Source: Neolewinella aurantiaca
GTDB lineage: Bacteria > Bacteroidota > Bacteroidia > Chitinophagales > Saprospiraceae
NCBI RefSeq assembly: GCF_008014675.1
Contig: NZ_VOXD01000034.1
Coordinates: 1-64,000 of the forward strand
DNA length: 64,000 nt
Direction of reading: 5' to 3'
A program made the translations under genes and the position numbers. Positions 1 to 64,000 of this stretch are shown in pieces. The number at the start of each line of letters is the position of its first letter. Position 1 is the stretch's first letter. The notes beneath the pieces are model-generated. The model searched no databases and was not told where the DNA came from. It was given only the letters and a program-made list of their open reading frames with translations.

Positions 1-1
1 A

Positions 2-118
2 ATGAGTATCAATTTACACGCTGATGGACCCAGTAAAGCTGGTGTTAAGCATAAACGAATGCGAGCGATGTGGTCCGATAAGGCCCGTGATAAAGTTTTT
101 CTAGATAGTATGCGTTAG
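2..118 (+). CDS. Unidentified short ORF or 3' end of a gene cut by the window edge
   Basis: A frame is open from base 2 (an ATG) to a TAG at 116-118, 38 codons, basic and ending VFLDSMR. The window edge prevents deciding whether ATG at 2 is the real start or an internal Met of a longer gene. I do not recognise a family. It lies on the same strand as the AraC gene that follows after about 160 bp of sequence with no evident gene. Confidence 0.3.
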   Translation: MSINLHADGPSKAGVKHKRMRAMWSDKARDKVFLDSMR

Positions 119-282
119 CCCTGGGGGCCGGGGGAGAGGGGGATCCGTGCATCTCGTGATACACACTTGCATCAGTGGTCTGCTGCAGAAGTGGTGCTGA
201 TCGGCTATCTTCCTGTAATTTAGGTTAGATGCCCAGTAATTCAGGTAAGTGGGAATCACCGATTAGTAGCGACTTTTACACC

Positions 283-1176
283 ATGCCCAAGATCACTCAT
301 TTCGAATCCATCAAGCAGTATTGCGACTTCAACAACCAGGGTCTGCTTCACCCGCAAATAGCCCTGGTTGATCTTTCGCTGGCAGCGCCGCGTAAACTTC
401 AGCGGATGCAGTTCAATTTTTACCTCGTATTCCTTAAAGAGATCAAGTGTGGCAACTTGCGCTATGGGTGCAATAGCTACGATTACGACGAAGGAACATT
501 AGTCTTCCTTGCTCCCGGTCAAGTGATCGGGGAGGCGGGTAAAGAGATATATCAGCCCATCGGTAAGGCACTGGCGTTTCACCCGGACTTCCTCATCGGA
601 ACCGATCTGGCCGGAAAGATGGATGACTATTCTTTTTTCAGCTACGAGGCCAACGAAGCGCTTCACCTCTCGGAACGCGAACGCGGCTTTATTGAAGACA
701 GCTTATCTAAAATCAACCGGGAGCTGGAACAGGCCGTCGATAAGCATACGAGAAGGCTACTCGTCAGCCATTTGCAGTTGTTTCTGAACTATTGCACACG
801 CTTTTATGACCGGCAATTTATTACGAGGGCGAACGCCAATAGGGGAGTGCTGACCAAATTCGAGGCCCTTCTCAGTGAATACTTCCGCTCAGGCCAGGCG
901 GAGGCTGAAGGTTTAGCGTCCGTCGCGTACTTTGCGGAGCGTCTTCATCTTTCTCCAAATTATTTCGGAGACCTGATCAAAAAGGAAACGGGGATATTAG
1001 CTCAGGAACATCTCCAGCAAAAGTTGATCCGCATCGCGAAGGAAAGGTTACACGATCCGGAGAAAAGCATCTCTGAAGTCGCCTACGGCCTGGGGTTCAA
1101 ATACCCCCAACACTTTACCCGACTGTTTAAAAAGGTAGTAGGAATGACTCCGGGAGATTATCGGAAAGTCGGCTGA
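283..1176 (+). CDS. AraC-family transcriptional regulator
   Basis: Predicted DNA-binding regulator of about 297 residues. The last 100 residues carry the double helix-turn-helix of AraC/XylS proteins: the segment around LHLSPNYFGDLIKKETG is the first HTH, and ISEVAYGLGFKYPQHFTRLFKK with the closing GMTPGDYRK is the classical AraC signature. The N-terminal two thirds is a cupin-like sensing domain (residues about 40-120, containing FLAPGQV). An upstream ATG at 229 would add 18 residues. I prefer 283 because family members usually begin just before the MPKITHFESIKQY-type segment. Genes downstream on the same strand are a DUF4440-type lipoprotein and an oxidoreductase relic, so it may have controlled that locus; this is inference from position only. 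Confidence 0.85.
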   Translation: MPKITHFESIKQYCDFNNQGLLHPQIALVDLSLAAPRKLQRMQFNFYLVFLKEIKCGNLRYGCNSYDYDEGTLVFLAPGQVIGEAGKEIYQPIGKALAFHPDFLIGTDLAGKMDDYSFFSYEANEALHLSERERGFIEDSLSKINRELEQAVDKHTRRLLVSHLQLFLNYCTRFYDRQFITRANANRGVLTKFEALLSEYFRSGQAEAEGLASVAYFAERLHLSPNYFGDLIKKETGILAQEHLQQKLIRIAKERLHDPEKSISEVAYGLGFKYPQHFTRLFKKVVGMTPGDYRKVG

Positions 1177-1211
1177 ACCCTACCAAAATAAATACTGCAA
1201 AATCGATTATT

Positions 1212-1709
1212 ATGTTATCTCGTATTTTCATCAATTCCTGTTTCCTGATGATTTTCATCAGCGCTGCTGCCTGCCAGACTCCCACCAGTGTAAGTAGTGG
1301 AGAACAGAGCCCCGAAAAAATTGCTCAAACCGAAAAGCAAATCCGACAGCTCTCCGCCGATAAATGGCAATGGATGGCTGACAAACAGGTAGACAAGCTC
1401 GCTGAGCTTTTTGACGATTCAGCCAAGTTCGTACACATGAGTGGAAGCTGGAACAAAGACAGGGAACTGGAGATCATCAAAACCGGAAGTATCTGGTACA
1501 AAAATGCCGAAGTACACGACGTGGCCGTAGAAGTATCCGGCAACACCGCCGTACTCTGGAACCGTATCACTCTCGAGGCATTTGTACGAGGGAGCACCGT
1601 TTCCAACGAGTTTACCGTTACCGAGGTGTACCAACGCAAAGGGAGAGACTGGAAGATGCTGGCTTTTACGTTCAGCAACGTACGCGACACGCACAAAATC
1701 GAGCAATAG
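1212..1709 (+). CDS. Lipoprotein with DUF4440/NTF2-like (SnoaL-type) domain
   Basis: The 165-residue protein starts with a lipoprotein signal: a hydrophobic stretch from residue 5 ends in SAAAC, a good lipobox with Cys at about 21. The mature part (residues 40-160) has the pattern of DUF4440/SnoaL-like cone folds: a first helix around KQIRQLSADKWQWMADKQVDKL, then LFDDSAKFVHMSG, paired strands and a closing VTEVYQRKGRDWKMLAFTFS. Such proteins bind small ligands or act as simple catalytic pockets, and a substrate cannot be named. It lies 35 bp after the AraC gene on the same strand, so co-transcription is plausible. Confidence 0.8.
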   Translation: MLSRIFINSCFLMIFISAAACQTPTSVSSGEQSPEKIAQTEKQIRQLSADKWQWMADKQVDKLAELFDDSAKFVHMSGSWNKDRELEIIKTGSIWYKNAEVHDVAVEVSGNTAVLWNRITLEAFVRGSTVSNEFTVTEVYQRKGRDWKMLAFTFSNVRDTHKIEQ

Positions 1710-1765
1710 AGATCCGGCAGATAGTGTAAACCTCAACCTGATTTGGTTCCTCCGTTGGTTTTCGA

Positions 1766-1782
1766 CAACTTGACACAAGTTG
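1766..1782. promoter_or_regulatory. Perfect 7-bp dyad upstream of the ior relic
   Basis: CAACTTG and CAAGTTG flank a 3-bp centre (ACA), ending 8 bp before the ATG at 1791. The size fits an operator for a dimeric regulator. It is too short and lacks a T-run for a terminator. The assignment is inference. Confidence 0.3.
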
Positions 1783-1790
1783 AACTCTGT

Positions 1791-2147
1791 ATGGCTACTA
1801 TTGATTTGGCGATAAACGGCAAGAAGCGAAGTGTCGACGCAGAACCCGATACTCCCTTACTCTGGGTGCTACGCGACGAGCTTCAACTGGTTGGCATCGG
1901 TAATGCTTTTTTCGGAAAGATGACCTTTACCGACGGAAAACCGGACAAGACCAATTTTGATGCCTACCGGATGATCCGGATGAGTGAAGCCCCGAAGAAA
2001 ATAGACGTTCATTTTGTGCCGAGAGAAGTCGCTCCTACAGGACTGGGAGAACCACCGTTCCCTCCGGTGTTCGGAGCGGTGGCCAATGCAATTTATAAAG
2101 CCACCGGAGCGCGCAGGTATCAGCAACCGTTTCTGGAGGAAAATTGA
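1791..2147 (+). pseudogene. Deletion fusion of isoquinoline 1-oxidoreductase small and large subunits
   Basis: The reading frame joins two unrelated pieces. Residues 1-35 (MATIDLAINGKKRSVDAEP then PLLWVLRDELQLVG) match the start of the 2Fe-2S small subunit of isoquinoline 1-oxidoreductase (IorA/xanthine dehydrogenase family), which should continue with a Cys-rich FGCG segment. Here it jumps at about residue 36 to GNAFFGKMTFTDGKPD...NFDAYRMIRM...PPFPPVFGAVANAIYKATGARR, the last 80 residues of the molybdopterin-binding large subunit IorB. All iron-sulfur cysteines and almost the whole molybdenum subunit are missing, so it cannot be the active enzyme. The simplest reading is one large deletion from within iorA to the end of iorB that happened to stay in frame. 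An upstream ATG at 1743 is less likely to be the start. Confidence 0.8.
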
Positions 2148-2173
2148 AGGGATAAACGCTACGCGAATCTGTA

Positions 2174-3076
2174 TTACAGAGGAGGAGAAGTCTCTTTACG
2201 GAGTTGATTGCTGCTCTCATCCAGAGGGATTACCAGGACCGGGGCGCAGCTGACGTCCAGCAGACCGGAAATCTCGGATTTCAGCAGTAACCGCATCAGA
2301 AAATTACGGGAGTGCCGCCCAAGGATCAGCAAATCGATCTCTTTCTCCAAAGTATAATCCAGCAGGACGTTGGTGATGTCACCCTGGGGAAGAAATTTGA
2401 AGTCGACGTCGTAGTCAGGGAAAGCCTTAGTCAATATAGACTGCATCAGGTTGTTTTCAATTGTTTCTTCAACCAAAGACTCCGGATACATTACGTGAGC
2501 GAAACTCATTTCCAGAGAGAGCGCTTTACGTAAAAATCCGGTCTTAGCGCTCAACTGAATCAGTGCATCAGGTTCATCGAACGCAATTGCGGCACTTTTA
2601 ATGGCAGGGACACCAGCAATCTTAGGAATCAGCAGAACCGGGCAGTCGGCCCGCATGGCTACTGCTCTCGCTACACTGCCGAATACAGGACTAACCCTGC
2701 TCGACAAACCGGTTCCTACGCCGCCCATCACGATAAGGGCCACGTCTTCGCGGCGGCTTTGCTTCACAAGTTCATTGATGGCACTACCAATTATTTCCCT
2801 GGTCTTGATTAGAGGGACATTGCCATTTCCGTCTCTCGTTCCCGTAAACGTTACGGGATCCGCATGATTGAGTACGAACTGTTCCAGCATGTCTTTGACC
2901 CTGGCGCGAACCCTGGCACTTCCTTTGACAACTACAAAGTCCTGATCACCATCGTAGCCATCGTAGATGTGAACTGCTTCCAGGTCATATCCGGTAGAAT
3001 CGGCTATTTGACAACCAAAACGCAGGGCATCAGCGGACGTAACTGAAAAGTCTATCGGGACGATTATTTTGTACAT
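2174..3076 (-). CDS. Tandem-domain universal stress protein
   Basis: The 300-residue protein holds two UspA folds (about 1-150 and 155-290). Domain 1 opens with YKIIVPIDFSVTSADALRFG and ends with MGGVGTGLSSRVSPVFGSVARAV, the G-x2-G-x9-GS nucleotide-binding pattern followed by CPVLLIP. Domain 2 ends LGRHSRNFLMRLLLKSEISGLLDVSCAPVLVIP, where the glycine pattern is degraded, so probably only domain 1 binds ATP. It is predicted cytoplasmic and acts in general stress or energy-limitation responses. It is transcribed divergently from the metal ATPase gene across a 135-bp gap, which suggests shared control. Confidence 0.88.
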   Translation of the reverse strand: MYKIIVPIDFSVTSADALRFGCQIADSTGYDLEAVHIYDGYDGDQDFVVVKGSARVRARVKDMLEQFVLNHADPVTFTGTRDGNGNVPLIKTREIIGSAINELVKQSRREDVALIVMGGVGTGLSSRVSPVFGSVARAVAMRADCPVLLIPKIAGVPAIKSAAIAFDEPDALIQLSAKTGFLRKALSLEMSFAHVMYPESLVEETIENNLMQSILTKAFPDYDVDFKFLPQGDITNVLLDYTLEKEIDLLILGRHSRNFLMRLLLKSEISGLLDVSCAPVLVIPLDESSNQLRKETSPPL

Positions 3077-3211
3077 AACAGTAGTGGTTTTGTTATGCTA
3101 AAACTAGTCCTTGCCTATAGCTGATGTAATGATGAAGATCATATCTATCAATGATTCTGTCGTTGCCGGGTAGGGGAGGACAGCGGTACTTTTACTAAAA
3201 GGAATGAAGCG

Positions 3212-5401
3212 ATGGAACAATTATACCTGCAATCAAAAAGTGGAGGACAGCCACGGACAATCCGGAGGGTCAGGAGAAAACTCCGCAAGATTAACGGTGT
3301 TGTGGCAGTCGACGTAGCTTCTTCAGGTACCGTTCGGCTGAGTTGGGATCCTGAGCAAACGGATCAGGCATCAATCCTGAAAGCGGCTAAAACGGCAGGA
3401 CTTAAAGAAATCAATCAGCCGAAGGATCCACAGAATGCTCAGGAACAAGATAGTATTCCCCGGTCGTTGCAGTTTTTCGGAGAGAAAACCGAACTGTACT
3501 TCGCCGCGATCAGTGGCTGTTTCTGGGGTGCCGGCATAATTTTCACTTATCTGATCGACGTCAGAGAGGCCATCCCCTTGATCTTGTTCATCGCAGGAGC
3601 ATTCTTTGGTGGTTTCTTCACCTTCATTACAGCAGGCCGTGACCTGCTTCAGGGAAGATTCGAAATTGACTTCCTGATGCTTTTCGCCGCAGTAGGAGCT
3701 GCAGCCCTGGGAAAATGGGGAGAAGGAGCACTCCTGCTGTTTCTTTTCAGTTTAGGGCATGCGCTTGAACACTACGCGATGAAAAGAGCAAGGAGGTCGA
3801 TCGCAGCGCTCTCGGACCTCGCACCAACCCTGACGCTGGTTAAACGGGCGGGCAAAATTACAGAAGTCAATGTCGATCAATTAGAAACGGGTGATATTGT
3901 TGTGATCAAACCGAATTCTAAAATTACCGCGGACGGGGTGGTGGCGGGCGGAAATTCTGCTGTGAATCAGGCTCCGATTACCGGAGAGAGCGTTCCTGTA
4001 GACAAATATGCTCTTAGCACTTGGGAGTCTCAGAAGGACATCAATAAAATAGCACCACAGCACCGGGTCTTTGCGGGCACGATAAACGGAAATGGGGTGC
4101 TCGAAGTAATGGTGATGCGTAAAGCAGAAGACACCACGCTGGCCAGACTCATCACGCTTGTGCAAGAGGCGGAGACCCAGAAATCTCCGACGCAGCACCT
4201 GGCCGATAATTTTGAGCGCTACTACGTACCGGGGGTCCTGGTCGTAGTCACAGCTCTGCTGGGAGCATTCCTGGTTATTGACGAGACATTCCAGCAGAGC
4301 TTTTACCGCGCTATGTCCGTTCTGATTGCCGCATCTCCGTGCGCACTGGCCATCTCCACGCCCAGTGCAGTTCTTGCGGGTATTGCACGTGCGGCAAGGC
4401 AAGGAGTGCTCATAAAGGGAGGCAGGCCGTTGGAGGACCTCGGTAAAGTTTCTGCCCTCGCTTTCGATAAAACCGGAACCATTACCGAAGGCCAGCCAAC
4501 CCTTACCCATATGATCCCATTCGGAAGTGCCGACAGAACAGACTTGCTCAGTGTTGCGATTGCCGTTGAAGACCTCAGCGATCACCCGCTTGCTGCTGCT
4601 ATCGTAAAGGGAGCGAAGCAGGAGATCGGTAATACCACTATTGAACCTGCGACCAAAATCACAGCACTCACCGCTCGTGGTGTAAGCGCGGTCTGGAAGG
4701 GTGAAAAAGTGCACATCGGTAACCGGAGACTGATGCAGGAAATAACCGGCAACGAAATTCCGGCAGAGATGGAGAGAACCATGAACGAACTGGAGGCAAA
4801 TGGAGAAACCGCAATGATCGTTCACCGCGGTACATCTTATCTGGGCCTGATTGCTGTCATGGACGTTGCCCGGGCCGAGGCTGCCGCCACCCTGAGTAAA
4901 CTCGGCAAGATGGGAATAAAGCGAATGGTGATGCTTACGGGTGACAACGAACAGGTAGCCAACGCAATCGCAAAAAATGTAGGAATCACCGAAGCCTTCG
5001 GAAGCCTGTTGCCAGAAGAAAAAGTCGCTGCAATCGAACGCTTAAGGATGGAAGAGGGGATTGTAGCAATGATCGGAGACGGTGTAAATGATGCACCGGC
5101 AATGGCCCGAAGCACAGTAGGCATAGCAATGGGTACAGCAGGTTCTGATGTGGCGCTGGAGACCGCTGATATTGCCCTCATGGCCGACAAACTCGACAAC
5201 TTGCCCTTTGCTATCGGCCTTAGCCGTAAGGCCCGGCAGATCATCAAGCAGAATCTGGTCATCAGCCTCGGCATGGTGGCAATTTTAGTTCCCCTCACAA
5301 TTATGGGAGCGGTTGCCATCGGGCCTGCCGTAATCGGCCACGAAGGCTCCACTATTGTTGTTGTTCTTAATGCGCTTCGGCTGTTGAGATACCAGGAGTA
5401 A
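3212..5401 (+). CDS. P1B-type heavy-metal-transporting ATPase, P1B-4-like
   Basis: Inner-membrane cation pump of 729 residues. Visible parts: an N-terminal HMA-like beta-alpha domain (1-70), six to eight membrane helices from about 95, the actuator loop TGES near residue 260, the metal-site motif SPCALAIS (375-382), phosphorylation motif DKTGTITEG with Asp419, the HP motif of the nucleotide-binding domain (DHPLAAAI), GDGVNDAPAMA, and HEGST at about 710 in the last helix. SPC plus HEGST is characteristic of the P1B-4 group (Co/Zn/Fe efflux), unlike the CPC of copper and zinc pumps. The HMA-like domain has no CxxC, so it is unlikely to bind metal thiol-wise. No metalloregulator is adjacent; the neighbour is the divergent universal stress gene. 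Confidence 0.92.
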   Translation: MEQLYLQSKSGGQPRTIRRVRRKLRKINGVVAVDVASSGTVRLSWDPEQTDQASILKAAKTAGLKEINQPKDPQNAQEQDSIPRSLQFFGEKTELYFAAISGCFWGAGIIFTYLIDVREAIPLILFIAGAFFGGFFTFITAGRDLLQGRFEIDFLMLFAAVGAAALGKWGEGALLLFLFSLGHALEHYAMKRARRSIAALSDLAPTLTLVKRAGKITEVNVDQLETGDIVVIKPNSKITADGVVAGGNSAVNQAPITGESVPVDKYALSTWESQKDINKIAPQHRVFAGTINGNGVLEVMVMRKAEDTTLARLITLVQEAETQKSPTQHLADNFERYYVPGVLVVVTALLGAFLVIDETFQQSFYRAMSVLIAASPCALAISTPSAVLAGIARAARQGVLIKGGRPLEDLGKVSALAFDKTGTITEGQPTLTHMIPFGSADRTDLLSVAIAVEDLSDHPLAAAIVKGAKQEIGNTTIEPATKITALTARGVSAVWKGEKVHIGNRRLMQEITGNEIPAEMERTMNELEANGETAMIVHRGTSYLGLIAVMDVARAEAAATLSKLGKMGIKRMVMLTGDNEQVANAIAKNVGITEAFGSLLPEEKVAAIERLRMEEGIVAMIGDGVNDAPAMARSTVGIAMGTAGSDVALETADIALMADKLDNLPFAIGLSRKARQIIKQNLVISLGMVAILVPLTIMGAVAIGPAVIGHEGSTIVVVLNALRLLRYQE

Positions 5402-5555
5402 CAACGAAAACTTCGTTAAATGCAACTATTATGTTAAGTAGAGTTTTGCAAAAAAATTTGCCCGGTTGGTTTGTAGGGTAGGGGCAAAATGTGATTTTCC
5501 CCCTTTTTCAAATTTTGGGTGCGAAGGAAGCCGATTTCTCATTTTGAGTCTTCGG

Positions 5556-5753
5556 TTAGCTGTGCAAAGGATTATATCTTTCAAGAACATGCAGGTGACG
5601 CCACTTGCGCCATTGCCTGAGCAATTTAGGGCTAAGTTGGTATTTATCAATGGCCTGAGCGTCCGTCAGCAGACCTTCGGCCAGCTGTGCGAGAATGTGG
5701 AGTTTTTGCGGTACACTGTGCTTAGTTGTTCTTGTTGAAATTTTATACATCAT
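5556..5753 (-). pseudogene. Transposase-like helix-turn-helix fragment
   Basis: A 65-codon frame reading KISTRTTKHSVPQKLHILAQL...LSPKLLRQWRKW. The LLRQWRKW recognition-helix ending preceded by an amphipathic first helix resembles the DNA-binding part of IS3-type OrfA proteins. No catalytic transposase domain follows: the frame stops at 5556 and neither neighbouring frame continues it. It is read as a remnant; it could also be a free-standing small DNA-binding protein. Confidence 0.35.
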
Positions 5754-6019
5754 TGTTTGTCAGTTTGTTGCAACAACAGTGTAGAGTCATTTCAGGGCGT
5801 GACCTGAAAGCCCATAATTTATGTTATGTTAAGTTAAGCAATTCCTTTTACCGGGGTAACCTTCCTGTCTGAGTCTGATCTGGTTGCTTGTACCTTCGGA
5901 GAACTAACAGTTGGTTTCAAAACGCGTCTGGCAGGTAGGTAAGCGACGCGGTATGCGTGGTGAAGTTCAGAAACAAAGAGAATAAGGCCCGTAAAAAATA
6001 CGGCTCCTCTACCCTGCTG

Positions 6020-6037
6020 TGCACCTGCGTCTGCGCC
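6020..6037 (+). repeat. Dispersed motif copy 1 (TGCACCTGCGTCTGCGCC)
   Basis: Exact match to the consensus TGCACCTGCGNNNGCGCC, in plus orientation, 28 bp beyond the stop codon of the minus-strand thioesterase. Confidence 0.7.
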
Positions 6038-6045
6038 CAAATTGA

Positions 6046-6059
6046 CCGAGGCAACTATA
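6046..6059 (+). repeat. CCGAGGCAACTATA, third copy of a 14-bp repeat
   Basis: Identical to the two inverted arms at 36502-36515 and 36577-36590. As there, it sits a few bases from a copy of the dispersed motif. Confidence 0.55.
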
Positions 6060-6064
6060 GAATG

Positions 6065-6496
6065 CTATCCTTCCTCAATCCGGTCGATGCCCAACAACCA
6101 TGCCTCCGGCATGGGGATTTTGTGGAGTTGCCTGAAATCGTACGGCACAATAACCTGCTTGGCGATCGCAACCAGACGATCGTGTTTTTCGGAAAAAATT
6201 CCGCACTCCATCCGGAACCGGTCCGGCTCTACCTGCAGCGTGCGGATGCCGATCGTTACGGTGTCGGGGTACGTAACGGGAAGAATATATTTGCAATCCT
6301 GCCAGGCAAGAATCGGCCCGGCATCTTGCCCGCTGAAGGAAGTATCCATGCCCATTTCAGTGAAGTAAGCAAGGCGGGCCGACTCCACCCACCGCATATA
6401 TACGCTGTTGTTTACGTGGTTGGCTGCATCCATGTCGCCCCACTGCACGGGCAGTGAGGTTTTTACTTTAAAATCGTTTAAGGTTAGTCTGCTCAT
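6065..6496 (-). CDS. Acyl-CoA thioesterase, YbgC/4-hydroxybenzoyl-CoA type
   Basis: Hot-dog-fold thioesterase of about 143 residues from the Met in AMSRLTLNDF. The signature WGDMDAANHVNNSVYMRWVESAR contains the catalytic Asp of the 4HBT family (D-x-x-x-H-V-N-N pattern), followed by the expected strands (ILAWQDCKYILPVTYPDTVTIG and the CGIFSEKHDRLVAIAKQVIVPYD segment). It hydrolyses acyl-CoA thioesters in the cytoplasm, with chain length unknown. An upstream ATG at 6550 would add 18 residues of no family character. It is divergent from the biotin carrier gene, and the 200-bp gap carries a copy of the dispersed motif. The neighbouring acyl-CoA carboxylase genes make a housekeeping CoA-recycling role plausible. 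Confidence 0.85.
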   Translation of the reverse strand: MSRLTLNDFKVKTSLPVQWGDMDAANHVNNSVYMRWVESARLAYFTEMGMDTSFSGQDAGPILAWQDCKYILPVTYPDTVTIGIRTLQVEPDRFRMECGIFSEKHDRLVAIAKQVIVPYDFRQLHKIPMPEAWLLGIDRIEEG

Positions 6497-6570
6497 GGCC
6501 GGCAATATAGGAAAGTAGTTTGGTAGTCTCGTAGTCTTTTGTTTCCGCAAAAAAACCGGAAATTCCGAAG

Positions 6571-6589
6571 GGCGCGGCCGCAGGATGCA
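6571..6589 (-). repeat. Dispersed motif copy 2, with a one-base insertion
   Basis: On the minus strand it reads TGCATCCTGCGGCCGCGCC, the consensus with one extra T. It lies between divergent genes, 75 bp upstream of the thioesterase start and in the same direction as that gene. Confidence 0.55.
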
Positions 6590-6697
6590 GGGCGGAGCTC
6601 AAAAGAGCAAGGTAAAACACCGAACCTTTCCGCTGTGATCATTACCTTGCCGCTAACCAGAAGCCCGGCCACCACCACAAGCCATCGAATAAAGATT

Positions 6698-7177
6698 ATG
6701 CCCAAATACCAAGTAACCATAAACGGCCAGGAATATCCGGTAAAGGCCGATGACCTAGCAAACCTGGATGTTCTCTCCCCTGCCCCGGGGAAATACCATC
6801 TGATCCGCGATGGTAAATCTTACCACATCGAAGTTCTCGCCCTCAACATGGCTTCCAAAATGGTCACCCTGACCGTCAACGGCCGTCAGCAGAGCATGAA
6901 AATTGCCGACGAAACCGATCAGCTGGTGAAAGAACTCGGCTTCGCTGCTGTCGCCACCACAAAGTCTAAAAATATTATCGCTCCGATGCCCGGTCTGGTG
7001 CTTGACGTAATGGTCAAACCCGGTGATCAGATCACCGAAGGCACTCCCCTGCTCATTCTCGAAGCGATGAAAATGGAAAACGTCCTCAAGGCCGAAGGTG
7101 ACGGCGAAGTGAAAACCATCTCCGTTGAGAAAGGCCAGGCCGTAGAGAAGAAACAACTCCTCATCGAAATCGAATAA
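6698..7177 (+). CDS. Biotin carboxyl carrier protein of an acyl-CoA carboxylase
   Basis: A 159-residue carrier subunit. The C-terminal 75 residues form a biotinyl domain, with IIAPMPGLVLDVMVKPGDQITEGTPLLILEAMKMEN: the Lys in EAMKME is the biotin attachment site. The first 80 residues are a small beta domain seen in propionyl/oxaloacetate-type carriers. The start at 6698 (MPKYQVTING) is chosen because the longer frame upstream encodes basic low-quality sequence overlapping the motif copy at 6571. It shuttles carboxybiotin between the biotin carboxylase at 8199 and, most likely, the carboxyltransferase at 17919. The interposed mutase genes point to propionyl-CoA as substrate. Confidence 0.9.
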   Translation: MPKYQVTINGQEYPVKADDLANLDVLSPAPGKYHLIRDGKSYHIEVLALNMASKMVTLTVNGRQQSMKIADETDQLVKELGFAAVATTKSKNIIAPMPGLVLDVMVKPGDQITEGTPLLILEAMKMENVLKAEGDGEVKTISVEKGQAVEKKQLLIEIE

Positions 7178-7297
7178 ACCGGCCAACGCAGCCTCAGGCT
7201 GCGGGCGGTCTAACGGGCTCTACGAGCGTGAGCTTACTAATGTTCGCGCCCGGAGGGCACTCCAACTGTTCGCTGCCTGAGGCTGCGTCGACCGGCC
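7178..7297. repeat. Inverted repeat interval between the biotin carrier and mutA
   Basis: CGCAGCCTCAGGC at 7187-7199 is exactly complementary to GCCTGAGGCTGCG at 7275-7287, with the palindrome CCGGCC just outside both arms (7179-7184 and 7292-7297). The left arm is also part of the palindrome GCAGCCTCAGGCTGC. The spacer holds no gene. It could be a small mobile relic or an RNA structure that uncouples the flanking genes. Confidence 0.5.
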
Positions 7298-7312
7298 AAA
7301 AGTGCGCAAATC

Positions 7313-8173
7313 ATGCAAACAAATTTTCCAGAAGTATCCAAGGCGGAGTGGCTCGCTAAGGTCGAAAAAGACCTGAAGGGCAAATCTTTGGACAGCCTCG
7401 ATTTTGAGGTGAGTGGAGAGACGTTTTCGCCGGTGCATCACCGGGATGACCTCGCTACCCTGCCCCGCCCCGTCAGAACAACCTCCGGTTGTCGGCTCGG
7501 GGTCTTCATCGAAGTACAAGACGCCGTTTCTGCCAACAAACTTGCCTTGGAAGCCTTGAACGGCGGAGCTGATTACCTTTATTTGTACGATCCGCTATAC
7601 ACCACGGGCAAAGAGGGGTATCAGGAAAAGCTATACGCTGGTATACTGACCGATATCGTTGAGGTAGTTTGGCATAACCACCCCACTTCAATTGTCATTT
7701 CAGGCATAGATACCATTGCTCAGGAACTATACAACTTCTCCGGCTCTCGGGGCGAATCCACACTTTGGTTGTCTCCCGGGACTGAATACCTTACGAATAT
7801 TGCGTTCTTCCGGGCAACGCGGCTTTGTGCCAGCCTCATTATGGAACACAGTTCGGAAATTACGGGGTTCAGAACGGGAGTTGTTGTCGAGGGCGACGAA
7901 AAAGACCCGAATACCGCTAAAATTCGCACAACAGCCCAAGCGATGGCCGCAATAAACGGCGGTGCGGACATTCTGATGATAAAACCGAGTGACGGCAAAG
8001 GGGACACTGCTTTTGAGCGCAGAATAGCCCGCAATGTTCATCATCTCCTTACTGAAGAATCGCACCTCACCCGGGTTGCCGATCCCGCTACCGGCAGCTA
8101 TTATATTGAATCCCTGACCGATCACCTCGCCCGGAAAATATGGGCGAAATTCCAACTCGCCTTTTCAGCGTAA
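7313..8173 (+). CDS. mutA: Methylmalonyl-CoA mutase small-subunit-like protein, unusually short
   Basis: The 286-residue protein has the beginning (FPEVSKAEWLAKVEKDLKGKSLDSLDF) and the end of the mutase barrel domain (RVADPATGSYYIESLTDHLARKIWAKFQ), plus the FFRATRL segment, which align with the noncatalytic small subunit. Typical small subunits are roughly 450-650 residues, so a large middle portion and the whole B12-like C-terminal domain are absent. No frameshift is visible: the frame is clean and retains conserved blocks, so it is a compact subunit or a degenerating one. It would pair with the catalytic subunit at 9804. It lies 25 bp before the biotin carboxylase gene, forming an operon-like run of same-strand genes. 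Confidence 0.75.
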   Translation: MQTNFPEVSKAEWLAKVEKDLKGKSLDSLDFEVSGETFSPVHHRDDLATLPRPVRTTSGCRLGVFIEVQDAVSANKLALEALNGGADYLYLYDPLYTTGKEGYQEKLYAGILTDIVEVVWHNHPTSIVISGIDTIAQELYNFSGSRGESTLWLSPGTEYLTNIAFFRATRLCASLIMEHSSEITGFRTGVVVEGDEKDPNTAKIRTTAQAMAAINGGADILMIKPSDGKGDTAFERRIARNVHHLLTEESHLTRVADPATGSYYIESLTDHLARKIWAKFQLAFSA

Positions 8174-8198
8174 ATGCTGAAGAACAATATCGAACCAA

Positions 8199-9734
8199 AT
8201 GAAAAAATTACTAATTGCCAACCGGGGAGAAATCGCCCTTCGCGTAATGCGGACCGCCAAGCGCATGGGCATCGCCACCGTCGCTATCTACTCCGAAGCA
8301 GACCGTAACGCGCCCCACGTCCGCTTTGCAGACGAAGCAGTGCTCCTGGGCCCCGCCCCTTCCAACCAGTCTTACCTGGTGATGGACAAAGTCATCGCTG
8401 CGGCAAAGCAGACCGGCGCCGACGCCATCCATCCCGGCTACGGTTTCCTGAGTGAGAACGCCGAATTCGCCCGTAAGGTAGAAGCCGCAGATATCATTTT
8501 CGTAGGCCCAAAGCCCCACGCTATCGAAGTAATGGGCAACAAACTAGCTGCCAAAGAAGCCGTTGCGGACTATGACATCCCCATGGTTCCCGGTATCGAA
8601 GAAGCAATCACCGACGTGGAACTGGCAAAGAAGATTGGGGACGAAGTCGGCTACCCCATCCTCATCAAAGCCGCCGCCGGAGGCGGCGGTAAGGGCATGC
8701 GCGTCGTCGAAAACCGCGAGGAACTCCAGGAACAGATGGAGCGGGCCATCTCTGAGGCAACCTCCGCCTTTGGCGACGGGTCGGTCTTCATCGAGAAGTA
8801 CGTCACTTCTCCCCGCCACATTGAGATACAGGTATTGGCCGATAGCCACGGCAACGTGGTTCACCTCTTCGAACGTGAATGTTCCGTTCAGCGGAGACAC
8901 CAGAAGGTCGTCGAAGAGGCGCCGTCTGTGCCCCTGTCCGATGACATTAAAACTTGCTCTGAACCTGCGGCCGCGCCAGAAAAAGAAGCGGAAGAAGAAG
9001 AAAATCGCCCGTTTTCCCTCAAGCCCAATGGCCCCAAAAGCCTGCGTGATCGTATGGGCGAAGCTGCCGTTAAGTGTGCTAAAGCCTGTGATTATCTGGG
9101 CGCAGGAACTGTAGAGTTCCTGCTCGACGGTGAGGGTAATTTCTACTTCCTGGAAATGAATACCCGCCTTCAGGTAGAGCATCCGGTCACCGAACTCATT
9201 ACCGGCGTGGATCTGGTAGAGCAGCAAATCCTGATCGCACGCGGAGAGAAGCTGGACTTTGAGCAAAAAGATCTCAAAATACGTGGCCACGCCATCGAAC
9301 TGCGCGTCTACGCCGAAGACCCGATGAACAATTTCCTGCCCAGCATCGGAACCCTCGATGTCTACCGCCCACCCTCCGGTTACGGTATCCGTGTCGACGA
9401 TGGCTTCGAAGAAGGAATGGAAGTGCCGATTTATTACGACCCGATGATCGCCAAACTCATCACGTTCGGATCATCCCGCGAAGAGGCTTTAGCTAAAATG
9501 CGCGAAGCGATCGACAATTACCACATCAGAGGAATTGAGACGACGCTTCCTTTCGGTCGCTTTGTGGTCGGTCACGAAGCCTTCGTTTGTGGCGATTTCG
9601 ACACCAATTTCGTGAAAAAGCACTACTCCCCCGAGGCCATCCTCGCAGAGCGCGAAGAAGAACAGAAAATTGGAGCCCTGGCGGGCGCATTGGTATTCGA
9701 GGAAGTTCTATCGCAATTGACTGTCCCCGAATAA
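8199..9734 (+). CDS. accC: Biotin carboxylase subunit of acyl-CoA (propionyl-CoA) carboxylase
   Basis: The 511-residue ATP-grasp enzyme carboxylates biotin on the carrier protein using ATP and bicarbonate. It begins MKKLLIANRGEIALRVMRTA and shows the HPGYGFLSENAEFA segment, the glycine-rich ATP loop KAAAGGGGKGMRVV, the HIEIQVLADSHGNVVHLFERECSVQRRHQK block and EMNTRLQVEHPVTE with catalytic residues. Between PLSDD (ending at residue 249) and RDRMGEAAVK (from 283) there is an extra Ala/Pro/Glu-rich stretch of about 33 residues not expected in the family (normal spacing runs EEAPS, a few residues, LR.RMGEAAVK). That insertion carries a 17/18 copy of the dispersed motif. The enzyme is otherwise full length; there is no fused biotin domain, consistent with the separate carrier. 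Confidence 0.92.
   Translation: MKKLLIANRGEIALRVMRTAKRMGIATVAIYSEADRNAPHVRFADEAVLLGPAPSNQSYLVMDKVIAAAKQTGADAIHPGYGFLSENAEFARKVEAADIIFVGPKPHAIEVMGNKLAAKEAVADYDIPMVPGIEEAITDVELAKKIGDEVGYPILIKAAAGGGGKGMRVVENREELQEQMERAISEATSAFGDGSVFIEKYVTSPRHIEIQVLADSHGNVVHLFERECSVQRRHQKVVEEAPSVPLSDDIKTCSEPAAAPEKEAEEEENRPFSLKPNGPKSLRDRMGEAAVKCAKACDYLGAGTVEFLLDGEGNFYFLEMNTRLQVEHPVTELITGVDLVEQQILIARGEKLDFEQKDLKIRGHAIELRVYAEDPMNNFLPSIGTLDVYRPPSGYGIRVDDGFEEGMEVPIYYDPMIAKLITFGSSREEALAKMREAIDNYHIRGIETTLPFGRFVVGHEAFVCGDFDTNFVKKHYSPEAILAEREEEQKIGALAGALVFEEVLSQLTVPE
8946..9044 (+). other. In-frame insertion of about 33 codons containing dispersed motif copy 3
   Basis: Codons 250-282 of the biotin carboxylase. The bases 8960-8977 read TGAACCTGCGGCCGCGCC, one mismatch from the consensus. 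The encoded residues include SEPAAAPEKEAEEEENRPF, acidic and low in complexity, as expected for a surface loop. The boundaries are estimated from family spacing. Confidence 0.6.
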
Positions 9735-9803
9735 GCAGGCCCGGCGGAAGCCGGAGCATTAATTGAACAAGCCAGCGGCACAAGCCGCCCCTACCGAAAA
9801 AGC

Positions 9804-11927
9804 ATGGAACCAACAGACTTCACCAAGATCCCCTTCCGACGGATTTCTGCCAATGGCAGTAAATCGCACGAGCCTCATCAGACTCCTGAGGGAATTCCCG
9901 TAAAAAAAGTCTACACTCCCGAAGATCTGGAGGGGCTGTCCCATCTCGGGTACGTTGCCGGTCTTCCCCCCTACCTGCGCGGGCCTTACTCGAGCATGTA
10001 CGCCGTCCGCCCGTGGACGATCCGGCAGTACGCAGGGTTCAGTACAGCCGAGGAATCGAACGCCTTTTACCGCAGAAATCTGGCGCAGGGACAGAAAGGC
10101 CTCTCCGTCGCCTTTGACCTGGCCACCCACCGGGGCTACGACTCCGACCACCCGCGGGTAACCGGTGACGTAGGTATGGCGGGCGTTGCGATCGACACGG
10201 TTGAAGATATGAAGGTGCTCTTCGATCAGATTCCACTCGATAAGATGTCGGTGTCCATGACCATGAACGGTGCCGTGCTGCCCATCATGGCGTTCTTCAT
10301 CGTTGCGGCCGAAGAGCAGGGCGTTGAGCAAAAGCTGCTCTCAGGAACGATCCAGAACGACATTCTGAAGGAGTTCATGGTTCGGAATACTTACATCTAC
10401 CCTCCGGCGGAGTCGATGCGGATTGTGGGCGACATTTTTGCTTACACCGCCGAGCATATGCCCAAGTTCAACAGCATCAGCATCAGCGGCTACCACATGC
10501 ACGAAGCCGGAGCTTCCGCTGACATCGAGCTGGCGTACACCCTTGCCGACGGGCTGGAATACATCCGCACCGGAATGGCTGCCGGGCTGAAGATCGATGA
10601 TTTTGCGCCCCGCCTGAGCTTCTTCTGGGGCATCGGGATGAACTACTTCATGGAGATTGCCAAACTGCGGGCCGGCCGGCTCTTATGGGCGGAGCTCGTG
10701 AAGGAATTCGACCCGCAAAACCCCAAGTCGATGGCGCTGCGTACGCACTGCCAGACCTCCGGCTGGAGCCTTACGGCTCAGGACCCTTTCAACAACATCG
10801 CCCGCACAACCATTGAGGCAATGGCTGCGGCTTTTGGGGGTACCCAGAGTCTTCACACCAACTCGCTCGACGAAGCTATCGCGCTGCCTACAGATTTCTC
10901 CGCGAAAATTGCCCGTGACACCCAGAAGTATCTCCAGCAGGAAACCGGCATCACGAACGTTGTCGACCCCTGGGGCGGCAGCTACTACGTAGAAAAGCTT
11001 ACGGCGGATCTCGCCGATCGGGCGCGGGAGCTGATGAAGGAAGTCGAAGACCTCGGCGGTATGGCCAAAGCTATTGAAAAGGGTGTCCCGAAGCTCCGCA
11101 TCGAGGAGGCCGCGGCCCGCAAACAGGCCCGTATCGACGGAGGCACAGACAAGATAATCGGCGTTAACCTCTTCCCCAACCTCGACGAAGAAGAGCAAAT
11201 CGATGTTCTTGAAGTAGATAATAAAGCAGTCCGTGAAGCACAGATTGCGAAGTTGAAAAAAGTAAAAAGCGAGAGAGATGAGGGCGAGGTCGCAGGTGCA
11301 CTAGACGCTTTGAGGCAGTGCGCATCCTCCGGCGAAGGTAACCTTCTCCAAAAAGCGGTCTTTGCAGCCCGCGTGCGCGCCACACTGGGCGAAATCTCCG
11401 ACGCGCTTGAATCCTCCTTCGGGCGTTACCGCGCCACCAACCGCATCATATCAGGTGCTTACGCCAACGAAATGAAGCAAAACGACGACTTTCATACCGC
11501 ACGGGAACTCACCCGCAAATTTGCCGAAGTTTACGGCCGTCAGCCCCGCATCATGGTCGCTAAACTCGGCCAGGACGGTCACGACCGCGGAGCGAAGGTC
11601 ATCGCTTCCAGTTTTGCTGACATAGGCTTCGACGTAGACGTAGGTCCCCTCTTCCAAACACCGGAAGAAGCCGCCCGCTCCGCGGTCGAGAACGATGTAC
11701 ACATCCTCGGAATCTCCTCTCTCGCCGCCGGACACAAAACGCTCGTGCCTCAGGCCATTGCAGCCCTTAAAGCGGAAGGCGCAGAGGACATCATGGTCGT
11801 TACCGGCGGTGTAATCCCCGAGCAAGACTACCAGTTTTTGTACGATCACGGCGTGGCGGCAATCTTTGGCCCCGGTACTGTCATTGCCAAGGCGGCCGCA
11901 GCAATCCTCAGGATTATGCTGCCTTAG
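9804..11927 (+). CDS. mutB: Methylmalonyl-CoA mutase, catalytic B12-binding subunit
   Basis: The 707-residue enzyme interconverts (R)-methylmalonyl-CoA and succinyl-CoA. It has the full barrel ([52 protein letters not shown]) and a C-terminal cobalamin domain from about 570 with the DGHDRG motif, whose His593 is the lower cobalt ligand, then [11 protein letters not shown] and [11 protein letters not shown]. All hallmarks of the active subunit are present. It follows the biotin carboxylase after 69 bp. With the carboxylase subunits it forms the propionyl-CoA assimilation route into the TCA cycle. No MeaB chaperone or methylmalonyl-CoA epimerase gene is in the window. Confidence 0.96.
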
Positions 11928-11950
11928 TCTTTCCCGTGGTTACCTGAACA

Positions 11951-11987
11951 GAACACCCCGACTCATTGACTATGAGCCGGGGTGTTC
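11951..11987. terminator. Hairpin between convergent mutB and peroxiredoxin genes
   Basis: GAACACCCCG pairs with CGGGGTGTTC, and inside them CTCAT pairs with ATGAG, giving 15 pairs with one mismatch and a short loop. It sits 24 bp after mutB and before the end of the convergent gene, so it may serve both. There is no strong T-run. Confidence 0.6.
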
Positions 11988-12013
11988 GGTATAAAACTGT
12001 GTATGCTGGGAGG

Positions 12014-12673
12014 TTAGGCGGCAACCTGCTGCTTACGGAGCACTTCCAGAATTACGTCAGGATCTAATCGCTTGGTGTAGTCGGCCGGCGTGAAAGCGTG
12101 GAGGATTTCTCCGTCTGCTTTGATCACGAAGGTTGCAGGCAGTGGCAATTCCCAGTCGTCGTTGCCATTGAACTTAGCAACGTCGAGGCCAAACTGACCG
12201 TAGATCTCACGAATGGAATCCGGAAGTGCGAATACCATTCCCAGTTCCCGGGCGTAGCTGTTATCGATGTCGCTCAGGACAGCAAACGAAAGATCATGCT
12301 TTTCTTTCGTGTTCAGGCTATTGTCCGGGGTTTCCGGCGTGATGGCAATCAGCTCTGCGTTCAGGGCTTCGATCTCGGGCAGGCGGTTCTGCAAGTGGGC
12401 TAGCTGAATGTTGCAGTACGGGCACCAGCCACCACGGTAAAAGGTGACAACTCCGAAAGGCTTGCCGTTCAAAGCATCTGTCAGAGAGACTTTGCTGCCG
12501 TCTACGCCGGGAAGATTAAAGCCTGGCAGCGTATCCCCTGCTTTTGGGGCACGGTCCTCGATGTGGTCATCAAGGAGGGCTTGCGTTGCGGCATCCATTT
12601 TTGCGAGGGTTTCGCCGGGGATATTGGCACGATTGGTCTGGTTGGCGGCGAGGAGCTCTTGTGTTAAAGACAT
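12014..12673 (-). CDS. Peroxiredoxin-like (AhpC/TSA) protein
   Basis: A 219-residue thioredoxin-fold peroxidase. The active region is VVTFYRGGWCPYCNIQLAHLQ, with a CPYC motif instead of the single peroxidatic Cys in a TxxC context, placing it in the peroxiredoxin-like family common in marine bacteria. The upstream region (GDTLPGFNLPGVDGSKVSLTDALNGKP) is the usual N-terminal beta hairpin. No signal peptide is seen, so it is cytoplasmic. The reductant and peroxide substrate cannot be assigned. It is monocistronic, convergent with mutB. Confidence 0.85.
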   Translation of the reverse strand: MSLTQELLAANQTNRANIPGETLAKMDAATQALLDDHIEDRAPKAGDTLPGFNLPGVDGSKVSLTDALNGKPFGVVTFYRGGWCPYCNIQLAHLQNRLPEIEALNAELIAITPETPDNSLNTKEKHDLSFAVLSDIDNSYARELGMVFALPDSIREIYGQFGLDVAKFNGNDDWELPLPATFVIKADGEILHAFTPADYTKRLDPDVILEVLRKQQVAA

Positions 12674-12850
12674 GATAAGTAATTTACGGTTGGTGATAGA
12701 TAAGGACTCCTAAAACCCATCGCCGCAAACTACTGTTCGGACCCATCGGAGCTTTCGACGGCAAACGACACAAAGGACAAAAATTCAGAGTAGGTCTTCC
12801 CTACCCTTGCGCCTACTGCTTATGGCCCGACCGAAGCTTTTCATACGGAC

Positions 12851-12896
12851 GTACAGATGCTCAGGCTGGTATTTAAACCAGCCTGAGCATCTGTAC
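12851..12896. terminator. Perfect 20-bp inverted repeat downstream of the sorting-domain gene
   Basis: GTACAGATGCTCAGGCTGGT at 12851-12870 is exactly complementary to 12877-12896 around the loop ATTTAA. It begins 25 bp after the stop of the minus-strand gene at 12921. The arms are long for an intrinsic terminator and no T-run follows, so it may instead be an RNA-stability or repeat structure. Confidence 0.55.
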
Positions 12897-12920
12897 GGAA
12901 AAACTCCAATTAAATACCGA

Positions 12921-13646
12921 TTACTTACTGCGCAGAAAACGCTCGGTAAAGGTCTGGCCTTCGTAATTGAAAACAACAACGTAATGACCAGGCTTGAGCC
13001 CGCTGATATCGACTACGGACGTAGCTACCTCAAGTTCGGTTATCAGGTAACCGTTTACATCGTAAATGGCCGCGTAAGCTGAAGAGGCCAGCTCTGAATC
13101 ATAACGGATGTAAAGTTGTTCGCGCGCGACGGTAGGGAATACGGTCGCGATGCCGTTCTGAGTTTCTTCGGAATTGACCGTAATCACTTCGGAATACGTA
13201 GCAGTTCCATCGAAATCCACTTGTTTGAGGCGGTAGTAGTTATTCCCAATAAACGGGGTACGATCCACGAAGCTGTAATCTGTTGCCACACTACGGGTGC
13301 CGGCACCTTCAACGAAGTCTATCGTTCTCCATTCCAGGTCTACGTCGGCGCGCTCCACCTCAAAACCAAGGTTGTTTGATTCGTTAGCTGTTTGCCAGTT
13401 CAGGAGGACGTGACTCGATTTATTAGCCGTGCCAACAAATTTGGTTAGCCCTACGGGGAGGGAACATGCTCCGTCAGCAAAATCTCCTGTCATATAATCG
13501 AATGAACAGGTAGCATTGCAATCGCCAAAGGTATCGGGGACGGTTTCCCCCGCGCAGCAACACAACTGTGCCTGTAGTGACGGTAAATAAGCGAAGAAGA
13601 ATAACAGGAATATAACCTGGGACTGCAGGCGGGTAAAGTATTTCAT
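12921..13646 (-). CDS. Secreted protein with type IX sorting domain
   Basis: The 241-residue protein has a signal peptide (hydrophobic residues 10-25 ending LQAQ), a short Cys-rich segment (QLCCCAGETVPDTFGDCNATC), a fibronectin-like region (FVGTANKSSHVLLNWQTANESNNLGFEVERADVD ... NYYRLKQVDFDGTATYSEV), and a C-terminal sorting domain of about 75 residues (VFPTVAREQLYIRYDS ... IYDVNGYLI ... ISGLKPGHYVVVFNYEGQTFTERFLRSK). It should cross the inner membrane by Sec and the outer membrane by the type IX system. The NLGFEVER to YRLKQVDFDG region is a very common Bacteroidota linker ahead of sorting domains, so almost no functional domain of its own is left. Role unknown. Confidence 0.8.
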   Translation of the reverse strand: MKYFTRLQSQVIFLLFFFAYLPSLQAQLCCCAGETVPDTFGDCNATCSFDYMTGDFADGACSLPVGLTKFVGTANKSSHVLLNWQTANESNNLGFEVERADVDLEWRTIDFVEGAGTRSVATDYSFVDRTPFIGNNYYRLKQVDFDGTATYSEVITVNSEETQNGIATVFPTVAREQLYIRYDSELASSAYAAIYDVNGYLITELEVATSVVDISGLKPGHYVVVFNYEGQTFTERFLRSK

Positions 13647-13836
13647 GAGAGTGTATTGATTAAGAGTAGATTGAAACCAGCGGTCAGCAAGCCAACTTTA
13701 CCAAGTGAATTAATCAGGTCTTAACCCAGAACTAATAGCTTGACAGCCTACTAACCACAACAAACATACAAAATATATGAATTAAGTTGTTTTAAATATT
13801 TGCCTTTGTGATCTTACACCTGAAAACCCAACACCT

Positions 13837-14661
13837 ATGTCTCAAAGTATCATTGCAACCCTGATCATTGCGGTCACCTTTCTGGCCACCTACCAAGGCG
13901 AGAAGGACCGTGCCTTCAAAGAAGAGTATATTTTCTGGACCGACGGCATTCTGATCCGCAAAGAATGGCAACGGCTGATTACTTCCGGCTTCCTGCACAG
14001 TGGTTGGTGGCACTTCGGCTTTAATATGGTCACTTTATTCAGTTTCAGCTACTGGTTGGAGCTTGCTTTCGGACTGGTGAATTTCACCCTGATTTACTTT
14101 GCTTCTCTTCTGGGAGGCAGCCTGCTGGCGCTCTACTTCCACCGCAACCACGGCGACTATAAAGCGCTGGGAGCCTCCGGGGCCGTAAGTGGCGTAGTGA
14201 TGGCATCCATCGTCATGATGCCAAACGCCGATCTTGAGTTCTTCTTCATCCCCTACGGGATTCCTGCCTGGGTCATCGGAATTGTCTTTATTCTGGTCTC
14301 CATCTTTGGCGTCAAAGCCCAGGCGGACAACATTGGGCACGATGCGCACCTGGGCGGAGCGATTGTCGGTACCATCATGGCGTGTGCCCTCAAGCCCCAA
14401 CTAGCCATCGACAACTGGTGGATGGTACTTCTGATTATCATTCCCTGCTCCGTATTTATGTACATCGTCATCAAGAACCCCGCCGTACTCTACGTCGAGA
14501 ACTACTGGGGCGAGGAAGTACACAACCTGAAAACCTACAAATTCACCAAGAAGGAAAAGCCCAGCCTCGATGAGCTGTTGGATAAGATACGGGAGGGAGG
14601 GGTTAAAAGCCTGACTTCTAAAGAAAGAAAATTACTGGATGAGTACCAGAAAAACATGTAG
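13837..14661 (+). CDS. Rhomboid-family intramembrane serine protease
   Basis: The 274-residue membrane protein has six or so hydrophobic helices. The rhomboid catalytic motif GASGAVSG is present with Ser114, the partner His171 lies in GHDAHLGGA, and the L1-loop segment SGFLHSGWWHFGFNM carries the conserved His/Asn. A C-terminal soluble tail of about 75 residues ends in a PSLDELLDKIREGGVKSLTSKERKLLDEYQ segment, the short helical tail seen in Bacteroidota rhomboids. It cleaves membrane-anchored substrates within the inner membrane; the substrate is not predictable. Confidence 0.9.
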   Translation: MSQSIIATLIIAVTFLATYQGEKDRAFKEEYIFWTDGILIRKEWQRLITSGFLHSGWWHFGFNMVTLFSFSYWLELAFGLVNFTLIYFASLLGGSLLALYFHRNHGDYKALGASGAVSGVVMASIVMMPNADLEFFFIPYGIPAWVIGIVFILVSIFGVKAQADNIGHDAHLGGAIVGTIMACALKPQLAIDNWWMVLLIIIPCSVFMYIVIKNPAVLYVENYWGEEVHNLKTYKFTKKEKPSLDELLDKIREGGVKSLTSKERKLLDEYQKNM

Positions 14662-14695
14662 GAAATATCAGGTCAACGGTATTGCCTGAAAAGTA

Positions 14696-14733
14696 GAAGC
14701 CCCGTTGCACCACTTTTGGTGCAACGGGGCTTC
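14696..14733. terminator. Strong bidirectional terminator hairpin
   Basis: GAAGCCCCGTTGCACCA is exactly complementary to TGGTGCAACGGGGCTTC around CTTT, giving 17 pairs. It lies between the convergent rhomboid and DUF6503-like genes, 34 bp after the rhomboid stop. Confidence 0.8.
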
Positions 14734-14754
14734 TGTTTCGTTGCAGGCACAGTG

Positions 14755-15567
14755 CTACTCGACGATCCGCGCGCCCTCAGGGCGGGCGAAGCGACTGTCG
14801 GGAGCAGCTTCTTTAGAGAGTTTTACGTCATTAAAATAACGCGGGCCCCGTGAAGTCACGGGCAGGTTGTTTTCAGTCGTGTAAGACACCATGCTATCTG
14901 CGAGTTCTACTCCTCCGAAATCGCTCCAGGTTGGGTACTCAAGCCATTTAAAGGTATCACTCGTTTTACCGGAGTTACCCGTTACGGTGTAAGCAAGCCA
15001 GCGCATCTTCTTCGTTTCAGGATCGTAGTGCAGGCGGTAGTTGTCCTTCGGGCTATAGCCAACACCATTGTCGTAAGAGATCATGATGCCAGGATAGGTA
15101 ACACCGTCAAAAACAAGCGGCTCTGCTTCTGAGTAGATGATACCAGGATCAGCGAGTACCCAAGGCATTGCGTAGAAGTAAAAACGCAGGTTTTTGTAAA
15201 ACGCGGGATTCCCTTTGTAGGTAGTATCGGCGGTTACCCAAACGTTTTCGCCGTCGAAACCCATTTCGATCGGATCCTCGCCCGGCGCAGCCGGCTGCTT
15301 GATGTACTCCCGGCGGTCATACAGGTCGATGAGTTGAAACTCGTTGTCTTCGCCTTTGGGCATGTTGTAGCTGAGTTGACGAAACTCCTTCCAGCTGTCC
15401 AGGCCGCCGTGGGCATCAAGGGTAGCAACGAAGTCTGCGGGCATGCCTTCCGTTGAAGCCGTTACTTCAACCTTCTCTTCCGCTGTTTCGGGAGCCGGAG
15501 CGCCGCAGGCGCTGAAGATTATTGCCATGAATAGTGCCGCCAGAACACTGTAATTAAAATTCCTCAT
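14755..15567 (-). CDS. Lipoprotein of the DUF6503 type
   Basis: The 270-residue exported protein has an SPII signal (VLAALFMAIIFSAC, Cys at about 21). The mature part is all-beta in character: MPADFVATLDAHGGLDSWKEFRQLSYNM at the start, then repeated strand pairs such as GFDGENVWVT, VTYPGIMISYDNGVG and YRLHYDPETKKMRWL. This layout (a helix around HGGLDSW, then an outer-membrane-lipoprotein-sorting-like beta sheet) is that of DUF6503, reminiscent of LolA/LolB folds. The start at 15567 is preferred because it immediately precedes the signal peptide; an ATG 33 bp upstream also exists. No function is known. Confidence 0.75.
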   Translation of the reverse strand: MRNFNYSVLAALFMAIIFSACGAPAPETAEEKVEVTASTEGMPADFVATLDAHGGLDSWKEFRQLSYNMPKGEDNEFQLIDLYDRREYIKQPAAPGEDPIEMGFDGENVWVTADTTYKGNPAFYKNLRFYFYAMPWVLADPGIIYSEAEPLVFDGVTYPGIMISYDNGVGYSPKDNYRLHYDPETKKMRWLAYTVTGNSGKTSDTFKWLEYPTWSDFGGVELADSMVSYTTENNLPVTSRGPRYFNDVKLSKEAAPDSRFARPEGARIVE

Positions 15568-15702
15568 AATGTATGTTTTTAGATTCCTTTCTACATACAC
15601 TTTAAAGGATGTAGTGTTCAGCGCGGCTTTCCAATTAGGTCGTTCTTAGGCGACATCTGAAGTTAAATCAGACAATACAAGCTTCTTCATGCGGGAACTT
15701 GC

Positions 15703-17622
15703 CTAACCCTTCAACAGCAGGAAGCTCCTTCCTGCAACCGCGACGGCCAGCGTGCCGTCACTACCACGCTCTACCGGCTTACCGTCCAGTACATCCATAT
15801 AGGCACCAGATTGATTGAGGGGGAGTTCCACCTCCCGCGGAGCGTCCAGATGGTTAAAAATCACTATCATCTCCCCGTTTTCGTCGAACCGGCGGTAAGC
15901 CAGGAGTTGTTCTTCGCCGCCAACCTCAATAAACTCGAGGTCACCATGTATCAGTACAGGATTGGCTTTACGGAGGGCAATCATTTGCTGATGAAAGCGG
16001 AAAATCTCGTCGTTAAACTCGACCTTATCGGTGGGCCGTTTTGCTCCTAAAGGATGTGCCGTTTCGTCTTCGAAGGAAAAGTCTTTCCAAATCAGTGGTT
16101 TCCGGGAGGACGGGTCGTCAGCGCCCCACATCCCCATCTCATCGCCCGCATAGATGTGGGGAGCCCCCGGATAAGTGTACTGCTGGGTCAGCAGTAGTTT
16201 CAGGGTTTGAAGGGTAGCTTCGTCGGGCTTGTTGATTTTGTATTCCGGGTTATCGTGGACTTTGCAGTAATACTTGTATTTGTTCTTATTGTACAACGAA
16301 GTCAGGATCCGGGGTGTGTCGAACCCTCCGGTGTAGTTCATCATTGCGTAGTTGTTTCCGGGGTTCAGGTTGGCCCGGAAAACGTTCAGGCTGTCAACCA
16401 ACTCCCCCGCCGTGATCTGGTCTGGTGATTCGTTGAAGAAATGACGTACCGCCCGGTACCAACGGTAATTCATTACGGCATCAAATACGTCTCCGCGCAG
16501 GAAAGGCTCGGGGTCCAGTAGTTTATCCGGCCATTCCTCCCACCAGATTTCGCCCAACAGGTAAGCATCCGGGTTTATTTGCCGCACGTGCGTTCTGAAG
16601 TCTCTCCAGAAACCAAGTGGGGTTTCGGCAGCAACATCAAGCCGGTAGCCGTCTACTCCGTCAGAGGGGTCTCCGTCTCCATCGGGATCGAGCCAGCGCG
16701 CTGCTACGTTCATGATGTGGGCTTTGGCTGCGCCAGCGTAGATATTGCCTTCAAAAGAGGTCAGGCTTTCAGACAGGTCTTGCTTCTGCGTCTCTCTGAT
16801 TTCGGGCAGGTCCGGCACGCCGGCCCAGCCGTGGTATTCAAACTCATTCTCGGGGGTTTCTGGCTGATCGAATGCTTCGATCCAGTACCAGTCTTTGTAA
16901 GCTGATTTCTCCTGCTTTTGGAGCACATCCTGCCACGCCCAGAACGTCTGACCGGTATGGTTCCAGGAGTAATCGAGGATTACCCTGATGCCTCTTTTGT
17001 GAAACTCATCGATCACTTTTACGAACAGCTTATCTGCTCCGGTCATCTTCCAGGTGGTGGGGTCATCAGGTATTTCGGAGGCGATTATCTCCTTGTCCCC
17101 TGCGGGGTCGGGACCGAAGGTCACATCGATGTGCCGCCAGTTGCGGGCGTCGTATTTGTGCAGCGAGGGGGCGTCGTTGAGTGGGCGGAAGTAGATGGCC
17201 GTAACGCCCAGTGAATCGAGGTAGTCCATCTTGTCGAGGACGCCCTGGAGGTCTCCGCCGTACCGGCGCATCTGTACGAAATCAGCAAATCTCTCGATCT
17301 TATTGCCGTAGTAATCTTTCTGATCGCCAACCTTGGCAAAGTAATCGTCGGGGCGGTACCAGTCCTGTGTCCAGGGAGTTACGGCCCAGCCATCGGGTAC
17401 AAATCCGGGATAAGCTCCGGTTATATCTGCGGCGGTGGGGTCGTTGGTGGGGTCTCCGTTCCGGAACCGCTCCACCCCTATTTCGTACCAGACAACTTCT
17501 TTTGCCCACTCAGGTGGCTGCTCTATTGTAACATCTACAACTCCTTCGTTGCCGTCGCTCTCGACTGACTTTTCGCAACCAAGGCAAAAAATCAGGAGGG
17601 CGGTCCAGTAATAATATTTCAT
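15703..17622 (-). CDS. GH13 alpha-amylase-family glycoside hydrolase, lipoprotein
   Basis: A 639-residue surface or periplasmic enzyme anchored by a lipobox (LLIFCLGC, Cys at 16). The GH13 barrel shows region I (VILDYSWNHTG), region II GYRLDVAAE with the nucleophile Asp, region III YLLGEIWWEEW with the acid/base Glu, and region IV KVHDNPE with the transition-state Asp. A short beta domain closes the C terminus (EQLLAYRRFDENGEMIVIFNHLD). Domain layout and length fit neopullulanase/cyclomaltodextrinase-like enzymes acting on alpha-glucans. No SusC/SusD pair lies beside it, so it is not in an obvious utilisation locus. The 296-bp region upstream, shared divergently with the carboxyltransferase gene, contains an inverted pair of the dispersed motif. 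Confidence 0.9.
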   Translation of the reverse strand: MKYYYWTALLIFCLGCEKSVESDGNEGVVDVTIEQPPEWAKEVVWYEIGVERFRNGDPTNDPTAADITGAYPGFVPDGWAVTPWTQDWYRPDDYFAKVGDQKDYYGNKIERFADFVQMRRYGGDLQGVLDKMDYLDSLGVTAIYFRPLNDAPSLHKYDARNWRHIDVTFGPDPAGDKEIIASEIPDDPTTWKMTGADKLFVKVIDEFHKRGIRVILDYSWNHTGQTFWAWQDVLQKQEKSAYKDWYWIEAFDQPETPENEFEYHGWAGVPDLPEIRETQKQDLSESLTSFEGNIYAGAAKAHIMNVAARWLDPDGDGDPSDGVDGYRLDVAAETPLGFWRDFRTHVRQINPDAYLLGEIWWEEWPDKLLDPEPFLRGDVFDAVMNYRWYRAVRHFFNESPDQITAGELVDSLNVFRANLNPGNNYAMMNYTGGFDTPRILTSLYNKNKYKYYCKVHDNPEYKINKPDEATLQTLKLLLTQQYTYPGAPHIYAGDEMGMWGADDPSSRKPLIWKDFSFEDETAHPLGAKRPTDKVEFNDEIFRFHQQMIALRKANPVLIHGDLEFIEVGGEEQLLAYRRFDENGEMIVIFNHLDAPREVELPLNQSGAYMDVLDGKPVERGSDGTLAVAVAGRSFLLLKG

Positions 17623-17722
17623 GATCTCTTTTCTAAATTGTCATACACACACAAGCGGCTGTAAGTATGCAATACCTACGTGCCGCAAAGCCGTAAAGAT
17701 AGCTTCTCATCGTTTGTTTTTG

Positions 17723-17857
17723 GGCGGGGCCGCAGGTGCCACGCACGTTGAACGGCAGCGGACGAGCCCTGAAGAACCGGTACCCAGGCTCGGGTGGTGT
17801 TCTGCTCCGCCATGGTTCCAACCGCGCTCTACCTCACCCTGCACCCGCGTCAGCGCC
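17723..17857. repeat. Inverted pair of dispersed motif copies 4 and 5
   Basis: The left copy (17723-17740, minus) reads GGCACCTGCGGCCCCGCC and the right copy (17840-17857, plus) reads TGCACCCGCGTCAGCGCC. They point outward from a 99-bp GC-rich centre with no credible gene, giving a miniature-element-like shape. The unit lies between the divergent amylase and carboxyltransferase genes, so each copy faces the nearest start codon. Confidence 0.55.
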
Positions 17858-17918
17858 CCTTCATACTGTCATAAATCCCAGTCATGTCGTACCTTCCGCC
17901 CTAAGCCCCAAACCAGAC

Positions 17919-19457
17919 ATGCAGAAACAAGAAATTTTAGCCCAAAAAATTGCCGAAGCCAACTTAGGCGGTGGCCAGGTAAGAATCGAGAAACAGCACC
18001 AGAAAGGTAAGCTTACCGCCCGCGAGCGGGTACACCTGCTGCTCGACCCCGGAAGTTTTGAAGAGATCGGCGCTTTAGTGACCCACCGTACGCATGACTT
18101 CGGCATGCAGGACCAGCTTTTCTACGGCGATGGTGTCGTTACCGGCCACGGTACCATCGGAGGCCGCCTCGTGTACGTTTTTGCCCAGGATTTCACCGTC
18201 TTCGGAGGAGCACTTTCCGAAACCCACGCCGAAAAAATATGTAAAGTGATGGATATGGCCGTCAAAACCGGCGCTCCTTTACTCGGCCTCAACGATTCCG
18301 GCGGCGCCCGTATTCAGGAAGGCGTCCGCTCGCTGGGCGGCTACGCCGATATTTTCTACCGCAACGTCCGGGCCTCGGGCGTGATTCCTCAGCTTTCAGC
18401 CATTATGGGCCCCTGCGCCGGCGGAGCTGTCTACTCGCCCGCCATGACCGATTTCACCGTGATGGTCGAGAACACCAGCTATATGTTCGTAACCGGCCCC
18501 AACGTAGTAAAGACCGTTACCAACGAGGAAGTCTCCAGCGAAGAACTAGGCGGCGCGAGCACCCACTCCACCAAGTCTGGCGTAACCCACCTCACGGCAG
18601 CGAATGATGTCGACTGCCTCAACAAGCTTAAAACACTGCTCAGCTACCTTCCGCAAAATTGCCAGGAAAAGCCAGCCGACCTCCCTTACCACCTCGGCAC
18701 TGAAATCAGGGAGCAACTCGAAAACCTCGTACCGGAATCGGCCAACCAGCCCTACGATATGCGCAACGTTATCGAAGGCATAATCGACGAGGGGAGCTTC
18801 TTCGAAATTCATGAAAACTACGCCGATAATATCGTTGTCGGCTTCGCTCGCCTGGCGGGTAAATCCATCGGCATCGTGGCCAACCAACCAATGAGCCTTG
18901 CGGGTGTGCTCGACGTGGAATCGAGCAAAAAAGCCGCCCGCTTTACCCGTACCTGCGACTGTTTCAACGTCCCGCTGCTGGTGCTCGTCGATGTTCCCGG
19001 CTTCCTGCCCGGGACGGACCAGGAATGGAGCGGTATCATTACCAACGGAGCTAAACTCCTCTATGCCCTCAGCGAAGCCACCGTGCCACGGATTACCGTA
19101 ATTACGCGCAAAGCATACGGAGGAGCGTACGATGTGATGAACTCCAAACACATCGGTGCCGACCTGAATTTCGCCTGGCCCACGGCTGAGATTGCCGTAA
19201 TGGGCGCCAAAGGCGCCTCTGAAATCATCTTTCGCCGCGAAATTAAAGCCGCTGAAGACCCGGCCGCCAAGCTCGCCGAAAAGGAAGCTGACTACGCCGA
19301 AAAGTTTGCCAACCCCTACCGGGCCGCGCAACGCGGCTTCATCGATGAAGTCATTTTGCCCAAAGAAACGCGGCGTAAGCTGATCCGTGGTTTTGCCGTA
19401 CTCGAAGGTAAGGTGGTGGAAGGGCCAAAGCGGAAACACGGAAATATCCCCCTCTAA
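17919..19457 (+). CDS. pccB: Acyl-CoA carboxylase carboxyltransferase subunit (propionyl-CoA type)
   Basis: The 512-residue crotonase-fold enzyme moves the carboxyl group from biotin to acyl-CoA, making methylmalonyl-CoA. Both halves are present: N-terminal [20 protein letters not shown] and [22 protein letters not shown] with the oxyanion-forming glycines, and C-terminal [29 protein letters not shown] and [13 protein letters not shown]. Length and blocks match PccB/MmdA. The frame extends to an ATG at 17736, but that extension is low-complexity, crosses a dispersed-motif pair, and is rejected. Carrier and biotin carboxylase partners lie at 6698 and 8199, so the complex is encoded at two loci 8 kb apart. 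Confidence 0.93.
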
Positions 19458-19629
19458 GAGATTGTCCGGGTTATTGCCGCTGAAGTTGAGTTCCGGCAAT
19501 GCCCCCCGACGGTTTCTTCTTTACGGAGTTAATGTATCCACCGATAAGCCAGCATCTTTAAGTATCTCTTAACTGTGGGCAAGATGGCATTTCCATGACA
19601 AAGTGGTATGTTTACGTAAATATTCCGCT

Positions 19630-20859
19630 ATGAATAAGCTCCTTACTCTGATAACACTTGGTGGCATTGGTCTTTCCCTTACCAGCTGCCTCGAGGAAAA
19701 TATTACAGTTGTATCTCCCGATGTAGATGGTTACAGCAATCCGCAGTCTCTTGAGTTTAACGAGTCTGAATACGCCACGCTGAGCCAGACCCTGGATATT
19801 GACCGGGTAATAACCATGTCTTCGGTCAACGTGCCCTTGCACATAGGGATGACTTCAGGCCTGAGTACCGTAGATCAAACTTCTTCCGATGCCCGCAAAG
19901 CACTCCTCGGGCGTGTGCTCTTTCACGACAGCCGCCTCTCCGCTACCGGCGAGACGACCTGTGAATCGTGCCACAAGCAGGCCGCTGCCTTCTCCGACGA
20001 TGTAGCCTTCAGTAGGGGCATCAACGGTGCGGTTACCAAGCGTAACTCTATTGCGCTGGGCTCTGTGCCCACTTTCGCTCCGGTCATCAGCGGCTACGGA
20101 AGCTCGGGCGACGAACAAACCGCCAGCGTTGACGGTGACGTGAAGTTCTTCTGGGACGAACGTGCCAATACTATTAAAGAGCAGTCTGAAGCAACCATCC
20201 AGGATGAACTGGAAATGGGCAAAGACCTCCACGAACTTTCCAGTGAGTTGAAGAACCTTGAAATGTACAAGATTCTTAGCATGAAAGCCTTTGGTACAAC
20301 AGACCTTACACCGGATCGAATAACGCTTGCCCTCGAGAAATTCACGAGCTCTATCGTTTCGATGAATACCCGCTTTGATGAAATGCGGGATCAGGAGCTC
20401 TTCGGTGGGCCGAGTACAGTTTTTAGCCCCGAAGAACGCCTGGGAGCACAACTCTTCCGTCAGAACTGTTCCACTTGCCACGGCGACGAAATGGGTAAAC
20501 CACGGATTAATGTTGCCAGCAACGGTCTCGACGAGGTTTATACCGACAAAGGAGTTGGAGCACTAAGCGGGAATTTGCGGGAAAGCGGAGTCTTTAAAGT
20601 TCCTTTCCTCCGTAATGTAGCCCTTACCGGGCCGTACATGCACGATGGTCGTTTCGAGACTCTCCGCGAGGTCATCGACCACTACAGTGAAGGTATCCAG
20701 GACCACATCAATCTCCACCCTTTCCTGAAGGAGAACAACCGTCCCCGCCGGATGAACTTCACGGAGAACGAAAAAGACGCCCTCATCGCTTTCCTCAACA
20801 TGGCTACCGATCATACTGTGCTGACAGACCCTAAACTGTCTGACCCGTTCAGGCAGTAG
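19630..20859 (+). CDS. Di-haem cytochrome c peroxidase/MauG-like lipoprotein
   Basis: The 409-residue periplasmic protein starts with an SPII signal (LGGIGLSLTSC, Cys at 20) and has two haem c sites: CESCH at 111-115 and CSTCH at 280-284. GRVLFHDSRLSATGETTCESCHKQAAAFSDD is the hallmark of bacterial di-haem peroxidases. The distal Met/His region FLRNVALTGPYMHDGRFETL with the nearby DHYSEG also fits. It either reduces H2O2 with electrons from a cytochrome or performs MauG-like protein oxidation; sequence alone does not separate these. The start at 19630 is chosen for the signal peptide. Confidence 0.9.
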   Translation: MNKLLTLITLGGIGLSLTSCLEENITVVSPDVDGYSNPQSLEFNESEYATLSQTLDIDRVITMSSVNVPLHIGMTSGLSTVDQTSSDARKALLGRVLFHDSRLSATGETTCESCHKQAAAFSDDVAFSRGINGAVTKRNSIALGSVPTFAPVISGYGSSGDEQTASVDGDVKFFWDERANTIKEQSEATIQDELEMGKDLHELSSELKNLEMYKILSMKAFGTTDLTPDRITLALEKFTSSIVSMNTRFDEMRDQELFGGPSTVFSPEERLGAQLFRQNCSTCHGDEMGKPRINVASNGLDEVYTDKGVGALSGNLRESGVFKVPFLRNVALTGPYMHDGRFETLREVIDHYSEGIQDHINLHPFLKENNRPRRMNFTENEKDALIAFLNMATDHTVLTDPKLSDPFRQ

Positions 20860-20877
20860 CCTTTCCCAGAGGGATTG

Positions 20878-20921
20878 AATTATAAAAGCCAGGTTGCCGT
20901 TGCAACCTGGCTTTTATAATT
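20878..20921. terminator. 20-bp perfect terminator hairpin
   Basis: The arms 20878-20897 and 20902-20921 are exactly complementary around CGTT, with a GC core GCCAGGTTGC and A/T-rich feet that supply the T-run (CTTTTATAATT). It ends 6 bp before the start of the next gene, so it separates the peroxidase from the aldolase transcript tightly. Confidence 0.8.
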
Positions 20922-20927
20922 TGCGGC

Positions 20928-22043
20928 ATGCTCGAAAATATAACCTCTCCCACTCTTCTCGTCGACCAGAGTAAAGTAAACCGTAACGTACAACGGATGG
21001 CCGATCGTGCGCTCCGTCATAACCTCACGCTCCGCCCGCATTTCAAAACCCATCAATCGGGTGAAGTGGGCGAATGGGTACGGTCCTTTGGGGTCAATTC
21101 CATTACGGTCACCAGCCTGCGGATGGCACGCGAATTTGCGCAGTGTGGCTGGGAAGACATCACTATTGCTATGCCATTGAACCCGCGCGAACTCCCCGGT
21201 ATCGGGGAGCTTGCTCAGCAAGTTTACCTGAGTGTTTTTCTCGTTGATCCCGAGACCGCAGGTAAACTCAGCAAAGAGATTGCTAAGCAGATCGGTTACT
21301 TCATCGAGCTCGACGCCGGCTACGGCCGCTCGGGCGTAAAGATTGAAAACCTCAACTTAATTGCTGCAATCATTGAAGCTGCCGGCAATCACCACTGTCG
21401 TGGCTTTTATGTGCACAGCGGACATACCTACGAGGCGGGCGACAAGCAGGAAATCGACCAGATTCACGAAGGGCTGATGCGCAAGATTGCAAACCTGAAA
21501 AGTGGACTCTCACGACTCGCCGGAACTCATCCCTCAGGACCCGTGCGGACCAGACTGGCACAAACGTTCGAATTTGCCATTGGCGATACTCCCGCGTGCA
21601 GCACACAGGAGAGCTTCAACCATATCACCAGTATTGGACCCGGTAACTTCGTGTATTACGATTTAGTACAAGCCGGGCTTGGCGCCTGCTCTACGGACGA
21701 TATCGCGGTATGCCTCGCCGCGCCTGTGGTGCAGGTTTTACCACATAAAAATCAGGCAATCGTTCATGCCGGGTGGGTTCAGCTGGGTAAAGACCGACTT
21801 CCGGATGGCACCCACGGCAGGGTCGTAAAACTGAAAGAGGATGGCTCATGGAGTGCTTCTCTTGCTGACTGCGTTGTCCTGAAACTGAGCCAGGAGCACG
21901 GGACCCTGCAGCTCACGACAGAAGTACTGCAGGAACTCTCTCCGGGCGACCTGCTCGGCATCCTGCCCGTCCATGCCTGCGCTACGGTCCACGGGATGCG
22001 CGCAACGGGTGAGCAACTCATCATCGCCGCTCCGGGAGACTGA
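20928..22043 (+). CDS. PLP-dependent D-threonine aldolase/D-serine dehydratase-like enzyme
   Basis: The 371-residue fold-III PLP enzyme has an alanine-racemase-type barrel with the PLP Lys at residue 40 in LRPHFKTHQS, the YFIELDAGYGRSGV segment, and a C-terminal beta domain ending ILPVHACATVHGMR. The HxC pair there is the metal-binding site of D-threonine aldolases and eukaryotic-type D-serine dehydratases. It probably cleaves or dehydrates D-3-hydroxy amino acids. It stands alone between two hairpins, so it forms a single-gene unit. Confidence 0.88.
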   Translation: MLENITSPTLLVDQSKVNRNVQRMADRALRHNLTLRPHFKTHQSGEVGEWVRSFGVNSITVTSLRMAREFAQCGWEDITIAMPLNPRELPGIGELAQQVYLSVFLVDPETAGKLSKEIAKQIGYFIELDAGYGRSGVKIENLNLIAAIIEAAGNHHCRGFYVHSGHTYEAGDKQEIDQIHEGLMRKIANLKSGLSRLAGTHPSGPVRTRLAQTFEFAIGDTPACSTQESFNHITSIGPGNFVYYDLVQAGLGACSTDDIAVCLAAPVVQVLPHKNQAIVHAGWVQLGKDRLPDGTHGRVVKLKEDGSWSASLADCVVLKLSQEHGTLQLTTEVLQELSPGDLLGILPVHACATVHGMRATGEQLIIAAPGD

Positions 22044-22053
22044 CTTCTGATAA

Positions 22054-22110
22054 TAAAAAAACACCCGGTGAACAGAGTGAGCGATATTGCTCTTTCTGTC
22101 CGCCGGGTGT
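22054..22110 (-). terminator. Terminator of the TlpA-like gene
   Basis: ACACCCGG (22061-22068) pairs with CCGGGTGT (22103-22110), with partial pairing inside, and the seven A residues just left of it become a T-run on the minus strand, the direction of the gene at 22163. It may also stop plus-strand read-through from the aldolase. Confidence 0.75.
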
Positions 22111-22162
22111 ATTCGGGAGTCTTCCTGCAGGGAAGTTTCGCTGAAATTTTTCAGCAGGATAT

Positions 22163-23284
22163 TTAGATCACTTCCTGAAGAGCTTTCTCTATGGAAGCTG
22201 CGCCGCGCAGGCCAACAGCTGCGATCTTACCTTCGCGGTCAATCAGGAAGGTCTTCGGGATACCACGCACACCGTAGAGGCGACCTGCGGTACTTTCCCA
22301 CTTAGTAAGTTCACTTACGTGGTAAGGCCAGCTAAGTTGGTCTCTGGCGATAGCATCGGTCCAGCGCTTCTTCTGTCCCTCCTGACCTTGAGCAATCTGC
22401 TCCGGGGTCATGTTAGCGGTGCGGCGCGAGTCGAGCCCGTCGAGGCTTACGCTGTAGATGGTAAATCCATCTTTCTTGTACTTGTCGTACACCTTCACTA
22501 CGTTAGGGTTCTCGCGGCGGCAAGGTCCGCACCAGCTTGCCCAGAAATCGAGCAGTACCACCTGACCTTTCAGGTCAGAGAGGGTGTATTTTTCACCAGT
22601 AGGGCTTGGCAGAGAAATGTCCGGAGCCGGCATACCAACCCGAATGGTTTCGCTGGCCTGCTGCTGAGCGATCTGGCCCTGCATGGCGCGCACGAAAGAA
22701 GCGTAGTTGGCCTGAAGCGGCGAGCTTGCGGGCAGACGCTTCAGTGCTTCTGCGTGAACCGGCATTCCGGCAGCCCCGGCGCGGGAAAGGGTGTTAAAGG
22801 CAATGAATGCACCAGTTTCAGGATTGTCGACGGTCTTAACGATCTCTTCGATGTCTTCAATCTTTACTGTTCCCTGGTTGAGGTTTTTCATTACGGCAAC
22901 CATCTCCTCTGCATCCTCAGAGCCGGAGATGTCGAAGTTGTATTTTCCGAACTCAGCAACGTCGCCTTTGATCTCAATCTGGTGATCATCTTCATCGAGC
23001 GCGATGACTGCTTTCTGTGCTCCAACACGGATCTGGTAAATCCCCGGTTTGAGACCGTCAACAAAGCCAAACGCAAAATTACCGTTGCCATCGACAGGGG
23101 TGTTGGCAAGTACTTCGTTCGCGGTGTTGATGCCAACACGATCGAGGTAGACGTTGAGGTTAGCTGCATTCGTCAGCTCGCCTTTGATGAGGGTGCCGGA
23201 AGTAGCTACACCACCCGACTGGCAGGTAAAGAGCGTCATGCTGATGGCCAATAAGGCCAAAAGAGATGAAAATTTCATGTTCAT
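22163..23284 (-). CDS. TlpA-type thiol-disulfide oxidoreductase with DUF4369-like domain
   Basis: The 373-residue exported protein has a lipoprotein-type signal (SLLALLAISMTLFTC, Cys at about 21). Residues 30-130 resemble the DUF4369 beta domain common in Bacteroidota (SGTLIKGELTNAANLNVYLDRVG). The C-terminal thioredoxin domain (about 225-373) has MPAPDISLPSPTGEKYTLSDLKGQVVLLDFWASWCGPCRRENPN with the CGPC active site and cis-Pro in RGIPKTFLID. It acts in the periplasm in disulfide reduction or cytochrome maturation. Two Met codons two apart leave the exact start uncertain. Confidence 0.9.
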   Translation of the reverse strand: MNMKFSSLLALLAISMTLFTCQSGGVATSGTLIKGELTNAANLNVYLDRVGINTANEVLANTPVDGNGNFAFGFVDGLKPGIYQIRVGAQKAVIALDEDDHQIEIKGDVAEFGKYNFDISGSEDAEEMVAVMKNLNQGTVKIEDIEEIVKTVDNPETGAFIAFNTLSRAGAAGMPVHAEALKRLPASSPLQANYASFVRAMQGQIAQQQASETIRVGMPAPDISLPSPTGEKYTLSDLKGQVVLLDFWASWCGPCRRENPNVVKVYDKYKKDGFTIYSVSLDGLDSRRTANMTPEQIAQGQEGQKKRWTDAIARDQLSWPYHVSELTKWESTAGRLYGVRGIPKTFLIDREGKIAAVGLRGAASIEKALQEVI

Positions 23285-23418
23285 TAGATTTTTTAAGTCA
23301 AGGTATGAGAGCCAGTATTAGTTGAGCTCAATAAGACAAAGGTAAGTATTTCACATAAAACTACAAATGTCGTATTTGTTAATCGATGCCAAATACCGCA
23401 GACAGAGAGGGCAACCCC

Positions 23419-23426
23419 TACCTTTG
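23419..23426 (+). promoter_or_regulatory. TACCTTTG -7 promoter box immediately before rlmF
   Basis: It matches the Bacteroidota consensus TAnnTTTG and lies 4 bp before the ATG at 23431, which implies a leaderless or nearly leaderless mRNA and argues for that start over the ATG at 23386. A TTG at the usual -33 distance is not seen. Confidence 0.4.
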
Positions 23427-23430
23427 TGGT

Positions 23431-24321
23431 ATGCATCCCAAAAACCGCTACGCAGAACCCCATGATTTTGTCGGATTAGCCGCAATTGTACCCGATTTGG
23501 CCAGCTACTCCATTACAACGCCGGACGGTCGAAGCAGCCTCGATTTCACGCATCCGCAGGCGGTTCGCCTGCTCAATAAAGCGTTGTTGATCAGGGATTA
23601 CGGCCTGAAATACTGGGATATTCCGGAAGGAAACCTTTGCCCGGGTGTTCCCGGAAGGCTCGACTACATTCATGCCATCGGTGATCTTTTGGGAGACGAT
23701 ACGGCGCGGACGCAGGGTGCAAAGAAAGGTAAACAACCACCGGTCTTCGGCCTCGATGTCGGAACGGGCGCATCGCTCATTTATCCCATCCTGGGCCATA
23801 AAGAATATGGCTGGCGGATGGTAGGAACCGACGTGGATGCCACTTCGCTGAAGGTCGCCACAGCCATCGCTCAGTTTAACCCCGGCCTGAAAAACGGCAT
23901 CATCGTCAGAAAGCAAACCGACCGGCGGGCCATCTTCCGTAACGTCATTCTGCGGGGAGAGCACTTCACCTTCACGATGTGCAACCCGCCCTTTTTTGAT
24001 TCCGCAGAAGCGGCCCGCGCAGCGGCCGGGCTGAAATGGAAAAAACTGGGCGTAGAAGCTGCAGCCTCCCCCACCCTGAACTTTGGCGGCCAGGCCAACG
24101 AACTGTGGACCGAAGGCGGAGAGCCTGCTTTCCTCCGGCAAATGATTCAGGAATCGACCGGTTTCGGGGAGCAGGTAGACTGGTTTACGACCCTGGTATC
24201 CAAGAAAGGCTACCTGAAAATTGCTGAGATCGAGTTTGGTCGGCACGGAATCACCCAAACCAAGGTTATTGGTATCGGGCGGGGCGGCAAGCTCCGACGG
24301 ATCCTCTGCTGGAAAGTTTGA
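23431..24321 (+). CDS. rlmF: 23S rRNA (adenine(1618)-N6)-methyltransferase RlmF
   Basis: About 296 residues. The opening MHPKNRYAEPHDF, then LDFTHPQAVRLLNKALLIRDYGLKYWDIPEGNLCPGVPGRLDYIHAIGDLL, is diagnostic of RlmF. The SAM-binding GLDVGTGASLIYPILG and the catalytic NPPF motif (MCNPPFFDS) follow, with the family-specific ELWTEGGEPAFLRQMIQES. It methylates A1618 (E. coli numbering) of 23S rRNA in the ribosomal large subunit. The start at 23431 fits the family's N terminus; the frame is open 15 codons further up. Confidence 0.93.
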   Translation: MHPKNRYAEPHDFVGLAAIVPDLASYSITTPDGRSSLDFTHPQAVRLLNKALLIRDYGLKYWDIPEGNLCPGVPGRLDYIHAIGDLLGDDTARTQGAKKGKQPPVFGLDVGTGASLIYPILGHKEYGWRMVGTDVDATSLKVATAIAQFNPGLKNGIIVRKQTDRRAIFRNVILRGEHFTFTMCNPPFFDSAEAARAAAGLKWKKLGVEAAASPTLNFGGQANELWTEGGEPAFLRQMIQESTGFGEQVDWFTTLVSKKGYLKIAEIEFGRHGITQTKVIGIGRGGKLRRILCWKV

Positions 24322-24422
24322 AAGCGACCCACGCTGCCCCTCCAGTCGCGTAATCAGTTCGCAGAAGTTCAGTCGGAGTGAAACTCCTCTACCGCTGTAC
24401 AGCCGGCCTTTAAACGAAATAT

Positions 24423-24440
24423 TGCACCTGCGTGCGCGCC
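24423..24440 (+). repeat. Dispersed motif copy 6 (TGCACCTGCGTGCGCGCC)
   Basis: Exact match to the consensus, in the short gap between the convergent rlmF and marC-like genes and 12 bp from the latter's end. Confidence 0.65.
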
Positions 24441-24451
24441 AGATGGTTTGC

Positions 24452-25078
24452 TTAGAGCATACTGGAGACCAGCGAAACGACTCCTGCAATCAGCATCTCG
24501 ATGCCGATGGCCATTACCAGGAAGCCCATAATACGACTGAGGGCAGCCAAACCACCGCGCCCCAGGAGGTTGAACAGCGCCGGAGCGAAGTGCAGCACTA
24601 CCCAGATGAGCAGGGCCATTGTGGCAATAACGCCAATGATGAGGCCCCGGCTTACCCATTCGCTCTGTTGTGCAAATAAACTGATCAGGAGAGAAATACT
24701 GCCCGGCCCTGAAAGCATGGGCATTGCCATCGGGGTAAAACTGACGTCTTCCGCCTCCATCGCTTCTACCTCGACGCCTTCGCTGATGCGTCGTTCCTCG
24801 AACTTGCTGTTCAGCAGGCCGTAACCGCTGTTGACGATGATGAGGCCACCCGCAATGCGTAGGGCATTGAGGCTGATGCCGAAGAAGTTGAGAATATAGG
24901 TGCCCGCAAAAAAGAAGACCACCAGAATGAGCATGAACCACATCGCTGTTTTACGAGCCGTTACTTCACGATGACTCTTACTGCTGTTGGAGGTCAGCGT
25001 GAGGTATATGGGCACCGCACCCAGTGGGTTTACCACAGAAAACAATGAGCCAAGGGTGGCCAGGAAAAATGTGAGCAA
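24452..25078 (-). CDS. MarC-family inner-membrane protein
   Basis: The 208-residue protein has six predicted membrane helices. Family blocks are clear: FSVVNPLGAVPIYLTLT near the N terminus, ISLNALRIAGGLIIVNSGYGLL in the middle, TPMAMPMLSGPGSISLLI, and SRIMGFLVMAIGIEMLIAGV at the end. MarC/YhgN proteins are integral membrane proteins of unknown transport function, and despite the name are not established antibiotic exporters. It is monocistronic, convergent with rlmF. Confidence 0.9.
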   Translation of the reverse strand: MLTFFLATLGSLFSVVNPLGAVPIYLTLTSNSSKSHREVTARKTAMWFMLILVVFFFAGTYILNFFGISLNALRIAGGLIIVNSGYGLLNSKFEERRISEGVEVEAMEAEDVSFTPMAMPMLSGPGSISLLISLFAQQSEWVSRGLIIGVIATMALLIWVVLHFAPALFNLLGRGGLAALSRIMGFLVMAIGIEMLIAGVVSLVSSML

Positions 25079-25338
25079 TTAAGGAGAATTTAGTCCGTTA
25101 GTCGTTTGGTGTTTTTTTCCGACGCAGGAACAATGAAAAAGGCACCAACGCTTTATTCAGGGGTAAGGTTGCAAAAGGTACATTTGTTTGGTGGATCCGG
25201 AGAAGATTTCCCCGCATGGCCCTCAGGGCCATTTATCACGAAACAACGGGCTTTATTTGCTCAAACTCTGCGGGCGTCGTATCATCAGGCGAACAAATCG
25301 ACTAATCCGGGTTTTTACCTGCAAACCAAGCACACTCC

Positions 25339-26301
25339 ATGAAGAAAATTGGCATCCTATACGGCCGTGAACGGTCCTTCCCTCCTGCGGTAATTCAGCG
25401 CATCAACGACATGAACGTTGACGGTATCACCGCAGAACCAGTAATGATCGATAAGTGCGGTCAGGGCCTCAACCCAGGTTACGCCGTTATCATTGACCGA
25501 ATCAGTCAGGACGTACCTTTTTACCGCGCGATGCTGAAGAACGCCGCCGCTACCGGTACAGCTGTAATCAATAACCCTTTCTGGTGGAGCGCCGACGAGA
25601 AATTCTTCAACAACGTGCTTAGTGTGGGAGGTCTTGATGTTCCGGTGCCTAAAACCGTTCTTCTCCCCAGCTTCGAAAAACCCGACGACACATCGGACGA
25701 ATCGTTCACCAACCTCGCCCATCCGCTGGACTGGGAAAGCATGTTCAATTACATAGGCTGGCCGGCATGGACCAAACCACACGACGGTGGCGGCTGGAAA
25801 TCTGTTTACAAATGCAACGGCCCTGAGGATCTCTGGAAAGCGCACGCAGAAACCGGTCAACTCGTCATGATGCTGCAGGAAAACATCACCTTCACAAGCT
25901 ACTTCCGCTGCTACTGCATCGGCCGCAAATACGTGAAGATTATGCACTACGAACCCCGCAACGAATTCCTGGACCGCTACAACTGCCATCACGAGGTCTC
26001 CGACGAATTGATGCAACAAATGCACGACTACGTCATCAAAATCAACGAATGGCTGGGCTACGACTTCAACACGGTCGAGTTTGCCGTTCGTGACGGCATA
26101 CCTTACGCCATCGACTTCTGTAATCCTGCCCCCGATGCCGATAAGTTCAGTGTGGGAGAAGAAAACTTCAACTGGGTGATCGAGCACGCCGCCAAGTACG
26201 CCATCGAGCGGGCACAGGCACAGGAACCAGGCAAGAGCAACCTTACCTGGGGTAAGTTTATCCAGCAGTCGGTTGCAGGTACTTATGACTCACGGCGGTA
26301 A
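25339..26301 (+). CDS. ATP-grasp superfamily ligase-like protein
   Basis: A 320-residue cytoplasmic protein. A pre-ATP-grasp domain (KKIGILYGRERSFPPAVIQRIN) is followed by ATP-grasp elements: PVPKTVLLPS, the substrate/ATP lid around WPAWTKPHDGGGWKSVYKCNG, VMMLQENITFTSYFRCYCIGRKY, and the metal-binding FNTVEFAVRDGIPYAIDFCNPAPDAD (Glu...Asp/Asn). The family resembles RimK/glutathione-synthetase-like enzymes that join a carboxylate to an amine; the substrates are unknown. A 260-bp non-coding lead lies upstream and a clear terminator downstream, so it is a single-gene unit. Confidence 0.82.
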   Translation: MKKIGILYGRERSFPPAVIQRINDMNVDGITAEPVMIDKCGQGLNPGYAVIIDRISQDVPFYRAMLKNAAATGTAVINNPFWWSADEKFFNNVLSVGGLDVPVPKTVLLPSFEKPDDTSDESFTNLAHPLDWESMFNYIGWPAWTKPHDGGGWKSVYKCNGPEDLWKAHAETGQLVMMLQENITFTSYFRCYCIGRKYVKIMHYEPRNEFLDRYNCHHEVSDELMQQMHDYVIKINEWLGYDFNTVEFAVRDGIPYAIDFCNPAPDADKFSVGEENFNWVIEHAAKYAIERAQAQEPGKSNLTWGKFIQQSVAGTYDSRR

Positions 26302-26337
26302 TCTCTGTTACCGCCAGGTGCTGCACATCCAGCATAG

Positions 26338-26375
26338 AAAACCCTTCTTTCCCGTCGATCGGAAAGAAGGGTTTT
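26338..26375. terminator. Intrinsic terminator after the ATP-grasp gene
   Basis: ACCCTTCTTTCC (26341-26352) is exactly complementary to GGAAAGAAGGGT (26361-26372), followed by a T-run on the plus strand and preceded by an A-run, so it can act in both directions. Confidence 0.85.
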
Positions 26376-26403
26376 TAATTTAAGCTGATGGCTGAAGCCG
26401 TAA

Positions 26404-28206
26404 CTACTGTAGCGTTACTTCTTTGATCCAAAGCCCCGTTTCGGTATCATTATCGTAGCCTCCGAAAATGTGCAATTCGCTTGCGCCCGCCCGCACGGTA
26501 AAATCTTCGACGATTGCCGTTGCCCACTGTCGGGGATAGACCTCTTTGCGTTTTACCCGGTCAGCAACCGAGAGTTGCGGAGTGATAGCTTTGGGTAATT
26601 CTATAAATTTCAGGTCTTGCTGCAGGCTGTCCATCTGAATACCGAGCCGTATATTTTTTTCGGCGTGGTAGTGAATGGTTACGCGGTATGTCCGGTCTTG
26701 GGTAATTTCAACAGGCCAATAAGCGCCGTTCCAGTCTAAATCCACGAAGAAATCATTAGACCAGCCGTATTCGTCCATAAAGTGCGTTTCTCCCAGTGGT
26801 TCTCCCTCGTGCGCCTGTAGGTGCACCGGACGAAACTGAGCGGCGTCGAGATTGATCGGAGGAGCAATCAAATCCGGCCGGGCGATCGTGGCGGCAAACC
26901 GGTTGTATTCGGCGGCCATCTCCCGGGCGTGGCCCTGAACGCCCTTCAGGAAGTCTGCGTCAGACGCCATGATATTGGTGCGCTGCCCCTCGTCTTTATG
27001 AATTTCGTAGGCTTCAAAATCATCAGGACTGTTCATCACCACCAAGCGGTGGCTGTTTCTGACGCTTCCCGGATAGCCGGTAAAATCGTAGCCCTGCTTG
27101 AATGCATAAATCGGGCGATTCTGGTCAAACACCCGCGAAGAATCAGGTTCGAGCAGGGGCATCAGGCTCTTTCCGTCTAATCCTCCGGGCGGTTGGGGTA
27201 AACCGACAATATCCAGTAAGGTCGGCACCAGGTCGATATGAGCTGCCGGTGTGTGAAACTGCCGGCCGTTGGCAGGATGGCCGTTAGGGAAACGGATACC
27301 GAAAGGCACCCGTACCCCGCCTTCGTTGACCGAGCCTTTTGTTCCTTTTAGTCCCATACGGTACCGGTCACCGTTGGGTCCGTTGTCGGTGCTGAAAATT
27401 ACGATGGTATTGTCGAGTTTTCCGGCTGCTTCAAGCTGATCGAGTAGCTTTCCGATGTGGTCGTCGACGGATTCGATCATAGCGTAGACACCAGTATTGT
27501 AGTCGGTCAGGCCGCGGCTTTTTACCGGGTTCCAGTACTTGTCGGCTACCTGCACTGGCGTATGCGGAGCCTGGTAAGTAAGCATACAAAAGAAAGGCTG
27601 ATCCTGGTCTGCCAGCATGAAGTGAGCGGCGGTATCGGTGAGGATTGTTGTCAGGTCTCCATTAAAGGGAACTACTTCATTGTCTTCGTTTTCCAGCTCG
27701 CCATTAAAGTAATCATTGAAGTGACCGAGGGTAAAGCCAAGAAACTGATCAAAGCCCTGCCCGTTGGGGTCGTAGGGCTTCGTGCTTCCATTATGCCACT
27801 TCCCGAACAGGCCGGTTCTGTAGCCTGCATGCTTCAGGTATTCAGGGATCGTCATGATGCCATCGTCCATGGTTTCGCGCCGACGGGTTACGAAGACAGC
27901 GCCCGTGCGGGGCGAATACAAGCCGCTCAGGAAACTGGCGCGCGTTGGCGCACAGACCGGGCTGACATAAAAACGGCTGAACTGAGCACCAGAAGTCAGC
28001 AGTGCATCCATATTCGGCGTCCGGATAGAGTCGTTGCCGTGCAGGGAGAGATCCCCAACCCCCTGATCGTCGGTTAGGATGAAGAGGATATTCGGGGGCA
28101 CGTCCTGTTTTCCGACCTCAACACCTCTGTTTTCGGAGGGCGACGGCGCGCAGGTGCAAACAAAAAGACCAAGGAGCAAGGCGGGGAAAACACATCGGTA
28201 CGTCAT
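26404..28206 (-). CDS. Type I sulfatase, exported lipoprotein
   Basis: The 600-residue protein belongs to the alkaline-phosphatase superfamily. The metal site starts at PNILFILTDDQGVGDLSLHG, and VCAPTRASFLSG gives the C-x-P-x-R sulfatase motif in which Cys85 would be converted to formylglycine. GKWHNG and IFSTDNGPNG are further sulfatase blocks. Residues about 470-600 form an extra all-beta tail (VEITQDRTYRVTIHYHAEKNIRL). It is exported by a lipoprotein-like signal, with candidate anchor cysteines at 17 and 19. It probably removes sulfate esters from marine polysaccharides, with linkage unknown. The codons for C17-T18-C19-A20-P21 are a copy of the dispersed motif. Confidence 0.92.
   Translation of the reverse strand: MTYRCVFPALLLGLFVCTCAPSPSENRGVEVGKQDVPPNILFILTDDQGVGDLSLHGNDSIRTPNMDALLTSGAQFSRFYVSPVCAPTRASFLSGLYSPRTGAVFVTRRRETMDDGIMTIPEYLKHAGYRTGLFGKWHNGSTKPYDPNGQGFDQFLGFTLGHFNDYFNGELENEDNEVVPFNGDLTTILTDTAAHFMLADQDQPFFCMLTYQAPHTPVQVADKYWNPVKSRGLTDYNTGVYAMIESVDDHIGKLLDQLEAAGKLDNTIVIFSTDNGPNGDRYRMGLKGTKGSVNEGGVRVPFGIRFPNGHPANGRQFHTPAAHIDLVPTLLDIVGLPQPPGGLDGKSLMPLLEPDSSRVFDQNRPIYAFKQGYDFTGYPGSVRNSHRLVVMNSPDDFEAYEIHKDEGQRTNIMASDADFLKGVQGHAREMAAEYNRFAATIARPDLIAPPINLDAAQFRPVHLQAHEGEPLGETHFMDEYGWSNDFFVDLDWNGAYWPVEITQDRTYRVTIHYHAEKNIRLGIQMDSLQQDLKFIELPKAITPQLSVADRVKRKEVYPRQWATAIVEDFTVRAGASELHIFGGYDNDTETGLWIKEVTLQ
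28145..28158 (-). repeat. Dispersed motif copy 7 inside the sulfatase signal peptide
   Basis: On the minus strand it reads TGCACCTGCGCGCC: the ten-base core is exact and the tail is shortened. It encodes the lipobox cysteine region of the sulfatase. Confidence 0.45.
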
Positions 28207-28262
28207 ACGGCTAAGGTAGCCATTTTCAGCCTTGATTGCTCCATGCTGAGCAGCGCAAAGTA

Positions 28263-28994
28263 TCAGGGCCGGAAACGCTTCTGATTGAAGGGAAAACTAA
28301 ACTCTTCGTCCTGTACCGTAACGATGAAGTTAAAGTATTCAGCTTCATCGTTGCGCGGAAACGCAACCTTTCCGAAGGCGGTTTTCCCGGGATCTATCGT
28401 TGTTATCCGGAAAGCATAATCGAGCCAGAAATAACGATTGGAAGGCGGAGGTTCTTCTCCATCCAGCGGAGCGACTTCTCCCCTCGCTACAAGATCTTCA
28501 TTATCCTCATCCCTGAGCACAAAGGAGAGGTCTGAAGTAGTGTTTATGGCCAGGTCGCTATACAGGTAACTGTCGGCAGCACCGGTATTAGCAGCTAAGG
28601 CAGCTCCTGCAATTGAGGCAGCAACCCCTGCTATCGCGAACCCCTTGGCCGCACGGGTACTTTTGACGGATTTGATGTCCATACTCAGCAATTGCACTTC
28701 GGGGTCAATGGCTTGCTGAACGGGGCCGGCGTCGCCGGCCAGTAAACAGCTTGCCGGATCGAAGTCGAATGCCGTAGAACTGGTGTTTTCCACTTCGAGA
28801 TGGAACACGACGTACTTCGGGGAAGAATCGTAAAAGCTCACCGTCACCTTAGCGTCTTCATTAGAACGGACAACAAGCTTTACTCCATAACGATGGGCAG
28901 ACACCTCTGTGTCGGGTTCCATTCGTACAACGTAAGGTGAGGAACATCCTGACAGAGCCAGGTAAAAAAGGAACAGGGTAATTAAGAATCTCAT
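28263..28994 (-). CDS. Lipoprotein of unknown function
   Basis: The 243-residue protein has an SPII signal (LFLFYLALSGC, Cys at 17). The mature part begins with an Ig-like stretch (VVRSNEDAKVTVSFYDSSPKYVVFHLEVENTSSTAFDFDP) that reads like the beta-sandwich found in envelope proteins. It then has a small-residue hydrophobic helix (GFAIAGVAASIAGAALAANTG, residues about 117-137) that could insert in a membrane or pack as a glycine-rich helix, and a final beta region. No family was recognised. It lies 56 bp upstream of the sulfatase gene on the same strand. Confidence 0.65.
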   Translation of the reverse strand: MRFLITLFLFYLALSGCSSPYVVRMEPDTEVSAHRYGVKLVVRSNEDAKVTVSFYDSSPKYVVFHLEVENTSSTAFDFDPASCLLAGDAGPVQQAIDPEVQLLSMDIKSVKSTRAAKGFAIAGVAASIAGAALAANTGAADSYLYSDLAINTTSDLSFVLRDEDNEDLVARGEVAPLDGEEPPPSNRYFWLDYAFRITTIDPGKTAFGKVAFPRNDEAEYFNFIVTVQDEEFSFPFNQKRFRP

Positions 28995-29088
28995 CAGCTG
29001 GGTGTAATTAGGTGCTCTCTAAGATCAGGGTTCCGGGAGAAATTTGAAAGCTACCCTGTCGTATTTAGCACAACCTTAACGCTGATCG

Positions 29089-29880
29089 TTACTGAAAGGC
29101 TTTTCCCAGCCTGGCCAGGTATTGAGCACTCGTTTCTTTCATGTAGATGCCCAGAGACAAAGCGGTTTTGTCCAGAAGGTTGGTATCGAAGATACGATAG
29201 TCGAATTGGTGGTCCAGCCCGGTAGTAAGTTGCTCGCGCTTACGGACAAGCAATTCAAATTCGGAACTGCTAATGTTATTCTTCCCGCCCGCGTTCACAT
29301 ACTCTTTAAGCCTGCGTTCGGTATCGATCAAACCACCCCGCAAAATCTTGAGTGCATCGGCTGCCTCCGCCAGGATCTTTCGCTGCAAGTTGATGTTGTC
29401 CATCGCCAATGTCTTTTCGGACTCAATCCGGCCTTTGGTTTTCTCCACCGAGAAGTAGTGTTCGTCGATGTCCCGGTTGAATTGTTTCACGATGGTCATG
29501 TGCAGCTCCGCAAGCTCACGCATTGGCTCTATGATGGCGAAGAACTTCTCGGTTTGCAACTGGTGGTACTGCTTTTCCCCGGCCAGTGAGCCGCGCCGGT
29601 GCGGGTCATTAGACACGAGAAACAACCTGGTTACCTTCCCTTTCACTTCATGATCCACGACCCGAAGCTTACTCAGGTTTCGGGAAAACTCTTCTGCTCT
29701 ATTGTTGAAATCCAGGTTGAGCGCTAAAATCTCATCAAGAGCGTCGGGGCCATCCGGATCGAAGTCACCATCGAAAGAGAACATGGGCTCCGGTGTCGGA
29801 TCAGCAGGAGTTTCACCGGACGATTCCGGCTTCTTATCCGGTAGCGGGTTGTCAAAAAGATCGTCGTAGGGATTGGGCAT
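29089..29880 (-). CDS. Unknown cytoplasmic coiled-coil protein
   Basis: The 263-residue protein has no signal peptide. The first 50 residues are acidic and proline-rich (SSGETPADPTPEPMFSFDGDFDPDGPDALDEI), likely disordered. The rest is almost all charged helix: LRELAELHMTIV-like heptads, SVEKTKGRIESEKTLAMDNINLQRKILAEAADALKIL and LIDTERRLKEYV suggest a coiled coil. The start at MPNPYDDLF is chosen because the upstream 21 codons are compositionally different. It lies near, and on the same strand as, the MscS-like channel and metalloprotease genes. I do not recognise a family. Confidence 0.6.
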   Translation of the reverse strand: MPNPYDDLFDNPLPDKKPESSGETPADPTPEPMFSFDGDFDPDGPDALDEILALNLDFNNRAEEFSRNLSKLRVVDHEVKGKVTRLFLVSNDPHRRGSLAGEKQYHQLQTEKFFAIIEPMRELAELHMTIVKQFNRDIDEHYFSVEKTKGRIESEKTLAMDNINLQRKILAEAADALKILRGGLIDTERRLKEYVNAGGKNNISSSEFELLVRKREQLTTGLDHQFDYRIFDTNLLDKTALSLGIYMKETSAQYLARLGKAFQ

Positions 29881-29984
29881 GGCCGTGGTTTGGCTTAATT
29901 GAGGAAAGTTACAAAATGACGAAGATAACGAGGTTATTAGCACACCCTGCCACTTACATTTTCGAACCTGGCCGGGCTTATATT

Positions 29985-30863
29985 CTAAGCTTCCGGCTGC
30001 TGCTGGTGAGTGGTAACATAAGAGAAAACAGCCCTGACGGTACTTCGTTTGATCTTTTGTCGTACTTCCGAGGCTTCCTGAATAAGCCGGTACTGAAACT
30101 TCAGTTCAAGCAGGTCTTTTTTGACTTCTCTTATCTTAAGATTATAAGACCTTGGTTCTATGTGCTCGGCATATTCCGAAACGGCATTGATGAGCTCTTT
30201 TTCAAGGGCATCGATCTGACGGACCAACTTGATGTCCATTTCAAAATCGATACTCATCAGTCGTACGTCACGACGGGTGTAATTTATGATTTCCTCGGAG
30301 TAAACCTTGCCGTTAGGGAGGATTACGAGATCATCGTTGTCGTTCATGATCTTTACTTTCAGCAGACCAATGTCTACCACCCTACCCTTATACCCGTGAA
30401 ATTTGACGTAATCGCCAGCTTCAAAGGTGTCCGAAAAGCTGTAGTACATGCCTACGATCAGATCGTTGACAAATTCTTTAGAGATGATAGCAATGGCGGC
30501 TGCGACGATACTCAGGGAGGTAAACAGGCTCGAGAACTCAACTCCAAGCAACGAGAAAAAGGTAAAGATCCCCAGTGCGACGAGTAATAATTTGCGAATG
30601 TTTTCTACTCCGAAAACGAAGTTTTTCACGCCCCTTCGACGGGAGTACCCCCGTTGGCGGTACCACCACTTTACCAGTCTCGTTGCCAGGTTGATACCCA
30701 CCAAAAGGACAAAGAAAAGGGCAAGCGTCCGCTGATTTGACTCAGTAATAGTCTCAGTTTTAAAAATGAGAATATTCTGGATGAGTAAATAAGCACAACC
30801 TGCAAGTACCGCCAACTCCAGGATGATTACCAGGAAGTTGAAAACCGGGGATCGTTTTTTCAT
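29985..30863 (-). CDS. Small-conductance mechanosensitive channel (MscS family)
   Basis: The 292-residue inner-membrane channel has three or four helices in the first 150 residues, the pore helix region SSLFTSLSIVAAAIAIISKEFVNDLIVGMYYSF, then the beta domain DTFEAGDYVKFHGYKGRVVDIGLLKVKIMNDNDDLVILPNGKVYSEEIINYTRR, the MscS signature. The C-terminal mixed domain is shorter than in E. coli MscS. It releases solutes under osmotic downshock. Its ATG abuts the stop of the upstream metalloprotease with no spacer (TAA-ATG at 30861-30866), so translation is probably coupled. Confidence 0.9.
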   Translation of the reverse strand: MKKRSPVFNFLVIILELAVLAGCAYLLIQNILIFKTETITESNQRTLALFFVLLVGINLATRLVKWWYRQRGYSRRRGVKNFVFGVENIRKLLLVALGIFTFFSLLGVEFSSLFTSLSIVAAAIAIISKEFVNDLIVGMYYSFSDTFEAGDYVKFHGYKGRVVDIGLLKVKIMNDNDDLVILPNGKVYSEEIINYTRRDVRLMSIDFEMDIKLVRQIDALEKELINAVSEYAEHIEPRSYNLKIREVKKDLLELKFQYRLIQEASEVRQKIKRSTVRAVFSYVTTHQQQPEA

Positions 30864-33320
30864 TTAATCGTTATCAAGCATTTCGTCAATCAAAGCTGCA
30901 ATATCCTGCAGGTGGTAGCGGATGATGCCCGCTTTATACTTTCCTGCCGGGTCGCTGACCGCCTCGGCGATCATGCGCAGCTCTGCGCGGGCAGCAGCTC
31001 CTACATCTGTCCGTTTTTCAGCATCTTCTTTCAGAAGCATCCCCAACTTAGCGACGTGACTGCGCTGTAAGTTGCGTCGGAAGCCATCTATTTCAGCTCC
31101 GCTTTCGAGTTCAGACCACAAACCTTCCCGGAGGTCTTCCAGCATATCCGTCAGCGGGTAGGCTTTTTCGCCGTTCAGGGCTTCCTGTTCGACGAGTCTG
31201 GCGAGGCGGTCGCTGCGCAGCAGACCATTCAGCTGTCGCTCCTGAAGGCTTCGTATTCGCGGCATCACACCGTCCGGACCGATGTTGCGGACGATATTCT
31301 CCTGAAGCAGCCAATCGGGAGTACTGAAAACATGATCGTTGAGGAACGCTACCGATGCCTCCTGCTCGCCGCGGTCGAGCGGAGTATAGGTAAAGCCTTT
31401 TTCGTCGGTTGTTCTCAAATGCTCGTAGACACCTCCCACGTTAGAGGTAACATGGCCAGAGAAGCGTGACCACACTCCTAACAGTTCACCGTATAGTTCC
31501 TCCAGATCAGCGTATCCTTCGCCGGAAGTTGCTGTCCATTCTGCTAGATTAGGCGCTACGCGTTTCAGGTTCATCAGACCGTAAGTACTCGCCTTCACCG
31601 GGTCATCGCCCACAGATTCTGTCTGAGAACTTGGGTCGTAACTATTACGTCCACCGAAGAGGAATTTCGGATCCCCTTTTTTATCGGCGATCCACTTTCG
31701 CAGGGTCGGGAGTTCGGCTTCAGCTGAATTGGCTTCAGGAATCACACGGTAGCCCCAGTTGATGGCGTAGACATCATACGGCCCGAGCATCCGTACCCAA
31801 CGGACACCTTTGTCTCCCGGCTGAGCGACATAGTTATAGCGGGTGTAATCCATGATGGTGGTAGCCAGTCCCCATTTGTTGGTGAAGGTGGCGGAGCGCA
31901 GCGAGTCTACCGGGTAAGCATAGCTCGCTTTCATGTTGTGGGGCAGGCCGAGGGCGTGTCCGATTTCGTGCGCAATCACCATACGCATCATTTCCCCGAT
32001 TTCTTCGGGCGAGGTGTTCAGTGTGCGGGCCGAGGGGTTGGCAGCTCCGGTTTCCAGCAGGTAACGGTTGCGGTAGCTCCGCAGGTGATTGTGGTACCAG
32101 ATGATGTCTGACTCGATGATCTCCCCGGAGCGCGGGTCGGATACACTTGGGCCCATTGCGTTGCGTGTTTCGCTGGCTACATATCGAACCGTCGAGTAAC
32201 GGGCATCTTCTGCACTCCAATCCGGATCTTCCTCCTTGGTGGGCGCACGCTTGGCGATGATGGCATTTTTGAAGCCTGCTGCTTCAAAAGCAACCTGCCA
32301 ATCCTGAATACCCTGAATAAAGTAAGGAACGAATTTCTCCGGTGTTGCCGGATCGATATAGTAAACAATCGGCTTTACCGGCTCAACCAGTTTCCCCTTG
32401 GCGTACGCAACGGGATCTTTTGGCTCCAGGCGCCAGCGGCTCAGGTATGTTTTGCGGTCGGCCTTCAGGGCCTCCGAACCATAGTCTACCTGGCTGACGG
32501 TAAACCACCCTATCCTTTCGTCGAACAAGCGGGGCTGCATCGGTTCTTCCGGCAAGAGGTAGAGCGACTGTGCCATCTGCATCGAGATAGTTCCTGATTT
32601 CCGGTTAGAAGGTGGCTGACTGGAAGAGAAGGTCATATCGTGGCGTACCTCGACGTTTTCGGGGTAGGCTGCCATCCGGTCGATGAAGGAGCGTTTCTTA
32701 TCGAGGCTTCGTACTTTGTAGGAGGTTCTCACGCGTGATGACAGACCGCTGATAGCGGGAACGTCAGTAAGGAAAAGGTCGTTCACCGAAATAACCGCAG
32801 CAGTAGAGTCTTCGTTAAAAGCTTCGATCTTGAAACTCATGATGAGCGGTGCGTAGTTGTTGTTCTGCACCGATATATTGATCGGCAACTCCTCGTCCGC
32901 AACGCTATTGTACGAAATAGACTTCAGGTGAATGTTGTTGTGGTTTCGCGTCCAGTGCACCAACTGTTCGTTGGTTTTGGTACCTGCATTGAAGTAGCCT
33001 CCACCCAGGTTTGCGGGAATTTTTGCAATTCGGCTCACGAGCAACATGTCTTTGCCAAATTTATCGAAAGGAATCTCGAAGTAGTATTTGTCTTCTACTC
33101 GATGGGTATTGAAGAGGCCCATCGTCGATTCCGCATCTTCGGTGATCACCTCGGCGTATTCCTTGAAAGGAGATTTTTTCTTTTTCTTTTCTGGCTCCTC
33201 TTCAATCACAACTGCGGTAACGGTATCCTTGGGCTCTTCCTCGGCCCCCTGGGCACAAAGGGCGTTGGTACTGAACAGCAGGCAAAGCATGAATATGGAG
33301 GATAGGTAGTGTCTGGTCAT
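30864..33320 (-). CDS. Large zinc metalloprotease (DUF5117/DUF4953, metzincin-like)
   Basis: The 818-residue exported protein has a signal peptide (FMLCLLFSTNALCAQ), a charged linker rich in Glu/Lys (EEEPEKKKKKSPFKEY), the DUF5117-type region (RVEDKYYFEIPFDKFGKDMLLVSRI) and the zinc site VIAHEIGHALGLPHNMKASY, matching HExxHxxGxxH, with Met-turn-like IMDYTRYN downstream. These are abundant periplasmic or surface proteins in Bacteroidota; substrates are unknown. It forms a zero-spacing unit with the MscS gene. A copy of the dispersed motif lies 59 bp upstream of its start, oriented with the gene. Confidence 0.9.
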   Translation of the reverse strand: MTRHYLSSIFMLCLLFSTNALCAQGAEEEPKDTVTAVVIEEEPEKKKKKSPFKEYAEVITEDAESTMGLFNTHRVEDKYYFEIPFDKFGKDMLLVSRIAKIPANLGGGYFNAGTKTNEQLVHWTRNHNNIHLKSISYNSVADEELPINISVQNNNYAPLIMSFKIEAFNEDSTAAVISVNDLFLTDVPAISGLSSRVRTSYKVRSLDKKRSFIDRMAAYPENVEVRHDMTFSSSQPPSNRKSGTISMQMAQSLYLLPEEPMQPRLFDERIGWFTVSQVDYGSEALKADRKTYLSRWRLEPKDPVAYAKGKLVEPVKPIVYYIDPATPEKFVPYFIQGIQDWQVAFEAAGFKNAIIAKRAPTKEEDPDWSAEDARYSTVRYVASETRNAMGPSVSDPRSGEIIESDIIWYHNHLRSYRNRYLLETGAANPSARTLNTSPEEIGEMMRMVIAHEIGHALGLPHNMKASYAYPVDSLRSATFTNKWGLATTIMDYTRYNYVAQPGDKGVRWVRMLGPYDVYAINWGYRVIPEANSAEAELPTLRKWIADKKGDPKFLFGGRNSYDPSSQTESVGDDPVKASTYGLMNLKRVAPNLAEWTATSGEGYADLEELYGELLGVWSRFSGHVTSNVGGVYEHLRTTDEKGFTYTPLDRGEQEASVAFLNDHVFSTPDWLLQENIVRNIGPDGVMPRIRSLQERQLNGLLRSDRLARLVEQEALNGEKAYPLTDMLEDLREGLWSELESGAEIDGFRRNLQRSHVAKLGMLLKEDAEKRTDVGAAARAELRMIAEAVSDPAGKYKAGIIRYHLQDIAALIDEMLDND

Positions 33321-33378
33321 TTGGCTGGGTTATTAATTCATCGGGCAAGATAGGAAATCTGCTGCGTAGTGATTTTTT

Positions 33379-33414
33379 GGCGCGGCCGCAGGTGCAATGG
33401 GAGGTTTTGTGGAG
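33379..33414 (-). repeat. Dispersed motif copy 8 with 18-bp extension shared with 36.5 kb
   Basis: The core at 33379-33396 reads TGCACCTGCGGCCGCGCC on the minus strand. The adjoining 18 bp (33397-33414, ATGGGAGGTTTTGTGGAG on plus) recur exactly at 36472-36489 beside another core, so 35 of 36 bp match. Confidence 0.7.
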
Positions 33415-33968
33415 ACACGGTTTCCCCGCTAAGACTTTACAATTTTGCGTAAAGAAGATTTACCCCCCTTGCATCCCAGCAGATTTAACGCCATTCACCG
33501 CTTGCTCAGCAAGCGGTTGGGGAAGGAGCAAAGGGAACTGAAACAGCCTAAATGTTACGTGATTATACGGCTTCAGCTCAGTAGTCCCCCTTATTGTCAC
33601 CCCTTGTATACACAAATCTTACTGGTGTACCCCTTATTGTCCCCCGTAGTAGATATACATCTGACTGCTGGTCCGCACATCTTTGCAACCTGACATACAA
33701 ACACCTGCACGTTGATGACCTGACTGGAACAATCAACAACATAAATGCTGAATTGAGAGCTTGTTCGGGTTTTGCCTTCTGGCTGATTGCTGACAAATTT
33801 GATGTAAAACGATGAGCGAGAAACTTGCATAGCCATAGCTATGGAAGTTTTGAGCGAAGAAGTGCAGCATCAAATTTAGCGCAAGCAAGCCGAAGTGTTA
33901 AACCCGAACAAGCTTTAAGATCAGTATCGCTCAACGCAGGTAATTAACTCCCCATTAAATTCTGATTC
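33415..33968. other. Long gap without a convincing gene
   Basis: Several short frames of 60-80 codons overlap here on both strands, none with family character or good starts. The main structure is the long hairpin at 33758-33914. An AT-rich stretch follows before the C11 protease gene. No tRNA or recognisable RNA gene was seen. Confidence 0.5.
33758..33914. repeat. 157-bp imperfect hairpin element (MITE-like)
   Basis: The outer arms AGCTTGTTCGGGTTT (33758-33772) and AAACCCGAACAAGCT (33900-33914) are exactly complementary. Inner arms AAATTTGATG/CATCAAATTT and AACTTGCATAGC/GCTATGGAAGTT follow in nested order, and the centre contains the palindrome CCATAGCTATGG. The whole interval therefore folds on itself. 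It encodes no protein, and looks like a non-autonomous mobile relic. Confidence 0.65.
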
Positions 33969-36188
33969 ATGAAACACTTTTTCTACCTCGTGCTACTACT
34001 GTGTGGTATGCTAAGCCCTGCGGACGCCTTCTCGCAGGACACCAAAAACTGGACATTAATTGTCTATCTCGTCGGTTCCGATCTGGAGAGTGGATTTGCC
34101 GCCGGCAGTACCGACATGGCGGAAATGATGAGCATCTCCAACACCAGTAATGTCAACATCGTTGTGCTTACAGGTGCCGCCGATAAAGATGGGTGGCGAA
34201 CACCAAAGAGCTACCTGATTAAGGACGGTGTTCGCTCAGAACTTGGATTTGTCGCCCCCAACCAACAGGTGATGTCAAGCCCCGAAAACCTGACGGCCTT
34301 CATCGACTGGTCCGTCTCCAACTACCCCGCCACCAACTATTTCCTGACCATGTGGAACCACGGCATGTCAATTCGGGGATATGGATGGGACGATGTAAGC
34401 AAGGAACAGTTTACAATTCCACAGATCGCCACTGCGATAGGCTCTACCAACTTTATTCAAGACGGGAATATGTTTGAGTTGATCGGCTTCGATGCTTGCC
34501 TCATGGCTAACCTGGAAGCCCAACTCCCGCTTAAAGACTTCGGTTATTTTTTCGTTGCATCCGAAGAGACGGAGCCGGGCCACGGTTGGGATTATGCCCC
34601 CATCATCCGCGCGCTGCAGCAAACCGAATTCGACTGGAATGGCTTTGACATTGGCTACGAAGTAGTAGACGGGTTCATAGCCCAGGGAATAGCTGAAAAT
34701 TCCGGCCCGACCACCACGCTGAGTGTAACAGATCTTACCGCACTTGACGGTCTCCGGAACAAACTGGAACTGCTTTTTGCCAAAATAAAACAAGAAGGAA
34801 AACACCGGTCCCTTCAAAAAGCGCGTGGCGTCGCTCAGGAATACGCTCAATCGCTGACGGAGCCTCTACAGTCAGAAGACGTGGTAGACATTGGCGACCT
34901 CATGAAAAAACTGAAAGCGAAAGACCCTTCCCTCGCCGCTGAGGCCAACGCTGTTTTGGCAGAACTGGACCAGGTAGTGCTTTATGAGCGTCACTCCACC
35001 GGCCGACCAAACTCCACCGGTATGACCATGTTCATCCCGCACAACAAGATGGTAGACACTTTCGAAACTGGCTTCTTCATGCGGGAAACCTACGCACCTC
35101 TCCAGTTTTCTGACCCGATCGAGAGTTACATCTCCACGGATTACTACACGGCTGTCGGGTCAGATAATACACCACCAACCGGCCAACTGGATGACGACTT
35201 CGGTAATTTCTGGAGAGGTACATCCGGAACCAGTGGCCGCAGTGTCAACGAAAACACAAGCGCTATCCGTGTAAATCACGCCAATGACCTCGAAGAGGTA
35301 AGGGTTGTACTGGTGGAAGAATTCCCCGGCATGCCCGATGAGTTTATTATCCTCGGTAGCACCTTCCCGGATACTTCCGCCTTCGTTGCCGAAGATGAAG
35401 AAATATTTGCCTACGAATTTGACGGAATGTGGTTGGGCATAAACGGCTTCCCTGCTTATATCTCTGATATATACGAGTACGAAGTGGAAGACGAAGATGG
35501 TAACGTCGAATACTTCGCCCAGATACAAATCCCCGCATTGCTGAACTACATCAATGACGATAGTCTCGGTCAGGAAATTATGATCTCCTACCGGTACGAT
35601 GAAGATTTCAATATAACGATGGAAGGAATCATCCCCCAGGCATATGACGAGGATGGCATACTCGTACCCGGTAAGGAGCGGATCAACCTCGTTCCGGGGG
35701 ATGTCGTCCAGCTCACCTACGAAAGTTTCAACGAAGTAACGGATGAGGAGTTTTTCGTCATTGACGACGACGCATACATTACGATCGAAAACGGAAACGA
35801 TGACCTGATGCTTGAGTACGATGATCTTTTTGAAGGAAACTACCGCATCGGTTTCCTGCTGACAGACCATTCTCAAAACGACACCCTTATCTTCGATACA
35901 AAGGTATTTTCGGTCAATACTGATGGAACCGCAAATAACTTTGCGGACAATAACATATCCATGTTCCCCAACCCCGCCAGTACCGAATTGGTGGTTGAAA
36001 ACGGTAACTTCACCGGCTCATCTTACCTGGTCCGTTTGATCGATATGAACGGAAGGCAAGTGTTCAAAGGGAGCTACAACCAAAACCGCGCAGTGCTTCA
36101 GACCCGGAACCTGCCCACCGGCTTGTACAGTATTGAGCTGATTGTTGATGGTAAGATTTATGCCGATAAAGTTGTGCTTAAGAACTAA
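33969..36188 (+). CDS. Clostripain-family (C11) cysteine protease with type IX sorting domain
   Basis: The 739-residue secreted protease has a signal peptide (FYLVLLLCGMLSPADAFSQ). The C11 domain (about 27-380) begins NWTLIVYLVGSDLESG and contains the catalytic His131 in TMWNHGMS and Cys177 in GFDACLMAN, with the usual ASEETEPGHGWDY after it. A long acidic beta region (about 430-640) follows, rich in Asp/Glu (YEVEDEDGNVEYFAQ). The C terminus has a sorting domain (MFPNPASTELVVENGNF ... LIDMNGRQVFKGSYNQNRAVLQTRNLPTGLYSIELIVDGKIYADKVVLKN), predicting secretion by the type IX system and surface attachment. It probably cleaves after Arg or Lys. Confidence 0.93.
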   Translation: MKHFFYLVLLLCGMLSPADAFSQDTKNWTLIVYLVGSDLESGFAAGSTDMAEMMSISNTSNVNIVVLTGAADKDGWRTPKSYLIKDGVRSELGFVAPNQQVMSSPENLTAFIDWSVSNYPATNYFLTMWNHGMSIRGYGWDDVSKEQFTIPQIATAIGSTNFIQDGNMFELIGFDACLMANLEAQLPLKDFGYFFVASEETEPGHGWDYAPIIRALQQTEFDWNGFDIGYEVVDGFIAQGIAENSGPTTTLSVTDLTALDGLRNKLELLFAKIKQEGKHRSLQKARGVAQEYAQSLTEPLQSEDVVDIGDLMKKLKAKDPSLAAEANAVLAELDQVVLYERHSTGRPNSTGMTMFIPHNKMVDTFETGFFMRETYAPLQFSDPIESYISTDYYTAVGSDNTPPTGQLDDDFGNFWRGTSGTSGRSVNENTSAIRVNHANDLEEVRVVLVEEFPGMPDEFIILGSTFPDTSAFVAEDEEIFAYEFDGMWLGINGFPAYISDIYEYEVEDEDGNVEYFAQIQIPALLNYINDDSLGQEIMISYRYDEDFNITMEGIIPQAYDEDGILVPGKERINLVPGDVVQLTYESFNEVTDEEFFVIDDDAYITIENGNDDLMLEYDDLFEGNYRIGFLLTDHSQNDTLIFDTKVFSVNTDGTANNFADNNISMFPNPASTELVVENGNFTGSSYLVRLIDMNGRQVFKGSYNQNRAVLQTRNLPTGLYSIELIVDGKIYADKVVLKN

Positions 36189-36326
36189 GCCCTCCGGCAT
36201 TTTGCCTGAACCATTAAGTGATGCGAAAGAGCTGGTCCAGGCATAAGCAATTGCAGGAAGCAGCCTCCTGACCCAATTAAAGTTTCACGTTTAAAACGCG
36301 ACGCGTTTTTAGCTGTGTCTCTCCAC

Positions 36327-36366
36327 CAGAAAACCCGGAAGTCCAAACGGACTTTCGGGTTTTCTG
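36327..36366. terminator. Terminator hairpin after the C11 protease gene
   Basis: CAGAAAACCCGGAAGTCC (36327-36344) pairs with GGACTTTCGGGTTTTCTG (36349-36366), with a single G-T mismatch and loop AAAC. It lies 140 bp downstream of the protease stop. Confidence 0.7.
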
Positions 36367-36410
36367 ATTGAAATGATTTGCGGATCGACTCCCTGTTTTA
36401 CAACCTTCTC

Positions 36411-36590
36411 TGCACCTGCGACCGCGCCCGTATAAATCAGATAGTCCTCACAAGGCGCGGCCACAGGTGCAATGGGAGGTTTTGTGGAGCTCCACTGCAC
36501 CTATAGTTGCCTCGGTCATCAAAGGTGAAATTTTGGCCAGATGATGAAAGCGGCCGCTAAAGATCACCCGGGGCGGCCGAGGCAACTATA
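36411..36590. repeat. Nest of inverted repeats with dispersed motif copies 9 and 10
   Basis: Reading left to right: core TGCACCTGCGACCGCGCC (36411-36428, plus); a facing core at 36454-36471 (minus, TGCACCTGTGGCCGCGCC); the shared 18-bp extension (36472-36489); palindrome GTGGAGCTCCAC (36484-36495); a half core TGCACCT (36496-36502); and a pair of exact 14-bp arms TATAGTTGCCTCGG/CCGAGGCAACTATA (36502-36515 and 36577-36590). No gene fits. The nest fills the gap between two convergent genes. Confidence 0.65.
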
Positions 36591-36639
36591 TAACGCGCGG
36601 CAGCACTACCTACTAGCACACTACCGACTGCATTCTGAA

Positions 36640-38685
36640 TCACTCCGGCAACCGGACCGTCATCGTATCGTCGGTGTACATATCTCCGGTACTGAGTACC
36701 TCCCCGTTGCTGTCTTTTATGACTACAGTCATGTTCTGTCCTTTCCTGCTCACTTCAATATCAAAGCCATCGTCCTGCCCTAAGGCGTGGATATTGCGCA
36801 GCGCCATCTTGTCCCAACCTTCAGGCATCCGGGGTTGCAACCGAAAAGAGCGGAATCCGGTTGGGAGAATCCCGAACAGCCCCTCGGTGAATACCCGGCA
36901 GTAGAGGCCGCTTTCCGCACTCAGGTGGGCCATATTCCCCTCTGGGTAAGCTTCTACGGCGTAGGGAACCCGTTCGCCAAGCAGGCGTTCCTGGCTGTAC
37001 TGCAGGAGCCGCTCGTGGGCACGTTGGACTCCTCCGGCAATGAAAGCGCCGCGCAGGGCGTAGAGCGTCCCGCGGTCCCAGAAGATCTTACTGACGGCCG
37101 GGTTCGGGTGATTTTTCTCTACCGCTACGCCGTTCTCCGTCCAAAGGCGATCGAATAAGCCGGTGAGCGTTCCTTCCTCACGCCCCCGCAGGCCAACCAC
37201 CAATGGCAGGGCAATCCAGTGACGAAGCGCTTCGTGACCATCGTAATAACGGTAGGTTTCCAGGCCTTCCACTTCACGGCCGAAGAAGTTCTCGATGGCT
37301 TCGCTGAGCGCCTCCCGCTGGCGCGACCAGGTTTTGATCATCTTTTTGTCTTTACCCAATTCCCTGGCCAGACTGATGCTCGTTTCCAACGCGCCGTAGT
37401 ACAGGCTGGAGGTGGAGAGGTTGGCGTCTCCCGTTTCAATGCGGCCCTCCATTTCGTCCGACTGGCTGGCGACCACACCATCTTCGGTTAGCATCCGGTG
37501 GTTGTAGTCCAGGCACCAGTTGAGTAGTGGCCACAGCTCTTCGGCGATGGCTTGGTCGCCAAGGGCAAGCAGGTAATGACTCAGGCCGTAGGCGATCATC
37601 GCTGCATCGCCCCGGTCGAGCGGATTGGCGGGGCTATCCCCTTCCATCTCAAAGGAGTAACGGATGTTGGAGCCATCTTCGGGGATCGCTTTTCGGTAGA
37701 TCCGCCACATGTTCAGCGCCGCGTCGTTGCCCAGCTGATAGCCCAGGTAGGGAAAGAAGGGATTGATGTACTCCGCTTGGTCGTTGGCCCAAAAGCCGAT
37801 GTAGTAACGCCCTCCGCCGGGGCTGTGCACCAGACCAAGTTTTGAGTCGAAGATGCTCTCCGCTCCCCGGATTTTGGCGAGGGAGAACATGGTGTTGTAG
37901 GTGGGGTTCGGCGTTTCGAGGATCAGGTTTTCTTGTAGGTCGCTAATCTGTTGTTTTCGAAGCTTATGGCTTAGTCTTGCGCCAGTAGAATTTATCAATA
38001 TTGTTCGGTCCTTAGCGTCAACGACTTCCTGTACTAAAAAAACAGTATCTCTTTCACCTGGCACCAAGGATTTTTCAATTTTTCCGACATACTGCGAATT
38101 AATTGTCCAACGGCCCTCTTCACCTCTTCTTGATTCAGCGAGATACCTACCATCCAACTTTAATCGTATTACCTTTTCGCCCACGTTAGAGAACTCAATT
38201 CGTTCAAATGCTGCGTGCATATTCTGAGCTGGATAATAGGTCCGGCTAATCTGAAGACCGTCAGAATCTGGTTCATGGAAAATACTCAGAGTACCGTCTA
38301 TAACAATCTTCTCCACCGGTCCTAAAGAAACCTCTTTACTTCCGACGTACATCCGTGGCAACACCTCTTCGTCCTCATAATCCTGCCGCAGGTAGTTCCG
38401 GTAGGTTGCCCACCAGGCTGGATCGGCATCCTTGATGTAGGGTCTCATTTGGGGGAAGATCAACTCACGTTTCACCTTCACCATCCGGTTCGTATCCACC
38501 GCATAGTGGATGATGGCAGAAACGCCCCGGCCCGACATTTCGATGTTGTCTCCGTGCGGCAGGCGGGTATCGTTCGCTACGTCCCAAACGATGCCGGATT
38601 CCGACTCGTTGATCTGCCAACGGGTTTCCTGACCAATAGGTGGAAAAAACATCGAGGATAAAATCAGAAAGACGAGGTAGCGCAT
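36640..38685 (-). CDS. Six-hairpin (alpha/alpha-barrel) glycosidase, exported
   Basis: The 681-residue protein has a signal peptide (YLVFLILSSMFFPPIG). The N-terminal part (30-270) is beta-rich; the centre (about 275-580) has the repeated helical hairpins of six-hairpin glycosidases, with acidic catalytic-region candidates in FWANDQAEYINPFFPYLGYQLG, DGVVASQSDEMEGRIETGDANLST and HEALRHWIALPLV. A C-terminal beta sandwich (NIHALGQDDGFDIEVSRKGQNMTV) follows. This layout suits alpha-L-rhamnosidase-like or amylo-alpha-glucosidase-like enzymes (GH78/GH63/GH15 clans); specificity is unclear. The middle N-terminal section (nt 37.9-38.3 kb) looks more AT-rich than its flanks. Confidence 0.75.
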   Translation of the reverse strand: MRYLVFLILSSMFFPPIGQETRWQINESESGIVWDVANDTRLPHGDNIEMSGRGVSAIIHYAVDTNRMVKVKRELIFPQMRPYIKDADPAWWATYRNYLRQDYEDEEVLPRMYVGSKEVSLGPVEKIVIDGTLSIFHEPDSDGLQISRTYYPAQNMHAAFERIEFSNVGEKVIRLKLDGRYLAESRRGEEGRWTINSQYVGKIEKSLVPGERDTVFLVQEVVDAKDRTILINSTGARLSHKLRKQQISDLQENLILETPNPTYNTMFSLAKIRGAESIFDSKLGLVHSPGGGRYYIGFWANDQAEYINPFFPYLGYQLGNDAALNMWRIYRKAIPEDGSNIRYSFEMEGDSPANPLDRGDAAMIAYGLSHYLLALGDQAIAEELWPLLNWCLDYNHRMLTEDGVVASQSDEMEGRIETGDANLSTSSLYYGALETSISLARELGKDKKMIKTWSRQREALSEAIENFFGREVEGLETYRYYDGHEALRHWIALPLVVGLRGREEGTLTGLFDRLWTENGVAVEKNHPNPAVSKIFWDRGTLYALRGAFIAGGVQRAHERLLQYSQERLLGERVPYAVEAYPEGNMAHLSAESGLYCRVFTEGLFGILPTGFRSFRLQPRMPEGWDKMALRNIHALGQDDGFDIEVSRKGQNMTVVIKDSNGEVLSTGDMYTDDTMTVRLPE

Positions 38686-38734
38686 AGGTCAGGTTATTGA
38701 AGGCCGGAAATGTACGGGTTTCTCCTGTTCATCG

Positions 38735-38752
38735 GGCGCGGCCGCAGGTGCA
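38735..38752 (-). repeat. Dispersed motif copy 11 (TGCACCTGCGGCCGCGCC)
   Basis: Exact consensus, 50 bp upstream of the glycosidase start and in the same direction as that gene. Confidence 0.7.
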
Positions 38753-38890
38753 TTGGACGGTAAATTCTGTTCCCCGCCCGACAACCAGCTGCGTTCAGGA
38801 TAATTGTAGGCTTCTTACGCATACACAAAACGAAGTTCGATTCGGGCCATCGGGCCAAAGGATGAGCGACTATGGCCCCCCTCTCTAGTC

Positions 38891-39805
38891 TCAATCTTCT
38901 GCCCCTCTCATTTTGCTCCGGAAGATGTCCTGAATCACCGCCAGTTCTCTTTTGTACTTCAGGTCCGTCCTTGAACCGAAGTACAAGATGTTCTCGGTAC
39001 TGACTCTACCCTCCCAGACTAATTTTATCTCTTTGGCCGCAATCTGCTCCTGGCATAGAAAATCGGGTACCAGCGCCAGTCCGTTCCCCTGGCTAAGACA
39101 TCTGATTATAGACGTGATGCTCGGCAAGATATAATTCGGCTTAAAAGCAGCGCGTTCGTTGAAATTCTCAAACCAAAACCGCCGGAAGTGCTCCATCTCA
39201 TTCGAGGAACTGTACCAGGTGTTTTTCAGCAGCTCTTCCTTTAGTCCCTTAAAATCGCTGTTTTTCAGGCAGCGTTCTGTTTCTTTTGTGTCGGTCTTTG
39301 CCCCGGCGATCAACACGATTCTTTCTCTGGAGAATGGAGTGTATTCAACCAGCGTTTTCTGCTTACGCTGTGGCTCCGGAGTGATTACCAGGTCGAGGAT
39401 CCCGTTGTCCAGATCGCTGATCAAATCCGGGTGTGCTCCAAACCTGGCGACTAGGTCAAAATCCAGTTTGTGTACTTCCGGCTCAATGATGAGCTGGAAG
39501 GTTTCAGAGCACATCCCGATGTGAACTGAGGGACTTTTCTCCTGGGTTGTTTTCTTGAAATGTTGTTCGGCGACTTCAAGTTTGTTGATCGCCTCGACGA
39601 TGAATTCATACAAGACTTTACCGTCCTCCGTCGGTACCATCTTTCTTGATGTCCGTTCGAATAAGGTTTTGCCCACGTAAGTCTCCAATGCTTTCAGGTG
39701 TACGCTAACCCCGGGCTGGGAAGCATACAAGGCCACCGACGCTTTGGTCAGGGTTCCCCTTTCGTAGATTTCCTTGAACGTACGGTACCATTCCAGATTT
39801 ACCAT
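38891..39805 (-). CDS. LysR-family transcriptional regulator
   Basis: The 304-residue regulator has a winged HTH in the first 60 residues (WYRTFKEIYERGTLTKASVALYASQPGVSVHLKALETYVGKTLFER), then a linker helix and a periplasmic-binding-protein-like effector domain (SVHIGMCSETFQLIIEPEVHKL ... LALVPDFLCQEQIAAKEIKLVWEG). It is transcribed divergently from the quinone reductase gene at 39901 across 95 bp that contain dyads typical of LysR operators, so it most likely controls that gene and itself. The effector is unknown, perhaps a quinone or other electrophile given the target. Confidence 0.9.
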   Translation of the reverse strand: MVNLEWYRTFKEIYERGTLTKASVALYASQPGVSVHLKALETYVGKTLFERTSRKMVPTEDGKVLYEFIVEAINKLEVAEQHFKKTTQEKSPSVHIGMCSETFQLIIEPEVHKLDFDLVARFGAHPDLISDLDNGILDLVITPEPQRKQKTLVEYTPFSRERIVLIAGAKTDTKETERCLKNSDFKGLKEELLKNTWYSSSNEMEHFRRFWFENFNERAAFKPNYILPSITSIIRCLSQGNGLALVPDFLCQEQIAAKEIKLVWEGRVSTENILYFGSRTDLKYKRELAVIQDIFRSKMRGAED

Positions 39806-39816
39806 TGCTATAAATA

Positions 39817-39857
39817 TTGTAATACAAAGGTATGATTTGTATTGTTTTTACAATACA
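39817..39857. promoter_or_regulatory. Two dyads, probable LysR-type operators
   Basis: TTGTAATACAA (39817-39827) is an 11-bp palindrome, and TGTATTG/CAATACA (39838-39844 and 39851-39857) is a perfect inverted repeat with a 6-bp spacer. Both share the TTGTA/TACAA half-site and lie between the divergent genes. Confidence 0.5.
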
Positions 39858-39868
39858 TGGTGCGATTC

Positions 39869-39876
39869 TACTTTTG
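39869..39876 (+). promoter_or_regulatory. TACTTTTG -7 box of the quinone reductase gene
   Basis: Matches TAnnTTTG and lies 24 bp before the ATG at 39901. A TTG at 39842-39844 could be the -33 element, with a rather long 24-bp spacer, and falls inside the operator-like dyad. Confidence 0.5.
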
Positions 39877-39900
39877 CAGAACAACAAAATAGCAACCAGC

Positions 39901-40506
39901 ATGAAGAAGATTTTTGTAATCAACGGAAGCCATCCTTTCGCCCATTCCGGCGGAAAGTTCAACGAAACACTTTTCCGGAATACCATCACTAATTTCGAAT
40001 CTCTGGATAGATTCGAGGTTAAGTCTACCCAGGTTGGTGACGAGTATGACCCGGAAGAAGAAGTCGAAAAATTCAAGTGGGCAGATCTTATCATCTACCA
40101 TACTCCTATCTGGTGGTTTCAACTACCCTTCGGCTTCAAGAACTACATCGACGTTGTATTCACCGCAGGCCACCAGAATGGCATTTATACAAGTGACGGA
40201 CGAAGCCGCAGCAACCCCGCGATCAACTACGGCACCGGAGGTTTGATGCACGGCAAAAAATACATCCTTACCACCAGCTGGAATGCCCCGCGTACAGCCT
40301 TCACTCTCGAAAACGAGTTTTTTGATCAAAGGAGCGTAGACGATGGCGTTATGTTCGGATTCCACAAAATGAACGCCTTCGCCGGTCTGGAATTGCTGGC
40401 TACCCACCATTTCCACGACATGGAAAAGAACGCTGATGTCCCGGAAGAGCTCAGGAACTACAATGCATTCCTCAACCAGGTGATCGGCGAGTTAAGCCTG
40501 ATTTAA
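39901..40506 (+). CDS. NAD(P)H-dependent quinone oxidoreductase, MdaB-like
   Basis: The 201-residue flavodoxin-fold enzyme starts MKKIFVINGSHPFAHSGGKFNETLF with the phosphate-binding loop, continues WADLIIYHTPIWWFQLPFGFKNYIDVVFTAG (the FAD-contact WWFQLP block of MdaB/modulator of drug activity B) and ends with the dimer helix LNQVIGELSLI. It reduces quinones by two electrons, protecting against redox cycling. The start at 39901 has the flavodoxin strand directly after it; the frame extends 23 codons upstream through the promoter and is rejected. It is regulated by the divergent LysR protein, by inference. Confidence 0.9.
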   Translation: MKKIFVINGSHPFAHSGGKFNETLFRNTITNFESLDRFEVKSTQVGDEYDPEEEVEKFKWADLIIYHTPIWWFQLPFGFKNYIDVVFTAGHQNGIYTSDGRSRSNPAINYGTGGLMHGKKYILTTSWNAPRTAFTLENEFFDQRSVDDGVMFGFHKMNAFAGLELLATHHFHDMEKNADVPEELRNYNAFLNQVIGELSLI

Positions 40507-40566
40507 ACCATAACTAACCCGATTTCTTCTGCTTGCCCGCCCCCCGGATTGTCAGCGATCACTTAT

Positions 40567-40950
40567 TCAAACATCATCGTTCACTTCGATCCAATACCCA
40601 TCGGGGTCCTGAAAGTACACCTGCAGAATTCCATCGCTGCGGACGTAGTCTTTATTCGGCGTACCGAGCCAATCGGTGTAATCCAGGTCTATTGCTTTCA
40701 GGTGCTCTATGAATGATTTCAGGTCAGGGGTCGACAATGCAAAATGGACAGCCTTGTTGACCCGGACTTTAAATTCCGGGCGGGGAATAACGTGAAGCTG
40801 CTTCCCTTCACCCAACGACAGCCACCGGGTTTTTGAGTTGGAAGCAGTGTTCTTGATCTCGGGCAACTCAAGAACCCTTTGGTAAAACTCTGTTGACTTG
40901 TCGACATCCGTCACAGAGATTGCTATGTGATTGAAAGAAAAAGTACGCAT
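40567..40950 (-). CDS. VOC-superfamily (glyoxalase/dioxygenase-like) protein
   Basis: The 127-residue protein has a paired beta-alpha-beta-beta-beta fold: FSFNHIAISVTDVDKSTEFYQRVLELPE in the first half and VNKAVHFALSTPDLKSFIEHLKAIDLDY in the second, ending VYFQDPDGYWIEVND. The metal-ligand positions are His (NHIAI), His (VHFAL) and Glu (WIEV), as in glyoxalase-I-like enzymes. The substrate is unknown. The start at 40950 begins at the conserved first strand; the 36 codons upstream are basic and unlike the family. Confidence 0.85.
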   Translation of the reverse strand: MRTFSFNHIAISVTDVDKSTEFYQRVLELPEIKNTASNSKTRWLSLGEGKQLHVIPRPEFKVRVNKAVHFALSTPDLKSFIEHLKAIDLDYTDWLGTPNKDYVRSDGILQVYFQDPDGYWIEVNDDV

Positions 40951-41116
40951 GTGTTTAAGTTTGAAATCCTTGAAAAGGTAGCGTGAAATCGCTGGTCTTT
41001 TGACTACGATTTTCAACCTGTTCTTCGCCAACATGACAGAAATGGGGGCTTCCCTCATTGATGCCCTGTATGTACCGGGCAGCGAAGATAACTTTTCACA
41101 GGATTCCAGGAACTTT

Positions 41117-41923
41117 TTACCCGGCGGCTGCGCCTACGTACGCCAGAAAACGATCCAACGCTTTCCGCTTCGGAGCATCCAGGTCATAATCGATGTGGTG
41201 CGTATAGTATTCCACAAGGTTGAAGTCGGGATGAGGCGAGGACAACAACAACTGTAACTCTGGCAAGTGTTCCATACCTTCTTTTAGCGCTTTATTGAAA
41301 GCAGCAATAAATTCGGGGTCGAGCGGTTTTACCGATACCCAGGCTGCGAAGACAAAGGGCAGCCCCGTGTGCTTTTTCCAGACCTCGCCGAGGTCATAAA
41401 CGTACTTGAAGCGTTTCTCCAGACCAATGGTACGATCACCGATTACAAGTCCTCCGGTAGTTCCGCCAATATGGTCGATGTAACCGTCTTCGGCTGCGAT
41501 GAACTCCGGTTCCAGCTTCCAGTACTCCTCCAGCAAAAGCCGTGTCAGCATCACCGAGGAACGGCTGTGGTGATCGAGGTAGATACTCGTCATCTCCTCT
41601 ATCGGTACATCTCCGTAAATACACACCGTGGCCACTTTTCCGTCGGCCCCGATGCAGTAGTCACTGATGATGTGCGCCTCGGGGAGTTCGGGAATCACCG
41701 CTACCGGCACCAGCGCAATGTCGGCCTCTCCCGCCACCAAACGACGTGCACATTCCGAAGGAATGGCGAGGTCCATGTCCAGTTCCGATTGGATTCGCGA
41801 GCGAAGCAAACCGTACAGTAAGGGCTTCGTGTTGAGGTATGAAACGGCCACCACGCGGTGGCGTGGTTTGGGGTTGTTGCCGCTCAGGTTCTTGTCCCGC
41901 AATGTTTCGAAAGTGGCTACCAT
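41117..41923 (-). CDS. mqnA: Menaquinone biosynthesis MqnA/MqnD-family enzyme, probably chorismate dehydratase
   Basis: A 268-residue periplasmic-binding-protein-like enzyme of the futalosine route. The first strand VVAVSYLNTKPLLYGLL is the typical MqnA start, with later EADIALVPVAVIPEL and GTTGGLVIGDRTIGLEKRFKYVYDLGEVWKKHTGLPFVFAAW blocks. MqnA dehydrates chorismate to 3-enolpyruvyl-benzoate. The start at 41923 overlaps the end of the upstream phosphatase gene by 7 bp, so the two are probably translated together. The long N-terminal extension in the same frame (to 42088) is basic nonsense opposite the phosphatase gene and is rejected. MqnD is the alternative assignment. Confidence 0.88.
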   Translation of the reverse strand: MVATFETLRDKNLSGNNPKPRHRVVAVSYLNTKPLLYGLLRSRIQSELDMDLAIPSECARRLVAGEADIALVPVAVIPELPEAHIISDYCIGADGKVATVCIYGDVPIEEMTSIYLDHHSRSSVMLTRLLLEEYWKLEPEFIAAEDGYIDHIGGTTGGLVIGDRTIGLEKRFKYVYDLGEVWKKHTGLPFVFAAWVSVKPLDPEFIAAFNKALKEGMEHLPELQLLLSSPHPDFNLVEYYTHHIDYDLDAPKRKALDRFLAYVGAAAG

Positions 41924-42549
41924 TTTCCGGTATTGAGTTCTGCTGGCAGATGGGTTCGGTCGTTTTGCAGGTCGAAGTGCCAGTTGCCGTCGTCCTGCAG
42001 GGTAGCGCGCCACAGGCCGGTGTTGCTGTGGGTCAGTTCGTTCATCCGGTCTATCGGCCGGCCCATCATCAGGGTTACCAGGCCGCACATTGCGCGGCCG
42101 TGCGAGCAGATCAGGATCAGGTCTTCTTCGCGCTCCGGCAGGTGGTCGATGAATTTTTGCAACCGCACTCCCATTTCACGGGCGCTCTCTCCCCCACCGA
42201 TCCGACCGTCGATGTGGCCGAGGCCCCAGCCATCTTTTATACTCTGGTACTCGGCAATGGAAGCTTCAGTTCCTTTTTTGCCTTCGTGAGTGCCCCAACT
42301 CATTTCGTTGATCTCCAGGTGGCGCTCCCACGGAATGCCCGCGTCGATGAAGCCGGCAACGGTCTCCCAGGTACGCTTCAGTCCGCTGGTCAGAACGACC
42401 CCGAATGGCAATTCACGGTACTTCTCGTAGTAATGCTTGCCCTGGGTTCGTCCCGTATCGTTCAGGCTCGAATCGACACCGCTGCCCTGAACGATGCCCT
42501 TCAGGTTGAAATCGGTCTGGCCGTGGCGGAGAATATATACTGTTTTCAT
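41917..42549 (-). CDS. Histidine phosphatase (phosphoglycerate-mutase superfamily)
   Basis: The 210-residue protein opens KTVYILRHGQTDFNLKGIVQG, with the phosphorylated His in RHG, and has the second catalytic pair in LILICSHGRAMCGLV; GVVLTSGLKRTWETV and MSWGTHEGKKGTE are further family blocks. It dephosphorylates small phosphoesters; the substrate cannot be read from sequence. It sits between two menaquinone genes and overlaps mqnA, so a role in that pathway is possible but unproven. Confidence 0.88.
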   Translation of the reverse strand: MKTVYILRHGQTDFNLKGIVQGSGVDSSLNDTGRTQGKHYYEKYRELPFGVVLTSGLKRTWETVAGFIDAGIPWERHLEINEMSWGTHEGKKGTEASIAEYQSIKDGWGLGHIDGRIGGGESAREMGVRLQKFIDHLPEREEDLILICSHGRAMCGLVTLMMGRPIDRMNELTHSNTGLWRATLQDDGNWHFDLQNDRTHLPAELNTGKW

Positions 42550-42573
42550 TTGCTAATTTTAGGAACCAAGAGT

Positions 42574-42603
42574 TAGGAGCTAGGAATTAGTTTCTAGCTC
42601 CTA
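42574..42603. repeat. Hairpin in the gap between mqnE and the phosphatase gene
   Basis: TAGGAGCTAG (42574-42583) is exactly complementary to CTAGCTCCTA (42594-42603). The surrounding sequence repeats TAGGAA/TTCCTAG units several times (42560-42615). It may be an attenuator or a small degenerate repeat. Confidence 0.45.
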
Positions 42604-42615
42604 GTTCCTAGTTTT

Positions 42616-43803
42616 CTAGACAACCGGCAACGAGGTGTACCCGCGGTACTGTTTGTCGTCGGCAAACTCTACGTCTTTGTAGTCCTTGATCACCTCGTAG
42701 AGCGTACCCCGTTCGATGGGATGACGACCAACGGCGCGGATCATCTTCACCAACGCCTCGGTGCTGAGAGCAGGGTTTTGTTCTCCGCCCGCCATCGAGT
42801 AAATGCGCGTAGTGTCGTCAATAGTTCCGTCGATATCGTCTACGCCGAAGGCGAGTGAGAGCTGGGCGGTCGTGCGGCCGATCATCGGCCAGTACGCTTT
42901 GACGTGGTCGAAATTATCGAGATAGATGCGGCTGATGGCATAGTTGCGCAGGTCCTCCACTACGGTCGATTCGTCGAGGTGGCTCAGTTCGTTGTTTTTA
43001 TTGCGAAACTTCAGCGGGATAAAGGTCTGGAAGCCTCCGGTCTTGTCCTGTAGCTCGCGTAGTTTCTCGAGGTGATCCACCCGGTGCCGGTATTCTTCGA
43101 TGTGGCCGTAGAGCATCGTCGCGTTGGAGCGCATACCGAGCTCGTGCCAGATTTCGTGGATGCGCAGCCATTCCTCTCCGGAGCATTTACCGCCTGCGAT
43201 CTGATCGCGGATTTCGGGGTGGAAAATCTCCGCTCCGCCGCCGGGCATCGACTGCAGTCCGGCTTCTTTCATCCGGGCCATACCCTCTTCGTAGCTGATC
43301 TTGGCTTTCTTGAAGATATAGTGGTACTCTACGGGCGTGAGGGCCTTTACGTGCAGATCGGGCCGGTGCTTCCGGATACGGCTGAACAACTCGGCGTAGA
43401 AGGGAACGTCGTACTGGGGCAGTACGCCACCAACGATGTGAACTTCCGTTACCGGTTTGTCGTCGTAACTTTTCACGATGTCCATGATGTCATCGAGGCT
43501 ATATTCCCAACCGTCTTCCCGTTTCTTTATCCGGCGGCTGTAACTACAAAAAGTGCAGGTATACAGGCATACGTTGGTAGGCTCTACGTGAAAATTACGG
43601 TTGAAGTAAGTCTTGTCGCCGTGCTTGCGCTCCCGGATATGGTTAGCCAGCGAGCCGAGGTAACCGAGTGGCGCTTCGTCGTAGAGCAACTGCCCTTCTT
43701 CCGGAGTGATCCGGTCGCCGGCGTAGACCTTTTCGGCAATCACCCGGAGGCCAGGAGACAACTTGGTATCGCGCAAAATCGTTGAAATGGAAGGACTGCT
43801 CAT
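42616..43803 (-). CDS. mqnE: Aminofutalosine synthase MqnE (radical SAM)
   Basis: The 395-residue enzyme has the radical SAM cluster motif CLYTCTFCSYSRR (CxxxCxxC), TEVHIVGGVLPQYDVPFYAELF, LQSMPGGGAEIFHPEIRDQI, SNATMLYGHIEEYRHRVDHLEKLRELQDKTGGFQTFIPLKF and NFDHVKAYWPMIG, all typical of MqnE rather than MqnC. It couples enolpyruvyl-benzoate with SAM to make aminofutalosine, the step after MqnA. Together with the gene at 41117 it shows that menaquinone is made by the futalosine pathway; MqnB/C/D lie outside the window. Confidence 0.95.
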   Translation of the reverse strand: MSSPSISTILRDTKLSPGLRVIAEKVYAGDRITPEEGQLLYDEAPLGYLGSLANHIRERKHGDKTYFNRNFHVEPTNVCLYTCTFCSYSRRIKKREDGWEYSLDDIMDIVKSYDDKPVTEVHIVGGVLPQYDVPFYAELFSRIRKHRPDLHVKALTPVEYHYIFKKAKISYEEGMARMKEAGLQSMPGGGAEIFHPEIRDQIAGGKCSGEEWLRIHEIWHELGMRSNATMLYGHIEEYRHRVDHLEKLRELQDKTGGFQTFIPLKFRNKNNELSHLDESTVVEDLRNYAISRIYLDNFDHVKAYWPMIGRTTAQLSLAFGVDDIDGTIDDTTRIYSMAGGEQNPALSTEALVKMIRAVGRHPIERGTLYEVIKDYKDVEFADDKQYRGYTSLPVV

Positions 43804-43937
43804 ATTAAGTAGGTAATAGTATAGGGGTACAACGCCCGTAACAACTTTCAGTTTTTACTGAAAGTAGGTTTTTCAAAAGAATTTTCTCAGCGGCTCTCAG
43901 TGATCTGTTTTGTTACTCTCCAGGTTTTGCCTCCGGG

Positions 43938-44570
43938 TCAATCAATTGTCAGCACCACCAGCACAACGCGGTCTTCATTTACCCGCCATTCGCGTCGGTA
44001 AGACAAGCTGATTTTTTGGCCCGGATCGAAATCACGCTTTCGTGCTACCGCTGCCGGCAGTTCAAAGTTAAGCTCTTTTCCTTCGTCCGTAACCAGGCGC
44101 AGGCCTTTGCTTCCGGGTTGGGTGCTCAGGGTTCCTGCCGCCCGCCACCTTGCAGGTGGCTCGGTGGTGGAGCGTAAAAAAGTATCCGCCGGCGGGTTTT
44201 TCGGTGACCGGAAGCGGGCAACAGTATTCCGGTCTTTGCGGCTGTCGGCCCAGCGGTATTCCTGGGGTTCGTCTTTTGGCCGGACGGTACGCAACAGCGG
44301 ACACACCTCCAGAAGGGGCTCGATGAGAAAATCTGAGAGTACATCACGGTGCTCGGGGTTCCGGGCATCCAGGTTATAAGCCTGGCGCAGCATCTTTTCG
44401 TGGTCTTCAGCCACTGCAATCAGGCACTGGGTCCCCAGCTCTTCGGTCAGTTCGGTGTTTGCGTCGTTAAGGCAGGTGCATATTTCCACGGCCAACGAGC
44501 GCAGTGGTTCATTTTGCCCCATCAGGGGCAGCAGGTAAAAGAGTAAAACCAGTATACTTAGACTGCGCAT
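43938..44570 (-). CDS. Exported protein of unknown function
   Basis: The 210-residue protein has a signal peptide (LSILVLLFYLLPLMGQ). The region 25-90 has a few cysteines (EICTCLNDANTELTEELGTQCL and EVCPLL) in helix-like sequence and resembles the small Cys-containing helical exported proteins frequent in Bacteroidota. The C-terminal 110 residues are basic and strand-rich (GLRLVTDEGKELNFELPAAV ... ISLSYRREWRVNEDRVVLVVLTID). I do not recognise a family. It is 20 bp upstream of the DUF4380-like lipoprotein gene on the same strand. Confidence 0.65.
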   Translation of the reverse strand: MRSLSILVLLFYLLPLMGQNEPLRSLAVEICTCLNDANTELTEELGTQCLIAVAEDHEKMLRQAYNLDARNPEHRDVLSDFLIEPLLEVCPLLRTVRPKDEPQEYRWADSRKDRNTVARFRSPKNPPADTFLRSTTEPPARWRAAGTLSTQPGSKGLRLVTDEGKELNFELPAAVARKRDFDPGQKISLSYRREWRVNEDRVVLVVLTID

Positions 44571-44589
44571 AGTGGCGAAGGTAGTGGTT

Positions 44590-45426
44590 TTAATCCCCGG
44601 AAGCCGATTCTTCCAGCTTCCACTTCAGGCGCACATTGTTACTTTCTCCCGGTCCGATGTTTCGGTAATCTCCAACCAGTTCAAATTCAAAGAACTTGTG
44701 TTCTGGAGCCAGGTAAATCTCCAGCGGAGCTTCGCCGGGGGGCGTTCGATACAAATCTTTAACGACCGTGTATTTGGTCAGTTTCAGGCCATTATTTTGG
44801 TATACGGCTTCTCCCGTCGGCATATTGGCGAAGAGCTTTCCTTCTGCAGTATGGCGTTCATCGAGGGTGACGATGCGGACGGAGTCGCGGAAGTCGAACT
44901 CAACGCTGTCGCGTTGGGTCCAGACGGTATCGGCTACAAATTCGAAGGTTCCTTCGTAGGGCAAGCGGGTGTTTTCCCAAAGTGCGACGTTCCTCCCGGA
45001 CACTCCTTCGTTGGTTACCCAGTAGGTCAGGCCGATGTCGGAATCAGGGCCAAGAACGATCCTCTTTCGCATCCGCAACGAGGTAGTGGAATCACGCGGC
45101 CCCTCCATCATAATGCGGTGTTCGCTAAGTTCCGTCAGTGTGTAAGGTTCTGAGTCAAAGGCCGCCGGAGGCGGCCAGTTCCAGTCGGATTGCGGGCTGG
45201 TCCATACGGTGCTGCCCCATTGCAGGTTGTCATTGTCCCGGGTTGTTTTCAGTATTTCCTTACCGTTATAAATCAGACTGCTGATCCGGCCGCCGAGGGC
45301 AGGTTCCACGGTAATACTGATTCGTCCACGGGTCATCGTATACGGAGGTGCCGGGCTGTCGTCCGGTTTCTGGCAGGCAACCATCAGTAATAAGAAAAAG
45401 AGCGATGTTGTGGATGTCAGGCGCAT
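44590..45426 (-). CDS. Lipoprotein with DUF4380/galactose-mutarotase-like domain
   Basis: The 278-residue protein has an SPII signal (TTSLFFLLLMVAC, Cys at about 18). The mature part is a beta sandwich: ISITVEPALGGRISSLIYNGKEIL and NLQWGSTVWTSPQSDWNWPPPAAFDSEPY match the opening of DUF4380/aldose-epimerase-like folds, with RKRIVLGPDSDIGLTYWVTNEG and a C-terminal AFEFELVGDYRNIGPGE-like end. The SDWNWPPP region is the DUF4380 hallmark. It probably binds or modifies carbohydrate in the envelope. The frame runs on upstream into the tandem array; the start at 45426 is fixed by the signal peptide. Confidence 0.75.
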   Translation of the reverse strand: MRLTSTTSLFFLLLMVACQKPDDSPAPPYTMTRGRISITVEPALGGRISSLIYNGKEILKTTRDNDNLQWGSTVWTSPQSDWNWPPPAAFDSEPYTLTELSEHRIMMEGPRDSTTSLRMRKRIVLGPDSDIGLTYWVTNEGVSGRNVALWENTRLPYEGTFEFVADTVWTQRDSVEFDFRDSVRIVTLDERHTAEGKLFANMPTGEAVYQNNGLKLTKYTVVKDLYRTPPGEAPLEIYLAPEHKFFEFELVGDYRNIGPGESNNVRLKWKLEESASGD

Positions 45427-45474
45427 TGGGTGAAGGTAAAAAATAGTGCTCAAACCACAAGTCTCTTTCCTCTT

Positions 45475-46225
45475 CCCCTTCCAGGCCCGGAGGGCCGGCT
45501 CCCGTAACGAGGGGTGAAGAGCAGACCGCAGGTCAACCCGCAGCCCCTCGGACACTGCCGTCCGGTGCCAATTCATGCGCCGCCGCAGGTGCCGAGATGG
45601 TTAACGCTCCCCTTCCAGGCCCGGAGGGCCGGCTCCCGTAACGAGGGGTAAGGAGCAGACCGCAGGTCAACCCGCAGCCCCTCGGACACTGCCGTCCGGT
45701 GCCAATTCATGCGCCGCCGCAGGTGCCAAAATAGTTAACGCTCCCCTTCCAGGCCCGGAGGGCCGGCTCCCGTAACGAGGGGTAAGGAGCAGACCGCAGG
45801 TCAATCCGCAACCCCTCGGATACTGCCGTCCGGTGCCAATTCATGCGCGGCCGCAGGTGCCAAGATGGTTAACGCTCCCCTTCCAGGCCCGGAGGGCCGG
45901 CTCCCGTAACGAGGGGTAAGGAGCAGACCGCAGGTCAACCCGCAGCCCCTCGGATACTGCCGTCCGGTGCCACTGCATGAGCCGACGCAAGTGCCGAGAT
46001 GATTAACGCTCCCCCTTCCAGGCCCGGAGGGCCGGCTCCCGTAACGAGGGGTAAGGAGCAGACCGCAGGTCAATCCGCAGCCCCTCGAACACTGCCGTCC
46101 GGTGCCACTGCATGCGCCGCCGCGGGGGCCAAGATGGTTAAGGCTCCCCCCTTCCAGGCCCGGAGGGCCGTCTCCCGTAACGAGGGGTAAGGAGCAGACC
46201 GCAGGTCAACCCGCAGCCCTTCGCG
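45475..46225. repeat. Tandem array: 134-bp unit, five copies plus half
   Basis: The anchor CCAGGCCCGGAGGG recurs at 45481, 45615, 45749, 45883, 46018 and 46154, giving periods of 134, 134, 134, 135 and 136 bp. The last copy is cut off after about 70 bp. Each unit has a GC hairpin (GGCCCGGAGGGCC), CTCCCGTAACGAGGGGT, GACCGCAGGTC, and a copy of the dispersed motif on the minus strand (45576-45593, 45710-45727, 45844-45861, 45978-45995, 46113-46130; for the first, GGCACCTGCGGCGGCGCA). The period is not a multiple of three and no consistent frame exists, so it is non-coding. It fills the gap between divergent genes. Confidence 0.85.
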
Positions 46226-46402
46226 TATAGCCGCGATCCCGCACTACCCACTCATCCAGAAAAAACACAATAAGCTGTTAACAGAAGATACTGCCTGAAC
46301 AATTACGACAAGTGTTGTATTGGAACAAATAACACATCATTATATAAGCCGATCACCAGCTTCAACATCCCCAGCCGAATGACTTTGTTTTTCAACCCAT
46401 CA

Positions 46403-48847
46403 ATGCACCTGCGCCCGCGCCTGCTCTTTCTTCTATTACTGTTATTTCCCCTTTTTGCATACGCTCAGCAAAATCAATCCAGCGACACCAATGGTAAAGT
46501 TGGAGGGACACTGATCGATGCAGAAACCGAAGAGCCCATCGGCTTTGCCAATGTGATCATATATACTGTTTCTGATAGTATGATTACGGGTACCACCACT
46601 GATATAGACGGTAAGTTCCTCTTTGAGAATATCGCTCCTGGTGATTACCGTGTCGAGATGAGCTTCATTGGATACGATACCGAGAACCGGGAAGTTGAGA
46701 TCAGCGAAATTGAACGCGTATTTTCCATCGGAGACGTCTCACTCGGCACCGCCGGGCAGGACCTCGACGAAGTAGTCGTTACCGCACAACGCGCCGTTAT
46801 GGAGCTGGGGCTTGACCGCAAAGTTTTCAACGTCGAAAAATCAGTGGCCGCGGCCGGTGGTTCTGCGGAAGATCTGCTACGTCAGTTACCCAGTATCAGC
46901 GTCGATCTCGAAGGCAACGTATCCTTACGTGGCTCGGGTAACGTGCGCTTTCTCATCAACGGCCGCCCCTCCGGCCTTGTCGGTTCCGACCCTGCAACTT
47001 ACCTCAAGTCCCTCTCTTCCACCAACATTGAACGCATCGAAGTGATTACCAACCCCGGCGCCGCTTACGACCCCGACGGAACGGCAGGACTCATCAACAT
47101 CGTCCTGAAAAACAAGCGCGAAGACGGCTTTAATGCCTCGATCAACCTCAACGCAGGTACTGGTAATAAATTCGACGGCAGCCTGGACATGAACTGGAGA
47201 AAGGGAAAATTCAACACCTTTGCCGGAGTAAGTGGCCGGTCAGACGAACGCTTCTTTCGCGGTTTCCGCGACCAGAGTGGCATCATCGAAGACAGCACCT
47301 TCAGCCGCCGCTTTACTTTCGATGGCGATCGTATCCGCAAATCGACCACCTTCAAACTTGGTACGGAGTACAACCTCGGTAAGCGGGCAACGCTCGGGTT
47401 GCAGGGCAATTACCAACTTGAGGACGGCGAAAGCAGCAACGACAGGGTGACCAATTTCTTCAACAGCTCCGGAGAACTCGACCGGGTGAGTACCAGGCTG
47501 GAAACGGAACCATCCGACGAAACCGATTACGAGATAAGTGCCGACTATACCACAACCTTCAAAAAGGAAGGTCGCAAATTATCCGTTAACGTCCGCTACT
47601 CCGAAAATGATGAATTTGAACAGGAGAACTACGACGAAACCATCGTCGATGGCAACGGCAACCTCTTAGAAACGCTGCTCCAGCAAAGCCCTTCCCTCGA
47701 GGACCGTACACAGGTCGTTGGGCAACTCGATTACGAACAGCAAATGGGAGATTTCAAATTTTCCGCTGGCTGGCGCTCTACCTTGCAGGAACTCACCACC
47801 GATTCAGAATTTGCCACCTTCGACGGAAATGAGTTCATCGTAAGTGAAGAACAAAGCAACCTATTCACCTACGAGGAGGACATTCACGCCGTTTATGCCT
47901 CATTTGGCGGCCAGATAGACGCGATCACTTTCAGCACCGGCCTGCGGGTAGAACAGGCATACACCACCAGCCTGCTGCGTGAACCCGACGTCGAGACCTT
48001 CGAAAACGATTACTTTAAAATCTACCCCAGTATTTTTGCCGGCTATGCCTTCGACGAAAACACGACGCTGCAGGCAAGCTACAGTCGCAGAATCAACCGC
48101 GCCCGGTCGGGAGCCCTCAACCCGTTTGTAGACAGAGGAGACCCCTTCAACCTGCGCAGTGGCAACCCGTTTCTGTTGCCAGAACTGATCAACAGTTTCG
48201 AGCTCAACGTACAGCAACGCCATGGTCTAGGCACCCTTACCGCCGGGGTTTACTTCCGCCAGCTCAACGATATCATCAGCCGCATCAGCATCTCCCAACC
48301 GGGAGGCGTAACGCTCAGTACCCGTGGTAATCTCGACCAGGGTCGCAACTACGGCATCGAGGTGATCAACACCCTGCGCATCGGTCAGAAGCTTGAGTTC
48401 ACCGCCAGCGCCAACGGATACAAATCGGAAATTATTGGCCGGGCGGACGATGAGACCGTCGACGCCAACGGCTACCTTTTCAGTGGCCGCCTGCAGGGAG
48501 GCTACCAGCTGCCTGGAGATATCCAGGCGCAGTTCACCTACTTCTACCGCAGCCCCGGCGTACGCCCCCAGGGACAAATTAAGACCATCCAAAGTTTCGA
48601 TCTCGGTTTCCGGAAAGAGATTCTCGACAAAAAAGGAGCCATCACCCTTAGGGTAACGGACCTCTTCAATACCCGGAAGTATCGCTTCGACACCGAGCTG
48701 GCCAGCCTGACGACAAGCAGCGAATTTCAACGCGAGAGCCGTATCGTTTACGTCGGTTTCCAGTACAGTCTGCAGCAACTTACTCCGGAGCGTAACCGCA
48801 ACGCGAACCGTAACGGTGGTGGCGGAGATGATGGCGGAGACTTTTAA
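46403..48847 (+). CDS. TonB-dependent outer-membrane receptor with carboxypeptidase-like N-domain
   Basis: About 814 residues. Signal peptide from MHLRPRLLFLL to FAYAQ; then a carboxypeptidase-regulatory-like beta domain (VGGTLIDAETEEPIGFANVIIYT ... FLFENIAPGDYRVEMSFIGYDT), a plug (LDEVVVTAQRAVMELGLDRKVFNVEK, DLLRQLPSISVDLEGNVSLRGSGNVRFLINGRPS, IERIEVITNPGAAYDPDGTAGLINIVLK) and an outer-membrane beta barrel, with an Asn/Gly-rich tail (NRNANRNGGGGDDGGD). Plug wording fits the outer-membrane beta-barrel family often linked to carbohydrate or metal import. There is no SusD partner. The first codons (ATG CAC CTG CGC CCG CGC) overlap a dispersed-motif copy; an ATG at 46379 is the alternative start. 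Confidence 0.9.
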   Translation: MHLRPRLLFLLLLLFPLFAYAQQNQSSDTNGKVGGTLIDAETEEPIGFANVIIYTVSDSMITGTTTDIDGKFLFENIAPGDYRVEMSFIGYDTENREVEISEIERVFSIGDVSLGTAGQDLDEVVVTAQRAVMELGLDRKVFNVEKSVAAAGGSAEDLLRQLPSISVDLEGNVSLRGSGNVRFLINGRPSGLVGSDPATYLKSLSSTNIERIEVITNPGAAYDPDGTAGLINIVLKNKREDGFNASINLNAGTGNKFDGSLDMNWRKGKFNTFAGVSGRSDERFFRGFRDQSGIIEDSTFSRRFTFDGDRIRKSTTFKLGTEYNLGKRATLGLQGNYQLEDGESSNDRVTNFFNSSGELDRVSTRLETEPSDETDYEISADYTTTFKKEGRKLSVNVRYSENDEFEQENYDETIVDGNGNLLETLLQQSPSLEDRTQVVGQLDYEQQMGDFKFSAGWRSTLQELTTDSEFATFDGNEFIVSEEQSNLFTYEEDIHAVYASFGGQIDAITFSTGLRVEQAYTTSLLREPDVETFENDYFKIYPSIFAGYAFDENTTLQASYSRRINRARSGALNPFVDRGDPFNLRSGNPFLLPELINSFELNVQQRHGLGTLTAGVYFRQLNDIISRISISQPGGVTLSTRGNLDQGRNYGIEVINTLRIGQKLEFTASANGYKSEIIGRADDETVDANGYLFSGRLQGGYQLPGDIQAQFTYFYRSPGVRPQGQIKTIQSFDLGFRKEILDKKGAITLRVTDLFNTRKYRFDTELASLTTSSEFQRESRIVYVGFQYSLQQLTPERNRNANRNGGGGDDGGDF
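46404..46421 (+). repeat. Dispersed motif copy 12, overlapping the TonB receptor start codon
   Basis: TGCACCTGCGCCCGCGCC, exact consensus; with the preceding A it supplies the ATG and the positively charged start of the signal peptide. Confidence 0.6.
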
Positions 48848-48976
48848 CCATCCGCCCCGGCTGCCGATCTCCGACAGAACACAGGATCGGCTTGTCTTAC
48901 TGCTCAACGGAACGATTTGGAACTTTGCCGGTTTACCTCAGGGAAACCAAGCCAGCAAACAAACAGCGTGAGCGAA

Positions 48977-49954
48977 ATGAAAGCAGTTATTGGGAATGAT
49001 GTGCAGGAAGCCGCCGGCTTCCTTTCAGAAGGCAAACTGGTGGCAATCCCCACCGAAACGGTATACGGTTTGGGGGCAAATGCCCTCAACGAAACTGCCG
49101 TTGCGGGCATCTTCGCCGCAAAGAACCGCCCTTCTTTCGACCCCCTGATCATCCATCAAAGCAGTCCGGAGCGCATCCTCAGGTATGCACGTGACGTCCC
49201 CGCAGATGCCCAGAAGCTCGCTGATGCCTTCTGGCCAGGCCCGCTGACTCTCGTACTTCCCAAAAAGGAAATCATCCCTGATCTGGTCTCTGCTGGGTTA
49301 GATACGGTCGCTCTCCGCGTTCCTGATCATCCACTGGCCAGGAAAGTGCTGGACCTGGTGGATTTTCCCGTTGCGGCTCCCAGCGCGAACCCTTTTGGCT
49401 TCGTAAGCCCTACTACGGCTCAGCACGTAGCCGATCAGCTGGGCGAAAAGATAGACTTTATCCTCGATGGAGGTCCGTGTCGGGTAGGGTTGGAAAGTAC
49501 CATTGTTGGGTTTTCCGGCGGCAAGACGACCGTGCTCCGCAAAGGCGGGCTCCCCATCGAAGACATCGAGGCCTTACTGGGCCATCCCGTAACCGTGCGA
49601 ACGCATGGCAGCAGCCAGCCCGAAGCCCCGGGGATGCTCAGTCGTCATTACTCGCCGGGCAACCGGATTGAACTATTCGATGAATTCGACGAAAATTTGC
49701 AATTGCCAGCCAACTCCGCCTGGATAACTTTTGGCGGAACGGCCACCGCCTTTTGTGCCCGCCAACCACTGTCTCCGGCAGTATTTGACCTAAGCCCCGA
49801 AGGAAATTTAGCACAGGCTGCCCAACAATTGTTCAGCGTATTGCGTCTCATGGCAGAACGCAAATATGAATACGTTGCGGTACAGTTGCTCCCCGAAGCT
49901 GGTCTTGGCCGGGCAATCAATGATCGTTTGCGGAGAGCAGCGGCGACAGAATGA
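48977..49954 (+). CDS. tsaC: L-threonylcarbamoyladenylate synthase (TsaC/Sua5)
   Basis: A 325-residue enzyme with a YrdC domain (about 10-200): FLSEGKLVAIPTETVYGLGANALN, FAAKNRPSFDPLIIH, FWPGPLTLVLP, TVALRVPDHPLA and VAAPSANPFGFVSPTTAQHV are the family blocks. The C-terminal 110 residues form the Sua5 domain, joined by the SPGMLSRHYSPG-like APGMLSRHYSPGN segment. It makes threonylcarbamoyl-AMP from Thr, bicarbonate and ATP for the t6A37 tRNA modification; essential in most bacteria. Initiation at ATG 48977 fits the family better than the upstream TTG at 48917. Confidence 0.93.
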   Translation: MKAVIGNDVQEAAGFLSEGKLVAIPTETVYGLGANALNETAVAGIFAAKNRPSFDPLIIHQSSPERILRYARDVPADAQKLADAFWPGPLTLVLPKKEIIPDLVSAGLDTVALRVPDHPLARKVLDLVDFPVAAPSANPFGFVSPTTAQHVADQLGEKIDFILDGGPCRVGLESTIVGFSGGKTTVLRKGGLPIEDIEALLGHPVTVRTHGSSQPEAPGMLSRHYSPGNRIELFDEFDENLQLPANSAWITFGGTATAFCARQPLSPAVFDLSPEGNLAQAAQQLFSVLRLMAERKYEYVAVQLLPEAGLGRAINDRLRRAAATE

Positions 49955-50156
49955 CCCGCCGGTCCGTTCAACTAAATTATCGTTGCCGCAAAACAATAAG
50001 CACCCAGTGCCAATCATTCAAAGAACTCCATAAACAGATCGACTACTCGCTTTCAATTTAAGTTTCAGTAGTTAGGCTGTAACTTACCACGGTCTTAGAA
50101 AGGCTGAAATGCTGATTTCGGACACGATCTTAAAGCCCCAAAGCCAAATCAAGAAC

Positions 50157-50549
50157 ATGCGCATTTTCTTATCTCTTTGCTTTCTTTCTCTATTGTTTGT
50201 CTCCTGCGAAGACGAATCGGGGGCCGTATCTAAAAAAGCGACCATCCAGGGTCGCTGGGAATTGGTAGAGGCCCGCAAAAACAACATTGTAACCGGAGTA
50301 GTTCAGGGACTCTACTTCGAGTTTTGGCCCAACGACAGCTTGGCGACCAACCTTATGGGCAACGACAGTCCTGGTACCTACCTGAAAACAGGAGATGAGA
50401 TTGTAACGGAAGGGGTGAAACTGCCCCTTACCTTCAGCATACAGGGCATGACTGATTCCACGTTGGATTTACGTAGTAAATTCCGCGGCTTTCAGTTCGA
50501 TTTTCAAATGGAGCGGGCTGTCCCTGAAGGTCAGGACGTAGAATCCTGA
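50157..50549 (+). CDS. Small lipoprotein, lipocalin-like
   Basis: The 130-residue protein has an SPII signal (FLSLCFLSLLFVSC, Cys at 17). The mature part starts with IQGRWELVEARKNN, the opening seen in lipocalin-like small lipoproteins of Bacteroidota, then strands (LYFEFWPNDSLATNL, KTGDEIVTEGVKLPLTFSIQ, LDLRSKFRGFQFDFQMERA). It likely binds a small hydrophobic ligand or is structural. The start at 50157 is set by the signal peptide; its stop codon lies in the terminator stem that follows. Confidence 0.7.
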   Translation: MRIFLSLCFLSLLFVSCEDESGAVSKKATIQGRWELVEARKNNIVTGVVQGLYFEFWPNDSLATNLMGNDSPGTYLKTGDEIVTEGVKLPLTFSIQGMTDSTLDLRSKFRGFQFDFQMERAVPEGQDVES

Positions 50550-50556
50550 CCTTCAG
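50524..50556. terminator. Bidirectional terminator overlapping the stop codon
   Basis: CTGAAGGTCAGGA (50524-50536) is exactly complementary to TCCTGACCTTCAG (50544-50556), loop CGTAGAA. It contains the stop codon of the lipoprotein gene and ends 12 bp before the convergent ACP-like gene's end. Confidence 0.6.
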
Positions 50557-50567
50557 AGAACACAGAT

Positions 50568-50813
50568 TTAGCGCAGAAAGAAAGTCTGCAGGTCGCCTAC
50601 GGTCTCCACCTGTGAAGCTTCTTCTTCGGTGAGGTAGTATTCCAGCTTACTTTCCAGAGTCGCGATGAGCAGATCCACATCGAGTGGTTCCAGAAAAAGA
50701 TCATCCTGAAGGCGGAGGTAGGGCTGAAGACGGTGCCCCGGAACCCGCAGCTCTTCACTAAGGCTGTGCATTAGACTGGCGGAACGGGTGACGGGAGCTT
50801 GGATAGCAATCAT
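50568..50813 (-). CDS. Acyl-carrier-protein-like small protein lacking the carrier serine
   Basis: The 81-residue protein has the length and pattern of an acyl carrier protein: LQPYLRLQDDLFLEPLDVDLLIATLESKLEYYLTEEEASQVETVGDLQTFF parallels the ACP scheme of loop, helix II, then the EE..xxVxTVGDL ending. At the site where ACPs have D-S-L, carrying phosphopantetheine on Ser, this protein has E-P-L, so it cannot carry the prosthetic group in the usual way. It may be a partner or regulatory homologue. The start at 50813 precedes the family region; the longer frame to 50909 is less likely. Confidence 0.6.
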   Translation of the reverse strand: MIAIQAPVTRSASLMHSLSEELRVPGHRLQPYLRLQDDLFLEPLDVDLLIATLESKLEYYLTEEEASQVETVGDLQTFFLR

Positions 50814-51106
50814 GTTAATTTTTTGAAGGTCTGATTCAGACGGGGGTGTGTACCTGAGGTCACGATGTAAGCCCACTGAGATCAAATTCTCAGCGAATAT
50901 TCGCTCCAAGGAACGTAGTGAAATAGCAAAGCGTTGCCTCTGAATCTGAAATTAGCACTCTTTTTTACAAAAATCAGGACAGGCAGTGCACAGCATGCCA
51001 TTTGGTACGTTATCTGATGCTGGCTCGTTCTCAGGCCTGTCGCCGGGCCGTCTGTACACGACAGCACATCCTGAAGCCTTACCTTCGCCGCCTGAAAAAG
51101 CGAATC

Positions 51107-51568
51107 ATGGAAGAAGCCAAAGAGCTCAAACAACAATTGCTGGCTTACTGTCAGGAACAAACCGCTCAGCGGATTGCGGGAATTACCGACTCCCTCAAGA
51201 AGATCGAAGATGCCCGGAACGGAGAGACGAAATCCAGCGCCGGCGATAAATTCGAGACGGGCCGTGCGATGATGCAAATGGAAGAAGCCAAACTGAACCG
51301 CCAGCTCGAAGAAGTCCTCAAGGTCCGGCAGGTGCTCGATCGGATCAATCCGCTTCACACCTCGGAACGGGTGGCCGCTGGCACCCTCGTCGCTACCAAC
51401 CGGGGCAACTATTTTCTGGCGGTGGGTTTAGGGAAAGTACGGCTCGAAGGCCGGGCTTTTTTCTGCACCTCGCTCGACTCCCCGATCGGCAAACAATTGC
51501 ACGGTAAAAATGTAGGAGACGTACTCACCTTCAATGATCTCGAATTCAAAATCAATGGGATGGTGTAA
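51107..51568 (+). CDS. GreA/GreB-like coiled-coil protein
   Basis: The 153-residue cytoplasmic protein has an N-terminal helical hairpin (EEAKELKQQLLAYCQEQTAQRIAGI ... FETGRAMMQMEEAKLNRQLEEVLKV) and a C-terminal beta domain (VAAGTLVATNRGNYFLAVGLGKVRLEGRAFFCTSLDSPIGKQLHGKNVGD) with the SPIG.xLxGKxxGD block typical of the FKBP-like half of GreA. Bacteroidota homologues of this size are often mislabelled 3-oxoacyl-ACP synthase. It may act on RNA polymerase through the secondary channel, but the acidic tip residues of real GreA are not evident. The start at 51107 is chosen since upstream residues are a basic non-family run. Confidence 0.7.
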   Translation: MEEAKELKQQLLAYCQEQTAQRIAGITDSLKKIEDARNGETKSSAGDKFETGRAMMQMEEAKLNRQLEEVLKVRQVLDRINPLHTSERVAAGTLVATNRGNYFLAVGLGKVRLEGRAFFCTSLDSPIGKQLHGKNVGDVLTFNDLEFKINGMV

Positions 51569-51630
51569 CTGGCTGGTTGTTGGCAGCTATCGCTACAGAC
51601 CATTGTTTCCTGCCAGTACCTTTACCTGAG

Positions 51631-51648
51631 GGCGCGAACGCAGGTGCA
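51631..51648 (-). repeat. Dispersed motif copy 13 (TGCACCTGCGTTCGCGCC)
   Basis: Exact consensus on the minus strand, 71 bp upstream of mltG but pointing away from it, unlike most intergenic copies. Confidence 0.65.
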
Positions 51649-51718
51649 ATGCCGGCTTTTCGAAACCATCTCTCCCTGATTTACCATTACTTATTCAACC
51701 TCTAAACACAGCGCCGAA

Positions 51719-52759
51719 ATGAAGTTTACCCGTTGGCTGTTCACCCTGCTCCTCGTTACAGCACTGGCCTGCGGAGCCTTTGCTTACTGGCTCTACGCCG
51801 CGATGCGTACTCCGGTGGAACACACCTCCACCGATTACATCACCATCGAGCAGGGCGTCGGGTCTAACCGGATCCTGCAAATCCTTGAGGAACACGATGT
51901 GATTCAGGCGCCGCTGGCAGCAAAGCTCTACCTCAGGTTCTTCGACAATGGAAACAAACTACAGGCCGGAGACTACCTCTTCGCTTCCCCGATCAGCCCC
52001 TTGGAAGTAATAGCCAGGCTGAAAGACGGAAAGAAGCGTACCAAAACGCTCACCATCCCCGAGGGATGGACCCGCTTTGAGATCGCAAAGCGCCTGCAGG
52101 CCCAATTCCCCGTTGAGCCCCCGCTGACGGAGGAAGAAGTGCTGGCAATGATGAATGATGTGAGCCTCATCGCAGACTTTGCCCCCGAGGCCAAGAACCT
52201 GGAAGGTTTTCTTTACCCTACCACCTACGAGGTAGAACTGGACGCTCATCCAAAATCGGTTATCGAGAAAATGGTGAAGCAGTTCAAATCCGTCTGGCTA
52301 CCGGAATGGGACGAGCAAGCCAGAAAGATCAATAAGAGCAGGTTCGAAATCGTTACGATGGCCAGCCTCATCGAGAACGAATCCAAGATCGACGCCGAAC
52401 GGGCGCTGGTCGCTTCGGTAATCGAGAATCGGCTGGAGCAGGGAATTCCGCTGGGGATCGACGCCACCAATGTCTACATCGCTAAATTGCTGAACCGCTG
52501 GGATGGAATAATCCATAAAAGCGATGTTGAGGTAGACCACCCCTACAACACCCGGAAGATTTACGGTTTACCTCCGGGGCCAATCAGCTCAGCGAGCAAA
52601 TCGGCCTTCGAGGCCGCCTTGAACCCGGCTCAGACCGATTACCTCTACTATGTACTCAACGTAGAGAAAGGTGACGGTTCCCATCATTTTTACGCCACGG
52701 CTGCGGGCTTCTCGAAGGGCAAAGCGGCGTACCAGCGCTGGCTGGCCGGACAGCGCTAG
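51719..52759 (+). CDS. mltG: Endolytic transglycosylase MltG
   Basis: The 346-residue inner-membrane enzyme has one N-terminal helix (WLFTLLLVTALACGAFAYWLY), a LysM-like region (ITIEQGVGSNRILQILEEHDVI) and a YceG catalytic domain with the active Glu219 in MASLIENESK and blocks LEGFLYPTTYEV, YNTRKIYGLPPGPISSASKSAFEAALNP and YYVLNVEKGDGSHHFYAT. It cuts nascent glycan strands, setting their length. Length and motifs are normal. Confidence 0.95.
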   Translation: MKFTRWLFTLLLVTALACGAFAYWLYAAMRTPVEHTSTDYITIEQGVGSNRILQILEEHDVIQAPLAAKLYLRFFDNGNKLQAGDYLFASPISPLEVIARLKDGKKRTKTLTIPEGWTRFEIAKRLQAQFPVEPPLTEEEVLAMMNDVSLIADFAPEAKNLEGFLYPTTYEVELDAHPKSVIEKMVKQFKSVWLPEWDEQARKINKSRFEIVTMASLIENESKIDAERALVASVIENRLEQGIPLGIDATNVYIAKLLNRWDGIIHKSDVEVDHPYNTRKIYGLPPGPISSASKSAFEAALNPAQTDYLYYVLNVEKGDGSHHFYATAAGFSKGKAAYQRWLAGQR

Positions 52760-52821
52760 TGTCTTGTCAAGTAGACTACGCAGCAGACGGTGCGACAACA
52801 ACTGCCTGACGGGCCACCAGG

Positions 52822-53292
52822 TTACCTCCAGCGGGAGAACGGATTACCGATCAGGGAAGAGTTGTAATAGCGGGGATCGCTGGAAACCTCCTTGCCAGCC
52901 CAGCCGGGAAGAGTAAACTCTTCCCCTTCGCTCTCCAGTTCGATCTCAGCTACAACCAGTCCTTCGTTGGCACCGTCGAACACGTCGACCTCCCAGGTTT
53001 TACCGAATTCAGAAACGAGATAACGCGTTTTCTCTACCAGTGGCTTTTTACAGAGCTCGATCATATCGTAGGCATCCTCTACCGGAATACTGTACTCAAA
53101 TTCCGGGCGGGTAAATCCTTCCGACCGGCCCTTGATGGTGAGGTATGCGGCCTCGCCAGCGATCCGAACACGAACGGTGTTCCCGGCCGGGTCGGAACTA
53201 AGGTAGCCTTGCTTCATCGTTGTTGCACGAACAACTTTTTTCTTCCATTCCTCCGATACCGTAAGGAACTTACGTTCTATTTCCTGAGCCAT
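52822..53292 (-). CDS. CYTH-domain (triphosphate tunnel) phosphatase
   Basis: The 156-residue protein begins with the signature EIERKFLTV (ExExK) and forms a beta-tunnel with VRVRIAGEAAYLTIKGRSEG, FEYSIPVEDAYDMI and KTRYLVSEFGKTWEVDVFDGANEGLVVAEIELESE. Bacterial CYTH proteins of this size hydrolyse inorganic triphosphate or short polyphosphates; adenylate-cyclase activity is less likely. Polyphosphate kinase lies 2 kb further, which is suggestive only. The start at 53292 puts the signature at residue 4. Confidence 0.88.
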   Translation of the reverse strand: MAQEIERKFLTVSEEWKKKVVRATTMKQGYLSSDPAGNTVRVRIAGEAAYLTIKGRSEGFTRPEFEYSIPVEDAYDMIELCKKPLVEKTRYLVSEFGKTWEVDVFDGANEGLVVAEIELESEGEEFTLPGWAGKEVSSDPRYYNSSLIGNPFSRWR

Positions 53293-53567
53293 TGTATTGA
53301 TTGTAGTGCGCAAGTTAGGAAGGGTTTGCGGCTTCCCGGCTTGGTTTCGGCAACAAGTGAGTACCACAATGCTGATAACGCACAAGGGCTGCTTCCGAAA
53401 GAAAAAACACGGTCGCTCCGTAAGGCATGACCAGGATACGTGCTTACGGGCAGATTGAGGTTGAAGTCCCGAAATTCACGGCCTGACTGAACTAAAGCCT
53501 GCTCTAAATAGTATTCCGTGCTGTATCTTTAGTTTAACGAAGCATTTATCATCCGCCTACACCGCTT

Positions 53568-54044
53568 ATGGAGGAACAAGAATTCTACGTAAGGATAGCA
53601 AAAGCCTGTGCGGATGCCTACCGCAACGGCGACCACGACGAATTGCGCCAACGGCTCAACGAATGGTTAGACTTTACCATAGTCACGCATCCTGAACAAT
53701 ACGGCGACGCCGTATACATGGACCATACCTACCGCGGCCACCTGGCCCTTGATGCGGGAGACATCGAGACTGCAAGACTGGAGTTGCTTAAATCGGGAAA
53801 AGCACCGAGTTCTCCGGTGCTGAAGAGTTTTGGCCCGAACCTCAGTCTGGGTAAAAGAATGCTCGAACTTGGCGAAAAAGAAACGGTATTGAAGTTCCTG
53901 GACCTCTGTAAAAGTTTTTGGGTGTTGCCGCTCCGGCTGATGCATATACCGCGCTGGAAAAAATCTATTGAAGCCGGAGAGGCGCCTAATTTCGGAGGCA
54001 ACCTTTTCTACCTGATGGATATGCCTGGCCTCGAAGAAGAATAG
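53568..54044 (+). CDS. Unknown cytoplasmic helical protein
   Basis: The 158-residue protein is nearly all helical, with patterns like TPR pairs (EQYGDAVYMDHTYRGHLALDAGDIETARLELLKSGKAP, LSLGKRMLELGEKETVLKFLDLCKSF). No signal peptide or membrane helix is seen. I do not recognise a family. The start is preceded by a TATCTTTA sequence about 37 bp upstream, one base off the -7 consensus. It is followed by the dispersed motif copy at 54079. Confidence 0.6.
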   Translation: MEEQEFYVRIAKACADAYRNGDHDELRQRLNEWLDFTIVTHPEQYGDAVYMDHTYRGHLALDAGDIETARLELLKSGKAPSSPVLKSFGPNLSLGKRMLELGEKETVLKFLDLCKSFWVLPLRLMHIPRWKKSIEAGEAPNFGGNLFYLMDMPGLEEE

Positions 54045-54078
54045 CGCTCCGCTCCCCTGCTTTTTCCAACCTTTTCAT

Positions 54079-54096
54079 TGCACCTGCGACCGCGCC
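54079..54096 (+). repeat. Dispersed motif copy 14 (TGCACCTGCGACCGCGCC)
   Basis: Exact consensus, 35 bp after the unknown helical gene and 20 bp before the -33 element of the pepT promoter. Confidence 0.7.
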
Positions 54097-54115
54097 CACA
54101 TATTACGGGGATGAG

Positions 54116-54145
54116 TTGAATAGCTCTGCTGCCGTAGTATCTTTG
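54116..54145 (+). promoter_or_regulatory. Bacteroidota-type promoter of pepT
   Basis: TTG at 54116-54118 and TATCTTTG at 54138-54145 are separated by 19 bp, matching the -33/-7 arrangement of Bacteroidota sigma-ABfr promoters. The ATG of pepT is 22 bp downstream, leaving a short leader. Confidence 0.7.
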
Positions 54146-54167
54146 GCGGAACAAAACTTCCGTAAAG

Positions 54168-55409
54168 ATGAACAGCCTGCTAACGCGTTTTTTACGCTAC
54201 GTACAGATCGATACCGAATCAGATCCACACTCTCCGACTCAGCCCAGCACGATGAAACAAAAAGACCTCGGACGGGTGCTTGCTCAGGAACTGAGGGAAA
54301 TGGGATTGGAGGACGCTGAACTCGATGAGCACGGCTATGTGTACGCTACGCTGCCCGCTACGCCGGGCCACGAAACCGTACCTACAATTTGTTTTTGCAG
54401 CCATATGGACACCAGTCCTGACGCAAGTGGAACCGGGGTTAAGCCGTTGGTCCACGAAAACTACCAGGGACAGGACCTGATTCTGCCCGACGACGAGAAG
54501 ATTATAATAAGGATGAAAGAGCATCGTGGATTAGAATCCTGCATCGGGCACACCATAATTACAGCATCGGGTACTACGCTTTTGGGAGCCGACAATAAAT
54601 CAGGCGTTGCGGCGATCATGACCGCAGTTGAAACGCTGGTGAACGATCCTTCCATCCCGCACGGTAAACTCCGTATCCTCTTTACCCCCGACGAGGAAAT
54701 AGGACGTGGAGTAAATGCGGTAGATATGGAGAAACTGGGAGCCGATTTCGGGTACACCATCGACGGTGAAGAATTTGGCAGTTTGCAGGATGAGACCTTC
54801 AGTGCGGATGCTGCCCGGATAGATATTACCGGAGTCAGCGCCCATCCCGGAATGGCCAAAGGCCATATGGAAAACGGCATAAAAATCGCTGCAGACATAG
54901 TTGCTGCACTGCCCCGAACAAGTCTCACACCCGAAACCACCGAGGGTAAAGAAGGCTTTCTCCACCCAGTGGAGATGGACGCGAAGGCCGAAGCTGCCCG
55001 AATTGATTTCATCCTCCGGGACTTCGAGACTTCGAAACTCGAAGAACAGGCTGAAGTGCTGCGCAACATCATTGCCAGCGTCGCCCCCGACTATCCCAAC
55101 AGTAAGATCGAACTTACCATTACCGAGCAGTACCGGAACATGAAAGAAGTCCTTGACGATCATCCGGAGGTCATGGACCTGGCCACAAGAGCAATCAAAG
55201 CCTGCGGCATCGAACCCAAGCCAGACAGCATCCGGGGAGGCACGGACGGTTCCCGGTTGAGTTTCATGGGGCTACCGTGTCCCAACATTTTTGCGGGGGA
55301 GCATTCTTTTCATTCGAAATACGAATGGGCCAGCCTGGAAGAGATGGAAAAAGCAGCCGAAGTAGTTGTGGCTATCAGCCGGCTCGCCACGGAGCCTTCC
55401 GACGCGTAA
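54168..55409 (+). CDS. pepT: Peptidase T (tripeptide aminopeptidase)
   Basis: The 413-residue M20-family enzyme shows metal-site ICFCSHMDTSPD, ITASGTTLLGADNKSGVAAIM with the bridging Asp, ILFTPDEEIGRGVNAVDMEKLGADFGYTIDGEE, and PDSIRGGTDGSRLSFMGLPCPNIFAGEHSFHSKYEWAS near the end. It is a zinc cytoplasmic peptidase removing the N-terminal residue of tripeptides. Length is normal, with a clear promoter upstream. Confidence 0.95.
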   Translation: MNSLLTRFLRYVQIDTESDPHSPTQPSTMKQKDLGRVLAQELREMGLEDAELDEHGYVYATLPATPGHETVPTICFCSHMDTSPDASGTGVKPLVHENYQGQDLILPDDEKIIIRMKEHRGLESCIGHTIITASGTTLLGADNKSGVAAIMTAVETLVNDPSIPHGKLRILFTPDEEIGRGVNAVDMEKLGADFGYTIDGEEFGSLQDETFSADAARIDITGVSAHPGMAKGHMENGIKIAADIVAALPRTSLTPETTEGKEGFLHPVEMDAKAEAARIDFILRDFETSKLEEQAEVLRNIIASVAPDYPNSKIELTITEQYRNMKEVLDDHPEVMDLATRAIKACGIEPKPDSIRGGTDGSRLSFMGLPCPNIFAGEHSFHSKYEWASLEEMEKAAEVVVAISRLATEPSDA

Positions 55410-55572
55410 TTTTTAGGTCAGACCAGTTTCTGTTTTTACCTTACGGCGGCTATACCGGAAACGAAGTGATTCGGTTCCGGTATAACCTGCGGTGGGTGAT
55501 TCCCCTGCTCTCAACAGTCTTTCATTGCCTGCCCGAAGGGCAGATATTTCACCATTACTTCGTTACATCACT

Positions 55573-57612
55573 ATGCAGAATCCGGTTATCCTTCGCGACA
55601 TAAGCTGGCTATCATTTAATCACCGGGTTCTTCAGGAGGCAAACGATCCATCGTTGCCGCTCTTCGAGCGAATCAAGTTTCTTGCGATTTACAGCTCTAA
55701 CCTTGATGAGTTCTTTCGGGTCCGGATGGCAAACCACCGCAATCTGTTGCGGGTCGGTAAGAAAACCAAGAAGGAACTCGACATTACTCCCAAGCAAACG
55801 GTCCGCTCTATTCAACGAATCGTAAACCGGCAGCAGGAAGAGTTCAGTCGTATTTTCGAGAAGAAAATAACGCCGGAATTAACCCGGCACGGCATAGTCC
55901 TTAAGCGACGACTGGACCTCTCCACCGTAGAGAAAGAGTGGGTTGAGAATTATTTCCACGATAAGATGCTGCCCTTCGTGCAGCCGGTGCTACTCGTGAA
56001 GGACATGGTTCGTCCCTTCCTGAACAATGCACAGCTCTACCTTACTATCCTGATGAAGGAAAAGGAAAGCCGGAAGACGGCCTATGCGGTAGTGAAGATA
56101 CCCAGCGATCATCTGCCCCGATTCATTGAGTTACCCAAGACGGACCTGAACCATAACGTGATCATGCTGGACGACATCGTTCGGCATTCGATTTCGTGGA
56201 TGTTCCCGGGGTATGAGATCGAGGATACGTATTCGGTAAAGCTCACGCGTGACGCAGAGCTCTACATCGATGACGAATTTAGTGGAGATTTGCTGGACAA
56301 GATCAAGACCAGTCTTCAGCGGCGGCACGTTGGCCCAGCCAGTCGTTTCGTTTACGACAGAACGATGTCGAAAGACCTGCTGGATTACCTCAAAGATACC
56401 TTTGAGCTGGAAAGCCTGGATATACTTGCCGAAGGTCGTTACCACAACAACTCTGAGTTTTTCGGCTTTCCTGATTTTGGGATGAATCACCTCAAGAATC
56501 CGCCCCAACCACCGCTACCGTACAAACCACTAGAAGAAGCAGAAGATTTCTGGGCTGCTATCCGGGAGCGCGACCATCTGCTGCACGTTCCTTACCAGAG
56601 TTACGAATCTGTCGTCCGTTTCTTTGAAATAGCAGCCGAAGATCCTCAGGTGACCCACATCAAGATCGTTCAGTACCGGGTTGCCCGTAAGAGTCGTATA
56701 ATGAAAGCCCTCATGGCGGCCGTCAAGGCGGGTAAGAAAGTTCATGTATTCATCGAGGTGAAGGCACGCTTCGACGAAGAGGCCAACCTCAAGTGGGGTG
56801 AAAGGCTGGAAAAAGCCGGCGTTCACGTCAACTACAGTTTTCCCGGAGTGAAGGTGCACAGTAAACTTGCAACCGTCCGCAGGTTGGAAGATGGAGAGCC
56901 CAAGTTGTACAACTATATGGCAACCGGAAACTTCCACGAGGACACCGCTAAAATCTACTCAGATTTCGGGCTGTTCACCGCCGACGAAAGACTAACCGCA
57001 GAGGTTGCCCGCGTATTCAAATTCCTCGAACACGTAGAGCACCCCGGGCGTGATTTTGAACACCTGATGGTTGGTCAATTCAACCTCCTGGACGGATTGG
57101 AAAGTCTGATCGAGAAAGAAATTGAGGAGGCAAAGGCTGGTCGGAAGGCATCGATGACCCTGAAGATGAACAGTCTTCAGGACCCGGAGATGATAGAACT
57201 ACTGTATAAAGCTTCGCAGGCAGGCGTAAAGATCAACCTGATCATTCGCGGAATTTGCTGCCTCGTTCCGGGCCGGGAGGGAGTTAGCGAAAACATCCAC
57301 GGCATCAGCATCGTGGATCGCTATCTTGAACACGCACGGGTATTCCACTTTCACCACGCCGGCGAAGAAAAGCTATACCTCAGTTCTGCAGACTTTATGA
57401 CCCGAAATCTTCACCATCGGATAGAAACCACGTTCCCCGTCTACGATGAGGACCTGAAGGCGGAAATTATCCATTTCATGGAAATCCAGCTAGCGGACAA
57501 TACCAAGGCGCGGCTGTTATCTGATCAGCAGAGTAATTCGTACTACACCAAAGGACGTAAAAAAGTGCGCAGCCAGGAAGCGACTTACAACTACTTCCGG
57601 GACAGACTTTAA
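55573..57612 (+). CDS. ppk1: Polyphosphate kinase 1
   Basis: The 679-residue enzyme reversibly makes polyphosphate from ATP. The N domain has ISWLSFNHRVLQEA and LAIYSSNLDEFFRVRMA; the phospholipase-D-like core has DHLLHVPYQSYESVVRFFEIAAEDPQVTHIKIVQYRVA, VEVKARFDEEANLKWGERLEKAGVHVNYSFPGVKVHSKLATV (His in VHSK), ATGNFHEDTAKIYSDFGLFTA and LYLSSADFMTRNLHHRIE. The start at 55573 fits the family, whose proteins open with a short lead to DISWLSFN. A CYTH-domain phosphatase is nearby. Confidence 0.95.
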   Translation: MQNPVILRDISWLSFNHRVLQEANDPSLPLFERIKFLAIYSSNLDEFFRVRMANHRNLLRVGKKTKKELDITPKQTVRSIQRIVNRQQEEFSRIFEKKITPELTRHGIVLKRRLDLSTVEKEWVENYFHDKMLPFVQPVLLVKDMVRPFLNNAQLYLTILMKEKESRKTAYAVVKIPSDHLPRFIELPKTDLNHNVIMLDDIVRHSISWMFPGYEIEDTYSVKLTRDAELYIDDEFSGDLLDKIKTSLQRRHVGPASRFVYDRTMSKDLLDYLKDTFELESLDILAEGRYHNNSEFFGFPDFGMNHLKNPPQPPLPYKPLEEAEDFWAAIRERDHLLHVPYQSYESVVRFFEIAAEDPQVTHIKIVQYRVARKSRIMKALMAAVKAGKKVHVFIEVKARFDEEANLKWGERLEKAGVHVNYSFPGVKVHSKLATVRRLEDGEPKLYNYMATGNFHEDTAKIYSDFGLFTADERLTAEVARVFKFLEHVEHPGRDFEHLMVGQFNLLDGLESLIEKEIEEAKAGRKASMTLKMNSLQDPEMIELLYKASQAGVKINLIIRGICCLVPGREGVSENIHGISIVDRYLEHARVFHFHHAGEEKLYLSSADFMTRNLHHRIETTFPVYDEDLKAEIIHFMEIQLADNTKARLLSDQQSNSYYTKGRKKVRSQEATYNYFRDRL

Positions 57613-57674
57613 GCAGATCCGTTTCCCGGAATGACAGGACACGACCGGCAGGCAGGCAACGATCGTTATTTAAC

Positions 57675-58109
57675 TCATGACAAAGCCTTGGGCCTGGACG
57701 GTGATATACGCTCAGCGATTTTGAAACCCAGCCAGGCCATGGGGAAGTAAGCGACAACCAGATCCACGACCGCAAACCACAGTGGACCGGGCAGGATAAA
57801 GTTTACCGCAATACCACCAATAAAGAAGATTACTCCGACGACCAACGCAACGCGCAGTTTACCTGTGCTCACAATGGATGCTGCGATTGCCGCACCGACC
57901 AGCGTCCCCAGTGCATGGGCGAGAAACGGAAACACGAAATAACCAGGACTCAGGGTCGGCATGATTTCAGCGAGGGCCTCCATATCGTTAGGATCCACGC
58001 CGGAAATTGGATGCAGGCGATGCCCCAATTGAATAAGGCCCATATTGACGGCGCTTCCTCCGATCCAACCAGCAAGGACAGCGAGGGTTTTGCGTAATAA
58101 CGGATGCAT
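57675..58109 (-). CDS. Four-helix inner-membrane protein of unknown function
   Basis: The 144-residue protein has four hydrophobic segments: TLAVLAGWIGGSAVNMGLIQLG, GYFVFPFLAHALGTLVGAAIAASIV, VALVVGVIFFIGGIAVNFILPG and WFAVVDLVVAYFPMAWLGF. Loops are short and polar. The layout is like small DUF-type membrane proteins conserved in Bacteroidota. No motif points to a function. Confidence 0.65.
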   Translation of the reverse strand: MHPLLRKTLAVLAGWIGGSAVNMGLIQLGHRLHPISGVDPNDMEALAEIMPTLSPGYFVFPFLAHALGTLVGAAIAASIVSTGKLRVALVVGVIFFIGGIAVNFILPGPLWFAVVDLVVAYFPMAWLGFKIAERISPSRPKALS

Positions 58110-58197
58110 TATCTGTGATTTTTAATTTATCGTTACCTGAGTTACCCGTGCTTCCAGATCACCGGCGCAGAGAGGCGATTGAAGGTCTGCCCCTGCC

Positions 58198-58419
58198 CTA
58201 CTCCGCGATTTCGTAATCGATGCCAGCCTTACGCAGTGCGCGGTATGCGGAAGACTCGTTGAAAGATACTTCAATTTCGACGGAGGATCCTTCGAGGAGG
58301 ATATCGGTAAGTTCGTTGGCAAGATTATGGTCTACTCCATCGGCGATATCGCCAATCATGCGGGCAATGGCTCTGCGGTCGGGGCGGTCCTGATCGCAGG
58401 ACAAAAGATTGATTGTCAT
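58198..58419 (-). CDS. Small unknown protein, 73 residues
   Basis: An acidic cytoplasmic protein: DRPDRRAIARMIGDIADGVDHNLANELTDILLEG then SSVEIEVSFNESSAYRALRKAGIDYEI. The helix-rich first half and beta-alpha second half give it protein-like composition, unlike shadow frames, and it has a clean ATG. It lies 88 bp upstream of the membrane protein gene on the same strand. No family recognised. Confidence 0.55.
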   Translation of the reverse strand: MTINLLSCDQDRPDRRAIARMIGDIADGVDHNLANELTDILLEGSSVEIEVSFNESSAYRALRKAGIDYEIAE

Positions 58420-58721
58420 TTTATTGCTGTTTTGTTTGCAAATGTATGTAAAAATAACATTTTAAACAAATCAATTGTACTACTGGACATTCTTGATTTT
58501 CCACCTCACCCTCCGCCCTCTCCGGCAAGGTTTGCTTCGCAGTGCCTCCTCTAATCACCACGCTAGCTTAACTTTGGCGCATTGTAATGATACAAGTATT
58601 TCGTGCTCGCCTAAGGCTCAGCGGAGAGGGAACCAAACCTCGAAGAAGCCACGAAGCGAAATCTCCAGTAGTAGGCAAATCAATTATAATTCAACCCCTT
58701 TGCTCCTTAAAAGGGAGCCCT

Positions 58722-58739
58722 GCACCTGCGTCAGCGCCC
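58722..58739 (+). repeat. Dispersed motif copy 15 (TGCACCTGCGTCAGCGCC)
   Basis: Exact consensus, about 215 bp upstream of trxB and in the same direction. Confidence 0.7.
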
Positions 58740-58925
58740 AACTGCTTATGACGGTGGGCTGAAGTGTTACGGAAGCAGAGGTACCTCTTACAGACATTTT
58801 GAAATCGTTGTTTTGTGAAGTTTACGGCTAATAAGTCGTTAAGCGGCCTTAGCGCCTTCAACCACAATCGCTGCCGTTCGTTTTCCCTTTGAGAATTGAT
58901 TCGGTGCAGACCGCCGGACAATCCT

Positions 58926-58933
58926 TACTTTTG
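58926..58933 (+). promoter_or_regulatory. TACTTTTG -7 box of trxB
   Basis: Matches TAnnTTTG, 20 bp before the ATG. The nearest TTG (58896-58898) is 27 bp away, longer than usual for a -33 element. Confidence 0.55.
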
Positions 58934-58953
58934 CCCCTCAAAATTTACAAACC

Positions 58954-59895
58954 ATGAGCAAAGAACCATTAAAAACCGTCATCATCGGATCCGGCCCTGC
59001 CGGTTATACTGCAGCTATATACGCCGCCCGCGCAAACCTCAGTCCCGTACTGTACACAGGTAAAGAGCCCGGAGGCCAGTTGATGATCACGACCGACGTT
59101 GAAAACTTCCCCGGTTACCCCGACGGTATCATGGGCCCTCAAATGATGGAGGACCTCCGCAAGCAAGCCGAACGATTCGACACCAAGGTCAATTACGAGC
59201 TGATCGAAAAGGTAGACTTTTCAGGACCTGTGCATAAAGTATGGACAGAGAGCGGCGAGGAGATTCACGCGCACACCGTGATTATCTCAACCGGAGCCAG
59301 TGCCCGGTGGCTTGGTCTCGAGAGCGAGCAACGACTGATGAATAAGGGCGTAAGCGCCTGTGCGGTTTGTGATGGTTTTTTCTACCGTGGCAAAGAAACC
59401 GCCATCGTAGGTGCCGGAGATAGTGCCTGCGAAGAAGCGCTTTACCTGAGCAACCTCTGCCCTACCGTTCATATGTTCGTGCGCCGCGATGAGATGCGCG
59501 CATCCAAAATTATGCAGGACCGGGTTAAGAAGCAGGAAAACATCAAGATTTACTGGAACACCGAAACCGAAGAGATTCTGGGTGACGACAACGGTGTAAC
59601 CGGTGTACGGGTGTTCAACAATAAGACCGGCGAAAAGCAGGACATTGCGGTAGAAGGTTTCTTCGTGGCCATTGGCCACGTACCCAACACGAGCATTTTC
59701 AAAGATTGGCTCGACATGGAAGATTCCGGCTACCTCATTCACCAGCCGAACTCAACCAAAACCAACCGCCCGGGTGTCTTCGTTTCGGGTGACGCATCTG
59801 ACCACGTTTACCGCCAGGCGATTACGGCAGCGGGAACCGGTTGTATGGCTGCACTCGATGCAGAACGTTACCTGGGGTCTATTGGTGTCATCTAG
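58954..59895 (+). CDS. trxB: Thioredoxin reductase
   Basis: The 313-residue flavoenzyme reduces thioredoxin with NADPH. FAD site VIIGSGPAGYTAAIYAARANLSPVLYTG, the redox pair CAVC (Cys136 and Cys139) in the SACAVCDGFFYRGKE context, the NADPH site AIVGAGDSACEEALYLS, and the C-terminal FAD contact GVFVSGDASDHVYRQAITAAGTGCMAALDAERYL. Single-gene unit with its own promoter and terminator. Confidence 0.96.
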   Translation: MSKEPLKTVIIGSGPAGYTAAIYAARANLSPVLYTGKEPGGQLMITTDVENFPGYPDGIMGPQMMEDLRKQAERFDTKVNYELIEKVDFSGPVHKVWTESGEEIHAHTVIISTGASARWLGLESEQRLMNKGVSACAVCDGFFYRGKETAIVGAGDSACEEALYLSNLCPTVHMFVRRDEMRASKIMQDRVKKQENIKIYWNTETEEILGDDNGVTGVRVFNNKTGEKQDIAVEGFFVAIGHVPNTSIFKDWLDMEDSGYLIHQPNSTKTNRPGVFVSGDASDHVYRQAITAAGTGCMAALDAERYLGSIGVI

Positions 59896-59924
59896 TCCAT
59901 CAACCTGCTCAGGCACCGAATAAG

Positions 59925-59970
59925 AACGGGCTGACGCGTTTCTCAGGAAATGCATCAGCCCGTTTTTTTT
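59925..59970 (+). terminator. Intrinsic terminator of trxB
   Basis: AACGGGCTGA (59925-59934) pairs with TCAGCCCGTT (59955-59964), with extra pairing inside, followed by eight T residues. It lies 29 bp after the stop codon. Confidence 0.9.
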
Positions 59971-60106
59971 GCCTGCAGGCGAGGCGAACGAAGTCGTAAA
60001 ATTTCTTGGCCCCAGCGCCGTGAATACATTCTTTGTAAGCTGATGCCAGCCAGTGATACCAGTGATAGCCTCATACCAGTATAGTGCTCCCTGACAAGCA
60101 TTAAAA

Positions 60107-60751
60107 TCAGGTATCCTGCAGACCAGAAGAGTCGCCAGGGCTTAGCCTGTCCTTCAGCGAGAAGAAGCCGATAGCCAACGCCAGTACCAGCCCGCCAACG
60201 AGAGCAAGCAAATAATTTGTATTGCTCTCTTCCGCAGCAGCGACCAGTTCAAATTCGGCATCGTTGACCTGAAGCTCTACGGTATGCCCGTTTTTATTAT
60301 TCAACGTGAACTGATCCTTGGAAAACCCATCTTTAAGGACAATCAGGGCGCTTTGATTCCGGGATATCTCACTAAAACTTGTGTTCTTAACCATCAACGA
60401 CTGAAGGGTTTCAGGTGTACCCGCTACCTCGAAAACCACACTGCTTTCGTGCCCCAACTTTACCCTGCCGTTTCTCAGCTCTGCGGCATCAGTGCCGTTG
60501 AAGACGATAGAGGTATGCTCTTTTACGTGCCGGAGGACAAGTTCCATGAACTCCTCCGGAGTAGCGTAGGAATCTTTGCCGAAGTGGGTTTCCACTTCGT
60601 ACTCAAGAGCAGTCAATGCTGCACGTACCTGCAGCACCCAGTTGTTGTTTCCCTGATCGACCAGCATGGTTGAAGATATGTCTGGCTGATGGGCCCTGAC
60701 CCCGAGGGAGAAGCAAAACAGGCATAGCGTTAGGATGATTTTATTTATCAT
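60107..60751 (-). CDS. Exported, membrane-anchored protein of unknown function
   Basis: The 214-residue protein has a signal peptide (KIILTLCLFCFSLGVRA) followed by HQPDIS, an ectodomain of strands and helices (TMLVDQGNNNWVLQVRAALTALEYEVETHFG ... FMELVLRHVKEHTSIVFNG) and a C-terminal helix (LLALVGGLVLALAIGFFSL) with a short basic/acidic tail. The His after the signal cleavage, plus the beta start, resemble DUF6702-type exported proteins, but I am unsure. It ends an apparent minus-strand operon with the YHYH genes. The start at 60751 is set by the signal peptide; the longer frame overlaps the upstream gene. Confidence 0.65.
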   Translation of the reverse strand: MINKIILTLCLFCFSLGVRAHQPDISSTMLVDQGNNNWVLQVRAALTALEYEVETHFGKDSYATPEEFMELVLRHVKEHTSIVFNGTDAAELRNGRVKLGHESSVVFEVAGTPETLQSLMVKNTSFSEISRNQSALIVLKDGFSKDQFTLNNKNGHTVELQVNDAEFELVAAAEESNTNYLLALVGGLVLALAIGFFSLKDRLSPGDSSGLQDT

Positions 60752-60792
60752 TTTAGATTTTTGTTTTAGCAGTTGTGCAATCTCCGGATAGC

Positions 60793-61800
60793 TTACTCGA
60801 CGGTATACCTGACGATGACTTCGTTGTCGAGGACCACATTGGCGGACCAAATGAAGCTTGCGTCTGAGGCCTGATCGTCAAAAATATCCGTGAAGTTGGT
60901 ATAAGAGGGTTTATTATCGACCCCAATCACGTCGTTAGTATAGGTGCTGGCCGCAGGCCAGCCGCTGTCGTCGAAATCAGCGGAGTACCAGTTGGCCGGA
61001 ACCTCCCAGTGCAGCGCGTAATCTTCTGCTCCTGCGGAAGAGCAGTTTTCGGAGAGCCGCAATGCGCCCTGCTCAGCAGGGCAGCTCAGGTCAGCAATCG
61101 GAGCGGTATAAAAGATTTGTGCCTTCCAGTTCTCATCGGTTACGGCAACGGTTCCTCCGTCAGCACTTTTGAAAACTGCTACAAACCCTCCGTCGCCCGG
61201 ATGATGGGAATTGCCCCGGTTGGCTTCAGTGCCCAGTCCGCTGTTTTCTTCCCAGTCAACACACTTCACCGCAACGGTAAATGGCCGGTTTACCCTGAAA
61301 CGAACGAGGTTGGAATTGAACTGAGTGAACGGAACATTGTCTTTCCCCGCAGCAATACCATTGATGTACATTTCGAAATAGTTATCGGCAAATACGTAGG
61401 CGGTAACCAGTTCTCCGTCCGGCTCGATTTCTACGATATCAGCACCGTCAAGAGCAGACAATGCTTCCTGCGCGTTCGAAAATTCCACGCCGGTACAGGG
61501 GTTGTACAGGTCAGAGGCAAAAGGGAATTCATCGTTATCGAAGTTCACTTCTGCCGGAACCGTCCAGGTACTTCCATCTGCAGCGGTGGCGGTGCCCAGG
61601 GGAGCCTTCCTTCCCCGGTCGCAATCGTAAATATTGGCGACCAGAACATTCGCCCCTCCCTGAGATACCGAAGCGGTACCCTGGTAGCTCGCAATGCCGG
61701 ATGATTCCGTTTGAGTTTCGGCTTTACTTCCGGCCTGGCATCCGGATAGGATGAACAGTACCGCCAGCAGTAAAAGGTTTGAATAGTTTACAGGTCTCAT
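60793..61800 (-). CDS. Large lipoprotein, beta-sandwich, YHYH-associated
   Basis: The 335-residue protein has an SPII signal (LLLLAVLFILSGC, Cys at about 21). The mature part resembles carbohydrate-binding or GH2-like jelly rolls: FADNYFEMYINGIAAGKDNVPFTQFNSNLVRFRV and HWEVPANWYSADFDDSGWPAASTY (the WYSADFDDSGWP segment is typical of such sandwiches). Cys pairs (YDCDRG, NPCTG, LSCPAE, ENCSS) suggest disulfides. Its ATG overlaps the stop of the upstream YHYH gene by 4 bp (61797-61800), so translation is coupled. Function unknown. Confidence 0.7.
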   Translation of the reverse strand: MRPVNYSNLLLLAVLFILSGCQAGSKAETQTESSGIASYQGTASVSQGGANVLVANIYDCDRGRKAPLGTATAADGSTWTVPAEVNFDNDEFPFASDLYNPCTGVEFSNAQEALSALDGADIVEIEPDGELVTAYVFADNYFEMYINGIAAGKDNVPFTQFNSNLVRFRVNRPFTVAVKCVDWEENSGLGTEANRGNSHHPGDGGFVAVFKSADGGTVAVTDENWKAQIFYTAPIADLSCPAEQGALRLSENCSSAGAEDYALHWEVPANWYSADFDDSGWPAASTYTNDVIGVDNKPSYTNFTDIFDDQASDASFIWSANVVLDNEVIVRYTVE

Positions 61801-63113
61801 CTTTGGTATGTTTCTGTTTCGGTTGAACCGTTGGGGTGAATAAATTTATAGGTGTACAGCCCTTTTTCGTCCCATCCGTATTTTATTGCGTGCTGTTCGC
61901 CGTCGAGTGTATACACCAGAGAGTAGCTTTTGTCTCCCGTTTTCTCGAAGCCGGTGATCACCGCGCCACGCAGTGGCCGTAACGCAGGTCTCAGTTCCTG
62001 AGTTCTGGCTTGTGGGATGACCTGGGTCTCCGGAGCTCGGGAATTCGGGTCAAGCTTCACCTCCCCCCTCATTCCGGCAATGAAGTACGGATACTCTGCG
62101 ATGGTGTGGTACTGGTAAGAACTATCGGCATTGAATTTCCCCAGGTATTCGTCCAGTTCATCTTCCGTTTCACCGTACACCGGGAAACCGTCGACTGCGT
62201 AAGCGATCGGCTTACCCTTTCCGACGGAGCCTTGTAAATGGGTGGGCGGTAAATGATAATGATAGTCATCCGCCCTTCCACAATGCCCCCCGTATTTGTC
62301 CAGTTCGCCGATGGCATTCGCATCTTCGCCCCGGTTATTCAAAGGGTTGAAAATCGGGATTCCGTTTGCGGCGATCGCAATGGCACCTTTCAGCAAATTT
62401 GTTTTAGTCGAAAGAGGACTTGCCGACAGCCGTGGCTGCAAGGGAATTGCCCAGCTATTGTCTTCGGTGTAGTAGTGATCGATGGGCACCTGCTGTTGCC
62501 AGTTCGTGATTCCTACCATCATCTGATGATCCGGCAATCCATCCGACGATACGTAGAGGTACGTGCCATCGGTACTCGTCCTTACTTCGGGAAATGCACC
62601 GAATACGGACCTCATCAGTTCCTGATCATTAGCAGGGACTTTCGGAGCGTGCTCCGTGGTACCGCTTCCGGTACTGCAAGATGCTATCGTGATGACTACC
62701 AGGCCCAGAGCGCCATGCATCAGATAAATCTTAGTCTTTCGTTTCACCAACTGAACGAGTGAGAAGGCCAAAAGCAGCGCGCCGATCACCTGTCCCAGTG
62801 TTCTCCAGGCTAAGATGGTCGATTCGAATTCCGGCATCTTCGCTGAGTTCAGTGACAGGATCTCTTCACGCTTGCTGGTGATAAAGTTCTGATCCGTTTC
62901 GGAGAACTCCGAAAAAGGATAAGACACAACCGCGTGGTTCTCATCGGCCAGCCATACCCTGTCACCCTCGTAGCGGATGAAATCTGCACTAACCGGCCCT
63001 GTAACCGACAGAACGCTCCATTGTCTGGACGGCGGATCGTCGTGTCCGGTTTTGTGCGCAGATAGCTGGAGATAGAATACCGACACCAGTATCGTTAAGA
63101 AAATCCGGATCAT
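61797..63113 (-). CDS. Membrane protein with SHD1-like domain and C-terminal YHYH domain
   Basis: 438 residues. Signal peptide (FLTILVSVFYLQLSA); residues 30-90 (RQWSVLSVTGPVSADFIRYEGDRVWLADENHAVVSYPFSEFSETDQNFI) match the pattern of SLA1-homology (SHD1) domains; two membrane helices at about 103-148 (TLGQVIGALLLAFSLVQLV and LMHGALGLVVITIASC); then a YHYH domain with DDYHYHLPP, AYAVDGFPVYGE and YQYHTIAEYPYFIAGMRG. The YHYH fold has no assigned activity; its His/Tyr clusters suggest metal binding. The second helix ends IASC-STGSG, a lipobox-like sequence inside the protein, which is odd. Middle gene of a coupled run. Confidence 0.8.
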   Translation of the reverse strand: MIRIFLTILVSVFYLQLSAHKTGHDDPPSRQWSVLSVTGPVSADFIRYEGDRVWLADENHAVVSYPFSEFSETDQNFITSKREEILSLNSAKMPEFESTILAWRTLGQVIGALLLAFSLVQLVKRKTKIYLMHGALGLVVITIASCSTGSGTTEHAPKVPANDQELMRSVFGAFPEVRTSTDGTYLYVSSDGLPDHQMMVGITNWQQQVPIDHYYTEDNSWAIPLQPRLSASPLSTKTNLLKGAIAIAANGIPIFNPLNNRGEDANAIGELDKYGGHCGRADDYHYHLPPTHLQGSVGKGKPIAYAVDGFPVYGETEDELDEYLGKFNADSSYQYHTIAEYPYFIAGMRGEVKLDPNSRAPETQVIPQARTQELRPALRPLRGAVITGFEKTGDKSYSLVYTLDGEQHAIKYGWDEKGLYTYKFIHPNGSTETETYQR

Positions 63114-63191
63114 TACAATGGAGTGTTAAGGCAGGTTTGCCAGGGGGAAAGTAAATTCAGTTACGAAACGGGCAGAATCCTGCCCGAAGTT

Positions 63192-64000
63192 TTAATTGGG
63201 GTAAGCACCCTGCAGGCAATTGATGAAGTTGTTGTTGCCCGCAGCATCAACATGGTAGTGGTAGCCCCGCACCGCATCGGAGTGGCCTCTGCAATCGTCG
63301 AGATCTGTGGGCTCACTGCCGTCTTCATTGGTCTGAGCGTAAATACCGTGGCCGTCCATGGCATAACCGATCAACGGCGCATGCCCGTCGTCCTGAGCGA
63401 TCGAAAAGCTCACACCCGTGGCGGCGTGATAGTGGTATCCCTGGTTTACATTGATGTGTCCTCCGGCATCGTCAAACGGAGCAAGGGTGTATGCACTCAG
63501 GATATTATTGGTAGGCGCCGGAGCTGAGAATTCAATGCCATTGAGCGCAATGCCACGGGTAGAAGGAACCGACACCCCAGGGCCACCGGGGCCGGTAGCA
63601 AAAAACACGGGTTCATCCTGTAGCACCGGAATAACCGGAATCAGCCATGTTTGCGTAACGTCGGTGATGTAAGATGGTAAACATTCTACACAAAAGTTTT
63701 TGTAAGCTTCGCCTACGTTCGGGTTGGCCGCATTGATACAGTCTTCTTCCGTTTCTGTTACGTAAACATCCCCGTTAGCATCGTACATAAGCCACGTGTC
63801 ATCTTCGTAAAAGTCAGCCATATTTTCTATGAAAGCACCGTCTACATCGTAAACCTCGCCTCCTTCCAGCCATATGCCGCCAGCAGTAGCATCATCTGAG
63901 ATGTTTTCGGGGCACCATGGCCCCATCTCATGGTCCGTAGGGACACCTGTGGTAACGATCTGGTAGCAATCTGTTTGTGTACCATCGGAAAGTGTACAGG
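63192..64000 (-). CDS. YHYH-domain protein, C-terminal part (N terminus beyond window)
   Basis: The frame is open to the window edge, so the start is missing. Visible sequence begins CTLSDGTQTDCYQIVTTGV then HEMGPWCPENISDD, EAGGIWLEGG-type AGGIWLEGGEVYDVDGAFIENMADFYEDDTWLMYD, then the YHYH core with GYHYHAATG, LIGYAMDGHGIY and VRGYHYHVDAAGNN, ending CLQGAYPN. Two YHYH tetrads flank AMDGHGIY. Cys residues are numerous, suggesting disulfides, so it is presumably exported. It lies 78 bp upstream of the second YHYH gene and heads the run seen here. Confidence 0.85.
   Translation of the reverse strand, partial: CTLSDGTQTDCYQIVTTGVPTDHEMGPWCPENISDDATAGGIWLEGGEVYDVDGAFIENMADFYEDDTWLMYDANGDVYVTETEEDCINAANPNVGEAYKNFCVECLPSYITDVTQTWLIPVIPVLQDEPVFFATGPGGPGVSVPSTRGIALNGIEFSAPAPTNNILSAYTLAPFDDAGGHINVNQGYHYHAATGVSFSIAQDDGHAPLIGYAMDGHGIYAQTNEDGSEPTDLDDCRGHSDAVRGYHYHVDAAGNNNFINCLQGAYPN

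Follow-up and report, generated by a model that had tools for sequence, protein, structure and literature searches.

An 18-bp word dispersed through the genome of Neolewinella aurantiaca forms dialects among related species and may work like a DNA-uptake signal

The genome of Neolewinella aurantiaca (G000; 5,995,659 bases in 104 contigs) carries an 18-bp word in hundreds of copies, and within the genus the word exists in species dialects, two relatives having hundreds of copies of a word of their own instead. The word was noticed in a stretch of 64,000 nucleotides (positions 1 to 64,000 of contig NZ_VOXD01000034.1; hereafter the window). That observation was real and understated: over the whole genome the exact pattern occurred 760 times, far above the level set by composition, whereas the reversed pattern, used as a control, had 0 matches. 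With 381 forward and 379 reverse copies, the balanced orientation claimed in the preliminary description extends to the entire genome. Among the candidates offered there, a DNA-uptake-type sequence gives the best fit to copy number, use of both strands, excess between genes, tolerance within genes, even spacing and dialects. We see about an even chance that the word is an uptake-signal-like self tag, which would work like, rather than be, the uptake words of Neisseriaceae (DUS) and Pasteurellaceae (USS).

In the window, TGCACCTGCGNNNGCGCC with up to three mismatches gave 20 matches, compared to 2.23 expected (100 dinucleotide shuffles, largest 7); 9 were exact and 13 had no more than one mismatch. 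The 10-mer described as exact in ten copies was found 11 times, ten of these at copies already listed, against 0.127 expected. The original list of about 15 copies was largely correct but incomplete. Matches with at most two mismatches were present at 13 of its 15 positions, while those given as 6571 (-) and 28145 (-) have four; the copy assigned to 58722 is present on the plus strand but begins at 58721; and the list omitted one copy with one mismatch, at 11283 (-), and three with two mismatches each, at 45576, 45710 and 45844.

Exact copies lie between genes at 6020..6037 (+), 33379..33396 (-), 38735..38752 (-), 51631..51648 (-), 54079..54096 (+) and 58721..58738 (+), and another, at 24423..24440 (+), lies near a MarC-type gene, at 11 bp from its stop codon. 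The exact copy at 36411..36428 (+) forms a head-to-head inverted pair with a 1-mismatch copy at 36454..36471 (-), 43 bp apart, and a tail-to-tail pair, 117 bp apart, consists of a 2-mismatch copy at 17723..17740 (-) and a 1-mismatch copy at 17840..17857 (+). The last exact copy, at 46404..46421 (+), overlaps the N-terminal signal-peptide-like region of a gene for a TonB-receptor-like outer-membrane protein. Copies with one mismatch are located inside a biotin-carboxylase-type gene (8960..8977, +), in a segment missing from the related genomes G014 and G019, and inside a methylmalonyl-CoA mutase gene (11283..11300, -); at the latter place the motif has 1 mismatch in G003 and G014 and 3 in G019. 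At 28141..28158 (-), where a sulfatase gene encodes a signal-peptide-like N-terminal region, an exact 10-mer stands with an altered right half (4 mismatches in total). At the corresponding place G002, G005 and G010 have the full motif and G008 shares the altered form, whereas the motif is not present in G014. The copy at 6571..6588 (-) is degenerate, with 4 mismatches and the left half shifted by one base. Minus-strand copies with two mismatches at 45576..45593, 45710..45727 and 45844..45861 belong to three units of a 134-bp tandem repeat (45474-46223, 5.6 copies). Gene context was taken from a codon-statistics gene caller, which misses some signal-peptide starts. By this caller, 12 of the 15 listed copies are intergenic, in agreement with the statement that most are; the exceptions are 8960, 28141 and 46404, the latter two counting as genic after two gene starts were corrected to include signal peptides.

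Two further dispersed repeats were noted in the window, one of about 160 bp (33756-33920) and one of about 88 bp (36502-36590); different contigs of G000 hold copies that match them at about 90-96% identity. A 16-base word, GACCGAGGCAACTATA, is common to 6044-6059 (+) and 36502-36517 (-), each time beside a motif copy; at 36502-36517 (-) it lies at the edge of the 88-bp repeat.

Employing 101 sites with at most one mismatch, from the window and contig C1 of the same genome (314,765 bases), we derived a profile of the element. It is long and non-palindromic, with the core TGCACCTGCGkCCGCGCC and a weakly conserved upstream part, aaCC...cyt, in which A is conserved at -10 and -9, C at -7 and C/T at -3. 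A pyrimidine-rich stretch reaches upstream to about -20, and downstream the conservation fades shortly past position 17. The center, previously described as a varying NNN, is truly free only at its first base; the second is C in 72% and the third in 79% of the sites. In C1, where there is about one core (≤1 mismatch) per 3.6 kb, 31 of the 43 mismatches in single-mismatch copies fall at positions 6 and 13. The word was unreported in the literature on uptake words or repeats in Bacteroidetes/Bacteroidota or Lewinella that our search covered, many subscription journals and preprints being outside its scope. A text search with the exact letters gave, among the matches listed, unrelated titles, and uptake sequences were not mentioned in the passages of PMC8383284 that a search brought up.

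Of the 21 genomes of the genus, two of them 55% and 88% complete, all but one contained the exact pattern; the reversed control matched twice over the whole set. Copy numbers per genome were 760, 689, 666, 517, 506, 418, 408, 377, 196, 104, 76, 65, 63, 44, 34, 21, 15, 13, 5, 2 and 0. A 20-kb locus of Lewinella sp. IMCC34183 also bears the motif. Outside the genus, 1 of 39 genomes from other genera of the family or order had a match, a single one; the word is nearly confined to this genus. As to a phage origin, which we rejected, at least 120 stretches in viral contigs matched, and 75 of the 80 among the matches listed carry a single match; we take these as chance in 2.9 million contigs.

We searched for local words de novo in G000 and seven relatives (G001, G004, G007, G009, G011, G016 and G019). 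G001, with 0 copies of the 18-mer, proved to have its own word among its over-represented k-mers, ACCTGCGCTCCGCCGC, which stands behind a T-rich stretch and occurs in 287 copies there versus 0 to 26 in each of the other 20 genomes. G011, with 2 copies of the 18-mer, has the over-represented word TTGCTACTTTGNTAGC, in 191 copies versus 0 in the other 20 genomes. The letters of the G011 word agree with the G000 core at 6 of 10 places only; judged by its position and behavior, it would be descended from the same element. G019 and G009 showed GCACCYGCG variants, and the local words of G004, G007 and G016 were weak and uncertain. The output of intergenic k-mer discovery was dominated by tandem repeats. 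G004 (L091-L097) has intergenic repeats of the CCGTCCAACGGT type and the AATTTAAAATT type, and G007 (L098-L104) has a palindrome, CCCGATAGCTATCGGG, with 20 PWM hits in 140 kb. In a one-gene tree, in which several other nodes were poorly supported, the eight dense genomes together with G014 and G019 formed one clade, and G011 was its sister.

The word is concentrated between genes. In C1, of which 85% of the bases are coding, 54 of the 88 copies (≤1 mismatch) are intergenic and 34 genic (24 antisense, 10 sense), that is, 1.14 versus 0.127 copies per kb, a nine-fold difference. The respective densities of the local word were 0.58 and 0.077 in G001, 0.94 and 0.107 in G011, 0.98 and 0.078 in G009, 1.09 and 0.113 in G019, 0.23 and 0.079 in G016 and 0.13 and 0.008 in G004; it was denser between genes than within them in all seven genomes measured, the values for G016 and G004 resting on 13 and 3 hits. 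Neutral or mutational over-representation, produced by composition, codon usage or a common protein motif, is already contradicted by this nine-fold excess, by the reversed control (0 vs 760) and by the use of both strands and three frames. In favor of the neutral reading, which we consider extremely improbable, a recurring signal-peptide-like end, C-T-C-x-x-A, is encoded at 5 of the 101 sites. Inspected by eye, the frame TGC-ACC-TGC is part of a long open frame with an ATG close by at 6 sites, 5 of them signal-peptide-like, and the other two frames add 5 more of the 101 sites that are signal-peptide-like or nearly so. An origin from signal peptides was rejected; with 101 sites read in three frames, 11 open frames are too few for the set.

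Copies are not indifferent to the genes beside them. Of 63 intergenic copies, 45 (71%) have a gene closer to their downstream end than to their upstream end, the median distance being 129 bp upstream and 65 bp downstream; the nearest gene end is never closer than 26 bp on the upstream side, and on the downstream side the distance goes down to 0. Where the downstream end faces a stop codon, 10 of 22 intergenic copies lie within 11 bp of it. These distances, and the several copies in signal-peptide-like regions, would suit a regulatory DNA or RNA element near genes, such as part of a promoter, a terminator or an operator. Against this, the number of copies in each intergenic class (37 codirectional, 29 divergent, 10 convergent) roughly follows the length of that class, and the codirectional copies showed no significant orientation, 21 pointing with and 16 against the genes (21 versus 13 in a second count). 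Moreover, copies are found deep inside genes on either strand, and an Rfam search with the element gave no match. A regulatory element is improbable.

Close copies are always inverted: all 10 pairs within 130 bp are so arranged, 8 tail-to-tail at 83-117 bp and 2 head-to-head at 43 and 52 bp. The three tandem-array copies were excluded from this count but included in that of intergenic classes and orientation. Over longer distances, spacing was more even than in random placement matched for the genic and intergenic shares in all four genomes tested; the observed and expected coefficients of variation were 0.77 and 1.04 in G000 (p 0.0013), 0.83 and 1.02 in G001 (p 0.049), 0.75 and 1.03 in G011 (p 0.033), and 0.57 and 1.02 in G019 (p 0.0003).

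Even spacing, balanced strands, conservation at orthologous places and a long non-palindromic element would also fit a site for a chromosome-organizing or nucleoid protein, a cytoplasmic protein that binds at hundreds of regular places and shapes or segregates the chromosome. The word of G011 is absent from the other 20 genomes, which is unexpected for the site of a core chromosomal protein. We regard such a site as possible but rather doubtful; it is the main rival of the uptake reading, ahead of the mobile, regulatory and neutral ones.

We compared orthologous places in regions alignable at 67-84% identity. Starting from copies of G000, 13 of 21 comparisons had the copy kept (≤1 mismatch), 5 had two or three mismatches and 3 were gapped; starting from copies of the relatives, 13 of 21 had it kept, 1 had two or three mismatches, 5 were gapped and 2 differed by at least four substitutions without a gap. 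The two directions share pairs. Of the two outcomes that the preliminary description named as refuting, neither was seen: the frequency is far above composition, and placement is not identical in all relatives. In gapless pairs (20 pairs at 10 sites, 9 genic and one intergenic, L039:6613), identity was 0.92 in the core, 0.71 in the flanks and 0.77 in GC-rich control 18-mers, and in 0 of 20,000 resamplings was the site mean reached. Because the core is more conserved than flanks and controls at orthologous places, the copies are maintained, and some, as far as alignments tell, differ by substitution alone. As to an origin by point mutation or by insertion, the alignments are mostly gapless, apart from the gapped 3 of 21 and 5 of 21; relatives only 67-84% identical are too distant for a clean empty-site test. 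A counter-example is the copy at 8960, whose segment G014 and G019 lack.

These alignments bear on the proposal that the word is a small mobile element, for instance the remnant of a REP- or MITE-like family in which only one end is conserved and which a Y1 (RAYT) transposase, or a different one, had spread. REP/BIME repeats with RAYT are dispersed, mostly intergenic and often in inverted pairs, as is the word here. The inversion of all 10 close pairs, the length variation at the 8960 copy, the alignment gaps (3 of 21 and 5 of 21) and four Y1_Tnp matches in G000 point in this direction. Most alignments, on the other hand, are gapless and conserved, 2 of 21 differing by at least four substitutions with no gap, and copies are conserved inside genes. 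No copy-wide hairpin was found in 8 folded copies (z -1.69 to 1.77), five of which had a 3-bp stem. No association with Y1 transposases was detected either: a copy (≤1 mismatch) lies within about 1.5 kb of 2 of the 4 Y1 loci in G000 (one ending at a contig end), approximately the background density, and G001 has four Y1 matches yet no 18-mer. The mobile-element candidate is mostly contradicted by these results, and we consider it quite unlikely.

Abundance on both strands, intergenic excess with tolerance in genes, even spacing, maintenance and dialects match the uptake words, and a mechanism of the following kind may be proposed. A surface DNA receptor would prefer DNA carrying the local dialect; recombination of the preferentially imported DNA would keep copies intact and would also fix new copies arisen by point mutation; and when the specificity of the receptor shifted, the word set of the genome would follow, giving rise to dialects. 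As for the machinery, the suggested search for competence genes gave ComEC in all 21 genomes of the genus; ComEC is widespread, being present also in 10 of 14 control genomes. The matches to PF00437, the family that comprises the ATPases of pili and of type II secretion, were short throughout the 21 genomes (at most 84 of 370 positions, at most 25.5 bits). Its cut-off of 24.9 was marginally reached by 11 of 21 genomes, in long ORFs that we take for other P-loop proteins. Since the pilus ATPase is a defining feature and no convincing one was found, we do not file the word as DUS but say only that it may work like one. The receptor would then need to act without a pilus, which is what the Riemerella genes in the accessible text of PMC8459023 suggest for that genus.

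According to that text, transformation of Riemerella anatipestifer needs ComEC, DprA, ComF and RecA, together with four further proteins that show no homology to known machinery; the four include a DUF5689 protein and, next to it, an outer-membrane protein with a carboxypeptidase regulatory domain (PMC8459023). In the genus studied here, DUF5689 was found in 1 of 21 genomes, G011, where a three-domain, lipoprotein-like DUF5689 protein (G011:C115, L258/L261) directly follows a barrel-type protein whose CarboxypepD_reg and Plug matches are below the Pfam cut-offs. The Riemerella-type pair was not found in the other 20 genomes, G000 included, the barrel being searched by its C-terminal 427 aa only. 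DUF5689 is no specific mark, because matches occur also in Bacillus subtilis. G011 is both the genome with the most deviant word and the one with the DUF5689/barrel pair; this is one coincidence, a single case and not a test. We suggest, tentatively, that the words might be a code in dialects by which Lewinella species recognize their own DNA for uptake, that surface receptors independent of pili might read it, and that in G011 the receptor (DUF5689/barrel) and the word might have been replaced together; we would sooner doubt than assert it.

Several results run against the uptake reading: no convincing pilus ATPase was found and the Riemerella-type pair only in G011; copies are not neutral to genes, the downstream end being nearer in 71%; close pairs are all inverted and mostly tail-to-tail; and the 8960 segment is missing from two relatives and some alignments have gaps. 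If the uptake reading is true, a dialect-forming word exists in a further phylum without convincing pilus ATPases, which would suggest that self-recognition in gene exchange arose independently; a preference for own DNA such as R. columbina is reported to show would have a basis, and the receptor could be found by its co-variation with the dialects.

Other genomic words were compared with this one. HIP1 of cyanobacteria is a short palindrome, common inside genes, whereas the element here is long and non-palindromic with a nine-fold intergenic excess. Chi and KOPS show a strand bias along the replichore, and the preliminary description argued against a KOPS-like polarity; here the strands are balanced overall, as counted over a draft of 104 contigs rather than along replichores. 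In REP/BIME repeats with RAYT, the differences are those given above, namely no copy-wide hairpin and no RAYT association here, with copies conserved inside genes.

The only families in which uptake words are established, to our knowledge, are Neisseriaceae and Pasteurellaceae, and both possess type IV pili. DUS of Neisseriaceae are 10-12 bp long, compared to the 18-bp core and upstream part here, and their density is higher. Close pairs in Neisseria are terminator-like; here they are mostly tail-to-tail. USS consist of a core and weaker flanking positions, as does the element here, and even spacing is a feature of USS. According to the accessible text on Pasteurellaceae, USS dialects diverge among members of the family, a likeness to the words described here; the receptor was long elusive, and its candidate is a type IV minor pilin, whereas no convincing pilus ATPase was found here (PMC12616744). 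Neisseriaceae belong to another phylum and differ in the same respect. The accessible text on their DUS describes very many copies, intergenic plus tolerated intragenic, and dialects that differ between species, agree with the phylogeny and share a short core, all of which resemble the present case (PMC3630211). In Riemerella, no uptake word is established in the accessible reports, the authors listing A-rich k-mers as putative words (PMC7965970), and the pair published there was not found in 20 of the 21 genomes searched here. Riemerella is nevertheless close in other ways: it is a naturally transformable member of the Bacteroidota, its essential genes as given in the accessible text include no pilus gene (PMC8459023), R. 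columbina favors its own DNA (PMC7965970), and G011 has a DUF5689 protein next to a barrel, an arrangement also described for Riemerella.
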